The position numbers and the translations under genes were made by a program. Of a stretch of 64,000 nucleotides of DNA, positions 1 through 64,000 are shown piece after piece. This DNA is from Acanthornis magna (taxonomy: Eukaryota; Chordata; Aves; Passeriformes; Acanthizidae), in NCBI GenBank assembly GCA_036785705.1, contig JAWUZG010000005.1:62001-126000 (forward strand). The letters run 5' to 3'. The notes under the pieces are model-generated. The model was not told where the DNA came from. It saw nothing but the letters and a program-made list of their open reading frames with translations, and made no database searches. How positions within the stretch are numbered: position 1 is the first letter of the stretch; each line of letters begins with the position of its first letter.

Positions 1-78
1 ACGGGGGACGTGTGACAATGGGGGCAGCCATAAAAGGCCCCAGCAGGCAACGCTGCCCCGGCAGAGCCCGGGCAAGTG
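1..78 (+). promoter_or_regulatory. Core promoter (partial) and noncoding exon 1, copy 1
   Basis: A TATA-like ATAAAAGG lies at 30-37, so transcription probably starts near 55-65. Exon 1 ends at 78 before a GTGAGT donor at 79-84. The intron runs 79-377 and ends in a pyrimidine-rich CTCCTGCAG acceptor three bases before the coding ATG. The intron holds six CTG units at 208-225. The CRE-like TGACATCA seen in the other copies is cut off by the window edge. TSS and splicing are inferred from consensus motifs only. Confidence 0.65.
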
Positions 79-380
79 GTGAGTGCACACGTGGTGGGGA
101 GGCTGGGCTGGACAAGGGCTGGGGCGGGAGCGCTGCACCCGGGGGTGGGTTCTCCCCGTGCGTGCAGGGACAGCCCCTCCCGGGGGAACCTTGGGCAGGG
201 CACAGTGCTGCTGCTGCTGCTGCTGGGGCAGTGGGACAGGCCTTGCTTCCTGCCAGCTCTCTGGGGCCCTTTCCTTCCTGCTCTCGCCTGACCCCTGTCA
301 TTCCCACCCCTGCTGCCCCTGCGGCCAGCTGCCTCCCTGCCAGCCCCACTCAAGGCCTTCTCTCCATGCTCCTGCAGACC

Positions 381-1976
381 ATGGAGTGCTGGATGTTCCT
401 GGTCCTTGCTTTGAGATTCCTCATTCAGTACCCGCAGCCCGTGGGCGACGGTTTGGATGAGGAGACACTGCGTCTGCACCTGGAGGTGCGTGCAAAGCGC
501 CTGGAAGAGGAGAGGATTCGGCTGGAACGGACGTTGGAGCAGCTCAGACAGATGCATAGTGGCAGGGCCTGGGGAGACCTGCTCTGGTCTCCCTTGCAGC
601 ACTGGCAGCTCTGGGCATTTGCTGTGCTCCTGGTCCTTCTCTTGGCCGTCTGGTTTATGTGGAGGAAAAGGAGCCTGAGAAGAGAGGAGCATGAAGAAGA
701 AAACGATGGTGCAAATGAAGAGGAAGTGAGAAATATGGATGCAAATGAAGAAGAAGAGGTAGGAAATGAAGAGGAAGTCATCAATGAGGCTGCAAATGCA
801 GAGAACAACGAAGTCGCAAATGAAGTCGCAGTAGAAGACCATGATGCTGATGATAACATTGGAAGGATTGTAATGGAGCGCATCCAGTGGCCTGCACGGA
901 ACCTGCGGACAGGCTGTGAGTGGACACATATGCTGGTAGACTATTTCATCTATTACTCTGGATGCGCCGAGTCAAACAGTTTCTACCCAGTGCTGCAGCA
1001 AGCCATCCCGGTGGGCAGTGCCTTTGAAGGTTGGAGTCCCCGTGAGGAGGATGTTGAATATCAATTTCTTGTACCCATGACTCCTCCCCGAGGGCACTCC
1101 TTCCACCTGGAGCTGTCCACTGCGAGGCAGAGGCACCTTAGGCATTTCTGTGTCCGTGTGGAGCTGGAGTGCACCTGCAGCAGAAAGCGGCGGCGTAAGA
1201 ACATGCTGTGCTTCCTCCACCACCCCGAGGAGGAGCTGAGGAGGAATCGAGATCCCAGCCTCCTTCGCACCCTGTGCACTGACTCCTACCTTGATGTGGA
1301 GAAAACAGGCCGCTGGTTCTACCAACTGATGAGGGCAACCTGGCCAGCATTGCCTCGCTCACACAATTGGCATTTAGTGCCGCTGCCCTCCAGACGCTCC
1401 TGCCAAATCAAGGTGACCAACGGCAGCGAATCCTTCTGCATTGAGCTGATGTTTGGGGTGCAGCGAGGCGACTCAGACATCTTCGTTACCAGCCAGTCTG
1501 GAGAGCCCTACACCCTAACAACAGCCTGGCTTGAGTCCTACGCCGTGGCAGAGATGAAGTTCTTCAGGCACATCGCCAGGTATGCTCCCCCTGAGAGTGT
1601 GCACCTCAAATGCCTGCAGTTCTTCACACAACTTCAGCTGGGCCTAGGCTTTTACACCTATATCATAAAGACCATTGTCATGCACCTGCTGAATGTCCTA
1701 CCCGAGTCACAGTGGTGCAGGAGATATTTCGTCAAGCGAATTTTGGATATCAGAAGGGAGCTGCGCGTTAGCCTGAAAAGAAAATGCCTCAATCACTTTA
1801 TTCTGGGCAACCAGAGGCTTCCTCTGGGGATCAATTTGCCCCAGGATGTCCAAACGGCTGACACATTCAATCTCTTCCATCACCTGGTGACGGATCCTGT
1901 TGCCCACTCCTGTGCCATGAGTGATTACCGCATTCTGAAAGAGCGGCTCAGAAGAATCCTTGACATTGACAACTGA
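381..1976 (+). CDS. ITPRIPL1: ITPRIPL1-like membrane protein, copy 1 (intact, 531 aa)
   Basis: The protein belongs to the ITPRIP branch of Mab-21 / cGAS-fold proteins, which are single-pass membrane proteins; mammalian ITPRIPL1 is about 550 aa, close to the 531 aa here. Residues 1-16 form a hydrophobic signal sequence (WMFLVLAL), followed by YPQPVGD. Residues 26-58 are a charged coiled coil (LEEERIRLERTLEQL). Residues 75-94 are a transmembrane helix (AFAVLLVLLLAVWF) followed by RKR. Residues 102-158 are a Glu/Asn-rich repeat and about 180-531 the Mab-21-like domain. Nucleotidyltransferase-type landmarks are G212-S213, E222/D224 and possibly E355; enzymatic activity is not shown. The start is chosen because ACCATGG (Kozak-like) sits directly after the splice acceptor. 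An in-frame upstream extension to 12 begins before the TATA-like box and is unlikely. Copy-specific residues are H59, H281, C353, V503 and C511. Human ITPRIPL1 has been reported as a CD3-epsilon ligand; whether that applies here is unknown. Confidence 0.87.
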   Translation: MECWMFLVLALRFLIQYPQPVGDGLDEETLRLHLEVRAKRLEEERIRLERTLEQLRQMHSGRAWGDLLWSPLQHWQLWAFAVLLVLLLAVWFMWRKRSLRREEHEEENDGANEEEVRNMDANEEEEVGNEEEVINEAANAENNEVANEVAVEDHDADDNIGRIVMERIQWPARNLRTGCEWTHMLVDYFIYYSGCAESNSFYPVLQQAIPVGSAFEGWSPREEDVEYQFLVPMTPPRGHSFHLELSTARQRHLRHFCVRVELECTCSRKRRRKNMLCFLHHPEEELRRNRDPSLLRTLCTDSYLDVEKTGRWFYQLMRATWPALPRSHNWHLVPLPSRRSCQIKVTNGSESFCIELMFGVQRGDSDIFVTSQSGEPYTLTTAWLESYAVAEMKFFRHIARYAPPESVHLKCLQFFTQLQLGLGFYTYIIKTIVMHLLNVLPESQWCRRYFVKRILDIRRELRVSLKRKCLNHFILGNQRLPLGINLPQDVQTADTFNLFHHLVTDPVAHSCAMSDYRILKERLRRILDIDN

Positions 1977-2751
1977 AAGAGGTTCTCCTGCACAGGGCTG
2001 TGCTTGTGATGCTGGCAGCTGGCGTCAGAGAACCAGCTCCTAGTACAGATCTTGTCCTTCAAGGAGAAGAGGATGCGTGCAGAGACTCTGGCAAAGGTCC
2101 CACAGCCTCTCCTGCTGCCTCAGCAGCTGGAGGGCCACAGGAGGGTTTACTCTACCTCCTCGTATCATTCCGTTTTCCAAAACAAGTCACCCAGACTGGC
2201 ATGAAACCCTACTGGCATATGAACTTTCCCACTCCTAGGAATGCAAATGAAGAGAGCACATGCCTTCCACGCATGGCCAAAGTCACCAAACCCATCCTGT
2301 GCCATGCTACTGTTCCAGCCCTTTGAGAAGGGCCAAACATTACAGGATGAAGGAAGTGGGAATGTGGGGCAGAAAATGACCAGAAACCAGGGAAAAATAG
2401 ACTGAGAGGAAAAACTAGCTCTGTTTGCCCACGATCAGACAATGGGCTGTGCCTCTCCTTTTCCCCGGAAAGGACACCTTTATGTCAGCATTGTACCAAT
2501 TGTGTTGGAGCTGACCTGAAATCTTGTATAGATAAGTATCTAGATGTCTATTTCCTAGATTAATAATATAATGTATACATATTATATATTCTATAGTTCA
2601 TTAGTTATCATATAAAATATTAAAATAAAACAAAACCATATACTAAAATAAATAATATCAAAAGTAAGAAATATGTAATTAGTATATCAAGATAAATAAT
2701 AATGATAAATATTGGAAGATGTAAATACAATTAAAGAATAACAATATAGCA

Positions 2752-2968
2752 CGTATTTAGTGTTGTCACTGTCTGTTGGGACACATAGTAACGCTCTTAG
2801 TGCATTTATGTCTGGAAAGATTTCAATGAAATAGATCTATTTATTGCCCAGATAACACATATATCAGATATTACATCTTTAATCTTATTTTTGTATGCAA
2901 GTAAAGCCGTATCTAGTGTCACTGTCTGTTGGGACACATAGTAATGCTCTAGAGTTAGTGCATTTATG
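2752..2968 (+). repeat. 60-bp direct repeat pair in the AT-rich 3' UTR, unit 1
   Basis: Two near-identical segments, 2752-2810 and 2908-2968, lie 156 bp apart; both contain CTGTTGGGACACATAGTAA and end in TTAGTGCATTTATG. They flank the right part of a strongly AT-rich island (about 2520-2900) that contrasts with the GC-rich coding exon. In this unit both members read CACTGTCTGTT; in every later unit the second member reads CACTCTCTGTT. Confidence 0.85.
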
Positions 2969-3002
2969 AGTGGCAAGCCTGAAAATGCTTTGCTCTTGCT
3001 TC

Positions 3003-3008
3003 AATAAA
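3003..3008 (+). terminator. Poly(A) signal AATAAA, copy 1
   Basis: The AATAAA is followed about 18 bp later by a GT-rich stretch (TGTGGATGGTG), the usual arrangement of a vertebrate cleavage site, giving a 3' UTR of roughly 1050 nt. Earlier AATAAA hexamers in the AT-rich island (for example near 2633 and 2648) lack such a downstream element and could be weaker alternative sites. Confidence 0.65.
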
Positions 3009-3184
3009 ATGCAACATTGCAGAATGTGGATGGTGCAAGCCTTTCTTGATGTCAGCCAGACCTATGAGTAAATCTCAGGAGCTGTGAATCTGGCCTGGTG
3101 AACAGGCTCGTTGAACTCAAGCAAACTTGCAGTGCTGAAGTGGTTCTAATCAGAACTTAAGCCCAGCTGCCAGGGGCCGCTGTG

Positions 3185-3559
3185 ATCTCAGAATCACAGA
3201 GCGCCTGGTCTTGGAAGGCTCCTTGCAAATGCTCTTGTTGCAAGCCTGCTGCCATGGGCAGGGACACCTTGCGCTAGGCCAGGTTGCTCCAAGGCGCATG
3301 CAGCCTGGCCTGGAACGCTGCCAGCCATGGGGCAGCCACAGCTTCTGTGGGCAGCGTGGGCCAGGGCCTCAGCAGCCTCAGAGGCCAGAATTCCTTCCAC
3401 ACCTGCGGCCTAAGCCCTAAGTGGCGTCAGCGGGAAGCCACTGTCCCTGGGGCTGTCCCTGCAGGCCCTTGCAAACAGCCCCTGCGCAGGTCTCTTGGGC
3501 TCCCTTCAGGCACTGAAAGGCCACCGCAGGAAGGTGCCCCCGCAGAAGGCCTTGGAGAG
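3185..3559 (-). mobile_element. CR1 LINE 3'-region fragment, unit 1
   Basis: Read on the + strand this matches, from memory of the family, the reverse complement of the avian CR1 3' region. Landmarks are AGAATCACAGAG, TTGGAAGG, CTGCCATGGGCAGGGACACC, CTAGGCCAGGTTGCTCCAA, CAGCCTGGCCTGGAACGCTG, then GGCCCTTGCAAACAG, CTCCCTTCAGGCACTGAAAGG. The element therefore lies on the minus strand with its 3' end at about 3185. It is old and 5'-truncated, and no reverse transcriptase reading frame remains. The stretch past 3560 no longer looks like CR1. Confidence 0.8.
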
Positions 3560-4280
3560 CACTGGGGGCCAGCAGTGCCACCATCGGGGCAGCAAGCAGG
3601 GCCTGGCGCGGCCGTCGGGGCGGGAGGGCACAGGGCACAGGGCGCTGAGGCCCTGCCAGCCGCAGCAGGGAGCCTTGGGCTGCGGCCGGCAGACAGCCAC
3701 CCACGGGAGATGCGTGCAGCAGCAAGGACGCAGGGCTTCTGATGTGTTAGAAAGCAGAGAAGAGCTTGAGAATGGCCACGCGAGGATCAGGGTGTCTCCC
3801 TGTGCGGAAAAACAATGCGACAGCAGAGGTTTATGGGTGGAAAAGACACAGAGGAGTCCTGTACCTTGAATGGAAGAAAGGGGAGAGGCCATGGGGCATT
3901 TCCTATGGGATCTCTCACACTGTTGGAGGACACAGCCTCCTTTTTATCCTCATTTCCCTGGTGCATCACTTTCCTCCTTCCCCCATTGGCTGAGGTACAT
4001 GGCAGGTGCAGATTTCCCAAATTGCCTTTCTTTTGCCCCTTCTAAAATGCAGCCTCTTCTTTTTCTCTTTTTTTCTTTTTAATATATCTAACCAAACACT
4101 ATTCACAATTCTGCTAAGACTTTATTGTTTTTCTCTAAGTTCAGGAATTTAACATGGCCATGGCTGAGCAACAGTCTGTGCCCAGGGAAATGGCTGAGTC
4201 AGCAGCCTCAGAAAGATTTCAAAGTCATGTGGATTTGGCATTCGGGGCCCTGGCTGATTGGTGCAGAAGGCAATGGTAGG
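3560..4280. other. Intergenic spacer without recognised gene (pattern shared by all units)
   Basis: Bases 3560-3740 are GC-rich with repeated GCAGCA and GGGCACAGGG words; 3740-4030 is mixed sequence; 4040-4080 is a pyrimidine tract (CTTCTTTTTCTCTTTTTTTC) followed by AATATATC. No convincing coding frame, RNA gene or known repeat is visible. A reverse-strand AATAAA (TTTATT at 4121-4126) has no gene ending at it. The same sequence fills the corresponding spacer of every later unit. Confidence 0.6.
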
Positions 4281-4422
4281 TTTGAGGTTGGACTGTGTGA
4301 TCTTCAGGGTCTTTTCCAACCTTGTTGACTGCGAGATTTCAGTGTAGCTCAGCTAGTGTGGAGTCAAGGCTTGAACTCAATGGTCCTCAAGGGTGTCTTC
4401 CAGCATGGATCTCTATGAGATT
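4281..4422 (+). mobile_element. Two CR1-like 3' tails in tandem, unit 1
   Basis: Bases 4281-4340 (GAGGTTGGACTGTGTGATCT, then GGTCTTTTCCAACC) and 4366-4422 (CTTGAACTCAATGGTCCTCA, then GTCTTCCAGCATGGATCTCT) each resemble the sense-strand CR1 3' end, where GGTTGGACTAGATGATCT... TTCCAACC precedes the ATTCTATG octamers. Each is only about 60 bp and degenerate. They end about 170 bp before the next promoter, so they are the nearest upstream repeat DNA to every downstream copy. Confidence 0.62.
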
Positions 4423-4593
4423 GCCAACGGAGGGCAGCTGGTAAGAAAGACAAAAGAAGGAGCAAAGGAAGTTCTTTGAAGAAGGTTCCCTCAAAGGCAG
4501 CCTTAAGCAGTACAGCAGGGCCACTGGGAGCGGCTGAGCTGGGGTGGGGACAAAGAGCGCGGCTGGCCTGGCTGTGATGTGCTGTGGCACCTG

Positions 4594-4678
4594 TGACATC
4601 ACGGGGGACGTGTGACAATGGGGGCAGCCATAAAAGGCCCCAGCAGGCAACGCTGCCCCGGCAGAGCCCGGGCAAGTG
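4594..4678 (+). promoter_or_regulatory. Core promoter and noncoding exon 1, copy 2
   Basis: This is the first complete promoter in the window. A CRE-like TGACATCA (one change from TGACGTCA) lies at 4594-4601, a GGACGTGTGACA follows, and the TATA-like ATAAAAGG is at 4630-4637. Exon 1 ends at 4678 before GTGAGT; the intron is 4679-4977 with six CTG units. A CRE-like site next to a TATA-like box is a layout seen in some CREM-driven testis genes, which is only a suggestion here. Confidence 0.68.
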
Positions 4679-4980
4679 GTGAGTGCACACGTGGTGGGGA
4701 GGCTGGGCTGGACAAGGGCTGGGGCGGGAGCGCTGCACCCGGGGGTGGGTTCTCCCCGTGCGTGCAGGGACAGCCCCTCCCGGGGGAACCTTGGGCAGGG
4801 CACAGTGCTGCTGCTGCTGCTGCTGGGGCAGTGGGACAGGCCTTGCTTCCTGCCAGCTCTCTGGGGCCCTTTCCTTCCTGCTCTCGCCTGACCCCTGTCA
4901 TTCCCACCCCTGCTGCCCCTGCGGCCAGCTGCCTCCCTGCCAGCCCCACTCAAGGCCTTCTCTCCATGCTCCTGCAGACC

Positions 4981-6576
4981 ATGGAGTGCTGGATGTTCCT
5001 GGTCCTTGCTTTGAGATTCCTCATTCAGTACCCGCAGCCCGTGGGCGACGGTTTGGATGAGGAGACACTGCGTCTGCACCTGGAGGTGCGTGCAAAGCGC
5101 CTGGAAGAGGAGAGGATTCGGCTGGAACGGACGTTGGAGCAGCTCAGACAGATGCATAGTGGCAGGGCCTGGGGAGACCTGCTCTGGTCTCCCTTGCAGC
5201 ACTGGCAGCTCTGGGCATTTGCTGTGCTCCTGGTCCTTCTCTTGGCCGTCTGGTTTATGTGGAGGAAAAGGAGCCTGAGAAGAGAGGAGCATGAAGAAGA
5301 AAACGATGGTGCAAATGAAGAGGAAGTGAGAAATATGGATGCAAATGAAGAAGAAGAGGTAGGAAATGAAGAGGAAGTCATCAATGAGGCTGCAAATGCA
5401 GAGAACAACGAAGTCGCAAATGAAGTCGCAGTAGAAGACCATGATGCTGATGATAACATTGGAAGGATTGTAATGGAGCGCATCCAGTGGCCTGCACGGA
5501 ACCTGCGGACAGGCTGTGAGTGGACACATATGCTGGTAGACTATTTCATCTATTACTCTGGATGCGCCGAGTCAAACAGTTTCTACCCAGTGCTGCAGCA
5601 AGCCATCCCGGTGGGCAGTGCCTTTGAAGGTTGGAGTCCCCGTGAGGAGGATGTTGAATATCAATTTCTTGTACCCATGACTCCTCCCCGAGGGCACTCC
5701 TTCCACCTGGAGCTGTCCACTGCGAGGCAGAGGCACCTTAGGCATTTCTGTGTCCGTGTGGAGCTGGAGTGCACCTGCAGCAGAAAGCGGCGGCGTAAGA
5801 ACATGCTGTGCTTCCTCCACCACCCCGAGGAGGAGCTGAGGAGGAATCGAGATCCCAGCCTCCTTCGCACCCTGTGCACTGACTCCTACCTTGATGTGGA
5901 GAAAACAGGCCGCTGGTTCTACCAACTGATGAGGGCAACCTGGCCAGCATTGCCTCGCTCACACAATTGGCATTTAGTGCCGCTGCCCTCCAGACGCTCC
6001 TGCCAAATCAAGGTGACCAACGGCAGCGAATCCTTCTGCATTGAGCTGATGTTTGGGGTGCAGCGAGGCGACTCAGACATCTTCGTTACCAGCCAGTCTG
6101 GAGAGCCCTACACCCTAACAACAGCCTGGCTTGAGTCCTACGCCGTGGCAGAGATGAAGTTCTTCAGGCACATCGCCAGGTATGCTCCCCCTGAGAGTGT
6201 GCACCTCAAATGCCTGCAGTTCTTCACACAACTTCAGCTGGGCCTAGGCTTTTACACCTATATCATAAAGACCATTGTCATGCACCTGCTGAATGTCCTA
6301 CCCGAGTCACAGTGGTGCAGGAGATATTTCGTCAAGCGAATTTTGGATATCAGAAGGGAGCTGCGCGTTAGCCTGAAAAGAAAATGCCTCAATCACTTTA
6401 TTCTGGGCAACCAGAGGCTTCCTCTGGGGATCAATTTGCCCCAGGATGTCCAAACGGCTGACACATTCAATCTCTTCCATCACCTGGTGACGGATCCTGT
6501 TGCCCACTCCTGTGCCATGAGTGATTACCGCATTCTGAAAGAGCGGCTCAGAAGAATCCTTGACATTGACAACTGA
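4981..6576 (+). CDS. ITPRIPL1: ITPRIPL1-like membrane protein, copy 2 (intact, 531 aa)
   Basis: The encoded protein appears identical to that of copy 1: it has H59, H281, C353, V503 and C511. Copies 1 and 2 are the only ones with H59, C353 and six rather than seven intronic CTG units, so they form their own lineage at the left side of the window. C353 lies two residues before E355, the candidate third acidic position of the nucleotidyltransferase-like site; all other copies have Arg there. The start follows the acceptor at 4977 by three bases. All domains are complete and nothing suggests decay. Confidence 0.87.
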   Translation: MECWMFLVLALRFLIQYPQPVGDGLDEETLRLHLEVRAKRLEEERIRLERTLEQLRQMHSGRAWGDLLWSPLQHWQLWAFAVLLVLLLAVWFMWRKRSLRREEHEEENDGANEEEVRNMDANEEEEVGNEEEVINEAANAENNEVANEVAVEDHDADDNIGRIVMERIQWPARNLRTGCEWTHMLVDYFIYYSGCAESNSFYPVLQQAIPVGSAFEGWSPREEDVEYQFLVPMTPPRGHSFHLELSTARQRHLRHFCVRVELECTCSRKRRRKNMLCFLHHPEEELRRNRDPSLLRTLCTDSYLDVEKTGRWFYQLMRATWPALPRSHNWHLVPLPSRRSCQIKVTNGSESFCIELMFGVQRGDSDIFVTSQSGEPYTLTTAWLESYAVAEMKFFRHIARYAPPESVHLKCLQFFTQLQLGLGFYTYIIKTIVMHLLNVLPESQWCRRYFVKRILDIRRELRVSLKRKCLNHFILGNQRLPLGINLPQDVQTADTFNLFHHLVTDPVAHSCAMSDYRILKERLRRILDIDN

Positions 6577-7351
6577 AAGAGGTTCTCCTGCACAGGGCTG
6601 TGCTTGTGATGCTGGCAGCTGGCGTCAGAGAACCAGCTCCTAGTACAGATCTTGTCCTTCAAGGAGAAGAGGATGCGTGCAGAGACTCTGGCAAAGGTCC
6701 CACAGCCTCTCCTGCTGCCTCAGCAGCTGGAGGGCCACAGGAGGGTTTACTCTACCTCCTCGTATCATTCCGTTTTCCAAAACAAGTCACCCAGACTGGC
6801 ATGAAACCCTACTGGCATATGAACTTTCCCACTCCTAGGAATGCAAATGAAGAGAGCACATGCCTTCCACGCATGGCCAAAGTCACCAAACCCATCCTGT
6901 GCCATGCTACTGTTCCAGCCCTTTGAGAAGGGCCAAACATTACAGGATGAAGGAAGTGGGAATGTGGGGCAGAAAATGACCAGAAACCAGGGAAAAATAG
7001 ACTGAGAGGAAAAACTAGCTCTGTTTGCCCACGATCAGACAATGGGCTGTGCCTCTCCTTTTCCCCGGAAAGGACACCTTTATGTCAGCATTGTACCAAT
7101 TGTGTTGGAGCTGACCTGAAATCTTGTATAGATAAGTATCTAGATGTCTATTTCCTAGATTAATAATATAATGTATACATATTATATATTCTATAGTTCA
7201 TTAGTTATCATATAAAATATTAAAATAAAACAAAACCATATACTAAAATAAATAATATCAAAAGTAAGAAATATGTAATTAGTATATCAAGATAAATAAT
7301 AATGATAAATATTGGAAGATGTAAATACAATTAAAGAATAACAATATAGCA

Positions 7352-7568
7352 CGTATTTAGTGTTGTCACTGTCTGTTGGGACACATAGTAACGCTCTTAG
7401 TGCATTTATGTCTGGAAAGATTTCAATGAAATAGATCTATTTATTGCCCAGATAACACATATATCAGATATTACATCTTTAATCTTATTTTTGTATGCAA
7501 GTAAAGCCGTATCTAGTGTCACTCTCTGTTGGGACACATAGTAATGCTCTAGAGTTAGTGCATTTATG
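7352..7568 (+). repeat. 60-bp direct repeat pair in the AT-rich 3' UTR, unit 2
   Basis: The first member reads CACTGTCTGTT and the second CACTCTCTGTT, so from this unit on the two members differ at one diagnostic base. Confidence 0.83.
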
Positions 7569-7602
7569 AGTGGCAAGCCTGAAAATGCTTTGCTCTTGCT
7601 TC

Positions 7603-7608
7603 AATAAA
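7603..7608 (+). terminator. Poly(A) signal AATAAA, copy 2
   Basis: AATAAA with the GT-rich element downstream, about 1.03 kb after the stop codon at 6576. Confidence 0.65.
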
Positions 7609-7784
7609 ATGCAACATTGCAGAATGTGGATGGTGCAAGCCTTTCTTGATGTCAGCCAGACCTATGAGTAAATCTCAGGAGCTGTGAATCTGGCCTGGTG
7701 AACAGGCTCGTTGAACTCAAGCAAACTTGCAGTGCTGAAGTGGTTCTAATCAGAACTTAAGCCCAGCTGCCAGGGGCCGCTGTG

Positions 7785-8159
7785 ATCTCAGAATCACAGA
7801 GCGCCTGGTCTTGGAAGGCTCCTTGCAAATGCTCTTGTTGCAAGCCTGCTGCCATGGGCAGGGACACCTTGCGCTAGGCCAGGTTGCTCCAAGGCGCATG
7901 CAGCCTGGCCTGGAACGCTGCCAGCCATGGGGCAGCCACAGCTTCTGTGGGCAGCGTGGGCCAGGGCCTCAGCAGCCTCAGAGGCCAGAATTCCTTCCAC
8001 ACCTGCGGCCTAAGCCCTAAGTGGCGTCAGCGGGAAGCCACTGTCCCTGGGGCTGTCCCTGCAGGCCCTTGCAAACAGCCCCTGCGCAGGTCTCTTGGGC
8101 TCCCTTCAGGCACTGAAAGGCCACCGCAGGAAGGTGCCCCCGCAGAAGGCCTTGGAGAG
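7785..8159 (-). mobile_element. CR1 LINE 3'-region fragment, unit 2
   Basis: Same relic as in unit 1. The only unit-specific change I noticed nearby is CAGGGTGCTGAGG at about 8240 where other units have CAGGGCGCTGAGG, a CpG transition. Confidence 0.8.
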
Positions 8160-8880
8160 CACTGGGGGCCAGCAGTGCCACCATCGGGGCAGCAAGCAGG
8201 GCCTGGCGCGGCCGTCGGGGCGGGAGGGCACAGGGCACAGGGTGCTGAGGCCCTGCCAGCCGCAGCAGGGAGCCTTGGGCTGCGGCCGGCAGACAGCCAC
8301 CCACGGGAGATGCGTGCAGCAGCAAGGACGCAGGGCTTCTGATGTGTTAGAAAGCAGAGAAGAGCTTGAGAATGGCCACGCGAGGATCAGGGTGTCTCCC
8401 TGTGCGGAAAAACAATGCGACAGCAGAGGTTTATGGGTGGAAAAGACACAGAGGAGTCCTGTACCTTGAATGGAAGAAAGGGGAGAGGCCATGGGGCATT
8501 TCCTATGGGATCTCTCACACTGTTGGAGGACACAGCCTCCTTTTTATCCTCATTTCCCTGGTGCATCACTTTCCTCCTTCCCCCATTGGCTGAGGTACAT
8601 GGCAGGTGCAGATTTCCCAAATTGCCTTTCTTTTGCCCCTTCTAAAATGCAGCCTCTTCTTTTTCTCTTTTTTTCTTTTTAATATATCTAACCAAACACT
8701 ATTCACAATTCTGCTAAGACTTTATTGTTTTTCTCTAAGTTCAGGAATTTAACATGGCCATGGCTGAGCAACAGTCTGTGCCCAGGGAAATGGCTGAGTC
8801 AGCAGCCTCAGAAAGATTTCAAAGTCATGTGGATTTGGCATTCGGGGCCCTGGCTGATTGGTGCAGAAGGCAATGGTAGG

Positions 8881-9022
8881 TTTGAGGTTGGACTGTGTGA
8901 TCTTCAGGGTCTTTTCCAACCTTGTTGACTGCGAGATTTCAGTGTAGCTCAGCTAGTGTGGAGTCAAGGCTTGAACTCAATGGTCCTCAAGGGTGTCTTC
9001 CAGCATGGATCTCTATGAGATT
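8881..9022 (+). mobile_element. Two CR1-like 3' tails in tandem, unit 2
   Basis: Both 60-bp tails are preserved. Just upstream the unit reads AGATTTCAAAG, a variant shared with units 1 and 12; the others read AGATTCCAAAG. Confidence 0.6.
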
Positions 9023-9193
9023 GCCAACGGAGGGCAGCTGGTAAGAAAGACAAAAGAAGGAGCAAAGGAAGTTCTTTGAAGAAGGTTCCCTCAAAGGCAG
9101 CCTTAAGCAGTACAGCAGGGCCACTGGGAGCGGCTGAGCTGGGGTGGGGACAAAGAGCGCGGCTGGCCTGGCTGTGATGTGCTGTGGCACCTG

Positions 9194-9278
9194 TGACATC
9201 ACGGGGGACGTGTGACAATGGGGGCAGCCATAAAAGGCCCCAGCAGGCAACGCTGCCCCGGCAGAGCCCGGGCAAGTG
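9194..9278 (+). promoter_or_regulatory. Core promoter and noncoding exon 1, copy 3
   Basis: CRE-like TGACATCA at 9194-9201 and ATAAAAGG at 9230-9237. The donor GTGAGT begins at 9279 and the intron is 9279-9580, 302 bp, the first with seven CTG units. Confidence 0.68.
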
Positions 9279-9583
9279 GTGAGTGCACACGTGGTGGGGA
9301 GGCTGGGCTGGACAAGGGCTGGGGCGGGAGCGCTGCACCCGGGGGTGGGTTCTCCCCGTGCGTGCAGGGACAGCCCCTCCCGGGGGAACCTTGGGCAGGG
9401 CACAGTGCTGCTGCTGCTGCTGCTGCTGGGGCAGTGGGACAGGCCTTGCTTCCTGCCAGCTCTCTGGGGCCCTTTCCTTCCTGCTCTCGCCTGACCCCTG
9501 TCATTCCCACCCCTGCTGCCCCTGCGGCCAGCTGCCTCCCTGCCAGCCCCACTCAAGGCCTTCTCTCCATGCTCCTGCAGACC

Positions 9584-11179
9584 ATGGAGTGCTGGATGTT
9601 CCTGGTCCTTGCTTTGAGATTCCTCATTCAGTACCCGCAGCCCGTGGGCGACGGTTTGGATGAGGAGACACTGCGTCTGCACCTGGAGGTGCGTGCAAAG
9701 CGCCTGGAAGAGGAGAGGATTCGGCTGGAACGGACGTTGGAGCAGCTCAGACAGATGCAGAGTGGCAGGGCCTGGGGAGACCTGCTCTGGTCTCCCTTGC
9801 AGCACTGGCAGCTCTGGGCATTTGCTGTGCTCCTGGTCCTTCTCTTGGCCGTCTGGTTTATGTGGAGGAAAAGGAGCCTGAGAAGAGAGGAGCATGAAGA
9901 AGAAAACGATGGTGCAAATGAAGAGGAAGTGAGAAATATGGATGCAAATGAAGAAGAAGAGGTAGGAAATGAAGAGGAAGTCATCAATGAGGCTGCAAAT
10001 GCAGAGAACAACGAAGTCGCAAATGAAGTCGCAGTAGAAGACCATGATGCTGATGATAACATTGGAAGGATTGTAATGGAGCGCATCCAGTGGCCTGCAC
10101 GGAACCTGCGGACAGGCTGTGAGTGGACACATATGCTGGTAGACTATTTCATCTATTACTCTGGATGCGCCGAGTCAAACAGTTTCTACCCAGTGCTGCA
10201 GCAAGCCATCCCGGTGGGCAGTGCCTTTGAAGGTTGGAGTCCCCGTGAGGAGGATGTTGAATATCAATTTCTTGTACCCATGACTCCTCCCCGAGGGCAC
10301 TCCTTCCACCTGGAGCTGTCCACTGCGAGGCAGAGGCACCTTAGGCATTTCTGTGTCCGTGTGGAGCTGGAGTGCACCTGCAGCAGAAAGCGGCGGCGTA
10401 AGAACATGCTGTGCTTCCTCCACCACCCCGAGGAGGAGCTGAGGAGGAATCGAGATCCCAGCCTCCTTCGCACCCTGTGCACTGACTCCTACCTTGATGT
10501 GGAGAAAACAGGCCGCTGGTTCTACCAACTGATGAGGGCAACCTGGCCAGCATTGCCTCGCTCACACAATTGGCATTTAGTGCCGCTGCCCTCCAGACGC
10601 TCCTGCCAAATCAAGGTGACCAACGGCAGCGAATCCTTCCGCATTGAGCTGATGTTTGGGGTGCAGCGAGGCGACTCAGACATCTTCGTTACCAGCCAGT
10701 CTGGAGAGCCCTACACCCTAACAACAGCCTGGCTTGAGTCCTACGCCGTGGCAGAGATGAAGTTCTTCAGGCACATCGCCAGGTATGCTCCCCCTGAGAG
10801 TGTGCACCTCAAATGCCTGCAGTTCTTCACACAACTTCAGCTGGGCCTAGGCTTTTACACCTATATCATAAAGACCATTGTCATGCACCTGCTGAATGTC
10901 CTACCCGAGTCACAGTGGTGCAGGAGATATTTCGTCAAGCGAATTTTGGATATCAGAAGGGAGCTGCGCGTTAGCCTGAAAAGAAAATGCCTCAATCACT
11001 TTATTCTGGGCAACCAGAGGCTTCCTCTGGGGATCAATTTGCCCCAGGATGTCCAAACGGCTGACACATTCAATCTCTTCCATCACCTGGTGACGGATCC
11101 TGTTGCCCACTCCTATGCCATGAGTGATTACCGCATTCTGAAAGAGCGGCTCAGAAGAATCCTTGACATTGACAACTGA
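9584..11179 (+). CDS. ITPRIPL1: ITPRIPL1-like membrane protein, copy 3 (intact, 531 aa)
   Basis: The frame is complete. Diagnostic residues are Q59, H281, R353, V503 and Y511. Y511 (TAT for TGT) is otherwise found only in the frameshifted copy 11, eight units away, so the 3' ends of copies 3 and 11 probably share ancestry by exchange. H281 links this copy to copies 1, 2 and 5, and R353 to copies 4-14, making it intermediate between the left lineage and the rest. Ala172 is GCA, as in copies 1, 2, 8, 11 and 14. Confidence 0.87.
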   Translation: MECWMFLVLALRFLIQYPQPVGDGLDEETLRLHLEVRAKRLEEERIRLERTLEQLRQMQSGRAWGDLLWSPLQHWQLWAFAVLLVLLLAVWFMWRKRSLRREEHEEENDGANEEEVRNMDANEEEEVGNEEEVINEAANAENNEVANEVAVEDHDADDNIGRIVMERIQWPARNLRTGCEWTHMLVDYFIYYSGCAESNSFYPVLQQAIPVGSAFEGWSPREEDVEYQFLVPMTPPRGHSFHLELSTARQRHLRHFCVRVELECTCSRKRRRKNMLCFLHHPEEELRRNRDPSLLRTLCTDSYLDVEKTGRWFYQLMRATWPALPRSHNWHLVPLPSRRSCQIKVTNGSESFRIELMFGVQRGDSDIFVTSQSGEPYTLTTAWLESYAVAEMKFFRHIARYAPPESVHLKCLQFFTQLQLGLGFYTYIIKTIVMHLLNVLPESQWCRRYFVKRILDIRRELRVSLKRKCLNHFILGNQRLPLGINLPQDVQTADTFNLFHHLVTDPVAHSYAMSDYRILKERLRRILDIDN

Positions 11180-11954
11180 AAGAGGTTCTCCTGCACAGGG
11201 CTGTGCTTGTGATGCTGGCAGCTGGCGTCAGAGAACCAGCTCCTAGTACAGATCTTGTCCTTCAAGGAGAAGAGGATGCGTGCAGAGACTCTGGCAAAGG
11301 TCCCACAGCCTCTCCTGCTGCCTCAGCAGCTGGAGGGCCACAGGAGGGTTTACTCTACCTCCTCGTATCATTCCGTTTTCCAAAACAAGTCACCCAGACT
11401 GGCATGAAACCCTACTGGCATATGAACTTTCCCACTCCTAGGAATGCAAATGAAGAGAGCACATGCCTTCCACGCATGGCCAAAGTCACCAAACCCATCC
11501 TGTGCCATGCTACTGTTCCAGCCCTTTGAGAAGGGCCAAACATTACAGGATGAAGGAAGTGGGAATGTGGGGCAGAAAATGACCAGAAACCAGGGAAAAA
11601 TAGACTGAGAGGAAAAACTAGCTCTGTTTGCCCACGATCAGACAATGGGCTGTGCCTCTCCTTTTCCCCGTAAAGGACGCCTTTATGTCAGCATTGTACC
11701 AATTGTGTTGGAGCTGACCTGAAATCTTGTATAGATAAGTATCTAGATGTCTATTTCCTAGATTAATAATATAATGTATACATATTATATATTCTATAGT
11801 TCATTAGTTATCATATAAAATTTTAAAATAAAACAAAACCATATACTAAAATAAATAATATCAAAAGTAAGAAATATGTAATTAGTATATCAAGATAAAT
11901 AATAATGATAAATATTGGAAGATGTAAATACAATTAAAGAATAACAATATAGCA

Positions 11955-12171
11955 CGTATTTAGTGTTGTCACTGTCTGTTGGGACACATAGTAACGCTCT
12001 TAGTGCATTTATGTCTGGAAAGATTTCAATGAAATAGATCTATTTATTGCCCAGATAACACATATATCAGATATTACATCTTTAATCTTATTTTTGTATG
12101 CAAGTAAAGCCGTATCTAGTGTCACTCTCTGTTGGGACACATAGTAATGCTCTAGAGTTAGTGCATTTATG
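11955..12171 (+). repeat. 60-bp direct repeat pair in the AT-rich 3' UTR, unit 3
   Basis: Repeat members are as in unit 2. Upstream in the same 3' UTR this unit carries CCCCGTAAAGGACGCC at about 11667 and ATAAAATTTTAAAAT at about 11816, a haplotype shared only with unit 5. Confidence 0.83.
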
Positions 12172-12205
12172 AGTGGCAAGCCTGAAAATGCTTTGCTCTT
12201 GCTTC

Positions 12206-12211
12206 AATAAA
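12206..12211 (+). terminator. Poly(A) signal AATAAA, copy 3
   Basis: AATAAA with the GT-rich element downstream; a little further on the unit reads GGAGTTGTG, shared with units 4, 13 and 14, instead of GGAGCTGTG. Confidence 0.65.
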
Positions 12212-12387
12212 ATGCAACATTGCAGAATGTGGATGGTGCAAGCCTTTCTTGATGTCAGCCAGACCTATGAGTAAATCTCAGGAGTTGTGAATCTGGCCTG
12301 GTGAACAGGCTCGTTGAACTCAAGCAAACTTGCAGTGCTGAAGTGGTTCTAATCAGAACTTAAGCCCAGCTGCCAGGGGCCGCTGTG

Positions 12388-12763
12388 ATCTCAGAATCAC
12401 AGAGCGCCTGGTCTTGGAAGGCTCCTTGCAAATGCTCTTGTTGCAAGCCTGCTGCCATGGGCAGGGACACCTTGCGCTAGGCCAGGTTGCTCCAAGGCGC
12501 ATGCAGCCTGGCCTGGAACGCTGCCAGCCATGGGGCAGCCACAGCTTCTGTGGGCAGCGTGGGCCAGGGCCTCAGCAGCCTCAGAGGCCAGAATTCCTTC
12601 CACACCTGCGGCCTAAGCCCTAAGTGGCGTCAGCGGGAAGCCACTGTCCCTGGGGGCTGTCCCTGCAGGCCCTTGCAAACAGCCCCTGCGCAGGTCTCTT
12701 GGGCTCCCTTCAGGCACTGAAAGGCCACCGCAGGAAGGTGCCCCCGCAGAAGGCCTTGGAGAG
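12388..12763 (-). mobile_element. CR1 LINE 3'-region fragment, unit 3
   Basis: One base longer than in other units because of an extra G in the run at about 12652 (CCTGGGGGCTG), which accounts for the 4604-bp unit length. Confidence 0.8.
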
Positions 12764-13484
12764 CACTGGGGGCCAGCAGTGCCACCATCGGGGCAGCAAG
12801 CAGGGCCTGGCGCGGCCGTCGGGGCGGGAGGGCACAGGGCACAGGGCGCTGAGGCCCTGCCAGCCGCAGCAGGGAGCCTTGGGCTGCGGCCGGCAGACAG
12901 CCACCCACGGGAGATGCGTGCAGCAGCAAGGACGCAGGGCTTCTGATGTGTTAGAAAGCAGAGAAGAGCTTGAGAATGGCCACGCGAGGATCAGGGTGTC
13001 TCCCTGTGCGGAAAAACAATGCGACAGCAGAGGTTTATGGGTGGAAAAGACACAGAGGAGTCCTGTACCTTGAATGGAAGAAAGGGGAGAGGCCATGGGG
13101 CATTTCCTATGGGATCTCTCACACTGTTGGAGGACACAGCCTCCTTTTTATCCTCATTTCCCTGGTGCATCACTTTCCTCCTTCCCCCATTGGCTGAGGT
13201 ACATGGCAGGTGCAGATTTCCCAAATTGCCTTTCTTTTGCCCCTTCTAAAATGCAGCCTCTTCTTTTTCTCTTTTTTTCTTTTTAATATATCTAACCAAA
13301 CACTATTCACAATTCTGCTAAGACTTTATTGTTTTTCTCTAAGTTCAGGAATTTAACATGGCCATGGCTGAGCAACAGTCTGTGCCCAGGGAAATGGCTG
13401 AGTCAGCAGCCTCAGAAAGATTCCAAAGTCATGTGGATTTGGCATTCGGGGCCCTGGCTGATTGGTGCAGAAGGCAATGGTAGG

Positions 13485-13626
13485 TTTGAGGTTGGACTGT
13501 GTGATCTTCAGGGTCTTTTCCAACCTTGTTGACTGCGAGATTTCAGTGTAGCTCAGCTAGTGTGGAGTCAAGGCTTGAACTCAATGGTCCTCAAGGGTGT
13601 CTTCCAGCATGGATCTCTATGAGATT
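13485..13626 (+). mobile_element. Two CR1-like 3' tails in tandem, unit 3
   Basis: Both tails are present without a unit-specific change that I noticed. Confidence 0.6.
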
Positions 13627-13797
13627 GCCAACGGAGGGCAGCTGGTAAGAAAGACAAAAGAAGGAGCAAAGGAAGTTCTTTGAAGAAGGTTCCCTCAAAG
13701 GCAGCCTTAAGCAGTACAGCAGGGCCACTGGGAGCGGCTGAGCTGGGGTGGGGACAAAGAGCGCGGCTGGCCTGGCTGTGATGTGCTGTGGCACCTG

Positions 13798-13882
13798 TGA
13801 CATCACGGGGGACGTGTGACAATGGGGGCAGCCATAAAAGGCCCCAGCAGGCAACGCTGCCCCGGCAGAGCCCGGGCAAGTG
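13798..13882 (+). promoter_or_regulatory. Core promoter and noncoding exon 1, copy 4
   Basis: CRE-like TGACATCA at 13798-13805, ATAAAAGG at 13834-13841, donor at 13883, intron 13883-14184 with seven CTG units. Confidence 0.68.
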
Positions 13883-14187
13883 GTGAGTGCACACGTGGTG
13901 GGGAGGCTGGGCTGGACAAGGGCTGGGGCGGGAGCGCTGCACCCGGGGGTGGGTTCTCCCCGTGCGTGCAGGGACAGCCCCTCCCGGGGGAACCTTGGGC
14001 AGGGCACAGTGCTGCTGCTGCTGCTGCTGCTGGGGCAGTGGGACAGGCCTTGCTTCCTGCCAGCTCTCTGGGGCCCTTTCCTTCCTGCTCTCGCCTGACC
14101 CCTGTCATTCCCACCCCTGCTGCCCCTGCGGCCAGCTGCCTCCCTGCCAGCCCCACTCAAGGCCTTCTCTCCATGCTCCTGCAGACC

Positions 14188-15783
14188 ATGGAGTGCTGGA
14201 TGTTCCTGGTCCTTGCTTTGAGATTCCTCATTCAGTACCCGCAGCCCGTGGGCGACGGTTTGGATGAGGAGACACTGCGTCTGCACCTGGAGGTGCGTGC
14301 AAAGCGCCTGGAAGAGGAGAGGATTCGGCTGGAACGGACGTTGGAGCAGCTCAGACAGATGCAGAGTGGCAGGGCCTGGGGAGACCTGCTCTGGTCTCCC
14401 TTGCAGCACTGGCAGCTCTGGGCATTTGCTGTGCTCCTGGTCCTTCTCTTGGCCGTCTGGTTTATGTGGAGGAAAAGGAGCCTGAGAAGAGAGGAGCATG
14501 AAGAAGAAAACGATGGTGCAAATGAAGAGGAAGTGAGAAATATGGATGCAAATGAAGAAGAAGAGGTAGGAAATGAAGAGGAAGTCATCAATGAGGCTGC
14601 AAATGCAGAGAACAACGAAGTCGCAAATGAAGTCGCAGTAGAAGACCATGATGCTGATGATAACATTGGAAGGATTGTAATGGAGCGCATCCAGTGGCCT
14701 GCCCGGAACCTGCGGACAGGCTGTGAGTGGACACATATGCTGGTAGACTATTTCATCTATTACTCTGGATGCGCCGAGTCAAACAGTTTCTACCCAGTGC
14801 TGCAGCAAGCCATCCCGGTGGGCAGTGCCTTTGAAGGTTGGAGTCCCCGTGAGGAGGATGTTGAATATCAATTTCTTGTACCCATGACTCCTCCCCGAGG
14901 GCACTCCTTCCACCTGGAGCTGTCCACTGCGAGGCAGAGGCACCTTAGGCATTTCTGTGTCCGTGTGGAGCTGGAGTGCACCTGCAGCAGAAAGCGGCGG
15001 CGTAAGAACATGCTGTGCTTCCTCCACCAGCCCGAGGAGGAGCTGAGGAGGAATCGAGATCCCAGCCTCCTTCGCACCCTGTGCACTGACTCCTACCTTG
15101 ATGTGGAGAAAACAGGCCGCTGGTTCTACCAACTGATGAGGGCAACCTGGCCAGCATTGCCTCGCTCACACAATTGGCATTTAGTGCCGCTGCCCTCCAG
15201 ACGCTCCTGCCAAATCAAGGTGACCAACGGCAGCGAATCCTTCCGCATTGAGCTGATGTTTGGGGTGCAGCGAGGCGACTCAGACATCTTCGTTACCAGC
15301 CAGTCTGGAGAGCCCTACACCCTAACAACAGCCTGGCTTGAGTCCTACGCCGTGGCAGAGATGAAGTTCTTCAGGCACATCGCCAGGTATGCTCCCCCTG
15401 AGAGTGTGCACCTCAAATGCCTGCAGTTCTTCACACAACTTCAGCTGGGCCTAGGCTTTTACACCTATATCATAAAGACCATTGTCATGCACCTGCTGAA
15501 TGTCCTACCCGAGTCACAGTGGTGCAGGAGATATTTCGTCAAGCGAATTTTGGATATCAGAAGGGAGCTGCGCGTTAGCCTGAAAAGAAAATGCCTCAAT
15601 CACTTTATTCTGGGCAACCAGAGGCTTCCTCTGGGGATCAATTTGCCCCAGGATGTCCAAACGGCTGACACATTCAATCTCTTCCATCACCTGGTGACGG
15701 ATCCTGTTGCCCACTCCTGTGCCATGAGTGATTACCGCATTCTGAAAGAGCGGCTCAGAAGAATCCTTGACATTGACAACTGA
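14188..15783 (+). CDS. ITPRIPL1: ITPRIPL1-like membrane protein, copy 4 (intact, 531 aa)
   Basis: The frame is complete with Q59, Q281, R353, V503 and C511. It is the first copy with Q281 (CAG for CAC), which copies 6-14 also have, while its right neighbour copy 5 returns to H281. It keeps V503 like copies 1-3. Ala172 changes to GCC here. Copy 4 therefore combines a right-type centre with a left-type 3' end, as expected if segments move between copies. Confidence 0.87.
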   Translation: MECWMFLVLALRFLIQYPQPVGDGLDEETLRLHLEVRAKRLEEERIRLERTLEQLRQMQSGRAWGDLLWSPLQHWQLWAFAVLLVLLLAVWFMWRKRSLRREEHEEENDGANEEEVRNMDANEEEEVGNEEEVINEAANAENNEVANEVAVEDHDADDNIGRIVMERIQWPARNLRTGCEWTHMLVDYFIYYSGCAESNSFYPVLQQAIPVGSAFEGWSPREEDVEYQFLVPMTPPRGHSFHLELSTARQRHLRHFCVRVELECTCSRKRRRKNMLCFLHQPEEELRRNRDPSLLRTLCTDSYLDVEKTGRWFYQLMRATWPALPRSHNWHLVPLPSRRSCQIKVTNGSESFRIELMFGVQRGDSDIFVTSQSGEPYTLTTAWLESYAVAEMKFFRHIARYAPPESVHLKCLQFFTQLQLGLGFYTYIIKTIVMHLLNVLPESQWCRRYFVKRILDIRRELRVSLKRKCLNHFILGNQRLPLGINLPQDVQTADTFNLFHHLVTDPVAHSCAMSDYRILKERLRRILDIDN

Positions 15784-16558
15784 AAGAGGTTCTCCTGCAC
15801 AGGGCTGTGCTTGTGATGCTGGCAGCTGGCGTCAGAGAACCAGCTCCTAGTACAGATCTTGTCCTTCAAGGAGAAGAGGATGCGTGCAGAGACTCTGGCA
15901 AAGGTCCCACAGCCTCTCCTGCTGCCTCAGCAGCTGGAGGGCCACAGGAGGGTTTACTCTACCTCCTCGTATCATTCCGTTTTCCAAAACAAGTCACCCA
16001 GACTGGCATGAAACCCTACTGGCATATGAACTTTCCCACTCCTAGGAATGCAAATGAAGAGAGCACATGCCTTCCACGCATGGCCAAAGTCACCAAACCC
16101 ATCCTGTGCCATGCTACTGTTCCAGCCCTTTGAGAAGGGCCAAACATTACAGGATGAAGGAAGTGGGAATGTGGGGCAGAAAATGACCAGAAACCAGGGA
16201 AAAATAGACTGAGAGGAAAAACTAGCTCTGTTTGCCCACGATCAGACAATGGGCTGTGCCTCTCCTTTTCCCCGGAAAGGACACCTTTATGTCAGCATTG
16301 TACCAATTGTGTTGGAGCTGACCTGAAATCTTGTATAGATAAGTATCTAGATGTCTATTTCCTAGATTAATAATATAATGTATACATATTATATATTCTA
16401 TAGTTCATTAGTTATCATATAAAATATTAAAATAAAACAAAACCATATACTAAAATAAATAATATCAAAAGTAAGAAATATGTAATTAGTATATCAAGAT
16501 AAATAATAATGATAAATATTGGAAGATGTAAATACAATTAAAGAATAACAATATAGCA

Positions 16559-16775
16559 CGTATTTAGTGTTGTCACTGTCTGTTGGGACACATAGTAACG
16601 CTCTTAGTGCATTTATGTCTGGAAAGATTTCAATGAAATAGATCTATTTATTGCCCAGATAACACATATATCAGATATTACATCTTTAATCTTATTTTTG
16701 TATGCAAGTAAAGCCGTATCTAGTGTCACTCTCTGTTGGGACACATAGTAATGCTCTAGAGTTAGTGCATTTATG
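16559..16775 (+). repeat. 60-bp direct repeat pair in the AT-rich 3' UTR, unit 4
   Basis: First member CACTGTCTGTT, second CACTCTCTGTT. This unit lacks the GTAAAGGACGCC haplotype of its two neighbours, units 3 and 5. Confidence 0.83.
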
Positions 16776-16809
16776 AGTGGCAAGCCTGAAAATGCTTTGC
16801 TCTTGCTTC

Positions 16810-16815
16810 AATAAA
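16810..16815 (+). terminator. Poly(A) signal AATAAA, copy 4
   Basis: AATAAA with the GT-rich element downstream; GGAGTTGTG variant follows at about 16886. Confidence 0.65.
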
Positions 16816-16991
16816 ATGCAACATTGCAGAATGTGGATGGTGCAAGCCTTTCTTGATGTCAGCCAGACCTATGAGTAAATCTCAGGAGTTGTGAATCTGG
16901 CCTGGTGAACAGGCTCGTTGAACTCAAGCAAACTTGCAGTGCTGAAGTGGTTCTAATCAGAACTTAAGCCCAGCTGCCAGGGGCCGCTGTG

Positions 16992-17366
16992 ATCTCAGAA
17001 TCACAGAGCGCCTGGTCTTGGAAGGCTCCTTGCAAATGCTCTTGTTGCAAGCCTGCTGCCATGGGCAGGGACACCTTGCGCTAGGCCAGGTTGCTCCAAG
17101 GCGCATGCAGCCTGGCCTGGAACGCTGCCAGCCATGGGGCAGCCACAGCTTCTGTGGGCAGCGTGGGCCAGGGCCTCAGCAGCCTCAGAGGCCAGAATTC
17201 CTTCCACACCTGCGGCCTAAGCCCTAAGTGGCGTCAGCGGGAAGCCACTGTCCCTGGGGCTGTCCCTGCAGGCCCTTGCAAACAGCCCCTGCGCAGGTCT
17301 CTTGGGCTCCCTTCAGGCACTGAAAGGCCACCGCAGGAAGGTGCCCCCGCAGAAGGCCTTGGAGAG
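16992..17366 (-). mobile_element. CR1 LINE 3'-region fragment, unit 4
   Basis: The CR1 piece is unchanged. Downstream of it the unit alone reads GGGAGCTCTGGGC at about 17476 instead of GGGAGCCTTGGGC. Confidence 0.8.
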
Positions 17367-18087
17367 CACTGGGGGCCAGCAGTGCCACCATCGGGGCAGC
17401 AAGCAGGGCCTGGCGCGGCCGTCGGGGCGGGAGGGCACAGGGCACAGGGCGCTGAGGCCCTGCCAGCCGCAGCAGGGAGCTCTGGGCTGCGGCCGGCAGA
17501 CAGCCACCCACGGGAGATGCGTGCAGCAGCAAGGACGCAGGGCTTCTGATGTGTTAGAAAGCAGAGAAGAGCTTGAGAATGGCCACGCGAGGATCAGGGT
17601 GTCTCCCTGTGCGGAAAAACAATGCGACAGCAGAGGTTTATGGGTGGAAAAGACACAGAGGAGTCCTGTACCTTGAATGGAAGAAAGGGGAGAGGCCATG
17701 GGGCATTTCCTATGGGATCTCTCACACTGTTGGAGGACACAGCCTCCTTTTTATCCTCATTTCCCTGGTGCATCACTTTCCTCCTTCCCCCATTGGCTGA
17801 GGTACATGGCAGGTGCAGATTTCCCAAATTGCCTTTCTTTTGCCCCTTCTAAAATGCAGCCTCTTCTTTTTCTCTTTTTTTCTTTTTAATATATCTAACC
17901 AAACACTATTCACAATTCTGCTAAGACTTTATTGTTTTTCTCTAAGTTCAGGAATTTAACATGGCCATGGCTGAGCAACAGTCTGTGCCCAGGGAAATGG
18001 CTGAGTCAGCAGCCTCAGAAAGATTCCAAAGTCATGTGGATTTGGCATTCGGGGCCCTGGCTGATTGGTGCAGAAGGCAATGGTAGG

Positions 18088-18229
18088 TTTGAGGTTGGAC
18101 TGTGTGATCTTCAGGGTCTTTTCCAACCTTGTTGACTGCGAGATTTCAGTGTAGCTCAGCTAGTGTGGAGTCAAGGCTTGAACTCAATGGTCCTCAAGGG
18201 TGTCTTCCAGCATGGATCTCTATGAGATT
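18088..18229 (+). mobile_element. Two CR1-like 3' tails in tandem, unit 4
   Basis: Both tails are present without a unit-specific change that I noticed. Confidence 0.6.
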
Positions 18230-18400
18230 GCCAACGGAGGGCAGCTGGTAAGAAAGACAAAAGAAGGAGCAAAGGAAGTTCTTTGAAGAAGGTTCCCTCA
18301 AAGGCAGCCTTAAGCAGTACAGCAGGGCCACTGGGAGCGGCTGAGCTGGGGTGGGGACAAAGAGCGCGGCTGGCCTGGCTGTGATGTGCTGTGGCACCTG

Positions 18401-18485
18401 TGACATCACGGGGGACGTGTGACAATGGGGGCAGCCATAAAAGGCCCCAGCAGGCAACGCTGCCCCGGCAGAGCCCGGGCAAGTG
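18401..18485 (+). promoter_or_regulatory. Core promoter and noncoding exon 1, copy 5
   Basis: CRE-like TGACATCA at 18401-18408, ATAAAAGG at 18437-18444, donor at 18486, intron 18486-18787 with seven CTG units. Confidence 0.68.
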
Positions 18486-18790
18486 GTGAGTGCACACGTG
18501 GTGGGGAGGCTGGGCTGGACAAGGGCTGGGGCGGGAGCGCTGCACCCGGGGGTGGGTTCTCCCCGTGCGTGCAGGGACAGCCCCTCCCGGGGGAACCTTG
18601 GGCAGGGCACAGTGCTGCTGCTGCTGCTGCTGCTGGGGCAGTGGGACAGGCCTTGCTTCCTGCCAGCTCTCTGGGGCCCTTTCCTTCCTGCTCTCGCCTG
18701 ACCCCTGTCATTCCCACCCCTGCTGCCCCTGCGGCCAGCTGCCTCCCTGCCAGCCCCACTCAAGGCCTTCTCTCCATGCTCCTGCAGACC

Positions 18791-20386
18791 ATGGAGTGCT
18801 GGATGTTCCTGGTCCTTGCTTTGAGATTCCTCATTCAGTACCCGCAGCCCGTGGGCGACGGTTTGGATGAGGAGACACTGCGTCTGCACCTGGAGGTGCG
18901 TGCAAAGCGCCTGGAAGAGGAGAGGATTCGGCTGGAACGGACGTTGGAGCAGCTCAGACAGATGCAGAGTGGCAGGGCCTGGGGAGACCTGCTCTGGTCT
19001 CCCTTGCAGCACTGGCAGCTCTGGGCATTTGCTGTGCTCCTGGTCCTTCTCTTGGCCGTCTGGTTTATGTGGAGGAAAAGGAGCCTGAGAAGAGAGGAGC
19101 ATGAAGAAGAAAACGATGGTGCAAATGAAGAGGAAGTGAGAAATATGGATGCAAATGAAGAAGAAGAGGTAGGAAATGAAGAGGAAGTCATCAATGAGGC
19201 TGCAAATGCAGAGAACAACGAAGTCGCAAATGAAGTCGCAGTAGAAGACCATGATGCTGATGATAACATTGGAAGGATTGTAATGGAGCGCATCCAGTGG
19301 CCTGCCCGGAACCTGCGGACAGGCTGTGAGTGGACACATATGCTGGTAGACTATTTCATCTATTACTCTGGATGCGCCGAGTCAAACAGTTTCTACCCAG
19401 TGCTGCAGCGAGCCATCCCGGTGGGCAGTGCCTTTGAAGGTTGGAGTCCCCGTGAGGAGGATGTTGAATATCAATTTCTTGTACCCATGACTCCTCCCCG
19501 AGGGCACTCCTTCCACCTGGAGCTGTCCACTGCGAGGCAGAGGCACCTTAGGCATTTCTGTGTCCGTGTGGAGCTGGAGTGCACCTGCAGCAGAAAGCGG
19601 CGGCGTAAGAACATGCTGTGCTTCCTCCACCACCCCGAGGAGGAGCTGAGGAGGAATCGAGATCCCAGCCTCCTTCGCACCCTGTGCACTGACTCCTACC
19701 TTGATGTGGAGAAAACAGGCCGCTGGTTCTACCAACTGATGAGGGCAACCTGGCCAGCATTGCCTCGCTCACACAATTGGCATTTAGTGCCGCTGCCCTC
19801 CAGACGCTCCTGCCAAATCAAGGTGACCAACGGCAGCGAATCCTTCCGCATTGAGCTGATGTTTGGGGTGCAGCGAGGCGACTCAGACATCTTCGTTACC
19901 AGCCAGTCTGGAGAGCCCTACACCCTAACAACAGCCTGGCTTGAGTCCTACGCCGTGGCAGAGATGAAGTTCTTCAGGCACATCGCCAGGTATGCTCCCC
20001 CTGAGAGTGTGCACCTCAAATGCCTGCAGTTCTTCACACAACTTCAGCTGGGCCTAGGCTTTTACACCTATATCATAAAGACCATTGTCATGCACCTGCT
20101 GAATGTCCTACCCGAGTCACAGTGGTGCAGGAGATATTTCGTCAAGCGAATTTTGGATATCAGAAGGGAGCTGCGCGTTAGCCTGAAAAGAAAATGCCTC
20201 AATCACTTTATTCTGGGCAACCAGAGGCTTCCTCTGGGGATCAATTTGCCCCAGGATGTCCAAACGGCTGACACATTCAATCTCTTCCATCACCTGGCGA
20301 CGGATCCTGTTGCCCACTCCTGTGCCATGAGTGATTACCGCATTCTGAAAGAGCGGCTCAGAAGAATCCTTGACATTGACAACTGA
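18791..20386 (+). CDS. ITPRIPL1: ITPRIPL1-like membrane protein, copy 5 (intact, 531 aa)
   Basis: The frame is complete. This is the only copy with R207 (CGA for CAA), five residues before the G212-S213 motif in the Mab-21-like domain, so a local charge change near the putative nucleotide-binding loop is possible. It has H281 like copies 1-3, and it is the first copy with A503 (GCG for GTG), which then holds in copies 6-10 and 12-14. The coding exon is thus another left/right mixture, while its 3' UTR matches unit 3. Confidence 0.87.
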   Translation: MECWMFLVLALRFLIQYPQPVGDGLDEETLRLHLEVRAKRLEEERIRLERTLEQLRQMQSGRAWGDLLWSPLQHWQLWAFAVLLVLLLAVWFMWRKRSLRREEHEEENDGANEEEVRNMDANEEEEVGNEEEVINEAANAENNEVANEVAVEDHDADDNIGRIVMERIQWPARNLRTGCEWTHMLVDYFIYYSGCAESNSFYPVLQRAIPVGSAFEGWSPREEDVEYQFLVPMTPPRGHSFHLELSTARQRHLRHFCVRVELECTCSRKRRRKNMLCFLHHPEEELRRNRDPSLLRTLCTDSYLDVEKTGRWFYQLMRATWPALPRSHNWHLVPLPSRRSCQIKVTNGSESFRIELMFGVQRGDSDIFVTSQSGEPYTLTTAWLESYAVAEMKFFRHIARYAPPESVHLKCLQFFTQLQLGLGFYTYIIKTIVMHLLNVLPESQWCRRYFVKRILDIRRELRVSLKRKCLNHFILGNQRLPLGINLPQDVQTADTFNLFHHLATDPVAHSCAMSDYRILKERLRRILDIDN

Positions 20387-21161
20387 AAGAGGTTCTCCTG
20401 CACAGGGCTGTGCTTGTGATGCTGGCAGCTGGCGTCAGAGAACCAGCTCCTAGTACAGATCTTGTCCTTCAAGGAGAAGAGGATGCGTGCAGAGACTCTG
20501 GCAAAGGTCCCACAGCCTCTCCTGCTGCCTCAGCAGCTGGAGGGCCACAGGAGGGTTTACTCTACCTCCTCGTATCATTCCGTTTTCCAAAACAAGTCAC
20601 CCAGACTGGCATGAAACCCTACTGGCATATGAACTTTCCCACTCCTAGGAATGCAAATGAAGAGAGCACATGCCTTCCACGCATGGCCAAAGTCACCAAA
20701 CCCATCCTGTGCCATGCTACTGTTCCAGCCCTTTGAGAAGGGCCAAACATTACAGGATGAAGGAAGTGGGAATGTGGGGCAGAAAATGACCAGAAACCAG
20801 GGAAAAATAGACTGAGAGGAAAAACTAGCTCTGTTTGCCCACGATCAGACAATGGGCTGTGCCTCTCCTTTTCCCCGTAAAGGACGCCTTTATGTCAGCA
20901 TTGTACCAATTGTGTTGGAGCTGACCTGAAATCTTGTATAGATAAGTATCTAGATGTCTATTTCCTAGATTAATAATATAATGTATACATATTATATATT
21001 CTATAGTTCATTAGTTATCATATAAAATTTTAAAATAAAACAAAACCATATACTAAAATAAATAATATCAAAAGTAAGAAATATGTAATTAGTATATCAA
21101 GATAAATAATAATGATAAATATTGGAAGATGTAAATACAATTAAAGAATAACAATATAGCA

Positions 21162-21378
21162 CGTATTTAGTGTTGTCACTGTCTGTTGGGACACATAGTA
21201 ACGCTCTTAGTGCATTTATGTCTGGAAAGATTTCAATGAAATAGATCTATTTATTGCCCAGATAACACATATATCAGATATTACATCTTTAATCTTATTT
21301 TTGTATGCAAGTAAAGCCGTATCTAGTGTCACTCTCTGTTGGGACACATAGTAATGCTCTAGAGTTAGTGCATTTATG
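21162..21378 (+). repeat. 60-bp direct repeat pair in the AT-rich 3' UTR, unit 5
   Basis: Repeat members as in unit 2. The upstream 3' UTR carries CCCCGTAAAGGACGCC (about 20874) and ATAAAATTTTAAAAT (about 21022), shared with unit 3 only. Confidence 0.83.
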
Positions 21379-21412
21379 AGTGGCAAGCCTGAAAATGCTT
21401 TGCTCTTGCTTC

Positions 21413-21418
21413 AATAAA
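21413..21418 (+). terminator. Poly(A) signal AATAAA, copy 5
   Basis: AATAAA with the GT-rich element downstream; the following GGAGCTGTG separates this unit from units 3 and 4. Confidence 0.65.
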
Positions 21419-21594
21419 ATGCAACATTGCAGAATGTGGATGGTGCAAGCCTTTCTTGATGTCAGCCAGACCTATGAGTAAATCTCAGGAGCTGTGAATC
21501 TGGCCTGGTGAACAGGCTCGTTGAACTCAAGCAAACTTGCAGTGCTGAAGTGGTTCTAATCAGAACTTAAGCCCAGCTGCCAGGGGCCGCTGTG

Positions 21595-21969
21595 ATCTCA
21601 GAATCACAGAGCGCCTGGTCTTGGAAGGCTCCTTGCAAATGCTCTTGTTGCAAGCCTGCTGCCATGGGCAGGGACACCTTGCGCTAGGCCAGGTTGCTCC
21701 AAGGCGCATGCAGCCTGGCCTGGAACGCTGCCAGCCATGGGGCAGCCACAGCTTCTGTGGGCAGCGTGGGCCAGGGCCTCAGCAGCCTCAGAGGCCAGAA
21801 TTCCTTCCACACCTGCGGCCTAAGCCCTAAGTGGCGTCAGCGGGAAGCCACTGTCCCTGGGGCTGTCCCTGCAGGCCCTTGCAAACAGCCCCTGCGCAGG
21901 TCTCTTGGGCTCCCTTCAGGCACTGAAAGGCCACCGCAGGAAGGTGCCCCCGCAGAAGGCCTTGGAGAG
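21595..21969 (-). mobile_element. CR1 LINE 3'-region fragment, unit 5
   Basis: The CR1 piece is unchanged. In the following spacer the unit reads TGTGCAGAAAAAC at about 22212, shared only with unit 14; the others read TGTGCGGAAAAAC. Confidence 0.8.
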
Positions 21970-22690
21970 CACTGGGGGCCAGCAGTGCCACCATCGGGGC
22001 AGCAAGCAGGGCCTGGCGCGGCCGTCGGGGCGGGAGGGCACAGGGCACAGGGCGCTGAGGCCCTGCCAGCCGCAGCAGGGAGCCTTGGGCTGCGGCCGGC
22101 AGACAGCCACCCACGGGAGATGCGTGCAGCAGCAAGGACGCAGGGCTTCTGATGTGTTAGAAAGCAGAGAAGAGCTTGAGAATGGCCACGCGAGGATCAG
22201 GGTGTCTCCCTGTGCAGAAAAACAATGCGACAGCAGAGGTTTATGGGTGGAAAAGACACAGAGGAGTCCTGTACCTTGAATGGAAGAAAGGGGAGAGGCC
22301 ATGGGGCATTTCCTATGGGATCTCTCACACTGTTGGAGGACACAGCCTCCTTTTTATCCTCATTTCCCTGGTGCATCACTTTCCTCCTTCCCCCATTGGC
22401 TGAGGTACATGGCAGGTGCAGATTTCCCAAATTGCCTTTCTTTTGCCCCTTCTAAAATGCAGCCTCTTCTTTTTCTCTTTTTTTCTTTTTAATATATCTA
22501 ACCAAACACTATTCACAATTCTGCTAAGACTTTATTGTTTTTCTCTAAGTTCAGGAATTTAACATGGCCATGGCTGAGCAACAGTCTGTGCCCAGGGAAA
22601 TGGCTGAGTCAGCAGCCTCAGAAAGATTCCAAAGTCATGTGGATTTGGCATTCGGGGCCCTGGCTGATTGGTGCAGAAGGCAATGGTAGG

Positions 22691-22832
22691 TTTGAGGTTG
22701 GACTGTGTGATCTTCAGGGTCTTTTCCAACCTTGTTGACTGCGAGATTTCAGTGTAGCTCAGCTAGTGTGGAGTCAAGGCTTGAACTCAATGGTCCTCAA
22801 GGGTGTCTTCCAGCATGGATCTCTATGAGATT
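22691..22832 (+). mobile_element. Two CR1-like 3' tails in tandem, unit 5
   Basis: Both tails are present without a unit-specific change that I noticed. Confidence 0.6.
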
Positions 22833-23003
22833 GCCAACGGAGGGCAGCTGGTAAGAAAGACAAAAGAAGGAGCAAAGGAAGTTCTTTGAAGAAGGTTCCC
22901 TCAAAGGCAGCCTTAAGCAGTACAGCAGGGCCACTGGGAGCGGCTGAGCTGGGGTGGGGACAAAGAGCGCGGCTGGCCTGGCTGTGATGTGCTGTGGCAC
23001 CTG

Positions 23004-23088
23004 TGACATCACGGGGGACGTGTGACAATGGGGGCAGCCATAAAAGGCCCCAGCAGGCAACGCTGCCCCGGCAGAGCCCGGGCAAGTG
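23004..23088 (+). promoter_or_regulatory. Core promoter and noncoding exon 1, copy 6
   Basis: CRE-like TGACATCA at 23004-23011, ATAAAAGG at 23040-23047, donor at 23089, intron 23089-23390 with seven CTG units. Confidence 0.68.
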
Positions 23089-23393
23089 GTGAGTGCACAC
23101 GTGGTGGGGAGGCTGGGCTGGACAAGGGCTGGGGCGGGAGCGCTGCACCCGGGGGTGGGTTCTCCCCGTGCGTGCAGGGACAGCCCCTCCCGGGGGAACC
23201 TTGGGCAGGGCACAGTGCTGCTGCTGCTGCTGCTGCTGGGGCAGTGGGACAGGCCTTGCTTCCTGCCAGCTCTCTGGGGCCCTTTCCTTCCTGCTCTCGC
23301 CTGACCCCTGTCATTCCCACCCCTGCTGCCCCTGCGGCCAGCTGCCTCCCTGCCAGCCCCACTCAAGGCCTTCTCTCCATGCTCCTGCAGACC

Positions 23394-24989
23394 ATGGAGT
23401 GCTGGATGTTCCTGGTCCTTGCTTTGAGATTCCTCATTCAGTACCCGCAGCCCGTGGGCGACGGTTTGGATGAGGAGACACTGCGTCTGCACCTGGAGGT
23501 GCGTGCAAAGCGCCTGGAAGAGGAGAGGATTCGGCTGGAACGGACGTTGGAGCAGCTCAGACAGATGCAGAGTGGCAGGGCCTGGGGAGACCTGCTCTGG
23601 TCTCCCTTGCAGCACTGGCAGCTCTGGGCATTTGCTGTGCTCCTGGTCCTTCTCTTGGCCGTCTGGTTTATGTGGAGGAAAAGGAGCCTGAGAAGAGAGG
23701 AGCATGAAGAAGAAAACGATGGTGCAAATGAAGAGGAAGTGAGAAATATGGATGCAAATGAAGAAGAAGAGGTAGGAAATGAAGAGGAAGTCATCAATGA
23801 GGCTGCAAATGCAGAGAACAACGAAGTCGCAAATGAAGTCGCAGTAGAAGACCATGATGCTGATGATAACATTGGAAGGATTGTAATGGAGCGCATCCAG
23901 TGGCCTGCCCGGAACCTGCGGACAGGCTGTGAGTGGACACATATGCTGGTAGACTATTTCATCTATTACTCTGGATGCGCCGAGTCAAACAGTTTCTACC
24001 CAGTGCTGCAGCAAGCCATCCCGGTGGGCAGTGCCTTTGAAGGTTGGAGTCCCCGTGAGGAGGATGTTGAATATCAATTTCTTGTACCCATGACTCCTCC
24101 CCGAGGGCACTCCTTCCACCTGGAGCTGTCCACTGCGAGGCAGAGGCACCTTAGGCATTTCTGTGTCCGTGTGGAGCTGGAGTGCACCTGCAGCAGAAAG
24201 CGGCGGCGTAAGAACATGCTGTGCTTCCTCCACCAGCCCGAGGAGGAGCTGAGGAGGAATCGAGATCCCAGCCTCCTTCGCACCCTGTGCACTGACTCCT
24301 ACCTTGATGTGGAGAAAACAGGCCGCTGGTTCTACCAACTGATGAGGGCAACCTGGCCAGCATTGCCTCGCTCACACAATTGGCATTTAGTGCCGCTGCC
24401 CTCCAGACGCTCCTGCCAAATCAAGGTGACCAACGGCAGCGAATCCTTCCGCATTGAGCTGATGTTTGGGGTGCAGCGAGGCGACTCAGACATCTTCGTT
24501 ACCAGCCAGTCTGGAGAGCCCTACACCCTAACAACAGCCTGGCTTGAGTCCTACGCCGTGGCAGAGATGAAGTTCTTCAGGCACATCGCCAGGTATGCTC
24601 CCCCTGAGAGTGTGCACCTCAAATGCCTGCAGTTCTTCACACAACTTCAGCTGGGCCTAGGCTTTTACACCTATATCATAAAGACCATTGTCATGCACCT
24701 GCTGAATGTCCTACCCGAGTCACAGTGGTGCAGGAGATATTTCGTCAAGCGAATTTTGGATATCAGAAGGGAGCTGCGCGTTAGCCTGAAAAGAAAATGC
24801 CTCAATCACTTTATTCTGGGCAACCAGAGGCTTCCTCTGGGGATCAATTTGCCCCAGGATGTCCAAACGGCTGACACATTCAATCTCTTCCATCACCTGG
24901 CGACGGATCCTGTTGCCCACTCCTGTGCCATGAGTGATTACCGCATTCTGAAAGAGCGGCTCAGAAGAATCCTTGACATTGACAACTGA
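23394..24989 (+). CDS. ITPRIPL1: ITPRIPL1-like membrane protein, copy 6 (intact, 531 aa)
   Basis: The frame is complete with Q59, Q207, Q281, R353, T492, A503 and C511. This combination is the commonest in the window: copies 6, 7, 9, 10 and 14 appear to encode the same protein, so it is the best guess for the consensus product of the array. It opens a run of five units (6-10) marked by a 5-bp deletion in the 3' UTR, which suggests that the run arose by recent amplification of one unit. Confidence 0.88.
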   Translation: MECWMFLVLALRFLIQYPQPVGDGLDEETLRLHLEVRAKRLEEERIRLERTLEQLRQMQSGRAWGDLLWSPLQHWQLWAFAVLLVLLLAVWFMWRKRSLRREEHEEENDGANEEEVRNMDANEEEEVGNEEEVINEAANAENNEVANEVAVEDHDADDNIGRIVMERIQWPARNLRTGCEWTHMLVDYFIYYSGCAESNSFYPVLQQAIPVGSAFEGWSPREEDVEYQFLVPMTPPRGHSFHLELSTARQRHLRHFCVRVELECTCSRKRRRKNMLCFLHQPEEELRRNRDPSLLRTLCTDSYLDVEKTGRWFYQLMRATWPALPRSHNWHLVPLPSRRSCQIKVTNGSESFRIELMFGVQRGDSDIFVTSQSGEPYTLTTAWLESYAVAEMKFFRHIARYAPPESVHLKCLQFFTQLQLGLGFYTYIIKTIVMHLLNVLPESQWCRRYFVKRILDIRRELRVSLKRKCLNHFILGNQRLPLGINLPQDVQTADTFNLFHHLATDPVAHSCAMSDYRILKERLRRILDIDN

Positions 24990-25759
24990 AAGAGGTTCTC
25001 CTGCACAGGGCTGTGCTTGTGATGCTGGCAGCTGGCGTCAGAGAACCAGCTCCTAGTACAGATCTTGTCCTTCAAGGAGAAGAGGATGCGTGCAGAGACT
25101 CTGGCAAAGGTCCCACAGCCTCTCCTGCTGCCTCAGCAGCTGGAGGGCCACAGGAGGGTTTACTCTACCTCCTCGTATCATTCCGTTTTCCAAAACAAGT
25201 CACCCAGACTGGCATGAAACCCTACTGGCATATGAACTTTCCCACTCCTAGGAATGCAAATGAAGAGAGCACATGCCTTCCACGCATGGCCAAAGTCACC
25301 AAACCCATCCTGTGCCATGCTACTGTTCCAGCCCTTTGAGAAGGGCCAAACATTACAGGATGAAGGAAGTGGGAATGTGGGGCAGAAAATGACCAGAAAC
25401 CAGGGAAAAATAGACTGAGAGGAAAAACTAGCTCTGTTTGCCCACGATCAGACAATGGGCTGTGCCTCTCCTTTTCCCCGGAAAGGACACCTTTATGTCA
25501 GCATTGTACCAATTGTGTTGGAGCTGACCTGAAATCTTGTATAGATAAGTATCTAGATGTCTATTTCCTAGATTAATAATATAATGTATACATATTATAT
25601 ATTCTATAGTTCATTAGTTATCATATAAAATATTAAAATAAAACCATATACTAAAATAAATAATATCAAAAGTAAGAAATATGTAATTAGTATATCAAGA
25701 TAAATAATAATGATAAATATTGGAAGATGTAAATACAATTAAAGAATAACAATATAGCA

Positions 25760-25976
25760 CGTATTTAGTGTTGTCACTGTCTGTTGGGACACATAGTAAC
25801 GCTCTTAGTGCATTTATGTCTGGAAAGATTTCAATGAAATAGATCTATTTATTGCCCAGATAACACATATATCAGATATTACATCTTTAATCTTATTTTT
25901 GTATGCAAGTAAAGCCGTATCTAGTGTCACTCTCTGTTGGGACACATAGTAATGCTCTAGAGTTAGTGCATTTATG
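25760..25976 (+). repeat. 60-bp direct repeat pair in the AT-rich 3' UTR, unit 6
   Basis: Repeat members as in unit 2. Upstream, at about 25634, AATAAAACCATATAC replaces AATAAAACAAAACCATATAC: the CAAAA deletion that marks units 6-10. Confidence 0.83.
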
Positions 25977-26010
25977 AGTGGCAAGCCTGAAAATGCTTTG
26001 CTCTTGCTTC

Positions 26011-26016
26011 AATAAA
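26011..26016 (+). terminator. Poly(A) signal AATAAA, copy 6
   Basis: AATAAA with the GT-rich element downstream, about 1.02 kb after the stop at 24989. Confidence 0.65.
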
Positions 26017-26192
26017 ATGCAACATTGCAGAATGTGGATGGTGCAAGCCTTTCTTGATGTCAGCCAGACCTATGAGTAAATCTCAGGAGCTGTGAATCTG
26101 GCCTGGTGAACAGGCTCGTTGAACTCAAGCAAACTTGCAGTGCTGAAGTGGTTCTAATCAGAACTTAAGCCCAGCTGCCAGGGGCCGCTGTG

Positions 26193-26567
26193 ATCTCAGA
26201 ATCACAGAGCGCCTGGTCTTGGAAGGCTCCTTGCAAATGCTCTTGTTGCAAGCCTGCTGCCATGGGCAGGGACACCTTGCGCTAGGCCAGGTTGCTCCAA
26301 GGCGCATGCAGCCTGGCCTGGAACGCTGCCAGCCATGGGGCAGCCACAGCTTCTGTGGGCAGCGTGGGCCAGGGCCTCAGCAGCCTCAGAGGCCAGAATT
26401 CCTTCCACACCTGCGGCCTAAGCCCTAAGTGGCGTCAGCGGGAAGCCACTGTCCCTGGGGCTGTCCCTGCAGGCCCTTGCAAACAGCCCCTGCGCAGGTC
26501 TCTTGGGCTCCCTTCAGGCACTGAAAGGCCACCGCAGGAAGGTGCCCCCGCAGAAGGCCTTGGAGAG
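26193..26567 (-). mobile_element. CR1 LINE 3'-region fragment, unit 6
   Basis: Unchanged CR1 piece; no unit-specific difference noticed. Confidence 0.8.
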
Positions 26568-27288
26568 CACTGGGGGCCAGCAGTGCCACCATCGGGGCAG
26601 CAAGCAGGGCCTGGCGCGGCCGTCGGGGCGGGAGGGCACAGGGCACAGGGCGCTGAGGCCCTGCCAGCCGCAGCAGGGAGCCTTGGGCTGCGGCCGGCAG
26701 ACAGCCACCCACGGGAGATGCGTGCAGCAGCAAGGACGCAGGGCTTCTGATGTGTTAGAAAGCAGAGAAGAGCTTGAGAATGGCCACGCGAGGATCAGGG
26801 TGTCTCCCTGTGCGGAAAAACAATGCGACAGCAGAGGTTTATGGGTGGAAAAGACACAGAGGAGTCCTGTACCTTGAATGGAAGAAAGGGGAGAGGCCAT
26901 GGGGCATTTCCTATGGGATCTCTCACACTGTTGGAGGACACAGCCTCCTTTTTATCCTCATTTCCCTGGTGCATCACTTTCCTCCTTCCCCCATTGGCTG
27001 AGGTACATGGCAGGTGCAGATTTCCCAAATTGCCTTTCTTTTGCCCCTTCTAAAATGCAGCCTCTTCTTTTTCTCTTTTTTTCTTTTTAATATATCTAAC
27101 CAAACACTATTCACAATTCTGCTAAGACTTTATTGTTTTTCTCTAAGTTCAGGAATTTAACATGGCCATGGCTGAGCAACAGTCTGTGCCCAGGGAAATG
27201 GCTGAGTCAGCAGCCTCAGAAAGATTCCAAAGTCATGTGGATTTGGCATTCGGGGCCCTGGCTGATTGGTGCAGAAGGCAATGGTAGG

Positions 27289-27430
27289 TTTGAGGTTGGA
27301 CTGTGTGATCTTCAGGGTCTTTTCCAACCTTGTTGACTGCGAGATTTCAGTGTAGCTCAGCTAGTGTGGAGTCAAGGCTTGAACTCAATGGTCCTCAAGG
27401 GTGTCTTCCAGCATGGATCTCTATGAGATT
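27289..27430 (+). mobile_element. Two CR1-like 3' tails in tandem, unit 6
   Basis: Both tails are present without a unit-specific change that I noticed. Confidence 0.6.
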
Positions 27431-27601
27431 GCCAACGGAGGGCAGCTGGTAAGAAAGACAAAAGAAGGAGCAAAGGAAGTTCTTTGAAGAAGGTTCCCTC
27501 AAAGGCAGCCTTAAGCAGTACAGCAGGGCCACTGGGAGCGGCTGAGCTGGGGTGGGGACAAAGAGCGCGGCTGGCCTGGCTGTGATGTGCTGTGGCACCT
27601 G

Positions 27602-27686
27602 TGACATCACGGGGGACGTGTGACAATGGGGGCAGCCATAAAAGGCCCCAGCAGGCAACGCTGCCCCGGCAGAGCCCGGGCAAGTG
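27602..27686 (+). promoter_or_regulatory. Core promoter and noncoding exon 1, copy 7
   Basis: CRE-like TGACATCA at 27602-27609, ATAAAAGG at 27638-27645, donor at 27687, intron 27687-27988 with seven CTG units. Confidence 0.68.
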
Positions 27687-27991
27687 GTGAGTGCACACGT
27701 GGTGGGGAGGCTGGGCTGGACAAGGGCTGGGGCGGGAGCGCTGCACCCGGGGGTGGGTTCTCCCCGTGCGTGCAGGGACAGCCCCTCCCGGGGGAACCTT
27801 GGGCAGGGCACAGTGCTGCTGCTGCTGCTGCTGCTGGGGCAGTGGGACAGGCCTTGCTTCCTGCCAGCTCTCTGGGGCCCTTTCCTTCCTGCTCTCGCCT
27901 GACCCCTGTCATTCCCACCCCTGCTGCCCCTGCGGCCAGCTGCCTCCCTGCCAGCCCCACTCAAGGCCTTCTCTCCATGCTCCTGCAGACC

Positions 27992-29587
27992 ATGGAGTGC
28001 TGGATGTTCCTGGTCCTTGCTTTGAGATTCCTCATTCAGTACCCGCAGCCCGTGGGCGACGGTTTGGATGAGGAGACACTGCGTCTGCACCTGGAGGTGC
28101 GTGCAAAGCGCCTGGAAGAGGAGAGGATTCGGCTGGAACGGACGTTGGAGCAGCTCAGACAGATGCAGAGTGGCAGGGCCTGGGGAGACCTGCTCTGGTC
28201 TCCCTTGCAGCACTGGCAGCTCTGGGCATTTGCTGTGCTCCTGGTCCTTCTCTTGGCCGTCTGGTTTATGTGGAGGAAAAGGAGCCTGAGAAGAGAGGAG
28301 CATGAAGAAGAAAACGATGGTGCAAATGAAGAGGAAGTGAGAAATATGGATGCAAATGAAGAAGAAGAGGTAGGAAATGAAGAGGAAGTCATCAATGAGG
28401 CTGCAAATGCAGAGAACAACGAAGTCGCAAATGAAGTCGCAGTAGAAGACCATGATGCTGATGATAACATTGGAAGGATTGTAATGGAGCGCATCCAGTG
28501 GCCTGCCCGGAACCTGCGGACAGGCTGTGAGTGGACACATATGCTGGTAGACTATTTCATCTATTACTCTGGATGCGCCGAGTCAAACAGTTTCTACCCA
28601 GTGCTGCAGCAAGCCATCCCGGTGGGCAGTGCCTTTGAAGGTTGGAGTCCCCGTGAGGAGGATGTTGAATATCAATTTCTTGTACCCATGACTCCTCCCC
28701 GAGGGCACTCCTTCCACCTGGAGCTGTCCACTGCGAGGCAGAGGCACCTTAGGCATTTCTGTGTCCGTGTGGAGCTGGAGTGCACCTGCAGCAGAAAGCG
28801 GCGGCGTAAGAACATGCTGTGCTTCCTCCACCAGCCCGAGGAGGAGCTGAGGAGGAATCGAGATCCCAGCCTCCTTCGCACCCTGTGCACTGACTCCTAC
28901 CTTGATGTGGAGAAAACAGGCCGCTGGTTCTACCAACTGATGAGGGCAACCTGGCCAGCATTGCCTCGCTCACACAATTGGCATTTAGTGCCGCTGCCCT
29001 CCAGACGCTCCTGCCAAATCAAGGTGACCAACGGCAGCGAATCCTTCCGCATTGAGCTGATGTTTGGGGTGCAGCGAGGCGACTCAGACATCTTCGTTAC
29101 CAGCCAGTCTGGAGAGCCCTACACCCTAACAACAGCCTGGCTTGAGTCCTACGCCGTGGCAGAGATGAAGTTCTTCAGGCACATCGCCAGGTATGCTCCC
29201 CCTGAGAGTGTGCACCTCAAATGCCTGCAGTTCTTCACACAACTTCAGCTGGGCCTAGGCTTTTACACCTATATCATAAAGACCATTGTCATGCACCTGC
29301 TGAATGTCCTACCCGAGTCACAGTGGTGCAGGAGATATTTCGTCAAGCGAATTTTGGATATCAGAAGGGAGCTGCGCGTTAGCCTGAAAAGAAAATGCCT
29401 CAATCACTTTATTCTGGGCAACCAGAGGCTTCCTCTGGGGATCAATTTGCCCCAGGATGTCCAAACGGCTGACACATTCAATCTCTTCCATCACCTGGCG
29501 ACGGATCCTGTTGCCCACTCCTGTGCCATGAGTGATTACCGCATTCTGAAAGAGCGGCTCAGAAGAATCCTTGACATTGACAACTGA
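27992..29587 (+). CDS. ITPRIPL1: ITPRIPL1-like membrane protein, copy 7 (intact, 531 aa)
   Basis: The frame is complete and the protein looks identical to copy 6 at all sites that vary in the array (Q59, Q207, Q281, R353, A503, C511). Ala172 is GCC. The unit is 4598 bp, the same as unit 6, and I found no difference between units 6 and 7 in either coding or noncoding sequence that I could be sure of, so they are probably the product of a very recent duplication or of homogenisation. Confidence 0.88.
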   Translation: MECWMFLVLALRFLIQYPQPVGDGLDEETLRLHLEVRAKRLEEERIRLERTLEQLRQMQSGRAWGDLLWSPLQHWQLWAFAVLLVLLLAVWFMWRKRSLRREEHEEENDGANEEEVRNMDANEEEEVGNEEEVINEAANAENNEVANEVAVEDHDADDNIGRIVMERIQWPARNLRTGCEWTHMLVDYFIYYSGCAESNSFYPVLQQAIPVGSAFEGWSPREEDVEYQFLVPMTPPRGHSFHLELSTARQRHLRHFCVRVELECTCSRKRRRKNMLCFLHQPEEELRRNRDPSLLRTLCTDSYLDVEKTGRWFYQLMRATWPALPRSHNWHLVPLPSRRSCQIKVTNGSESFRIELMFGVQRGDSDIFVTSQSGEPYTLTTAWLESYAVAEMKFFRHIARYAPPESVHLKCLQFFTQLQLGLGFYTYIIKTIVMHLLNVLPESQWCRRYFVKRILDIRRELRVSLKRKCLNHFILGNQRLPLGINLPQDVQTADTFNLFHHLATDPVAHSCAMSDYRILKERLRRILDIDN

Positions 29588-30357
29588 AAGAGGTTCTCCT
29601 GCACAGGGCTGTGCTTGTGATGCTGGCAGCTGGCGTCAGAGAACCAGCTCCTAGTACAGATCTTGTCCTTCAAGGAGAAGAGGATGCGTGCAGAGACTCT
29701 GGCAAAGGTCCCACAGCCTCTCCTGCTGCCTCAGCAGCTGGAGGGCCACAGGAGGGTTTACTCTACCTCCTCGTATCATTCCGTTTTCCAAAACAAGTCA
29801 CCCAGACTGGCATGAAACCCTACTGGCATATGAACTTTCCCACTCCTAGGAATGCAAATGAAGAGAGCACATGCCTTCCACGCATGGCCAAAGTCACCAA
29901 ACCCATCCTGTGCCATGCTACTGTTCCAGCCCTTTGAGAAGGGCCAAACATTACAGGATGAAGGAAGTGGGAATGTGGGGCAGAAAATGACCAGAAACCA
30001 GGGAAAAATAGACTGAGAGGAAAAACTAGCTCTGTTTGCCCACGATCAGACAATGGGCTGTGCCTCTCCTTTTCCCCGGAAAGGACACCTTTATGTCAGC
30101 ATTGTACCAATTGTGTTGGAGCTGACCTGAAATCTTGTATAGATAAGTATCTAGATGTCTATTTCCTAGATTAATAATATAATGTATACATATTATATAT
30201 TCTATAGTTCATTAGTTATCATATAAAATATTAAAATAAAACCATATACTAAAATAAATAATATCAAAAGTAAGAAATATGTAATTAGTATATCAAGATA
30301 AATAATAATGATAAATATTGGAAGATGTAAATACAATTAAAGAATAACAATATAGCA

Positions 30358-30574
30358 CGTATTTAGTGTTGTCACTGTCTGTTGGGACACATAGTAACGC
30401 TCTTAGTGCATTTATGTCTGGAAAGATTTCAATGAAATAGATCTATTTATTGCCCAGATAACACATATATCAGATATTACATCTTTAATCTTATTTTTGT
30501 ATGCAAGTAAAGCCGTATCTAGTGTCACTCTCTGTTGGGACACATAGTAATGCTCTAGAGTTAGTGCATTTATG
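30358..30574 (+). repeat. 60-bp direct repeat pair in the AT-rich 3' UTR, unit 7
   Basis: Repeat members as in unit 2; CAAAA deletion upstream at about 30237. Confidence 0.83.
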
Positions 30575-30608
30575 AGTGGCAAGCCTGAAAATGCTTTGCT
30601 CTTGCTTC

Positions 30609-30614
30609 AATAAA
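30609..30614 (+). terminator. Poly(A) signal AATAAA, copy 7
   Basis: AATAAA with the GT-rich element downstream, about 1.02 kb after the stop at 29587. Confidence 0.65.
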
Positions 30615-30790
30615 ATGCAACATTGCAGAATGTGGATGGTGCAAGCCTTTCTTGATGTCAGCCAGACCTATGAGTAAATCTCAGGAGCTGTGAATCTGGC
30701 CTGGTGAACAGGCTCGTTGAACTCAAGCAAACTTGCAGTGCTGAAGTGGTTCTAATCAGAACTTAAGCCCAGCTGCCAGGGGCCGCTGTG

Positions 30791-31165
30791 ATCTCAGAAT
30801 CACAGAGCGCCTGGTCTTGGAAGGCTCCTTGCAAATGCTCTTGTTGCAAGCCTGCTGCCATGGGCAGGGACACCTTGCGCTAGGCCAGGTTGCTCCAAGG
30901 CGCATGCAGCCTGGCCTGGAACGCTGCCAGCCATGGGGCAGCCACAGCTTCTGTGGGCAGCGTGGGCCAGGGCCTCAGCAGCCTCAGAGGCCAGAATTCC
31001 TTCCACACCTGCGGCCTAAGCCCTAAGTGGCGTCAGCGGGAAGCCACTGTCCCTGGGGCTGTCCCTGCAGGCCCTTGCAAACAGCCCCTGCGCAGGTCTC
31101 TTGGGCTCCCTTCAGGCACTGAAAGGCCACCGCAGGAAGGTGCCCCCGCAGAAGGCCTTGGAGAG
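30791..31165 (-). mobile_element. CR1 LINE 3'-region fragment, unit 7
   Basis: Unchanged CR1 piece; no unit-specific difference noticed. Confidence 0.8.
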
Positions 31166-31886
31166 CACTGGGGGCCAGCAGTGCCACCATCGGGGCAGCA
31201 AGCAGGGCCTGGCGCGGCCGTCGGGGCGGGAGGGCACAGGGCACAGGGCGCTGAGGCCCTGCCAGCCGCAGCAGGGAGCCTTGGGCTGCGGCCGGCAGAC
31301 AGCCACCCACGGGAGATGCGTGCAGCAGCAAGGACGCAGGGCTTCTGATGTGTTAGAAAGCAGAGAAGAGCTTGAGAATGGCCACGCGAGGATCAGGGTG
31401 TCTCCCTGTGCGGAAAAACAATGCGACAGCAGAGGTTTATGGGTGGAAAAGACACAGAGGAGTCCTGTACCTTGAATGGAAGAAAGGGGAGAGGCCATGG
31501 GGCATTTCCTATGGGATCTCTCACACTGTTGGAGGACACAGCCTCCTTTTTATCCTCATTTCCCTGGTGCATCACTTTCCTCCTTCCCCCATTGGCTGAG
31601 GTACATGGCAGGTGCAGATTTCCCAAATTGCCTTTCTTTTGCCCCTTCTAAAATGCAGCCTCTTCTTTTTCTCTTTTTTTCTTTTTAATATATCTAACCA
31701 AACACTATTCACAATTCTGCTAAGACTTTATTGTTTTTCTCTAAGTTCAGGAATTTAACATGGCCATGGCTGAGCAACAGTCTGTGCCCAGGGAAATGGC
31801 TGAGTCAGCAGCCTCAGAAAGATTCCAAAGTCATGTGGATTTGGCATTCGGGGCCCTGGCTGATTGGTGCAGAAGGCAATGGTAGG

Positions 31887-32028
31887 TTTGAGGTTGGACT
31901 GTGTGATCTTCAGGGTCTTTTCCAACCTTGTTGACTGCGAGATTTCAGTGTAGCTCAGCTAGTGTGGAGTCAAGGCTTGAACTCAATGGTCCTCAAGGGT
32001 GTCTTCCAGCATGGATCTCTATGAGATT
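31887..32028 (+). mobile_element. Two CR1-like 3' tails in tandem, unit 7
   Basis: Both tails are present; they precede the frameshifted copy 8. Confidence 0.6.
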
Positions 32029-32199
32029 GCCAACGGAGGGCAGCTGGTAAGAAAGACAAAAGAAGGAGCAAAGGAAGTTCTTTGAAGAAGGTTCCCTCAA
32101 AGGCAGCCTTAAGCAGTACAGCAGGGCCACTGGGAGCGGCTGAGCTGGGGTGGGGACAAAGAGCGCGGCTGGCCTGGCTGTGATGTGCTGTGGCACCTG

Positions 32200-32284
32200 T
32201 GACATCACGGGGGACGTGTGACAATGGGGGCAGCCATAAAAGGCCCCAGCAGGCAACGCTGCCCCGGCAGAGCCCGGGCAAGTG
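32200..32284 (+). promoter_or_regulatory. Core promoter and noncoding exon 1, copy 8
   Basis: CRE-like TGACATCA at 32200-32207, ATAAAAGG at 32236-32243, donor at 32285, intron 32285-32586. The promoter and splice signals are as intact as in the coding copies, so the broken gene could still be transcribed. Confidence 0.68.
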
Positions 32285-32589
32285 GTGAGTGCACACGTGG
32301 TGGGGAGGCTGGGCTGGACAAGGGCTGGGGCGGGAGCGCTGCACCCGGGGGTGGGTTCTCCCCGTGCGTGCAGGGACAGCCCCTCCCGGGGGAACCTTGG
32401 GCAGGGCACAGTGCTGCTGCTGCTGCTGCTGCTGGGGCAGTGGGACAGGCCTTGCTTCCTGCCAGCTCTCTGGGGCCCTTTCCTTCCTGCTCTCGCCTGA
32501 CCCCTGTCATTCCCACCCCTGCTGCCCCTGCGGCCAGCTGCCTCCCTGCCAGCCCCACTCAAGGCCTTCTCTCCATGCTCCTGCAGACC

Positions 32590-34184
32590 ATGGAGTGCTG
32601 GATGTTCCTGGTCCTTGCTTTGAGATTCCTCATTCAGTACCCGCAGCCCGTGGGCGACGGTTTGGATGAGGAGACACTGCGTCTGCACCTGGAGGTGCGT
32701 GCAAAGCGCCTGGAAGAGGAGAGGATTCGGCTGGAACGGACGTTGGAGCAGCTCAGACAGATGCAGAGTGGCAGGGCCTGGGGAGACCTGCTCTGGTCTC
32801 CCTTGCAGCACTGGCAGCTCTGGGCATTTGCTGTGCTCCTGGTCCTTCTCTTGGCCGTCTGGTTTATGTGGAGGAAAAGGAGCCTGAGAAGAGAGGAGCA
32901 TGAAGAAGAAAACGATGGTGCAAATGAAGAGGAAGTGAGAAATATGGATGCAAATGAAGAAGAAGAGGTAGGAAATGAAGAGGAAGTCATCAATGAGGCT
33001 GCAAATGCAGAGAACAACGAAGTCGCAAATGAAGTCGCAGTAGAAGACCATGATGCTGATGATAACATTGGAAGGATTGTAATGGACGCATCCAGTGGCC
33101 TGCACGGAACCTGCGGACAGGCTGTGAGTGGACACATATGCTGGTAGACTATTTCATCTATTACTCTGGATGCGCCGAGTCAAACAGTTTCTACCCAGTG
33201 CTGCAGCAAGCCATCCCGGTGGGCAGTGCCTTTGAAGGTTGGAGTCCCCGTGAGGAGGATGTTGAATATCAATTTCTTGTACCCATGACTCCTCCCCGAG
33301 GGCACTCCTTCCACCTGGAGCTGTCCACTGCGAGGCAGAGGCACCTTAGGCATTTCTGTGTCCGTGTGGAGCTGGAGTGCACCTGCAGCAGAAAGCGGCG
33401 GCGTAAGAACATGCTGTGCTTCCTCCACCAGCCCGAGGAGGAGCTGAGGAGGAATCGAGATCCCAGCCTCCTTCGCACCCTGTGCACTGACTCCTACCTT
33501 GATGTGGAGAAAACAGGCCGCTGGTTCTACCAACTGATGAGGGCAACCTGGCCAGCATTGCCTCGCTCACACAATTGGCATTTAGTGCCGCTGCCCTCCA
33601 GACGCTCCTGCCAAATCAAGGTGACCAACGGCAGCGAATCCTTCCGCATTGAGCTGATGTTTGGGGTGCAGCGAGGCGACTCAGACATCTTCGTTACCAG
33701 CCAGTCTGGAGAGCCCTACACCCTAACAACAGCCTGGCTTGAGTCCTACGCCGTGGCAGAGATGAAGTTCTTCAGGCACATCGCCAGGTATGCTCCCCCT
33801 GAGAGTGTGCACCTCAAATGCCTGCAGTTCTTCACACAACTTCAGCTGGGCCTAGGCTTTTACACCTATATCATAAAGACCATTGTCATGCACCTGCTGA
33901 ATGTCCTACCCGAGTCACAGTGGTGCAGGAGATATTTCGTCAAGCGAATTTTGGATATCAGAAGGGAGCTGCGCGTTAGCCTGAAAAGAAAATGCCTCAA
34001 TCACTTTATTCTGGGCAACCAGAGGCTTCCTCTGGGGATCAATTTGCCCCAGGATGTCCAAACGGCTGACACATTCAATCTCTTCCATCACCTGGCGACG
34101 GATCCTGTTGCCCACTCCTGTGCCATGAGTGATTACCGCATTCTGAAAGAGCGGCTCAGAAGAATCCTTGACATTGACAACTGA
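32590..34184 (+). pseudogene. ITPRIPL1: ITPRIPL1-like copy 8, frameshifted (1-bp deletion)
   Basis: One G is missing after ATGGA at 33082-33086 (ATGGACGCATCC for ATGGAGCGCATCC). Translation leaves frame after M165, adds 20 foreign residues and stops at 33145-33147, giving 185 aa. That product keeps the signal sequence, coiled coil, transmembrane helix and acidic repeat but loses the whole Mab-21-like domain. An ATG at 33138, seven bases before the new stop, opens the remaining normal frame (residues 184-531, to 34184), but without membrane targeting. Everything else is undamaged, so the break is recent. The same deletion is in copy 11. Ala172 is GCA, unlike neighbours 7 and 9, while A503 and the 3' UTR are of the 6-10 type. 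It could encode a truncated membrane protein instead of being dead. Confidence 0.82.
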
Positions 34185-34954
34185 AAGAGGTTCTCCTGCA
34201 CAGGGCTGTGCTTGTGATGCTGGCAGCTGGTGTCAGAGAACCAGCTCCTAGTACAGATCTTGTCCTTCAAGGAGAAGAGGATGCGTGCAGAGACTCTGGC
34301 AAAGGTCCCACAGCCTCTCCTGCTGCCTCAGCAGCTGGAGGGCCACAGGAGGGTTTACTCTACCTCCTCGTATCATTCCGTTTTCCAAAACAAGTCACCC
34401 AGACTGGCATGAAACCCTACTGGCATATGAACTTTCCCACTCCTAGGAATGCAAATGAAGAGAGCACATGCCTTCCACGCATGGCCAAAGTCACCAAACC
34501 CATCCTGTGCCATGCTACTGTTCCAGCCCTTTGAGAAGGGCCAAACATTACAGGATGAAGGAAGTGGGAATGTGGGGCAGAAAATGACCAGAAACCAGGG
34601 AAAAATAGACTGAGAGGAAAAACTAGCTCTGTTTGCCCACGATCAGACAATGGGCTGTGCCTCTCCTTTTCCCCGGAAAGGACACCTTTATGTCAGCATT
34701 GTACCAATTGTGTTGGAGCTGACCTGAAATCTTGTATAGATAAGTATCTAGATGTCTATTTCCTAGATTAATAATATAATGTATACATATTATATATTCT
34801 ATAGTTCATTAGTTATCATATAAAATATTAAAATAAAACCATATACTAAAATAAATAATATCAAAAGTAAGAAATATGTAATTAGTATATCAAGATAAAT
34901 AATAATGATAAATATTGGAAGATGTAAATACAATTAAAGAATAACAATATAGCA

Positions 34955-35171
34955 CGTATTTAGTGTTGTCACTGTCTGTTGTGACACATAGTAACGCTCT
35001 TAGTGCATTTATGTCTGGAAAGATTTCAATGAAATAGATCTATTTATTGCCCAGATAACACATATATCAGATATTACATCTTTAATCTTATTTTTGTATG
35101 CAAGTAAAGCCGTATCTAGTGTCACTCTCTGTTGGGACACATAGTAATGCTCTAGAGTTAGTGCATTTATG
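34955..35171 (+). repeat. 60-bp direct repeat pair in the AT-rich 3' UTR, unit 8
   Basis: The first member reads CTGTTGTGACACATAG, shared with units 9 and 14, where others have CTGTTGGGACACATAG. The CAAAA deletion lies upstream. A unit-specific TGGTGTCAGAG (others TGGCGTCAGAG) sits 45 bp after the stop codon. Confidence 0.83.
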
Positions 35172-35205
35172 AGTGGCAAGCCTGAAAATGCTTTGCTCTT
35201 GCTTC

Positions 35206-35211
35206 AATAAA
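35206..35211 (+). terminator. Poly(A) signal AATAAA, copy 8
   Basis: AATAAA with the GT-rich element downstream, intact despite the coding frameshift. Confidence 0.65.
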
Positions 35212-35387
35212 ATGCAACATTGCAGAATGTGGATGGTGCAAGCCTTTCTTGATGTCAGCCAGACCTATGAGTAAATCTCAGGAGCTGTGAATCTGGCCTG
35301 GTGAACAGGCTCGTTGAACTCAAGCAAACTTGCAGTGCTGAAGTGGTTCTAATCAGAACTTAAGCCCAGCTGCCAGGGGCCGCTGTG

Positions 35388-35762
35388 ATCTCAGAATCAC
35401 AGAGCGCCTGGTCTTGGAAGGCTCCTTGCAAATGCTCTTGTTGCAAGCCTGCTGCCATGGGCAGGGACACCTTGCGCTAGGCCAGGTTGCTCCAAGGCGC
35501 ATGCAGCCTGGCCTGGAACGCTGCCAGCCATGGGGCAGCCACAGCTTCTGTGGGCAGCGTGGGCCAGGGCCTCAGCAGCCTCAGAGGCCAGAATTCCTTC
35601 CACACCTGCGGCCTAAGCCCTAAGTGGCGTCAGCGGGAAGCCACTGTCCCTGGGGCTGTCCCTGCAGGCCCTTGCAAACAGCCCCTGCGCAGGTCTCTTG
35701 GGCTCCCTTCAGGCACTGAAAGGCCACCGCAGGAAGGTGCCCCCGCAGAAGGCCTTGGAGAG
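35388..35762 (-). mobile_element. CR1 LINE 3'-region fragment, unit 8
   Basis: Unchanged CR1 piece; no unit-specific difference noticed. Confidence 0.8.
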
Positions 35763-36483
35763 CACTGGGGGCCAGCAGTGCCACCATCGGGGCAGCAAGC
35801 AGGGCCTGGCGCGGCCGTCGGGGCGGGAGGGCACAGGGCACAGGGCGCTGAGGCCCTGCCAGCCGCAGCAGGGAGCCTTGGGCTGCGGCCGGCAGACAGC
35901 CACCCACGGGAGATGCGTGCAGCAGCAAGGACGCAGGGCTTCTGATGTGTTAGAAAGCAGAGAAGAGCTTGAGAATGGCCACGCGAGGATCAGGGTGTCT
36001 CCCTGTGCGGAAAAACAATGCGACAGCAGAGGTTTATGGGTGGAAAAGACACAGAGGAGTCCTGTACCTTGAATGGAAGAAAGGGGAGAGGCCATGGGGC
36101 ATTTCCTATGGGATCTCTCACACTGTTGGAGGACACAGCCTCCTTTTTATCCTCATTTCCCTGGTGCATCACTTTCCTCCTTCCCCCATTGGCTGAGGTA
36201 CATGGCAGGTGCAGATTTCCCAAATTGCCTTTCTTTTGCCCCTTCTAAAATGCAGCCTCTTCTTTTTCTCTTTTTTTCTTTTTAATATATCTAACCAAAC
36301 ACTATTCACAATTCTGCTAAGACTTTATTGTTTTTCTCTAAGTTCAGGAATTTAACATGGCCATGGCTGAGCAACAGTCTGTGCCCAGGGAAATGGCTGA
36401 GTCAGCAGCCTCAGAAAGATTCCAAAGTCATGTGGATTTGGCATTCGGGGCCCTGGCTGATTGGTGCAGAAGGCAATGGTAGG

Positions 36484-36625
36484 TTTGAGGTTGGACTGTG
36501 TGATCTTCAGGGTCTTTTCCAACCTTGTTGACTGCGAGATTTCAGTGTAGCTCAGCTAGTGTGGAGTCAAGGCTTGAACTCAATGGTCCTCAAGGGTGTC
36601 TTCCAGCATGGATCTCTATGAGATT
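36484..36625 (+). mobile_element. Two CR1-like 3' tails in tandem, unit 8
   Basis: Both tails are present without a unit-specific change that I noticed. Confidence 0.6.
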
Positions 36626-36796
36626 GCCAACGGAGGGCAGCTGGTAAGAAAGACAAAAGAAGGAGCAAAGGAAGTTCTTTGAAGAAGGTTCCCTCAAAGG
36701 CAGCCTTAAGCAGTACAGCAGGGCCACTGGGAGCGGCTGAGCTGGGGTGGGGACAAAGAGCGCGGCTGGCCTGGCTGTGATGTGCTGTGGCACCTG

Positions 36797-36881
36797 TGAC
36801 ATCACGGGGGACGTGTGACAATGGGGGCAGCCATAAAAGGCCCCAGCAGGCAACGCTGCCCCGGCAGAGCCCGGGCAAGTG
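36797..36881 (+). promoter_or_regulatory. Core promoter and noncoding exon 1, copy 9
   Basis: CRE-like TGACATCA at 36797-36804, ATAAAAGG at 36833-36840, donor at 36882, intron 36882-37183 with seven CTG units. Confidence 0.68.
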
Positions 36882-37186
36882 GTGAGTGCACACGTGGTGG
36901 GGAGGCTGGGCTGGACAAGGGCTGGGGCGGGAGCGCTGCACCCGGGGGTGGGTTCTCCCCGTGCGTGCAGGGACAGCCCCTCCCGGGGGAACCTTGGGCA
37001 GGGCACAGTGCTGCTGCTGCTGCTGCTGCTGGGGCAGTGGGACAGGCCTTGCTTCCTGCCAGCTCTCTGGGGCCCTTTCCTTCCTGCTCTCGCCTGACCC
37101 CTGTCATTCCCACCCCTGCTGCCCCTGCGGCCAGCTGCCTCCCTGCCAGCCCCACTCAAGGCCTTCTCTCCATGCTCCTGCAGACC

Positions 37187-38782
37187 ATGGAGTGCTGGAT
37201 GTTCCTGGTCCTTGCTTTGAGATTCCTCATTCAGTACCCGCAGCCCGTGGGCGACGGTTTGGATGAGGAGACACTGCGTCTGCACCTGGAGGTGCGTGCA
37301 AAGCGCCTGGAAGAGGAGAGGATTCGGCTGGAACGGACGTTGGAGCAGCTCAGACAGATGCAGAGTGGCAGGGCCTGGGGAGACCTGCTCTGGTCTCCCT
37401 TGCAGCACTGGCAGCTCTGGGCATTTGCTGTGCTCCTGGTCCTTCTCTTGGCCGTCTGGTTTATGTGGAGGAAAAGGAGCCTGAGAAGAGAGGAGCATGA
37501 AGAAGAAAACGATGGTGCAAATGAAGAGGAAGTGAGAAATATGGATGCAAATGAAGAAGAAGAGGTAGGAAATGAAGAGGAAGTCATCAATGAGGCTGCA
37601 AATGCAGAGAACAACGAAGTCGCAAATGAAGTCGCAGTAGAAGACCATGATGCTGATGATAACATTGGAAGGATTGTAATGGAGCGCATCCAGTGGCCTG
37701 CCCGGAACCTGCGGACAGGCTGTGAGTGGACACATATGCTGGTAGACTATTTCATCTATTACTCTGGATGCGCCGAGTCAAACAGTTTCTACCCAGTGCT
37801 GCAGCAAGCCATCCCGGTGGGCAGTGCCTTTGAAGGTTGGAGTCCCCGTGAGGAGGATGTTGAATATCAATTTCTTGTACCCATGACTCCTCCCCGAGGG
37901 CACTCCTTCCACCTGGAGCTGTCCACTGCGAGGCAGAGGCACCTTAGGCATTTCTGTGTCCGTGTGGAGCTGGAGTGCACCTGCAGCAGAAAGCGGCGGC
38001 GTAAGAACATGCTGTGCTTCCTCCACCAGCCCGAGGAGGAGCTGAGGAGGAATCGAGATCCCAGCCTCCTTCGCACCCTGTGCACTGACTCCTACCTTGA
38101 TGTGGAGAAAACAGGCCGCTGGTTCTACCAACTGATGAGGGCAACCTGGCCAGCATTGCCTCGCTCACACAATTGGCATTTAGTGCCGCTGCCCTCCAGA
38201 CGCTCCTGCCAAATCAAGGTGACCAACGGCAGCGAATCCTTCCGCATTGAGCTGATGTTTGGGGTGCAGCGAGGCGACTCAGACATCTTCGTTACCAGCC
38301 AGTCTGGAGAGCCCTACACCCTAACAACAGCCTGGCTTGAGTCCTACGCCGTGGCAGAGATGAAGTTCTTCAGGCACATCGCCAGGTATGCTCCCCCTGA
38401 GAGTGTGCACCTCAAATGCCTGCAGTTCTTCACACAACTTCAGCTGGGCCTAGGCTTTTACACCTATATCATAAAGACCATTGTCATGCACCTGCTGAAT
38501 GTCCTACCCGAGTCACAGTGGTGCAGGAGATATTTCGTCAAGCGAATTTTGGATATCAGAAGGGAGCTGCGCGTTAGCCTGAAAAGAAAATGCCTCAATC
38601 ACTTTATTCTGGGCAACCAGAGGCTTCCTCTGGGGATCAATTTGCCCCAGGATGTCCAAACGGCTGACACATTCAATCTCTTCCATCACCTGGCGACGGA
38701 TCCTGTTGCCCACTCCTGTGCCATGAGTGATTACCGCATTCTGAAAGAGCGGCTCAGAAGAATCCTTGACATTGACAACTGA
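37187..38782 (+). CDS. ITPRIPL1: ITPRIPL1-like membrane protein, copy 9 (intact, 531 aa)
   Basis: The frame is complete and matches the consensus protein of copies 6, 7, 10 and 14 (Q281, R353, A503, C511). It lies directly after the frameshifted copy 8 and shares that unit's TGTTGTGACA variant and CAAAA deletion in the 3' UTR, yet has the undamaged GAGCGC codons and GCC for Ala172. The exchange or mutation that separates copies 8 and 9 is therefore confined to the middle of the coding exon. Confidence 0.88.
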   Translation: MECWMFLVLALRFLIQYPQPVGDGLDEETLRLHLEVRAKRLEEERIRLERTLEQLRQMQSGRAWGDLLWSPLQHWQLWAFAVLLVLLLAVWFMWRKRSLRREEHEEENDGANEEEVRNMDANEEEEVGNEEEVINEAANAENNEVANEVAVEDHDADDNIGRIVMERIQWPARNLRTGCEWTHMLVDYFIYYSGCAESNSFYPVLQQAIPVGSAFEGWSPREEDVEYQFLVPMTPPRGHSFHLELSTARQRHLRHFCVRVELECTCSRKRRRKNMLCFLHQPEEELRRNRDPSLLRTLCTDSYLDVEKTGRWFYQLMRATWPALPRSHNWHLVPLPSRRSCQIKVTNGSESFRIELMFGVQRGDSDIFVTSQSGEPYTLTTAWLESYAVAEMKFFRHIARYAPPESVHLKCLQFFTQLQLGLGFYTYIIKTIVMHLLNVLPESQWCRRYFVKRILDIRRELRVSLKRKCLNHFILGNQRLPLGINLPQDVQTADTFNLFHHLATDPVAHSCAMSDYRILKERLRRILDIDN

Positions 38783-39552
38783 AAGAGGTTCTCCTGCACA
38801 GGGCTGTGCTTGTGATGCTGGCAGCTGGCGTCAGAGAACCAGCTCCTAGTACAGATCTTGTCCTTCAAGGAGAAGAGGATGCGTGCAGAGACTCTGGCAA
38901 AGGTCCCACAGCCTCTCCTGCTGCCTCAGCAGCTGGAGGGCCACAGGAGGGTTTACTCTACCTCCTCGTATCATTCCGTTTTCCAAAACAAGTCACCCAG
39001 ACTGGCATGAAACCCTACTGGCATATGAACTTTCCCACTCCTAGGAATGCAAATGAAGAGAGCACATGCCTTCCACGCATGGCCAAAGTCACCAAACCCA
39101 TCCTGTGCCATGCTACTGTTCCAGCCCTTTGAGAAGGGCCAAACATTACAGGATGAAGGAAGTGGGAATGTGGGGCAGAAAATGACCAGAAACCAGGGAA
39201 AAATAGACTGAGAGGAAAAACTAGCTCTGTTTGCCCACGATCAGACAATGGGCTGTGCCTCTCCTTTTCCCCGGAAAGGACACCTTTATGTCAGCATTGT
39301 ACCAATTGTGTTGGAGCTGACCTGAAATCTTGTATAGATAAGTATCTAGATGTCTATTTCCTAGATTAATAATATAATGTATACATATTATATATTCTAT
39401 AGTTCATTAGTTATCATATAAAATATTAAAATAAAACCATATACTAAAATAAATAATATCAAAAGTAAGAAATATGTAATTAGTATATCAAGATAAATAA
39501 TAATGATAAATATTGGAAGATGTAAATACAATTAAAGAATAACAATATAGCA

Positions 39553-39769
39553 CGTATTTAGTGTTGTCACTGTCTGTTGTGACACATAGTAACGCTCTTA
39601 GTGCATTTATGTCTGGAAAGATTTCAATGAAATAGATCTATTTATTGCCCAGATAACACATATATCAGATATTACATCTTTAATCTTATTTTTGTATGCA
39701 AGTAAAGCCGTATCTAGTGTCACTCTCTGTTGGGACACATAGTAATGCTCTAGAGTTAGTGCATTTATG
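39553..39769 (+). repeat. 60-bp direct repeat pair in the AT-rich 3' UTR, unit 9
   Basis: The first member has CTGTTGTGACACATAG as in units 8 and 14; CAAAA deletion upstream. Confidence 0.83.
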
Positions 39770-39803
39770 AGTGGCAAGCCTGAAAATGCTTTGCTCTTGC
39801 TTC

Positions 39804-39809
39804 AATAAA
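39804..39809 (+). terminator. Poly(A) signal AATAAA, copy 9
   Basis: AATAAA with the GT-rich element downstream, about 1.02 kb after the stop at 38782. Confidence 0.65.
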
Positions 39810-39985
39810 ATGCAACATTGCAGAATGTGGATGGTGCAAGCCTTTCTTGATGTCAGCCAGACCTATGAGTAAATCTCAGGAGCTGTGAATCTGGCCTGGT
39901 GAACAGGCTCGTTGAACTCAAGCAAACTTGCAGTGCTGAAGTGGTTCTAATCAGAACTTAAGCCCAGCTGCCAGGGGCCGCTGTG

Positions 39986-40360
39986 ATCTCAGAATCACAG
40001 AGCGCCTGGTCTTGGAAGGCTCCTTGCAAATGCTCTTGTTGCAAGCCTGCTGCCATGGGCAGGGACACCTTGCGCTAGGCCAGGTTGCTCCAAGGCGCAT
40101 GCAGCCTGGCCTGGAACGCTGCCAGCCATGGGGCAGCCACAGCTTCTGTGGGCAGCGTGGGCCAGGGCCTCAGCAGCCTCAGAGGCCAGAATTCCTTCCA
40201 CACCTGCGGCCTAAGCCCTAAGTGGCGTCAGCGGGAAGCCACTGTCCCTGGGGCTGTCCCTGCAGGCCCTTGCAAACAGCCCCTGCGCAGGTCTCTTGGG
40301 CTCCCTTCAGGCACTGAAAGGCCACCGCAGGAAGGTGCCCCCGCAGAAGGCCTTGGAGAG
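39986..40360 (-). mobile_element. CR1 LINE 3'-region fragment, unit 9
   Basis: Unchanged CR1 piece; no unit-specific difference noticed. Confidence 0.8.
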
Positions 40361-41081
40361 CACTGGGGGCCAGCAGTGCCACCATCGGGGCAGCAAGCAG
40401 GGCCTGGCGCGGCCGTCGGGGCGGGAGGGCACAGGGCACAGGGCGCTGAGGCCCTGCCAGCCGCAGCAGGGAGCCTTGGGCTGCGGCCGGCAGACAGCCA
40501 CCCACGGGAGATGCGTGCAGCAGCAAGGACGCAGGGCTTCTGATGTGTTAGAAAGCAGAGAAGAGCTTGAGAATGGCCACGCGAGGATCAGGGTGTCTCC
40601 CTGTGCGGAAAAACAATGCGACAGCAGAGGTTTATGGGTGGAAAAGACACAGAGGAGTCCTGTACCTTGAATGGAAGAAAGGGGAGAGGCCATGGGGCAT
40701 TTCCTATGGGATCTCTCACACTGTTGGAGGACACAGCCTCCTTTTTATCCTCATTTCCCTGGTGCATCACTTTCCTCCTTCCCCCATTGGCTGAGGTACA
40801 TGGCAGGTGCAGATTTCCCAAATTGCCTTTCTTTTGCCCCTTCTAAAATGCAGCCTCTTCTTTTTCTCTTTTTTTCTTTTTAATATATCTAACCAAACAC
40901 TATTCACAATTCTGCTAAGACTTTATTGTTTTTCTCTAAGTTCAGGAATTTAACATGGCCATGGCTGAGCAACAGTCTGTGCCCAGGGAAATGGCTGAGT
41001 CAGCAGCCTCAGAAAGATTCCAAAGTCATGTGGATTTGGCATTCGGGGCCCTGGCTGATTGGTGCAGAAGGCAATGGTAGG

Positions 41082-41223
41082 TTTGAGGTTGGACTGTGTG
41101 ATCTTCAGGGTCTTTTCCAACCTTGTTGACTGCGAGATTTCAGTGTAGCTCAGCTAGTGTGGAGTCAAGGCTTGAACTCAATGGTCCTCAAGGGTGTCTT
41201 CCAGCATGGATCTCTATGAGATT
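41082..41223 (+). mobile_element. Two CR1-like 3' tails in tandem, unit 9
   Basis: Both tails are present without a unit-specific change that I noticed. Confidence 0.6.
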
Positions 41224-41394
41224 GCCAACGGAGGGCAGCTGGTAAGAAAGACAAAAGAAGGAGCAAAGGAAGTTCTTTGAAGAAGGTTCCCTCAAAGGCA
41301 GCCTTAAGCAGTACAGCAGGGCCACTGGGAGCGGCTGAGCTGGGGTGGGGACAAAGAGCGCGGCTGGCCTGGCTGTGATGTGCTGTGGCACCTG

Positions 41395-41479
41395 TGACAT
41401 CACGGGGGACGTGTGACAATGGGGGCAGCCATAAAAGGCCCCAGCAGGCAACGCTGCCCCGGCAGAGCCCGGGCAAGTG
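41395..41479 (+). promoter_or_regulatory. Core promoter and noncoding exon 1, copy 10
   Basis: CRE-like TGACATCA at 41395-41402, ATAAAAGG at 41431-41438, donor at 41480, intron 41480-41781 with seven CTG units. Confidence 0.68.
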
Positions 41480-41784
41480 GTGAGTGCACACGTGGTGGGG
41501 AGGCTGGGCTGGACAAGGGCTGGGGCGGGAGCGCTGCACCCGGGGGTGGGTTCTCCCCGTGCGTGCAGGGACAGCCCCTCCCGGGGGAACCTTGGGCAGG
41601 GCACAGTGCTGCTGCTGCTGCTGCTGCTGGGGCAGTGGGACAGGCCTTGCTTCCTGCCAGCTCTCTGGGGCCCTTTCCTTCCTGCTCTCGCCTGACCCCT
41701 GTCATTCCCACCCCTGCTGCCCCTGCGGCCAGCTGCCTCCCTGCCAGCCCCACTCAAGGCCTTCTCTCCATGCTCCTGCAGACC

Positions 41785-43380
41785 ATGGAGTGCTGGATGT
41801 TCCTGGTCCTTGCTTTGAGATTCCTCATTCAGTACCCGCAGCCCGTGGGCGACGGTTTGGATGAGGAGACACTGCGTCTGCACCTGGAGGTGCGTGCAAA
41901 GCGCCTGGAAGAGGAGAGGATTCGGCTGGAACGGACGTTGGAGCAGCTCAGACAGATGCAGAGTGGCAGGGCCTGGGGAGACCTGCTCTGGTCTCCCTTG
42001 CAGCACTGGCAGCTCTGGGCATTTGCTGTGCTCCTGGTCCTTCTCTTGGCCGTCTGGTTTATGTGGAGGAAAAGGAGCCTGAGAAGAGAGGAGCATGAAG
42101 AAGAAAACGATGGTGCAAATGAAGAGGAAGTGAGAAATATGGATGCAAATGAAGAAGAAGAGGTAGGAAATGAAGAGGAAGTCATCAATGAGGCTGCAAA
42201 TGCAGAGAACAACGAAGTCGCAAATGAAGTCGCAGTAGAAGACCATGATGCTGATGATAACATTGGAAGGATTGTAATGGAGCGCATCCAGTGGCCTGCC
42301 CGGAACCTGCGGACAGGCTGTGAGTGGACACATATGCTGGTAGACTATTTCATCTATTACTCTGGATGCGCCGAGTCAAACAGTTTCTACCCAGTGCTGC
42401 AGCAAGCCATCCCGGTGGGCAGTGCCTTTGAAGGTTGGAGTCCCCGTGAGGAGGATGTTGAATATCAATTTCTTGTACCCATGACTCCTCCCCGAGGGCA
42501 CTCCTTCCACCTGGAGCTGTCCACTGCGAGGCAGAGGCACCTTAGGCATTTCTGTGTCCGTGTGGAGCTGGAGTGCACCTGCAGCAGAAAGCGGCGGCGT
42601 AAGAACATGCTGTGCTTCCTCCACCAGCCCGAGGAGGAGCTGAGGAGGAATCGAGATCCCAGCCTCCTTCGCACCCTGTGCACTGACTCCTACCTTGATG
42701 TGGAGAAAACAGGCCGCTGGTTCTACCAACTGATGAGGGCAACCTGGCCAGCATTGCCTCGCTCACACAATTGGCATTTAGTGCCGCTGCCCTCCAGACG
42801 CTCCTGCCAAATCAAGGTGACCAACGGCAGCGAATCCTTCCGCATTGAGCTGATGTTTGGGGTGCAGCGAGGCGACTCAGACATCTTCGTTACCAGCCAG
42901 TCTGGAGAGCCCTACACCCTAACAACAGCCTGGCTTGAGTCCTACGCCGTGGCAGAGATGAAGTTCTTCAGGCACATCGCCAGGTATGCTCCCCCTGAGA
43001 GTGTGCACCTCAAATGCCTGCAGTTCTTCACACAACTTCAGCTGGGCCTAGGCTTTTACACCTATATCATAAAGACCATTGTCATGCACCTGCTGAATGT
43101 CCTACCCGAGTCACAGTGGTGCAGGAGATATTTCGTCAAGCGAATTTTGGATATCAGAAGGGAGCTGCGCGTTAGCCTGAAAAGAAAATGCCTCAATCAC
43201 TTTATTCTGGGCAACCAGAGGCTTCCTCTGGGGATCAATTTGCCCCAGGATGTCCAAACGGCTGACACATTCAATCTCTTCCATCACCTGGCGACGGATC
43301 CTGTTGCCCACTCCTGTGCCATGAGTGATTACCGCATTCTGAAAGAGCGGCTCAGAAGAATCCTTGACATTGACAACTGA
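41785..43380 (+). CDS. ITPRIPL1: ITPRIPL1-like membrane protein, copy 10 (intact, 531 aa)
   Basis: The frame is complete and encodes the consensus protein. It is the last unit of the run carrying the CAAAA deletion; unlike units 8 and 9, its first 3' UTR repeat has the common GTTGGGACA form, so in that respect it is closer to units 6 and 7. The next unit to the right, copy 11, is a recombinant of different ancestry, so the end of the amplified block lies between the 3' UTR of copy 10 and that of copy 11. Confidence 0.88.
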   Translation: MECWMFLVLALRFLIQYPQPVGDGLDEETLRLHLEVRAKRLEEERIRLERTLEQLRQMQSGRAWGDLLWSPLQHWQLWAFAVLLVLLLAVWFMWRKRSLRREEHEEENDGANEEEVRNMDANEEEEVGNEEEVINEAANAENNEVANEVAVEDHDADDNIGRIVMERIQWPARNLRTGCEWTHMLVDYFIYYSGCAESNSFYPVLQQAIPVGSAFEGWSPREEDVEYQFLVPMTPPRGHSFHLELSTARQRHLRHFCVRVELECTCSRKRRRKNMLCFLHQPEEELRRNRDPSLLRTLCTDSYLDVEKTGRWFYQLMRATWPALPRSHNWHLVPLPSRRSCQIKVTNGSESFRIELMFGVQRGDSDIFVTSQSGEPYTLTTAWLESYAVAEMKFFRHIARYAPPESVHLKCLQFFTQLQLGLGFYTYIIKTIVMHLLNVLPESQWCRRYFVKRILDIRRELRVSLKRKCLNHFILGNQRLPLGINLPQDVQTADTFNLFHHLATDPVAHSCAMSDYRILKERLRRILDIDN

Positions 43381-44150
43381 AAGAGGTTCTCCTGCACAGG
43401 GCTGTGCTTGTGATGCTGGCAGCTGGCGTCAGAGAACCAGCTCCTAGTACAGATCTTGTCCTTCAAGGAGAAGAGGATGCGTGCAGAGACTCTGGCAAAG
43501 GTCCCACAGCCTCTCCTGCTGCCTCAGCAGCTGGAGGGCCACAGGAGGGTTTACTCTACCTCCTCGTATCATTCCGTTTTCCAAAACAAGTCACCCAGAC
43601 TGGCATGAAACCCTACTGGCATATGAACTTTCCCACTCCTAGGAATGCAAATGAAGAGAGCACATGCCTTCCACGCATGGCCAAAGTCACCAAACCCATC
43701 CTGTGCCATGCTACTGTTCCAGCCCTTTGAGAAGGGCCAAACATTACAGGATGAAGGAAGTGGGAATGTGGGGCAGAAAATGACCAGAAACCAGGGAAAA
43801 ATAGACTGAGAGGAAAAACTAGCTCTGTTTGCCCACGATCAGACAATGGGCTGTGCCTCTCCTTTTCCCCGGAAAGGACACCTTTATGTCAGCATTGTAC
43901 CAATTGTGTTGGAGCTGACCTGAAATCTTGTATAGATAAGTATCTAGATGTCTATTTCCTAGATTAATAATATAATGTATACATATTATATATTCTATAG
44001 TTCATTAGTTATCATATAAAATATTAAAATAAAACCATATACTAAAATAAATAATATCAAAAGTAAGAAATATGTAATTAGTATATCAAGATAAATAATA
44101 ATGATAAATATTGGAAGATGTAAATACAATTAAAGAATAACAATATAGCA

Positions 44151-44367
44151 CGTATTTAGTGTTGTCACTGTCTGTTGGGACACATAGTAACGCTCTTAGT
44201 GCATTTATGTCTGGAAAGATTTCAATGAAATAGATCTATTTATTGCCCAGATAACACATATATCAGATATTACATCTTTAATCTTATTTTTGTATGCAAG
44301 TAAAGCCGTATCTAGTGTCACTCTCTGTTGGGACACATAGTAATGCTCTAGAGTTAGTGCATTTATG
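44151..44367 (+). repeat. 60-bp direct repeat pair in the AT-rich 3' UTR, unit 10
   Basis: First member GTTGGGACA with CACTGTCTG; second CACTCTCTG; CAAAA deletion upstream at about 44030, the last unit to carry it. Confidence 0.83.
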
Positions 44368-44401
44368 AGTGGCAAGCCTGAAAATGCTTTGCTCTTGCTT
44401 C

Positions 44402-44407
44402 AATAAA
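44402..44407 (+). terminator. Poly(A) signal AATAAA, copy 10
   Basis: AATAAA with the GT-rich element downstream, about 1.02 kb after the stop at 43380. Confidence 0.65.
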
Positions 44408-44583
44408 ATGCAACATTGCAGAATGTGGATGGTGCAAGCCTTTCTTGATGTCAGCCAGACCTATGAGTAAATCTCAGGAGCTGTGAATCTGGCCTGGTGA
44501 ACAGGCTCGTTGAACTCAAGCAAACTTGCAGTGCTGAAGTGGTTCTAATCAGAACTTAAGCCCAGCTGCCAGGGGCCGCTGTG

Positions 44584-44958
44584 ATCTCAGAATCACAGAG
44601 CGCCTGGTCTTGGAAGGCTCCTTGCAAATGCTCTTGTTGCAAGCCTGCTGCCATGGGCAGGGACACCTTGCGCTAGGCCAGGTTGCTCCAAGGCGCATGC
44701 AGCCTGGCCTGGAACGCTGCCAGCCATGGGGCAGCCACAGCTTCTGTGGGCAGCGTGGGCCAGGGCCTCAGCAGCCTCAGAGGCCAGAATTCCTTCCACA
44801 CCTGCGGCCTAAGCCCTAAGTGGCGTCAGCGGGAAGCCACTGTCCCTGGGGCTGTCCCTGCAGGCCCTTGCAAACAGCCCCTGCGCAGGTCTCTTGGGCT
44901 CCCTTCAGGCACTGAAAGGCCACCGCAGGAAGGTGCCCCCGCAGAAGGCCTTGGAGAG
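44584..44958 (-). mobile_element. CR1 LINE 3'-region fragment, unit 10
   Basis: Unchanged CR1 piece; no unit-specific difference noticed. Confidence 0.8.
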
Positions 44959-45679
44959 CACTGGGGGCCAGCAGTGCCACCATCGGGGCAGCAAGCAGGG
45001 CCTGGCGCGGCCGTCGGGGCGGGAGGGCACAGGGCACAGGGCGCTGAGGCCCTGCCAGCCGCAGCAGGGAGCCTTGGGCTGCGGCCGGCAGACAGCCACC
45101 CACGGGAGATGCGTGCAGCAGCAAGGACGCAGGGCTTCTGATGTGTTAGAAAGCAGAGAAGAGCTTGAGAATGGCCACGCGAGGATCAGGGTGTCTCCCT
45201 GTGCGGAAAAACAATGCGACAGCAGAGGTTTATGGGTGGAAAAGACACAGAGGAGTCCTGTACCTTGAATGGAAGAAAGGGGAGAGGCCATGGGGCATTT
45301 CCTATGGGATCTCTCACACTGTTGGAGGACACAGCCTCCTTTTTATCCTCATTTCCCTGGTGCATCACTTTCCTCCTTCCCCCATTGGCTGAGGTACATG
45401 GCAGGTGCAGATTTCCCAAATTGCCTTTCTTTTGCCCCTTCTAAAATGCAGCCTCTTCTTTTTCTCTTTTTTTCTTTTTAATATATCTAACCAAACACTA
45501 TTCACAATTCTGCTAAGACTTTATTGTTTTTCTCTAAGTTCAGGAATTTAACATGGCCATGGCTGAGCAACAGTCTGTGCCCAGGGAAATGGCTGAGTCA
45601 GCAGCCTCAGAAAGATTCCAAAGTCATGTGGATTTGGCATTCGGGGCCCTGGCTGATTGGTGCAGAAGGCAATGGTAGG

Positions 45680-45821
45680 TTTGAGGTTGGACTGTGTGAT
45701 CTTCAGGGTCTTTTCCAACCTTGTTGACTGCGAGATTTCAGTGTAGCTCAGCTAGTGTGGAGTCAAGGCTTGAACTCAATGGTCCTCAAGGGTGTCTTCC
45801 AGCATGGATCTCTATGAGATT
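45680..45821 (+). mobile_element. Two CR1-like 3' tails in tandem, unit 10
   Basis: Both tails are present; they precede the frameshifted copy 11. Confidence 0.6.
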
Positions 45822-45992
45822 GCCAACGGAGGGCAGCTGGTAAGAAAGACAAAAGAAGGAGCAAAGGAAGTTCTTTGAAGAAGGTTCCCTCAAAGGCAGC
45901 CTTAAGCAGTACAGCAGGGCCACTGGGAGCGGCTGAGCTGGGGTGGGGACAAAGAGCGCGGCTGGCCTGGCTGTGATGTGCTGTGGCACCTG

Positions 45993-46077
45993 TGACATCA
46001 CGGGGGACGTGTGACAATGGGGGCAGCCATAAAAGGCCCCAGCAGGCAACGCTGCCCCGGCAGAGCCCGGGCAAGTG
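45993..46077 (+). promoter_or_regulatory. Core promoter and noncoding exon 1, copy 11
   Basis: CRE-like TGACATCA at 45993-46000, ATAAAAGG at 46029-46036, donor at 46078, intron 46078-46379. Signals are intact although the coding exon is broken. Confidence 0.68.
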
Positions 46078-46382
46078 GTGAGTGCACACGTGGTGGGGAG
46101 GCTGGGCTGGACAAGGGCTGGGGCGGGAGCGCTGCACCCGGGGGTGGGTTCTCCCCGTGCGTGCAGGGACAGCCCCTCCCGGGGGAACCTTGGGCAGGGC
46201 ACAGTGCTGCTGCTGCTGCTGCTGCTGGGGCAGTGGGACAGGCCTTGCTTCCTGCCAGCTCTCTGGGGCCCTTTCCTTCCTGCTCTCGCCTGACCCCTGT
46301 CATTCCCACCCCTGCTGCCCCTGCGGCCAGCTGCCTCCCTGCCAGCCCCACTCAAGGCCTTCTCTCCATGCTCCTGCAGACC

Positions 46383-47977
46383 ATGGAGTGCTGGATGTTC
46401 CTGGTCCTTGCTTTGAGATTCCTCATTCAGTACCCGCAGCCCGTGGGCGACGGTTTGGATGAGGAGACACTGCGTCTGCACCTGGAGGTGCGTGCAAAGC
46501 GCCTGGAAGAGGAGAGGATTCGGCTGGAACGGACGTTGGAGCAGCTCAGACAGATGCAGAGTGGCAGGGCCTGGGGAGACCTGCTCTGGTCTCCCTTGCA
46601 GCACTGGCAGCTCTGGGCATTTGCTGTGCTCCTGGTCCTTCTCTTGGCCGTCTGGTTTATGTGGAGGAAAAGGAGCCTGAGAAGAGAGGAGCATGAAGAA
46701 GAAAACGATGGTGCAAATGAAGAGGAAGTGAGAAATATGGATGCAAATGAAGAAGAAGAGGTAGGAAATGAAGAGGAAGTCATCAATGAGGCTGCAAATG
46801 CAGAGAACAACGAAGTCGCAAATGAAGTCGCAGTAGAAGACCATGATGCTGATGATAACATTGGAAGGATTGTAATGGACGCATCCAGTGGCCTGCACGG
46901 AACCTGCGGACAGGCTGTGAGTGGACACATATGCTGGTAGACTATTTCATCTATTACTCTGGATGCGCCGAGTCAAACAGTTTCTACCCAGTGCTGCAGC
47001 AAGCCATCCCGGTGGGCAGTGCCTTTGAAGGTTGGAGTCCCCGTGAGGAGGATGTTGAATATCAATTTCTTGTACCCATGACTCCTCCCCGAGGGCACTC
47101 CTTCCACCTGGAGCTGTCCACTGCGAGGCAGAGGCACCTTAGGCATTTCTGTGTCCGTGTGGAGCTGGAGTGCACCTGCAGCAGAAAGCGGCGGCGTAAG
47201 AACATGCTGTGCTTCCTCCACCAGCCCGAGGAGGAGCTGAGGAGGAATCGAGATCCCAGCCTCCTTCGCACCCTGTGCACTGACTCCTACCTTGATGTGG
47301 AGAAAACAGGCCGCTGGTTCTACCAACTGATGAGGGCAACCTGGCCAGCATTGCCTCGCTCACACAATTGGCATTTAGTGCCGCTGCCCTCCAGACGCTC
47401 CTGCCAAATCAAGGTGACCAACGGCAGCGAATCCTTCCGCATTGAGCTGATGTTTGGGGTGCAGCGAGGCGACTCAGACATCTTCGTTACCAGCCAGTCT
47501 GGAGAGCCCTACACCCTAACAACAGCCTGGCTTGAGTCCTACGCCGTGGCAGAGATGAAGTTCTTCAGGCACATCGCCAGGTATGCTCCCCCTGAGAGTG
47601 TGCACCTCAAATGCCTGCAGTTCTTCACACAACTTCAGCTGGGCCTAGGCTTTTACACCTATATCATAAAGACCATTGTCATGCACCTGCTGAATGTCCT
47701 ACCCGAGTCACAGTGGTGCAGGAGATATTTCGTCAAGCGAATTTTGGATATCAGAAGGGAGCTGTGCGTTAGCCTGAAAAGAAAATGCCTCAATCACTTT
47801 ATTCTGGGCAACCAGAGGCTTCCTCTGGGGATCAATTTGCCCCAGGATGTCCAAACGGCTGACACATTCAATCTCTTCCATCACCTGGTGACGGATCCTG
47901 TTGCCCACTCCTATGCCATGAGTGATTACCGCATTCTGAAAGAGCGGCTCAGAAGAATCCTTGACATTGACAACTGA
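46383..47977 (+). pseudogene. ITPRIPL1: ITPRIPL1-like copy 11, frameshifted (same 1-bp deletion as copy 8)
   Basis: The deletion after ATGGA at 46875-46879 is identical to that of copy 8 and gives the same 185-aa truncated product, with stop at 46938-46940 and an overlapping ATG at 46931 opening the remaining 348 codons. Up to at least Q281 the copy matches copy 8, including GCA for Ala172. Beyond that it changes type: C462 (TGC for CGC, unique), V503 and Y511 (as in copy 3), no CAAAA deletion and an altered 3' UTR repeat. A crossover or conversion boundary therefore lies between about 47225 and 47890. C462 may have arisen after the break, under no constraint. Confidence 0.82.
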
Positions 47978-48752
47978 AAGAGGTTCTCCTGCACAGGGCT
48001 GTGCTTGTGATGCTGGCAGCTGGCGTCAGAGAACCAGCTCCTAGTACAGATCTTGTCCTTCAAGGAGAAGAGGATGCGTGCAGAGACTCTGGCAAAGGTC
48101 CCACAGCCTCTCCTGCTGCCTCAGCAGCTGGAGGGCCACAGGAGGGTTTACTCTACCTCCTCGTATCATTCCGTTTTCCAAAACAAGTCACCCAGACTGG
48201 CATGAAACCCTACTGGCATATGAACTTTCCCACTCCTAGGAATGCAAATGAAGAGAGCACATGCCTTCCACGCATGGCCAAAGTCACCAAACCCATCCTG
48301 TGCCATGCTACTGTTCCAGCCCTTTGAGAAGGGCCAAACATTACAGGATGAAGGAAGTGGGAATGTGGGGCAGAAAATGACCAGAAACCAGGGAAAAATA
48401 GACTGAGAGGAAAAACTAGCTCTGTTTGCCCACGATCAGACAATGGGCTGTGCCTCTCCTTTTCCCCGGAAAGGACACCTTTATGTCAGCATTGTACCAA
48501 TTGTGTTGGAGCTGACCTGAAATCTTGTATAGATAAGTATCTAGATGTCTATTTCCTAGATTAATAATATAATGTATACATATTATATATTCTATAGTTC
48601 ATTAGTTATCATATAAAATATTAAAATAAAACAAAACCATATACTAAAATAAATAATATCAAAAGTAAGAAATATGTAATTAGTATATCAAGATAAATAA
48701 TAATGATAAATATTGGAAGATGTAAATACAATTAAAGAATAACAATATAGCA

Positions 48753-48963
48753 CGTATTTAGTGTTGTCACTCTCTGTTGGGACACATAGTAACGCTCTTA
48801 GTGCATTTATGTCTGGAAAGATTTCAATGAAATAGATCTATTTATTGCCCAGATAACACATATATCAGATATTACATCTTTAATCTTATTTTTGTATGCA
48901 AGTAAAGCCGTATCTAGTGTCACTCTCTGTTGGGACACATAGTAATGCTCTAGTGCATTTATG
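48753..48963 (+). repeat. 60-bp direct repeat pair in the AT-rich 3' UTR, unit 11 (second member shortened)
   Basis: Both members now read CACTCTCTGTT; this also holds in units 12 and 13. The second member has lost 6 bp (GCTCTAGTGCATTT for GCTCTAGAGTTAGTGCATTT), a change seen only here. Confidence 0.83.
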
Positions 48964-48997
48964 AGTGGCAAGCCTGAAAATGCTTTGCTCTTGCTTC

Positions 48998-49003
48998 AAT
49001 AAA
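48998..49003 (+). terminator. Poly(A) signal AATAAA, copy 11
   Basis: AATAAA with the GT-rich element downstream, about 1.02 kb after the last stop at 47977. Confidence 0.65.
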
Positions 49004-49179
49004 ATGCAACATTGCAGAATGTGGATGGTGCAAGCCTTTCTTGATGTCAGCCAGACCTATGAGTAAATCTCAGGAGCTGTGAATCTGGCCTGGTGAACAG
49101 GCTCGTTGAACTCAAGCAAACTTGCAGTGCTGAAGTGGTTCTAATCAGAACTTAAGCCCAGCTGCCAGGGGCCGCTGTG

Positions 49180-49554
49180 ATCTCAGAATCACAGAGCGCC
49201 TGGTCTTGGAAGGCTCCTTGCAAATGCTCTTGTTGCAAGCCTGCTGCCATGGGCAGGGACACCTTGCGCTAGGCCAGGTTGCTCCAAGGCGCATGCAGCC
49301 TGGCCTGGAACGCTGCCAGCCATGGGGCAGCCACAGCTTCTGTGGGCAGCGTGGGCCAGGGCCTCAGCAGCCTCAGAGGCCAGAATTCCTTCCACACCTG
49401 CGGCCTAAGCCCTAAGTGGCGTCAGCGGGAAGCCACTGTCCCTGGGGCTGTCCCTGCAGGCCCTTGCAAACAGCCCCTGCGCAGGTCTCTTGGGCTCCCT
49501 TCAGGCACTGAAAGGCCACCGCAGGAAGGTGCCCCCGCAGAAGGCCTTGGAGAG
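49180..49554 (-). mobile_element. CR1 LINE 3'-region fragment, unit 11
   Basis: The CR1 piece is unchanged. About 250 bp downstream, at 49803-49808, an A run is six instead of five, the first of six 1-bp insertions leading into copy 12. Confidence 0.8.
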
Positions 49555-50276
49555 CACTGGGGGCCAGCAGTGCCACCATCGGGGCAGCAAGCAGGGCCTG
49601 GCGCGGCCGTCGGGGCGGGAGGGCACAGGGCACAGGGCGCTGAGGCCCTGCCAGCCGCAGCAGGGAGCCTTGGGCTGCGGCCGGCAGACAGCCACCCACG
49701 GGAGATGCGTGCAGCAGCAAGGACGCAGGGCTTCTGATGTGTTAGAAAGCAGAGAAGAGCTTGAGAATGGCCACGCGAGGATCAGGGTGTCTCCCTGTGC
49801 GGAAAAAACAATGCGACAGCAGAGGTTTATGGGTGGAAAAGACACAGAGGAGTCCTGTACCTTGAATGGAAGAAAGGGGAGAGGCCATGGGGCATTTCCT
49901 ATGGGATCTCTCACACTGTTGGAGGACACAGCCTCCTTTTTATCCTCATTTCCCTGGTGCATCACTTTCCTCCTTCCCCCATTGGCTGAGGTACATGGCA
50001 GGTGCAGATTTCCCAAATTGCCTTTCTTTTGCCCCTTCTAAAATGCAGCCTCTTCTTTTTCTCTTTTTTTCTTTTTAATATATCTAACCAAACACTATTC
50101 ACAATTCTGCTAAGACTTTATTGTTTTTCTCTAAGTTCAGGAATTTAACATGGCCATGGCTGAGCAACAGTCTGTGCCCAGGGAAATGGCTGAGTCAGCA
50201 GCCTCAGAAAGATTCCAAAGTCATGTGGATTTGGCATTCGGGGCCCTGGCTGATTGGTGCAGAAGGCAATGGTAGG

Positions 50277-50418
50277 TTTGAGGTTGGACTGTGTGATCTT
50301 CAGGGTCTTTTCCAACCTTGTTGACTGCGAGATTTCAGTGTAGCTCAGCTAGTGTGGAGTCAAGGCTTGAACTCAATGGTCCTCAAGGGTGTCTTCCAGC
50401 ATGGATCTCTATGAGATT
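50277..50418 (+). mobile_element. Two CR1-like 3' tails in tandem, unit 11
   Basis: Both tails are present. An extra G at 50522-50525 lies between them and the promoter of copy 12. Confidence 0.6.
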
Positions 50419-50590
50419 GCCAACGGAGGGCAGCTGGTAAGAAAGACAAAAGAAGGAGCAAAGGAAGTTCTTTGAAGAAGGTTCCCTCAAAGGCAGCCTT
50501 AAGCAGTACAGCAGGGCCACTGGGGAGCGGCTGAGCTGGGGTGGGGACAAAGAGCGCGGCTGGCCTGGCTGTGATGTGCTGTGGCACCTG

Positions 50591-50675
50591 TGACATCACG
50601 GGGGACGTGTGACAATGGGGGCAGCCATAAAAGGCCCCAGCAGGCAACGCTGCCCCGGCAGAGCCCGGGCAAGTG
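50591..50675 (+). promoter_or_regulatory. Core promoter and noncoding exon 1, copy 12
   Basis: CRE-like TGACATCA at 50591-50598, ATAAAAGG at 50627-50634, donor at 50676. The intron, 50676-50980, is 305 bp because of three single-base insertions (T at about 50731, G at about 50740, C at about 50851). Confidence 0.66.
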
Positions 50676-50983
50676 GTGAGTGCACACGTGGTGGGGAGGC
50701 TGGGCTGGACAAGGGCTGGGGCGGGAGCGCTTGCACCCGGGGGGTGGGTTCTCCCCGTGCGTGCAGGGACAGCCCCTCCCGGGGGAACCTTGGGCAGGGC
50801 ACAGTGCTGCTGCTGCTGCTGCTGCTGGGGCAGTGGGACAGGCCTTGCTTCCCTGCCAGCTCTCTGGGGCCCTTTCCTTCCTGCTCTCGCCTGACCCCTG
50901 TCATTCCCACCCCTGCTGCCCCTGCGGCCAGCTGCCTCCCTGCCAGCCCCACTCAAGGCCTTCTCTCCATGCTCCTGCAGACC

Positions 50984-52580
50984 ATGGAGTGCTGGATGTT
51001 CCTGGTCCTTGCTTTGAGATTCCTCATTCAGTACCCGCAGCCCGTGGGCGACGGTTTGGATGAGGAGACACTGCGTCTGCACCTGGAGGTGCGTGCAAAG
51101 CGCCTGGAAGAGGAGAGGATTCGGGCTGGAACGGACGTTGGAGCAGCTCAGACAGATGCAGAGTGGCAGGGCCTGGGGAGACCTGCTCTGGTCTCCCTTG
51201 CAGCACTGGCAGCTCTGGGCATTTGCTGTGCTCCTGGTCCTTCTCTTGGCTGTCTGGTTTATGTGGAGGAAAAGGAGCCTGAGAAGAGAGGAGCATGAAG
51301 AAGAAAACGATGGTGCAAATGAAGAGGAAGTGAGAAATATGGATGCAAATGAAGAAGAAGAGGTAGGAAATGAAGAGGAAGTCATCAATGAGGCTGCAAA
51401 TGCAGAGAACAACGAAGTCGCAAATGAAGTCGCAGTAGAAGACCATGATGCTGATGATAACATTGGAAGGATTGTAATGGAGCGCATCCAGTGGCCTGCC
51501 CGGAACCTGCGGACAGGCTGTGAGTGGACACATATGCTGGTAGACTATTTCATCTATTACTCTGGATGCGCCGAGTCAAACAGTTTCTACCCAGTGCTGC
51601 AGCAAGCCATCCCGGTGGGCAGTGCCTTTGAAGGTTGGAGTCCCCGTGAGGAGGATGTTGAATATCAATTTCTTGTACCCATGACTCCTCCCCGAGGGCA
51701 CTCCTTCCACCTGGAGCTGTCCACTGCGAGGCAGAGGCACCTTAGGCATTTCTGTGTCCGTGTGGAGCTGGAGTGCACCTGCAGCAGAAAGCGGCGGCGT
51801 AAGAACATGCTGTGCTTCCTCCACCAGCCCGAGGAGGAGCTGAGGAGGAATCGAGATCCCAGCCTCCTTCGCACCCTGTGCACTGACTCCTACCTTGATG
51901 TGGAGAAAACAGGCCGCTGGTTCTACCAACTGATGAGGGCAACCTGGCCAGCATTGCCTCGCTCACACAATTGGCATTTAGTGCCGCTGCCCTCCAGACG
52001 CTCCTGCCAAATCAAGGTGACCAACGGCAGCGAATCCTTCCGCATTGAGCTGATGTTTGGGGTGCAGCGAGGCGACTCAGACATCTTCGTTACCAGCCAG
52101 TCTGGAGAGCCCTACACCCTAACAACAGCCTGGCTTGAGTCCTACGCCGTGGCAGAGATGAAGTTCTTCAGGCACATCGCCAGGTATGCTCCCCCTGAGA
52201 GTGTGCACCTCAAATGCCTGCAGTTCTTCACACAACTTCAGCTGGGCCTAGGCTTTTACACCTATATCATAAAGACCATTGTCATGCACCTGCTGAATGT
52301 CCTACCCGAGTCACAGTGGTGCAGGAGATATTTCGTCAAGCGAATTTTGGATATCAGAAGGGAGCTGCGCGTTAGCCTGAAAAGAAAATGCCTCAATCAC
52401 TTTATTCTGGGCAACCAGAGGCTTCCTCTGGGGATCAATTTGCCCCAGGATGTCCAAATGGCTGACACATTCAATCTCTTCCATCACCTGGCGACGGATC
52501 CTGTTGCCCACTCCTGTGCCATGAGTGATTACCGCATTCTGAAAGAGCGGCTCAGAAGAATCCTTGACATTGACAACTGA
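50984..52580 (+). pseudogene. ITPRIPL1: ITPRIPL1-like copy 12, frameshifted (1-bp insertion; possible consensus error)
   Basis: An extra G in the run at 51123-51125 (TTCGGGCTGG for TTCGGCTGG) throws translation out of frame after R47, and the wrong frame stops at 51296-51298 after 104 codons. The normal frame resumes unbroken from there to 52580, and no other damage is seen in the remaining coding exon. The residues include Q281, R353, M492 (ATG for ACG) and A503; M492 and GCT for Ala89 are shared only with copy 13. Because this insertion belongs to a cluster of six 1-bp insertions in short runs within 49803-51125, a sequencing or patching error is at least as likely as a true pseudogene. Confidence 0.7.
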
Positions 52581-53355
52581 AAGAGGTTCTCCTGCACAGG
52601 GCTGTGCTTGTGATGCTGGCAGCTGGCGTCAGAGAACCAGCTCCTAGTACAGATCTTGTCCTTCAAGGAGAAGAGGATGCGTGCAGAGACTCTGGCAAAG
52701 GTCCCACAGCCTCTCCTGCTGCCTCAGCAGCTGGAGGGCCACAGGAGGGTTTACTCTACCTCCTCGTATCATTCCGTTTTCCAAAACAAGTCACCCAGAC
52801 TGGCATGAAACCCTACTGGCATATGAACTTTCCCACTCCTAGGAATGCAAATGAAGAGAGCACATGCCTTCCACGCATGGCCAAAGTCACCAAACCCATC
52901 CTGTGCCATGCTACTGTTCCAGCCCTTTGAGAAGGGCCAAACATTACAGGATGAAGGAAGTGGGAATGTGGGGCAGAAAATGACCAGAAACCAGGGAAAA
53001 ATAGACTGAGAGGAAAAACTAGCTCTGTTTGCCCACGATCAGACAATGGGCTGTGCCTCTCCTTTTCCCCGGAAAGGACACCTTTATGTCAGCATTGTAC
53101 CAATTGTGTTGGAGCTGACCTGAAATCTTGTATAGATAAGTATCTAGATGTCTATTTCCTAGATTAATAATATAATGTATACATATTATATATTCTATAG
53201 TTCATTAGTTATCATATAAAATATTAAAATAAAACAAAACCATATACTAAAATAAATAATATCAAAAGTAAGAAATATGTAATTAGTATATCAAGATAAA
53301 TAATAATGATAAATATTGGAAGATGTAAATACAATTAAAGAATAACAATATAGCA

Positions 53356-53572
53356 CGTATTTAGTGTTGTCACTCTCTGTTGGGACACATAGTAACGCTC
53401 TTAGTGCATTTATGTCTGGAAAGATTTCAATGAAATAGATCTATTTATTGCCCAGATAACACATATATCAGATATTACATCTTTAATCTTATTTTTGTAT
53501 GCAAGTAAAGCCGTATCTAGTGTCACTCTCTGTTGGGACACATAGTAATGCTCTAGAGTTAGTGCATTTATG
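53356..53572 (+). repeat. 60-bp direct repeat pair in the AT-rich 3' UTR, unit 12
   Basis: Both members read CACTCTCTGTT as in units 11 and 13, but the second member is full length. Confidence 0.83.
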
Positions 53573-53606
53573 AGTGGCAAGCCTGAAAATGCTTTGCTCT
53601 TGCTTC

Positions 53607-53612
53607 AATAAA
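53607..53612 (+). terminator. Poly(A) signal AATAAA, copy 12
   Basis: AATAAA with the GT-rich element downstream, about 1.03 kb after the stop at 52580. Confidence 0.65.
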
Positions 53613-53788
53613 ATGCAACATTGCAGAATGTGGATGGTGCAAGCCTTTCTTGATGTCAGCCAGACCTATGAGTAAATCTCAGGAGCTGTGAATCTGGCCT
53701 GGTGAACAGGCTCGTTGAACTCAAGCAAACTTGCAGTGCTGAAGTGGTTCTAATCAGAACTTAAGCCCAGCTGCCAGGGGCCGCTGTG

Positions 53789-54163
53789 ATCTCAGAATCA
53801 CAGAGCGCCTGGTCTTGGAAGGCTCCTTGCAAATGCTCTTGTTGCAAGCCTGCTGCCATGGGCAGGGACACCTTGCGCTAGGCCAGGTTGCTCCAAGGCG
53901 CATGCAGCCTGGCCTGGAACGCTGCCAGCCATGGGGCAGCCACAGCTTCTGTGGGCAGCGTGGGCCAGGGCCTCAGCAGCCTCAGAGGCCAGAATTCCTT
54001 CCACACCTGCGGCCTAAGCCCTAAGTGGCGTCAGCGGGAAGCCACTGTCCCTGGGGCTGTCCCTGCAGGCCCTTGCAAACAGCCCCTGCGCAGGTCTCTT
54101 GGGCTCCCTTCAGGCACTGAAAGGCCACCGCAGGAAGGTGCCCCCGCAGAAGGCCTTGGAGAG
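53789..54163 (-). mobile_element. CR1 LINE 3'-region fragment, unit 12
   Basis: Unchanged CR1 piece; the surrounding runs are back to normal length, so the insertion cluster ends within copy 12. Confidence 0.8.
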
Positions 54164-54884
54164 CACTGGGGGCCAGCAGTGCCACCATCGGGGCAGCAAG
54201 CAGGGCCTGGCGCGGCCGTCGGGGCGGGAGGGCACAGGGCACAGGGCGCTGAGGCCCTGCCAGCCGCAGCAGGGAGCCTTGGGCTGCGGCCGGCAGACAG
54301 CCACCCACGGGAGATGCGTGCAGCAGCAAGGACGCAGGGCTTCTGATGTGTTAGAAAGCAGAGAAGAGCTTGAGAATGGCCACGCGAGGATCAGGGTGTC
54401 TCCCTGTGCGGAAAAACAATGCGACAGCAGAGGTTTATGGGTGGAAAAGACACAGAGGAGTCCTGTACCTTGAATGGAAGAAAGGGGAGAGGCCATGGGG
54501 CATTTCCTATGGGATCTCTCACACTGTTGGAGGACACAGCCTCCTTTTTATCCTCATTTCCCTGGTGCATCACTTTCCTCCTTCCCCCATTGGCTGAGGT
54601 ACATGGCAGGTGCAGATTTCCCAAATTGCCTTTCTTTTGCCCCTTCTAAAATGCAGCCTCTTCTTTTTCTCTTTTTTTCTTTTTAATATATCTAACCAAA
54701 CACTATTCACAATTCTGCTAAGACTTTATTGTTTTTCTCTAAGTTCAGGAATTTAACATGGCCATGGCTGAGCAACAGTCTGTGCCCAGGGAAATGGCTG
54801 AGTCAGCAGCCTCAGAAAGATTTCAAAGTCATGTGGATTTGGCATTCGGGGCCCTGGCTGATTGGTGCAGAAGGCAATGGTAGG

Positions 54885-55026
54885 TTTGAGGTTGGACTGT
54901 GTGATCTTCAGGGTCTTTTCCAACCTTGTTGACTGCGAGATTTCAGTGTAGCTCAGCTAGTGTGGAGTCAAGGCTTGAACTCAATGGTCCTCAAGGGTGT
55001 CTTCCAGCATGGATCTCTATGAGATT
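54885..55026 (+). mobile_element. Two CR1-like 3' tails in tandem, unit 12
   Basis: Both tails are present. Just upstream the unit has AGATTTCAAAG, otherwise found only in units 1 and 2. Confidence 0.6.
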
Positions 55027-55197
55027 GCCAACGGAGGGCAGCTGGTAAGAAAGACAAAAGAAGGAGCAAAGGAAGTTCTTTGAAGAAGGTTCCCTCAAAG
55101 GCAGCCTTAAGCAGTACAGCAGGGCCACTGGGAGCGGCTGAGCTGGGGTGGGGACAAAGAGCGCGGCTGGCCTGGCTGTGATGTGCTGTGGCACCTG

Positions 55198-55282
55198 TGA
55201 CATCACGGGGGACGTGTGACAATGGGGGCAGCCATAAAAGGCCCCAGCAGGCAACGCTGCCCCGGCAGAGCCCGGGCAAGTG
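55198..55282 (+). promoter_or_regulatory. Core promoter and noncoding exon 1, copy 13
   Basis: CRE-like TGACATCA at 55198-55205, ATAAAAGG at 55234-55241, donor at 55283, intron 55283-55584 with seven CTG units. Confidence 0.68.
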
Positions 55283-55587
55283 GTGAGTGCACACGTGGTG
55301 GGGAGGCTGGGCTGGACAAGGGCTGGGGCGGGAGCGCTGCACCCGGGGGTGGGTTCTCCCCGTGCGTGCAGGGACAGCCCCTCCCGGGGGAACCTTGGGC
55401 AGGGCACAGTGCTGCTGCTGCTGCTGCTGCTGGGGCAGTGGGACAGGCCTTGCTTCCTGCCAGCTCTCTGGGGCCCTTTCCTTCCTGCTCTCGCCTGACC
55501 CCTGTCATTCCCACCCCTGCTGCCCCTGCGGCCAGCTGCCTCCCTGCCAGCCCCACTCAAGGCCTTCTCTCCATGCTCCTGCAGACC

Positions 55588-57183
55588 ATGGAGTGCTGGA
55601 TGTTCCTGGTCCTTGCTTTGAGATTCCTCATTCAGTACCCGCAGCCCGTGGGCGACGGTTTGGATGAGGAGACACTGCGTCTGCACCTGGAGGTGCGTGC
55701 AAAGCGCCTGGAAGAGGAGAGGATTCGGCTGGAACGGACGTTGGAGCAGCTCAGACAGATGCAGAGTGGCAGGGCCTGGGGAGACCTGCTCTGGTCTCCC
55801 TTGCAGCACTGGCAGCTCTGGGCATTTGCTGTGCTCCTGGTCCTTCTCTTGGCTGTCTGGTTTATGTGGAGGAAAAGGAGCCTGAGAAGAGAGGAGCATG
55901 AAGAAGAAAACGATGGTGCAAATGAAGAGGAAGTGAGAAATATGGATGCAAATGAAGAAGAAGAGGTAGGAAATGAAGAGGAAGTCATCAATGAGGCTGC
56001 AAATGCAGAGAACAACGAAGTCGCAAATGAAGTCGCAGTAGAAGACCATGATGCTGATGATAACATTGGAAGGATTGTAATGGAGCGCATCCAGTGGCCT
56101 GCCCGGAACCTGCGGACAGGCTGTGAGTGGACACATATGCTGGTAGACTATTTCATCTATTACTCTGGATGCGCCGAGTCAAACAGTTTCTACCCAGTGC
56201 TGCAGCAAGCCATCCCGGTGGGCAGTGCCTTTGAAGGTTGGAGTCCCCGTGAGGAGGATGTTGAATATCAATTTCTTGTACCCATGACTCCTCCCCGAGG
56301 GCACTCCTTCCACCTGGAGCTGTCCACTGCGAGGCAGAGGCACCTTAGGCATTTCTGTGTCCGTGTGGAGCTGGAGTGCACCTGCAGCAGAAAGCGGCGG
56401 CGTAAGAACATGCTGTGCTTCCTCCACCAGCCCGAGGAGGAGCTGAGGAGGAATCGAGATCCCAGCCTCCTTCGCACCCTGTGCACTGACTCCTACCTTG
56501 ATGTGGAGAAAACAGGCTGCTGGTTCTACCAACTGATGAGGGCAACCTGGCCAGCATTGCCTCGCTCACACAATTGGCATTTAGTGCCGCTGCCCTCCAG
56601 ACGCTCCTGCCAAATCAAGGTGACCAACGGCAGCGAATCCTTCCGCATTGAGCTGATGTTTGGGGTGCAGCGAGGCGACTCAGACATCTTCGTTACCAGC
56701 CAGTCTGGAGAGCCCTACACCCTAACAACAGCCTGGCTTGAGTCCTACGCCGTGGCAGAGATGAAGTTCTTCAGGCACATCGCCAGGTATGCTCCCCCTG
56801 AGAGTGTGCACCTCAAATGCCTGCAGTTCTTCACACAACTTCAGCTGGGCCTAGGCTTTTACACCTATATCATAAAGACCATTGTCATGCACCTGCTGAA
56901 TGTCCTACCCGAGTCACAGTGGTGCAGGAGATATTTCGTCAAGCGAATTTTGGATATCAGAAGGGAGCTGCGCGTTAGCCTGAAAAGAAAATGCCTCAAT
57001 CACTTTATTCTGGGCAACCAGAGGCTTCCTCTGGGGATCAATTTGCCCCAGGATGTCCAAATGGCTGACACATTCAATCTCTTCCATCACCTGGCGACGG
57101 ATCCTGTTGCCCACTCCTGTGCCATGAGTGATTACCGCATTCTGAAAGAGCGGCTCAGAAGAATCCTTGACATTGACAACTGA
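55588..57183 (+). CDS. ITPRIPL1: ITPRIPL1-like membrane protein, copy 13 (intact frame, R311C)
   Basis: The frame is complete. C311 (TGC for CGC) is unique and replaces the Arg of TGRWFYQL in the Mab-21-like domain, a motif that is otherwise invariant in the window, so this copy may be functionally impaired. M492 and A503 tie it to copy 12, as does the synonymous GCT for Ala89. Both unusual codons, at 311 and 492, are CpG transitions. Copies 12 and 13 thus form a pair, and copy 13 shows what copy 12 would look like without the insertions. Confidence 0.86.
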   Translation: MECWMFLVLALRFLIQYPQPVGDGLDEETLRLHLEVRAKRLEEERIRLERTLEQLRQMQSGRAWGDLLWSPLQHWQLWAFAVLLVLLLAVWFMWRKRSLRREEHEEENDGANEEEVRNMDANEEEEVGNEEEVINEAANAENNEVANEVAVEDHDADDNIGRIVMERIQWPARNLRTGCEWTHMLVDYFIYYSGCAESNSFYPVLQQAIPVGSAFEGWSPREEDVEYQFLVPMTPPRGHSFHLELSTARQRHLRHFCVRVELECTCSRKRRRKNMLCFLHQPEEELRRNRDPSLLRTLCTDSYLDVEKTGCWFYQLMRATWPALPRSHNWHLVPLPSRRSCQIKVTNGSESFRIELMFGVQRGDSDIFVTSQSGEPYTLTTAWLESYAVAEMKFFRHIARYAPPESVHLKCLQFFTQLQLGLGFYTYIIKTIVMHLLNVLPESQWCRRYFVKRILDIRRELRVSLKRKCLNHFILGNQRLPLGINLPQDVQMADTFNLFHHLATDPVAHSCAMSDYRILKERLRRILDIDN

Positions 57184-57958
57184 AAGAGGTTCTCCTGCAC
57201 AGGGCTGTGCTTGTGATGCTGGCAGCTGGCGTCAGAGAACCAGCTCCTAGTACAGATCTTGTCCTTCAAGGAGAAGAGGATGCGTGCAGAGACTCTGGCA
57301 AAGGTCCCACAGCCTCTCCTGCTGCCTCAGCAGCTGGAGGGCCACAGGAGGGTTTACTCTACCTCCTCGTATCATTCCGTTTTCCAAAACAAGTCACCCA
57401 GACTGGCATGAAACCCTACTGGCATATGAACTTTCCCACTCCTAGGAATGCAAATGAAGAGAGCACATGCCTTCCACGCATGGCCAAAGTCACCAAACCC
57501 ATCCTGTGCCATGCTACTGTTCCAGCCCTTTGAGAAGGGCCAAACATTACAGGATGAAGGAAGTGGGAATGTGGGGCAGAAAATGACCAGAAACCAGGGA
57601 AAAATAGACTGAGAGGAAAAACTAGCTCTGTTTGCCCACGATCAGACAATGGGCTGTGCCTCTCCTTTTCCCCGGAAAGGACACCTTTATGTCAGCATTG
57701 TACCAATTGTGTTGGAGCTGACCTGAAATCTTGTATAGATAAGTATCTAGATGTCTATTTCCTAGATTAATAATATAATGTATACATATTATATATTCTA
57801 TAGTTCATTAGTTATCATATAAAATATTAAAATAAAACAAAACCATATACTAAAATAAATAATATCAAAAGTAAGAAATATGTAATTAGTATATCAAGAT
57901 AAATAATAATGATAAATATTGGAAGATGTAAATACAATTAAAGAATAACAATATAGCA

Positions 57959-58175
57959 CGTATTTAGTGTTGTCACTCTCTGTTGGGACACATAGTAACG
58001 CTCTTAGTGCATTTATGTCTGGAAAGATTTCAATGAAATAGATCTATTTATTGCCCAGATAACACATATATCAGATATTACATCTTTAATCTTATTTTTG
58101 TATGCAAGTAAAGCCGTATCTAGTGTCACTCTCTGTTGGGACACATAGTAATGCTCTAGAGTTAGTGCATTTATG
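57959..58175 (+). repeat. 60-bp direct repeat pair in the AT-rich 3' UTR, unit 13
   Basis: Both members read CACTCTCTGTT, as in units 11 and 12. Confidence 0.83.
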
Positions 58176-58209
58176 AGTGGCAAGCCTGAAAATGCTTTGC
58201 TCTTGCTTC

Positions 58210-58215
58210 AATAAA
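58210..58215 (+). terminator. Poly(A) signal AATAAA, copy 13
   Basis: AATAAA with the GT-rich element downstream; GGAGTTGTG follows, as in units 3, 4 and 14. Confidence 0.65.
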
Positions 58216-58391
58216 ATGCAACATTGCAGAATGTGGATGGTGCAAGCCTTTCTTGATGTCAGCCAGACCTATGAGTAAATCTCAGGAGTTGTGAATCTGG
58301 CCTGGTGAACAGGCTCGTTGAACTCAAGCAAACTTGCAGTGCTGAAGTGGTTCTAATCAGAACTTAAGCCCAGCTGCCAGGGGCCGCTGTG

Positions 58392-58766
58392 ATCTCAGAA
58401 TCACAGAGCGCCTGGTCTTGGAAGGCTCCTTGCAAATGCTCTTGTTGCAAGCCTGCTGCCATGGGCAGGGACACCTTGCGCTAGGCCAGGTTGCTCCAAG
58501 GCGCATGCAGCCTGGCCTGGAACGCTGCCAGCCATGGGGCAGCCACAGCTTCTGTGGGCAGCGTGGGCCAGGGCCTCAGCAGCCTCAGAGGCCAGAATTC
58601 CTTCCACACCTGCGGCCTAAGCCCTAAGTGGCGTCAGCGGGAAGCCACTGTCCCTGGGGCTGTCCCTGCAGGCCCTTGCAAACAGCCCCTGCGCAGGTCT
58701 CTTGGGCTCCCTTCAGGCACTGAAAGGCCACCGCAGGAAGGTGCCCCCGCAGAAGGCCTTGGAGAG
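58392..58766 (-). mobile_element. CR1 LINE 3'-region fragment, unit 13
   Basis: Unchanged CR1 piece; no unit-specific difference noticed. Confidence 0.8.
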
Positions 58767-59487
58767 CACTGGGGGCCAGCAGTGCCACCATCGGGGCAGC
58801 AAGCAGGGCCTGGCGCGGCCGTCGGGGCGGGAGGGCACAGGGCACAGGGCGCTGAGGCCCTGCCAGCCGCAGCAGGGAGCCTTGGGCTGCGGCCGGCAGA
58901 CAGCCACCCACGGGAGATGCGTGCAGCAGCAAGGACGCAGGGCTTCTGATGTGTTAGAAAGCAGAGAAGAGCTTGAGAATGGCCACGCGAGGATCAGGGT
59001 GTCTCCCTGTGCGGAAAAACAATGCGACAGCAGAGGTTTATGGGTGGAAAAGACACAGAGGAGTCCTGTACCTTGAATGGAAGAAAGGGGAGAGGCCATG
59101 GGGCATTTCCTATGGGATCTCTCACACTGTTGGAGGACACAGCCTCCTTTTTATCCTCATTTCCCTGGTGCATCACTTTCCTCCTTCCCCCATTGGCTGA
59201 GGTACATGGCAGGTGCAGATTTCCCAAATTGCCTTTCTTTTGCCCCTTCTAAAATGCAGCCTCTTCTTTTTCTCTTTTTTTCTTTTTAATATATCTAACC
59301 AAACACTATTCACAATTCTGCTAAGACTTTATTGTTTTTCTCTAAGTTCAGGAATTTAACATGGCCATGGCTGAGCAACAGTCTGTGCCCAGGGAAATGG
59401 CTGAGTCAGCAGCCTCAGAAAGATTCCAAAGTCATGTGGATTTGGCATTCGGGGCCCTGGCTGATTGGTGCAGAAGGCAATGGTAGG

Positions 59488-59629
59488 TTTGAGGTTGGAC
59501 TGTGTGATCTTCATGGTCTTTTCCAACCTTGTTGACTGCGAGATTTCAGTGTAGCTCAGCTAGTGTGGAGTCAAGGCTTGAACTCAATGGTCCTCAAGGG
59601 TGTCTTCCAGCATGGATCTCTATGAGATT
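59488..59629 (+). mobile_element. Two CR1-like 3' tails in tandem, unit 13
   Basis: The first tail has a unit-specific change (GATCTTCATGGTC for GATCTTCAGGGTC). This is the last occurrence of the tails, because unit 14 ends before reaching them. Confidence 0.6.
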
Positions 59630-59800
59630 GCCAACGGAGGGCAGCTGGTAAGAAAGACAAAAGAAGGAGCAAAGGAAGTTCTTTGAAGAAGGTTCCCTCA
59701 AAGGCAGCCTTAAGCAGTACAGCAGGGCCACTGGGAGCGGCTGAGCTGGGGTGGGGACAAAGAGCGCGGCTGGCCTGGCTGTGATGTGCTGTGGCACCTG

Positions 59801-59885
59801 TGACATCACGGGGGACGTGTGACAATGGGGGCAGCCATAAAAGGCCCCAGCAGGCAACGCTGCCCCGGCAGAGCCCGGGCAAGTG
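59801..59885 (+). promoter_or_regulatory. Core promoter and noncoding exon 1, copy 14
   Basis: CRE-like TGACATCA at 59801-59808, ATAAAAGG at 59837-59844, donor at 59886, intron 59886-60187 with seven CTG units. Confidence 0.68.
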
Positions 59886-60190
59886 GTGAGTGCACACGTG
59901 GTGGGGAGGCTGGGCTGGACAAGGGCTGGGGCGGGAGCGCTGCACCCGGGGGTGGGTTCTCCCCGTGCGTGCAGGGACAGCCCCTCCCGGGGGAACCTTG
60001 GGCAGGGCACAGTGCTGCTGCTGCTGCTGCTGCTGGGGCAGTGGGACAGGCCTTGCTTCCTGCCAGCTCTCTGGGGCCCTTTCCTTCCTGCTCTCGCCTG
60101 ACCCCTGTCATTCCCACCCCTGCTGCCCCTGCGGCCAGCTGCCTCCCTGCCAGCCCCACTCAAGGCCTTCTCTCCATGCTCCTGCAGACC

Positions 60191-61786
60191 ATGGAGTGCT
60201 GGATGTTCCTGGTCCTTGCTTTGAGATTCCTCATTCAGTACCCGCAGCCCGTGGGCGACGGTTTGGATGAGGAGACACTGCGTCTGCACCTGGAGGTGCG
60301 TGCAAAGCGCCTGGAAGAGGAGAGGATTCGGCTGGAACGGACGTTGGAGCAGCTCAGACAGATGCAGAGTGGCAGGGCCTGGGGAGACCTGCTCTGGTCT
60401 CCCTTGCAGCACTGGCAGCTCTGGGCATTTGCTGTGCTCCTGGTCCTTCTCTTGGCCGTCTGGTTTATGTGGAGGAAAAGGAGCCTGAGAAGAGAGGAGC
60501 ATGAAGAAGAAAACGATGGTGCAAATGAAGAGGAAGTGAGAAATATGGATGCAAATGAAGAAGAAGAGGTAGGAAATGAAGAGGAAGTCATCAATGAGGC
60601 TGCAAATGCAGAGAACAACGAAGTCGCAAATGAAGTCGCAGTAGAAGACCATGATGCTGATGATAACATTGGAAGGATTGTAATGGAGCGCATCCAGTGG
60701 CCTGCACGGAACCTGCGGACAGGCTGTGAGTGGACACATATGCTGGTAGACTATTTCATCTATTACTCTGGATGCGCCGAGTCAAACAGTTTCTACCCAG
60801 TGCTGCAGCAAGCCATCCCGGTGGGCAGTGCCTTTGAAGGTTGGAGTCCCCGTGAGGAGGATGTTGAATATCAATTTCTTGTACCCATGACTCCTCCCCG
60901 AGGGCACTCCTTCCACCTGGAGCTGTCCACTGCGAGGCAGAGGCACCTTAGGCATTTCTGTGTCCGTGTGGAGCTGGAGTGCACCTGCAGCAGAAAGCGG
61001 CGGCGTAAGAACATGCTGTGCTTCCTCCACCAGCCCGAGGAGGAGCTGAGGAGGAATCGAGATCCCAGCCTCCTTCGCACCCTGTGCACTGACTCCTACC
61101 TTGATGTGGAGAAAACAGGCCGCTGGTTCTACCAACTGATGAGGGCAACCTGGCCAGCATTGCCTCGCTCACACAATTGGCATTTAGTGCCGCTGCCCTC
61201 CAGACGCTCCTGCCAAATCAAGGTGACCAACGGCAGCGAATCCTTCCGCATTGAGCTGATGTTTGGGGTGCAGCGAGGCGACTCAGACATCTTCGTTACC
61301 AGCCAGTCTGGAGAGCCCTACACCCTAACAACAGCCTGGCTTGAGTCCTACGCCGTGGCAGAGATGAAGTTCTTCAGGCACATCGCCAGGTATGCTCCCC
61401 CTGAGAGTGTGCACCTCAAATGCCTGCAGTTCTTCACACAACTTCAGCTGGGCCTAGGCTTTTACACCTATATCATAAAGACCATTGTCATGCACCTGCT
61501 GAATGTCCTACCCGAGTCACAGTGGTGCAGGAGATATTTCGTCAAGCGAATTTTGGATATCAGAAGGGAGCTGCGCGTTAGCCTGAAAAGAAAATGCCTC
61601 AATCACTTTATTCTGGGCAACCAGAGGCTTCCTCTGGGGATCAATTTGCCCCAGGATGTCCAAACGGCTGACACATTCAATCTCTTCCATCACCTGGCGA
61701 CGGATCCTGTTGCCCACTCCTGTGCCATGAGTGATTACCGCATTCTGAAAGAGCGGCTCAGAAGAATCCTTGACATTGACAACTGA
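60191..61786 (+). CDS. ITPRIPL1: ITPRIPL1-like membrane protein, copy 14 (intact, 531 aa, last in array)
   Basis: The frame is complete and encodes the consensus protein of copies 6, 7, 9 and 10 (Q281, R353, T492, A503, C511), although Ala172 is GCA as in copies 1-3, 8 and 11. As the terminal unit it has gathered more private noncoding changes than the inner ones: CCCAGATTGGC at about 62001, GATTTTAATG at about 62630, CAGGGCAAAGGG at about 63441, CCCCGGTGC at about 63767 and GAGGCACATGG at about 63803. That fits reduced homogenisation at an array edge. Confidence 0.88.
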   Translation: MECWMFLVLALRFLIQYPQPVGDGLDEETLRLHLEVRAKRLEEERIRLERTLEQLRQMQSGRAWGDLLWSPLQHWQLWAFAVLLVLLLAVWFMWRKRSLRREEHEEENDGANEEEVRNMDANEEEEVGNEEEVINEAANAENNEVANEVAVEDHDADDNIGRIVMERIQWPARNLRTGCEWTHMLVDYFIYYSGCAESNSFYPVLQQAIPVGSAFEGWSPREEDVEYQFLVPMTPPRGHSFHLELSTARQRHLRHFCVRVELECTCSRKRRRKNMLCFLHQPEEELRRNRDPSLLRTLCTDSYLDVEKTGRWFYQLMRATWPALPRSHNWHLVPLPSRRSCQIKVTNGSESFRIELMFGVQRGDSDIFVTSQSGEPYTLTTAWLESYAVAEMKFFRHIARYAPPESVHLKCLQFFTQLQLGLGFYTYIIKTIVMHLLNVLPESQWCRRYFVKRILDIRRELRVSLKRKCLNHFILGNQRLPLGINLPQDVQTADTFNLFHHLATDPVAHSCAMSDYRILKERLRRILDIDN

Positions 61787-62561
61787 AAGAGGTTCTCCTG
61801 CACAGGGCTGTGCTTGTGATGCTGGCAGCTGGCGTCAGAGAACCAGCTCCTAGTACAGATCTTGTCCTTCAAGGAGAAGAGGATGCGTGCAGAGACTCTG
61901 GCAAAGGTCCCACAGCCTCTCCTGCTGCCTCAGCAGCTGGAGGGCCACAGGAGGGTTTACTCTACCTCCTCGTATCATTCCGTTTTCCAAAACAAGTCAC
62001 CCAGATTGGCATGAAACCCTACTGGCATATGAACTTTCCCACTCCTAGGAATGCAAATGAAGAGAGCACATGCCTTCCACGCATGGCCAAAGTCACCAAA
62101 CCCATCCTGTGCCATGCTACTGTTCCAGCCCTTTGAGAAGGGCCAAACATTACAGGATGAAGGAAGTGGGAATGTGGGGCAGAAAATGACCAGAAACCAG
62201 GGAAAAATAGACTGAGAGGAAAAACTAGCTCTGTTTGCCCACGATCAGACAATGGGCTGTGCCTCTCCTTTTCCCCGGAAAGGACACCTTTATGTCAGCA
62301 TTGTACCAATTGTGTTGGAGCTGACCTGAAATCTTGTATAGATAAGTATCTAGATGTCTATTTCCTAGATTAATAATATAATGTATACATATTATATATT
62401 CTATAGTTCATTAGTTATCATATAAAATATTAAAATAAAACAAAACCATATACTAAAATAAATAATATCAAAAGTAAGAAATATGTAATTAGTATATCAA
62501 GATAAATAATAATGATAAATATTGGAAGATGTAAATACAATTAAAGAATAACAATATAGCA

Positions 62562-62778
62562 CGTATTTAGTGTTGTCACTGTCTGTTGTGACACATAGTA
62601 ACGCTCTTAGTGCATTTATGTCTGGAAAGATTTTAATGAAATAGATCTATTTATTGCCCAGATAACACATATATCAGATATTACATCTTTAATCTTATTT
62701 TTGTATGCAAGTAAAGCCGTATCTAGTGTCACTCTCTGTTGGGACACATAGTAATGCTCTAGAGTTAGTGCATTTATG
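62562..62778 (+). repeat. 60-bp direct repeat pair in the AT-rich 3' UTR, unit 14
   Basis: The first member reads CACTGTCTGTTGTGACA as in units 8 and 9; the second reads CACTCTCTGTT. The CAAAA deletion of units 8 and 9 is absent. Confidence 0.83.
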
Positions 62779-62812
62779 AGTGGCAAGCCTGAAAATGCTT
62801 TGCTCTTGCTTC

Positions 62813-62818
62813 AATAAA
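62813..62818 (+). terminator. Poly(A) signal AATAAA, copy 14
   Basis: AATAAA with the GT-rich element downstream, about 1.03 kb after the stop at 61786. Confidence 0.65.
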
Positions 62819-62994
62819 ATGCAACATTGCAGAATGTGGATGGTGCAAGCCTTTCTTGATGTCAGCCAGACCTATGAGTAAATCTCAGGAGTTGTGAATC
62901 TGGCCTGGTGAACAGGCTCGTTGAACTCAAGCAAACTTGCAGTGCTGAAGTGGTTCTAATCAGAACTTAAGCCCAGCTGCCAGGGGCCGCTGTG

Positions 62995-63369
62995 ATCTCA
63001 GAATCACAGAGCGCCTGGTCTTGGAAGGCTCCTTGCAAATGCTCTTGTTGCAAGCCTGCTGCCATGGGCAGGGACACCTTGCGCTAGGCCAGGTTGCTCC
63101 AAGGCGCATGCAGCCTGGCCTGGAACGCTGCCAGCCATGGGGCAGCCACAGCTTCTGTGGGCAGCGTGGGCCAGGGCCTCAGCAGCCTCAGAGGCCAGAA
63201 TTCCTTCCACACCTGCGGCCTAAGCCCTAAGTGGCGTCAGCGGGAAGCCACTGTCCCTGGGGCTGTCCCTGCAGGCCCTTGCAAACAGCCCCTGCGCAGG
63301 TCTCTTGGGCTCCCTTCAGGCACTGAAAGGCCACCGCAGGAAGGTGCCCCCGCAGAAGGCCTTGGAGAG
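62995..63369 (-). mobile_element. CR1 LINE 3'-region fragment, unit 14
   Basis: The CR1 piece is unchanged. In the spacer after it the unit reads TGTGCAGAAAAAC at about 63612, shared only with unit 5. Confidence 0.8.
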
Positions 63370-63818
63370 CACTGGGGGCCAGCAGTGCCACCATCGGGGC
63401 AGCAAGCAGGGCCTGGCGCGGCCGTCGGGGCGGGAGGGCACAGGGCAAAGGGCGCTGAGGCCCTGCCAGCCGCAGCAGGGAGCCTTGGGCTGCGGCCGGC
63501 AGACAGCCACCCACGGGAGATGCGTGCAGCAGCAAGGACGCAGGGCTTCTGATGTGTTAGAAAGCAGAGAAGAGCTTGAGAATGGCCACGCGAGGATCAG
63601 GGTGTCTCCCTGTGCAGAAAAACAATGCGACAGCAGAGGTTTATGGGTGGAAAAGACACAGAGGAGTCCTGTACCTTGAATGGAAGAAAGGGGAGAGGCC
63701 ATGGGGCATTTCCTATGGGATCTCTCACACTGTTGGAGGACACAGCCTCCTTTTTATCCTCATTTCCCCGGTGCATCACTTTCCTCCTTCCCCCATTGGC
63801 TGAGGCACATGGAAGGTG

Positions 63819-64000
63819 TCACAGGTCTATTTTCCAGGTATTGAGCAGTTCTTTCCAAAGTCTTACTACCTTTAAGAGCCGTTTAAATATTCATTTTCTG
63901 GTTGAACTTGCATGCTGTGTAGGTTCTTCCGAGTGCTCCAGGGTATTATTAGCTCCTCCAAAATCATCTTCCTACCAGACACTTTGCTAGATCTGGCCAC
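63819..64000. other. Unique right flank of the array
   Basis: After CATGGAAGGTG the sequence stops matching the unit (which continues CAGATTTCCCAAATTGCC) and becomes unrelated, moderately AT-rich DNA. I see no gene, RNA or recognisable repeat in these 182 bases. The last unit therefore lacks the distal spacer, the CR1 tails and any following promoter. Confidence 0.75.

Follow-up and report, generated by a model that had tools for sequence, protein, structure and literature searches.

In this oscine songbird the avian ITPRIPL1-like family has undergone a lineage-specific amplification, to which the genes of this stretch belong. The copies, well over a hundred in total, lie in two tandem loci: array A, to which the analysed window (64 kb; C5:62001-126000 within a 1.48-Gb assembly) belongs, and array B, near GPR135. 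The explanation that accounts best for our observations, and that we regard as probable, is a two-locus amplification that is homogenised and in which it is the array's product that is under selection.

The tandem array described by the first-pass annotation is real, although its count was an understatement. The window contains 14 head-to-tail units of 4.6 kb, spaced 4597-4607 bp apart and sharing 99.65-100% pairwise identity (14 units, gap columns excluded), and units 6, 7 and 10 are identical in sequence. A chance origin of the repeat is excluded by the presence of 3047 distinct 31-mers, each of which occurs exactly 14 times in the 64 kb. The unit starting point was our own choice; with the boundaries listed in Table 1, 13 of the 14 units are full length (unit 1 is one base short at the window edge), and unit 14 ends at ~63818 (unit position ~4012), beyond which the DNA is unrelated. 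As first annotated, the 531-codon frame is retained in 11 of 14 units. It is broken in units 8 and 11 by a common one-base deletion, which stops the frame after 185 codons, and in unit 12 by a one-base insertion, which stops it after 104. The promoter, splice sites and poly(A) signal ascribed to each unit are present as predicted elements: a putative TATAAAAG promoter box, a candidate GTGAGT donor with a CTGCAG acceptor immediately 5' of the ATG, and AATAAA ~1 kb downstream of the stop, all read from the sequence.

Two other frames were considered and rejected as genes. An antisense frame of ~380 aa per unit shows no sign of coding, since its pN/pS between arrays A and B is 1.34, and a 655-aa sense frame running through the intron begins upstream of the TATA box, and was rejected as the true N-terminus. 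Rfam gave no match at the gathering score in 59000-64000, and no direct or inverted repeats of at least 60 bp were found in stretch L016. Inspection of open frames in the flanks revealed no recognisable gene, and family searches were then used.

Table 1. Units of array A in the window and the frames they carry
Feature	Position	Strand	Details
Unit 1	1..4599	+	CDS 381-1976, 531 codons
Unit 2	4600..9199	+	CDS 4981-6576, 531 codons
Unit 3	9200..13803	+	CDS 9584-11179, 531 codons
Unit 4	13804..18406	+	CDS 14188-15783, 531 codons; comparison reference unit
Unit 5	18407..23009	+	CDS 18791-20386, 531 codons
Unit 6	23010..27607	+	CDS 23394-24989, 531 codons; protein used as structure-model input
Unit 7	27608..32205	+	CDS 27992-29587, 531 codons
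Unit 8	32206..36802	+	Frame from 32590, 185 codons; deletion as in unit 11
Unit 9	36803..41400	+	CDS 37187-38782, 531 codons
Unit 10	41401..45998	+	CDS 41785-43380, 531 codons
Unit 11	45999..50596	+	Frame from 46383, 185 codons; deletion as in unit 8
Unit 12	50597..55203	+	Frame from 50984, 104 codons; 4 one-base insertions in first ~530 bp
Unit 13	55204..59806	+	CDS 55588-57183, 531 codons
Unit 14 (cut)	59807..63818	+	CDS 60191-61786, 531 codons
Right flank of array, non-unit DNA	63819..64000	.	

Array A occupies contig C5 from its base 1. The count of 14 was therefore a product of the window edge, and the original picture of 14 copies at a single locus does not hold: there are many more copies, at two loci. 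Array A comprises 27 genes on C5, 9 at the end of C23 and 22 on C1290, giving a firm total of 36, or up to 58 if C1290 is included. C5 starts and C23 ends inside the array, and C1290 is array as far as it was read; its left end resembles C23 and its right part C5, and it may be the other haplotype of array A, for which these likenesses are suggestive only. It should be noted that the copy number of array A and the contig order C23-C1290-C5 rest on the assembly. The frame is open in 27 of the 36 genes on C5 and C23, and in 40 of 58 with C1290. The shared frameshift allele was found in 5 of 27 copies on C5, in 3 of the 9 C1290 copies examined and in none of the 9 on C23. Across 46 units and part-units, 165 columns vary, with a block structure and with similarity that depends on order. 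Adjacent copies of array A are most alike and variants have recombined among copies, which argues for unequal crossing-over and conversion, and so upholds the mechanism first suggested. Separately, an LRR exon was observed at 2.24 Mb on C5.

The second array is built of a diverged paralogue, for which 83 copies were matched; these are the best 83 of 336 candidates, to which scoring was confined, a sample consequently biased towards intact copies. All of them span the whole query; 55 are stop-free and 28 contain one TGA, which in the single TGA copy read is the normal terminator. One stretch of array B lies ~0.13 Mb from GPR135. In five other birds, ITPRIPL1-like copies are recorded on a contig that matches the GPR135 contig in size, and on this ground the GPR135 neighbourhood may be the ancestral site of the family. 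It is not necessarily the sole old site, because copies in other birds are also recorded on differently sized contigs (e.g. Taeniopygia, 82,218,670). Array A lies 0.69 Mb from FLRT3 and looks like the derived site, with the direction of movement from the GPR135 side to the FLRT3 side resting on one tree support, of 0.888.

Between the arrays, promoter and spacer differ by 4-6% and coding DNA by 9-17%, a contrast that weakens when three single copies serve as the comparison; in the noncoding kilobase downstream of the stop, divergence is 12%. The frames are open and A-B dN/dS is near 1; given a synonymous divergence that is likewise high (0.156), either relaxation or a mosaic origin could account for that ratio. 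In runs that assigned half of the A-B changes (~16% divergence) to a single lineage, 1.45% remained stop-free. Coding variants inside array A come close to neutrality, with 18 nonsynonymous and 10 synonymous changes and an N:S of 1.8 against a neutral ratio of 2.56. This count used 36 full-length units from the 46 units and part-units (26 from C5, 8 from C23 and 2 from C1290), a set that differs from the 36 genes (27 + 9) of C5 and C23.

These observations suggest a history in which the GPR135 neighbourhood, judging from the copies in five other birds, would be an old home of the family, and a copy from that site would have been inserted on the FLRT3 side and then amplified into array A. Unequal crossing-over and gene conversion, the footprint of which is seen in array A, would keep both arrays near-uniform while unit number drifts. 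Because coding sequence diverges fast between the arrays and frames stay open, we infer that selection may act on the product of the array, presumably dose-dependent and rapidly evolving, and not on each copy. Selection for dosage, as raised at first pass, would be opposed by the spread of the frameshift allele in the array and favoured by the open frames between arrays. The analogy of human ITPRIPL1 and of zebra finch PAK3L leads us to guess at germline or testis expression and a role in genetic conflict or immune privilege.

A neutral runaway array, in effect a gene-sized satellite that expanded and was homogenised without selection on the protein and in which the genes are passengers, would accommodate the spread of the frameshift allele within array A, the 9 broken copies among 36 on C5 and C23, and the N:S ratio given above. 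We consider it somewhat unlikely, given that frames are open across 16% A-B divergence, that the array-B matches (best 83 of 336) are full-span and mostly stop-free, and that the core residues do not vary among 63 aligned proteins. That a mis-assembled graph multiplied a few true copies is highly improbable. Contigs do break inside array A, single-base gaps relative to C5 are numerous in one part of C1290, and the 1.48-Gb assembly size may include retained haplotypes; however, the 165 variable columns, with their blocks and order-dependent similarity, are not what duplicates of a single sequence would show, a search of the assembly with the 4 kb of right flank (C5:126001-130000) found no further complete copy, and the diverged array B is organised likewise.

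The contig into which array A extends is 8.77 Mb long and bears, besides FLRT3 at a distance of 0.69 Mb, two paired-type homeobox exons, one of them OTX-type; the counterparts of FLRT3 and these exons we take to lie on human 20p and 2p and on chicken chromosome 3. Three clustered DM-domain exons, presumably the Z-linked DMRT group, are on a separate contig, C121. In view of FLRT3 and the two paired-type homeobox exons on its contig, array A is probably autosomal and sex-linkage looks unlikely. Accordingly, a sex-linked or germline-restricted ampliconic locus, comparable to PAK3L on the zebra finch Z, is a distinctly unlikely reading of the whole, even though a preprint (PMC13060935) reports that in cluster 8 of the zebra finch Z an ITPRIPL1-like gene is duplicated along with PAK3L. 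A chromosome fusion bears conditionally on array B: ~86% of chromosome 5 is fused to the sex chromosomes in Myzomela honeyeaters, according to PMC11340901, and array B would be neo-sex-linked provided that this species is a honeyeater and that C97 corresponds to the fused part of chromosome 5. An arms-race reading goes further, and is unlikely: a membrane-anchored cGAS-fold protein with a nucleotidyltransferase centre that looks intact, with more than 100 copies at two loci and with coding sequence diverging faster than most of the surrounding DNA as each array is homogenised internally, would act in the germline, in meiotic or sperm-level conflict or in testis immune privilege, with array B possibly neo-sex.

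Returning to the two-locus amplification under array-level selection, the ITPRIPL1-like identity proposed at first pass is upheld by the source names of relatives. The window protein is 53-67% identical to 61 listed proteins and 42% identical to a pigeon protein; alignment A1 has 63 rows, the window protein and 62 hand-picked from 120 listed. Both trees included 119 of the 120 (the Kagu protein P0002, of 1131 aa, was omitted), the first with 2 window proteins and the second with 6 further proteins of this genome, after trimming columns filled in <=60% of rows. The eight own sequences tested formed one clade, sister to a fairy-wren (Malurus) protein. Database annotation lists multiple ITPRIPL1-like copies per species in many birds, including four pigeon proteins (locus tags Q9966_010236 to 010239) that are 99-100% identical to one another, and searches of the open-licence literature brought up no account of bird ITPRIPL1-like amplification apart from one figure legend. 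Multicopy bird ITPRIPL1-like genes, the same family by sequence, are thus already known from annotation as several copies per species; added here are arrays that are counted and mapped (36-58 copies, plus 83 matched as the best of 336), one of them away from GPR135.

This kind of gene amplification is large, but not unprecedented. For zebra finch PAK3L on chromosome Z, likewise a fast-evolving songbird gene amplified in tandem, the preprint (PMC13060935) reports 10 main clusters that together hold 200 copies, of which 4 have frameshift issues; array A resembles arrays of this type in that its many tandem copies are near-identical and mostly have open frames. Its units in two resolved tangles, by the same source, have median lengths of 268 and 59 kb, whereas here a 4.6-kb unit holds a single gene and an autosomal position is probable for array A. 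PMC8709867 mentions a conserved bird ITPRIPL1 adjoining NCAPH, of which the array genes may therefore be paralogues. Human ITPRIPL1 (CD3L1), reported in testis and as a ligand of CD3-epsilon and NRP2 (PMC13365830), shares with the array protein the name of its nearest relatives and an ectodomain, membrane span and cytosolic part.

The two loci provide an example of concerted evolution in which the copies of a protein-coding gene can be counted, and the gene belongs to a large, little-described avian family tied to a recurrent location near GPR135. Should the copies be expressed, they would represent a natural dosage series for a protein that has a cGAS-like domain and is related to an immune-checkpoint protein. 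Conserved promoter and spacer against diverged coding sequence makes array-level selection a directly testable question.

As modelled, the array product crosses the membrane once: a short outer part at the N-terminus is followed by the membrane span, an acidic linker and, in the cytosol, a domain of cGAS/Mab-21 fold; the fold named by the first-pass annotation was borne out by the structure model of this domain. The window protein has a hydrophobic N-terminus and a hydropathy peak at residues 75-95, and the unit 6 model places helices at 2-15, 27-59 and 69-106. cGAS, the cGAS-like receptors and MiD49/51 share 10-15% sequence identity with it among the rows listed; unlike them, the array protein is predicted to be membrane-anchored. 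Against Pfam Mab-21_C (PF20266), it scores 23.4 bits, just under the curated cut-off of 24.1, and relatives score 24.6 (Malurus), 25.9 (Zonotrichia), 61.9 (pigeon P0109) and only 16.7 (Aphelocoma). A PDB sequence search with one protein as query returned nothing at 0.001, and a profile search found cGAS-like receptor 1 at 0.0004. The GS motif (G212, S213) is present in 63 of 63 aligned proteins, as is the candidate catalytic acid E222; D224 is found in 62 of 63 and E355 in 61, with one D. These three conserved, nucleotidyltransferase-like acids would be the counterparts of those of cGAS. In a single copy of this genome at C97:2.32 Mb, E222 is replaced by G.

The tandem ITPRIPL1-like array described by the first-pass annotation is real in the given sequence. 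The window contains 14 head-to-tail units spaced 4597-4607 bp apart, every pair of which is 99.65-100% identical (gap columns excluded), and 3047 distinct 31-mers are present exactly 14 times each. The count of 14 holds for the window but not as a total, as it is a window effect and the array extends beyond. In the assembly (1,482,288,618 bases, 1515 contigs; the window is C5:62001-126000, C5 being contig JAWUZG010000005.1), this array, termed array A, occupies parts of contigs C5, C23 and C1290, with 27, 9 and 21 gene matches, respectively. One further C1290 unit, absent from the search rows, was found by reading, giving 58 genes in total.

Coordinates of the arrays and single relatives, and contigs of equal size recorded for GPR135 and ITPRIPL1-like genes
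Feature	Genome or contig	Position or contig size	Detail
Array A	C5	1-125818	
Array A	C23	8722492-8765253	
Array A	C1290 (100,377 bp)		Array throughout the part read, roughly half of the contig
Array B	C97	2,641,810-3,028,547	74 of best 83 matches
Array B	C1011		9 of best 83 matches
Single relatives outside array B	C97	2.32, 3.03, 3.66 Mb	
GPR135 + ITPRIPL1-like	Taeniopygia	65,033,001	
GPR135 + ITPRIPL1-like	Columba livia	6,447,186	
GPR135 + ITPRIPL1-like	Hirundo	19,025,920	ITPRIPL1-like DUI87_24809, 24816; GPR135 24819
GPR135 + ITPRIPL1-like	Patagioenas	19,851,911	
GPR135 + ITPRIPL1-like	Nyctibius	105,205,653	

Since the array stands at both contig ends in a common orientation, C23 would be the left continuation of array A and the neighbour of C5. 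Over 3852 bp, the start of C1290 is 99.84% identical to the terminal part of C23; over 10 kb, its end is 99.9% identical to the right-hand part of C5. C1290 may therefore be the other haplotype. No second full copy of the 4 kb to the right of array A was found in the assembly; the remaining matches represent a common repeat within that flank. A bird genome of 1.48 Gb is large, and the counts may therefore be inflated by retained haplotypes or repeats. Among the matches listed, C1290:70001-80000 showed 10-22 gap openings per 10 kb relative to C5, which suggests a lower-quality stretch.

The predicted gene layout of each unit comprises a TATA box, a short exon 1, a GTGAGT donor, a CTGCAG acceptor adjoining the ATG, the coding frame and an AATAAA. 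The promoter, splice sites and poly(A) signal claimed for every copy are thus predictions, made by reading the first and last units. The full 531-codon frame was confirmed in 11 of the 14 window units. Units 8 and 11 have in common a one-base deletion within GGAG, outside any homopolymer, and unit 12 carries a one-base insertion in the frame, preceded by three more. These four insertions, one of them frame-breaking, fall within ~530 bp (window 50597-51130) and could be local sequence errors. Full frames were open in 21/27 genes on C5, 6/9 on C23 and 13/22 on C1290 (the last from search rows), that is, 27/36 without C1290 and 40/58 with it.

Differences between units grew with distance along the array, both among the 26 full units of C5 (Spearman 0.56; 0/2000 shuffles as high) and among 13 window units (0.48; 0/2000) and 8 C23 units (0.53; 10/2000). 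All four combinations were present in 263 of 780 SNP-column pairs on C5, three units within C5 were identical, and a 5-bp deletion was common to units 6-10. Unequal crossing-over and conversion leave this pattern, which bears out the former, one of the options that the first-pass annotation had named. The same processes also carried the frameshift allele through array A; it occurs in 5/27 C5 copies and 3 of the 9 C1290 copies examined for it. Coding variation in 36 full units amounted to 18 nonsynonymous changes (one a stop) and 10 synonymous (expected 2.56:1 at transition weight 4), and little constraint on individual copies is visible.

Array B is a second tandem array, of a diverged paralogue. 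With one of its proteins as query, the best 83 of 336 candidates were scored, so broken copies are under-counted; all 83 matched over residues 1-519. The C97 copies follow a 4607-bp grid of ~85 places with a few irregular steps, and two consecutive units were 99.7% identical. One TGA was present in 28 of the 74 C97 copies among these best 83; for the single copy of this kind that was read (C97:2782806-2782905), this TGA is the terminator shared with array A. The other type has lost this terminator; its frame continues for 6 residues beyond that codon before another stop, and the entire sequence following DTDN is RKRFSCTELCL. The two types lie in long blocks along C97:2641810-3028547 (one copy each read).

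Between unit 4 and an array B unit, divergence was 3.7% for promoter, first exon and intron together and 5.7% and 5.2% for the spacer, whereas the two main coding parts diverged by 9.1% and 17.3% and the kilobase 3' of the stop by 12.2%. The contrast was weaker against the three single copies (coding 7.8-11.3%, upstream 3.4-4.2%, 3' kilobase 8.2-13.6%, spacer 5.2-7.9% where alignment holds). Between arrays, nonsynonymous divergence was 0.164 and synonymous 0.156 (ratio 1.05); against the single copies the ratio was 0.67-0.77. The frame would not be expected to survive 247 unconstrained changes, as none of 2000 simulated runs was stop-free (mean 7.7 stops); with 124 changes, 1.45% were (mean 4.3). 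Because synonymous divergence is raised too, simple positive selection is not claimed here. The pattern would fit flank conversion from one locus to the other, a coding lineage of greater age in array B, or fast adaptive change. An antisense ORF of 375-381 aa over the unit junctions (window 4387-5529, minus strand; alike at 13 junctions) is open in array B too, with pN/pS 1.34 between arrays, and is probably a chance product of GC-rich DNA.

In a 127-sequence tree, the three single copies, three array B and two window proteins formed one clade of eight (support 0.988), sister to the one Malurus protein included (0.968); within it, the window gene adjoined the single copy at 3.66 Mb of C97 (0.888). 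The window likewise grouped with Malurus (0.979) in an initial tree built from 121 sequences.

On C97, GPR135 (99% identical to the Agelaius tricolor protein of that name) sits at 2.51 Mb and is separated from the first array B copy by 0.13 Mb, and three clustered homeobox exons, presumably SIX genes, lie at 2.02-2.10 Mb. Because GPR135 and ITPRIPL1-like genes are recorded on contigs of equal size in five birds, we infer that the GPR135-linked site is an old home of the family. Copies on other contigs (e.g. Taeniopygia 82,218,670, Columba 84,824,678) count against it as the sole one. The neighbourhood of array A differs: C23 carries FLRT3 at 8.03 Mb (PDB FLRT3, E 1.9e-186) and two paired-type exons, one of OTX type at 2.05 Mb (OTX2, E 8.1e-25) and one at 3.66 Mb that matches ALX4 best in PDB (6e-15) and that we take to be VSX1. 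As these markers presumably correspond to chicken chr3, array A probably lies on an autosome and is probably a derived site. A 187-bp piece at unit positions ~3190-3400 (window 3190-3400 in unit 1) matches C5:148721-148905 at 77%; the region resembles a CR1 LINE tail, and pieces of this kind may have served as seeds for the initial duplication.

Multicopy annotation of bird ITPRIPL1-like genes is already public. In the portions of the sources available, a zebra finch Z preprint legend lists PAK3L and an ITPRIPL1-like gene as cluster 8 duplicates (PMC13060935), human ITPRIPL1 reportedly occurs in testis and serves as a ligand for both CD3-epsilon and NRP2 (PMC13365830), and ITPRIPL1 is named as an NCAPH neighbour (PMC8709867); no other description of an amplified copy in birds was found in these portions of the open-licence literature. 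The functional part of the best explanation is one we infer.

The single copy at C97:2.32 Mb has G in place of E222, an otherwise invariant acidic residue at the putative nucleotidyltransferase-like centre of the cGAS/Mab-21-fold domain, and may be losing its putative active site. Two stretches of pigeon protein P0109 match Mab-21_C and Kagu protein P0002 is 1131 aa long; both are perhaps fused or doubled family copies.
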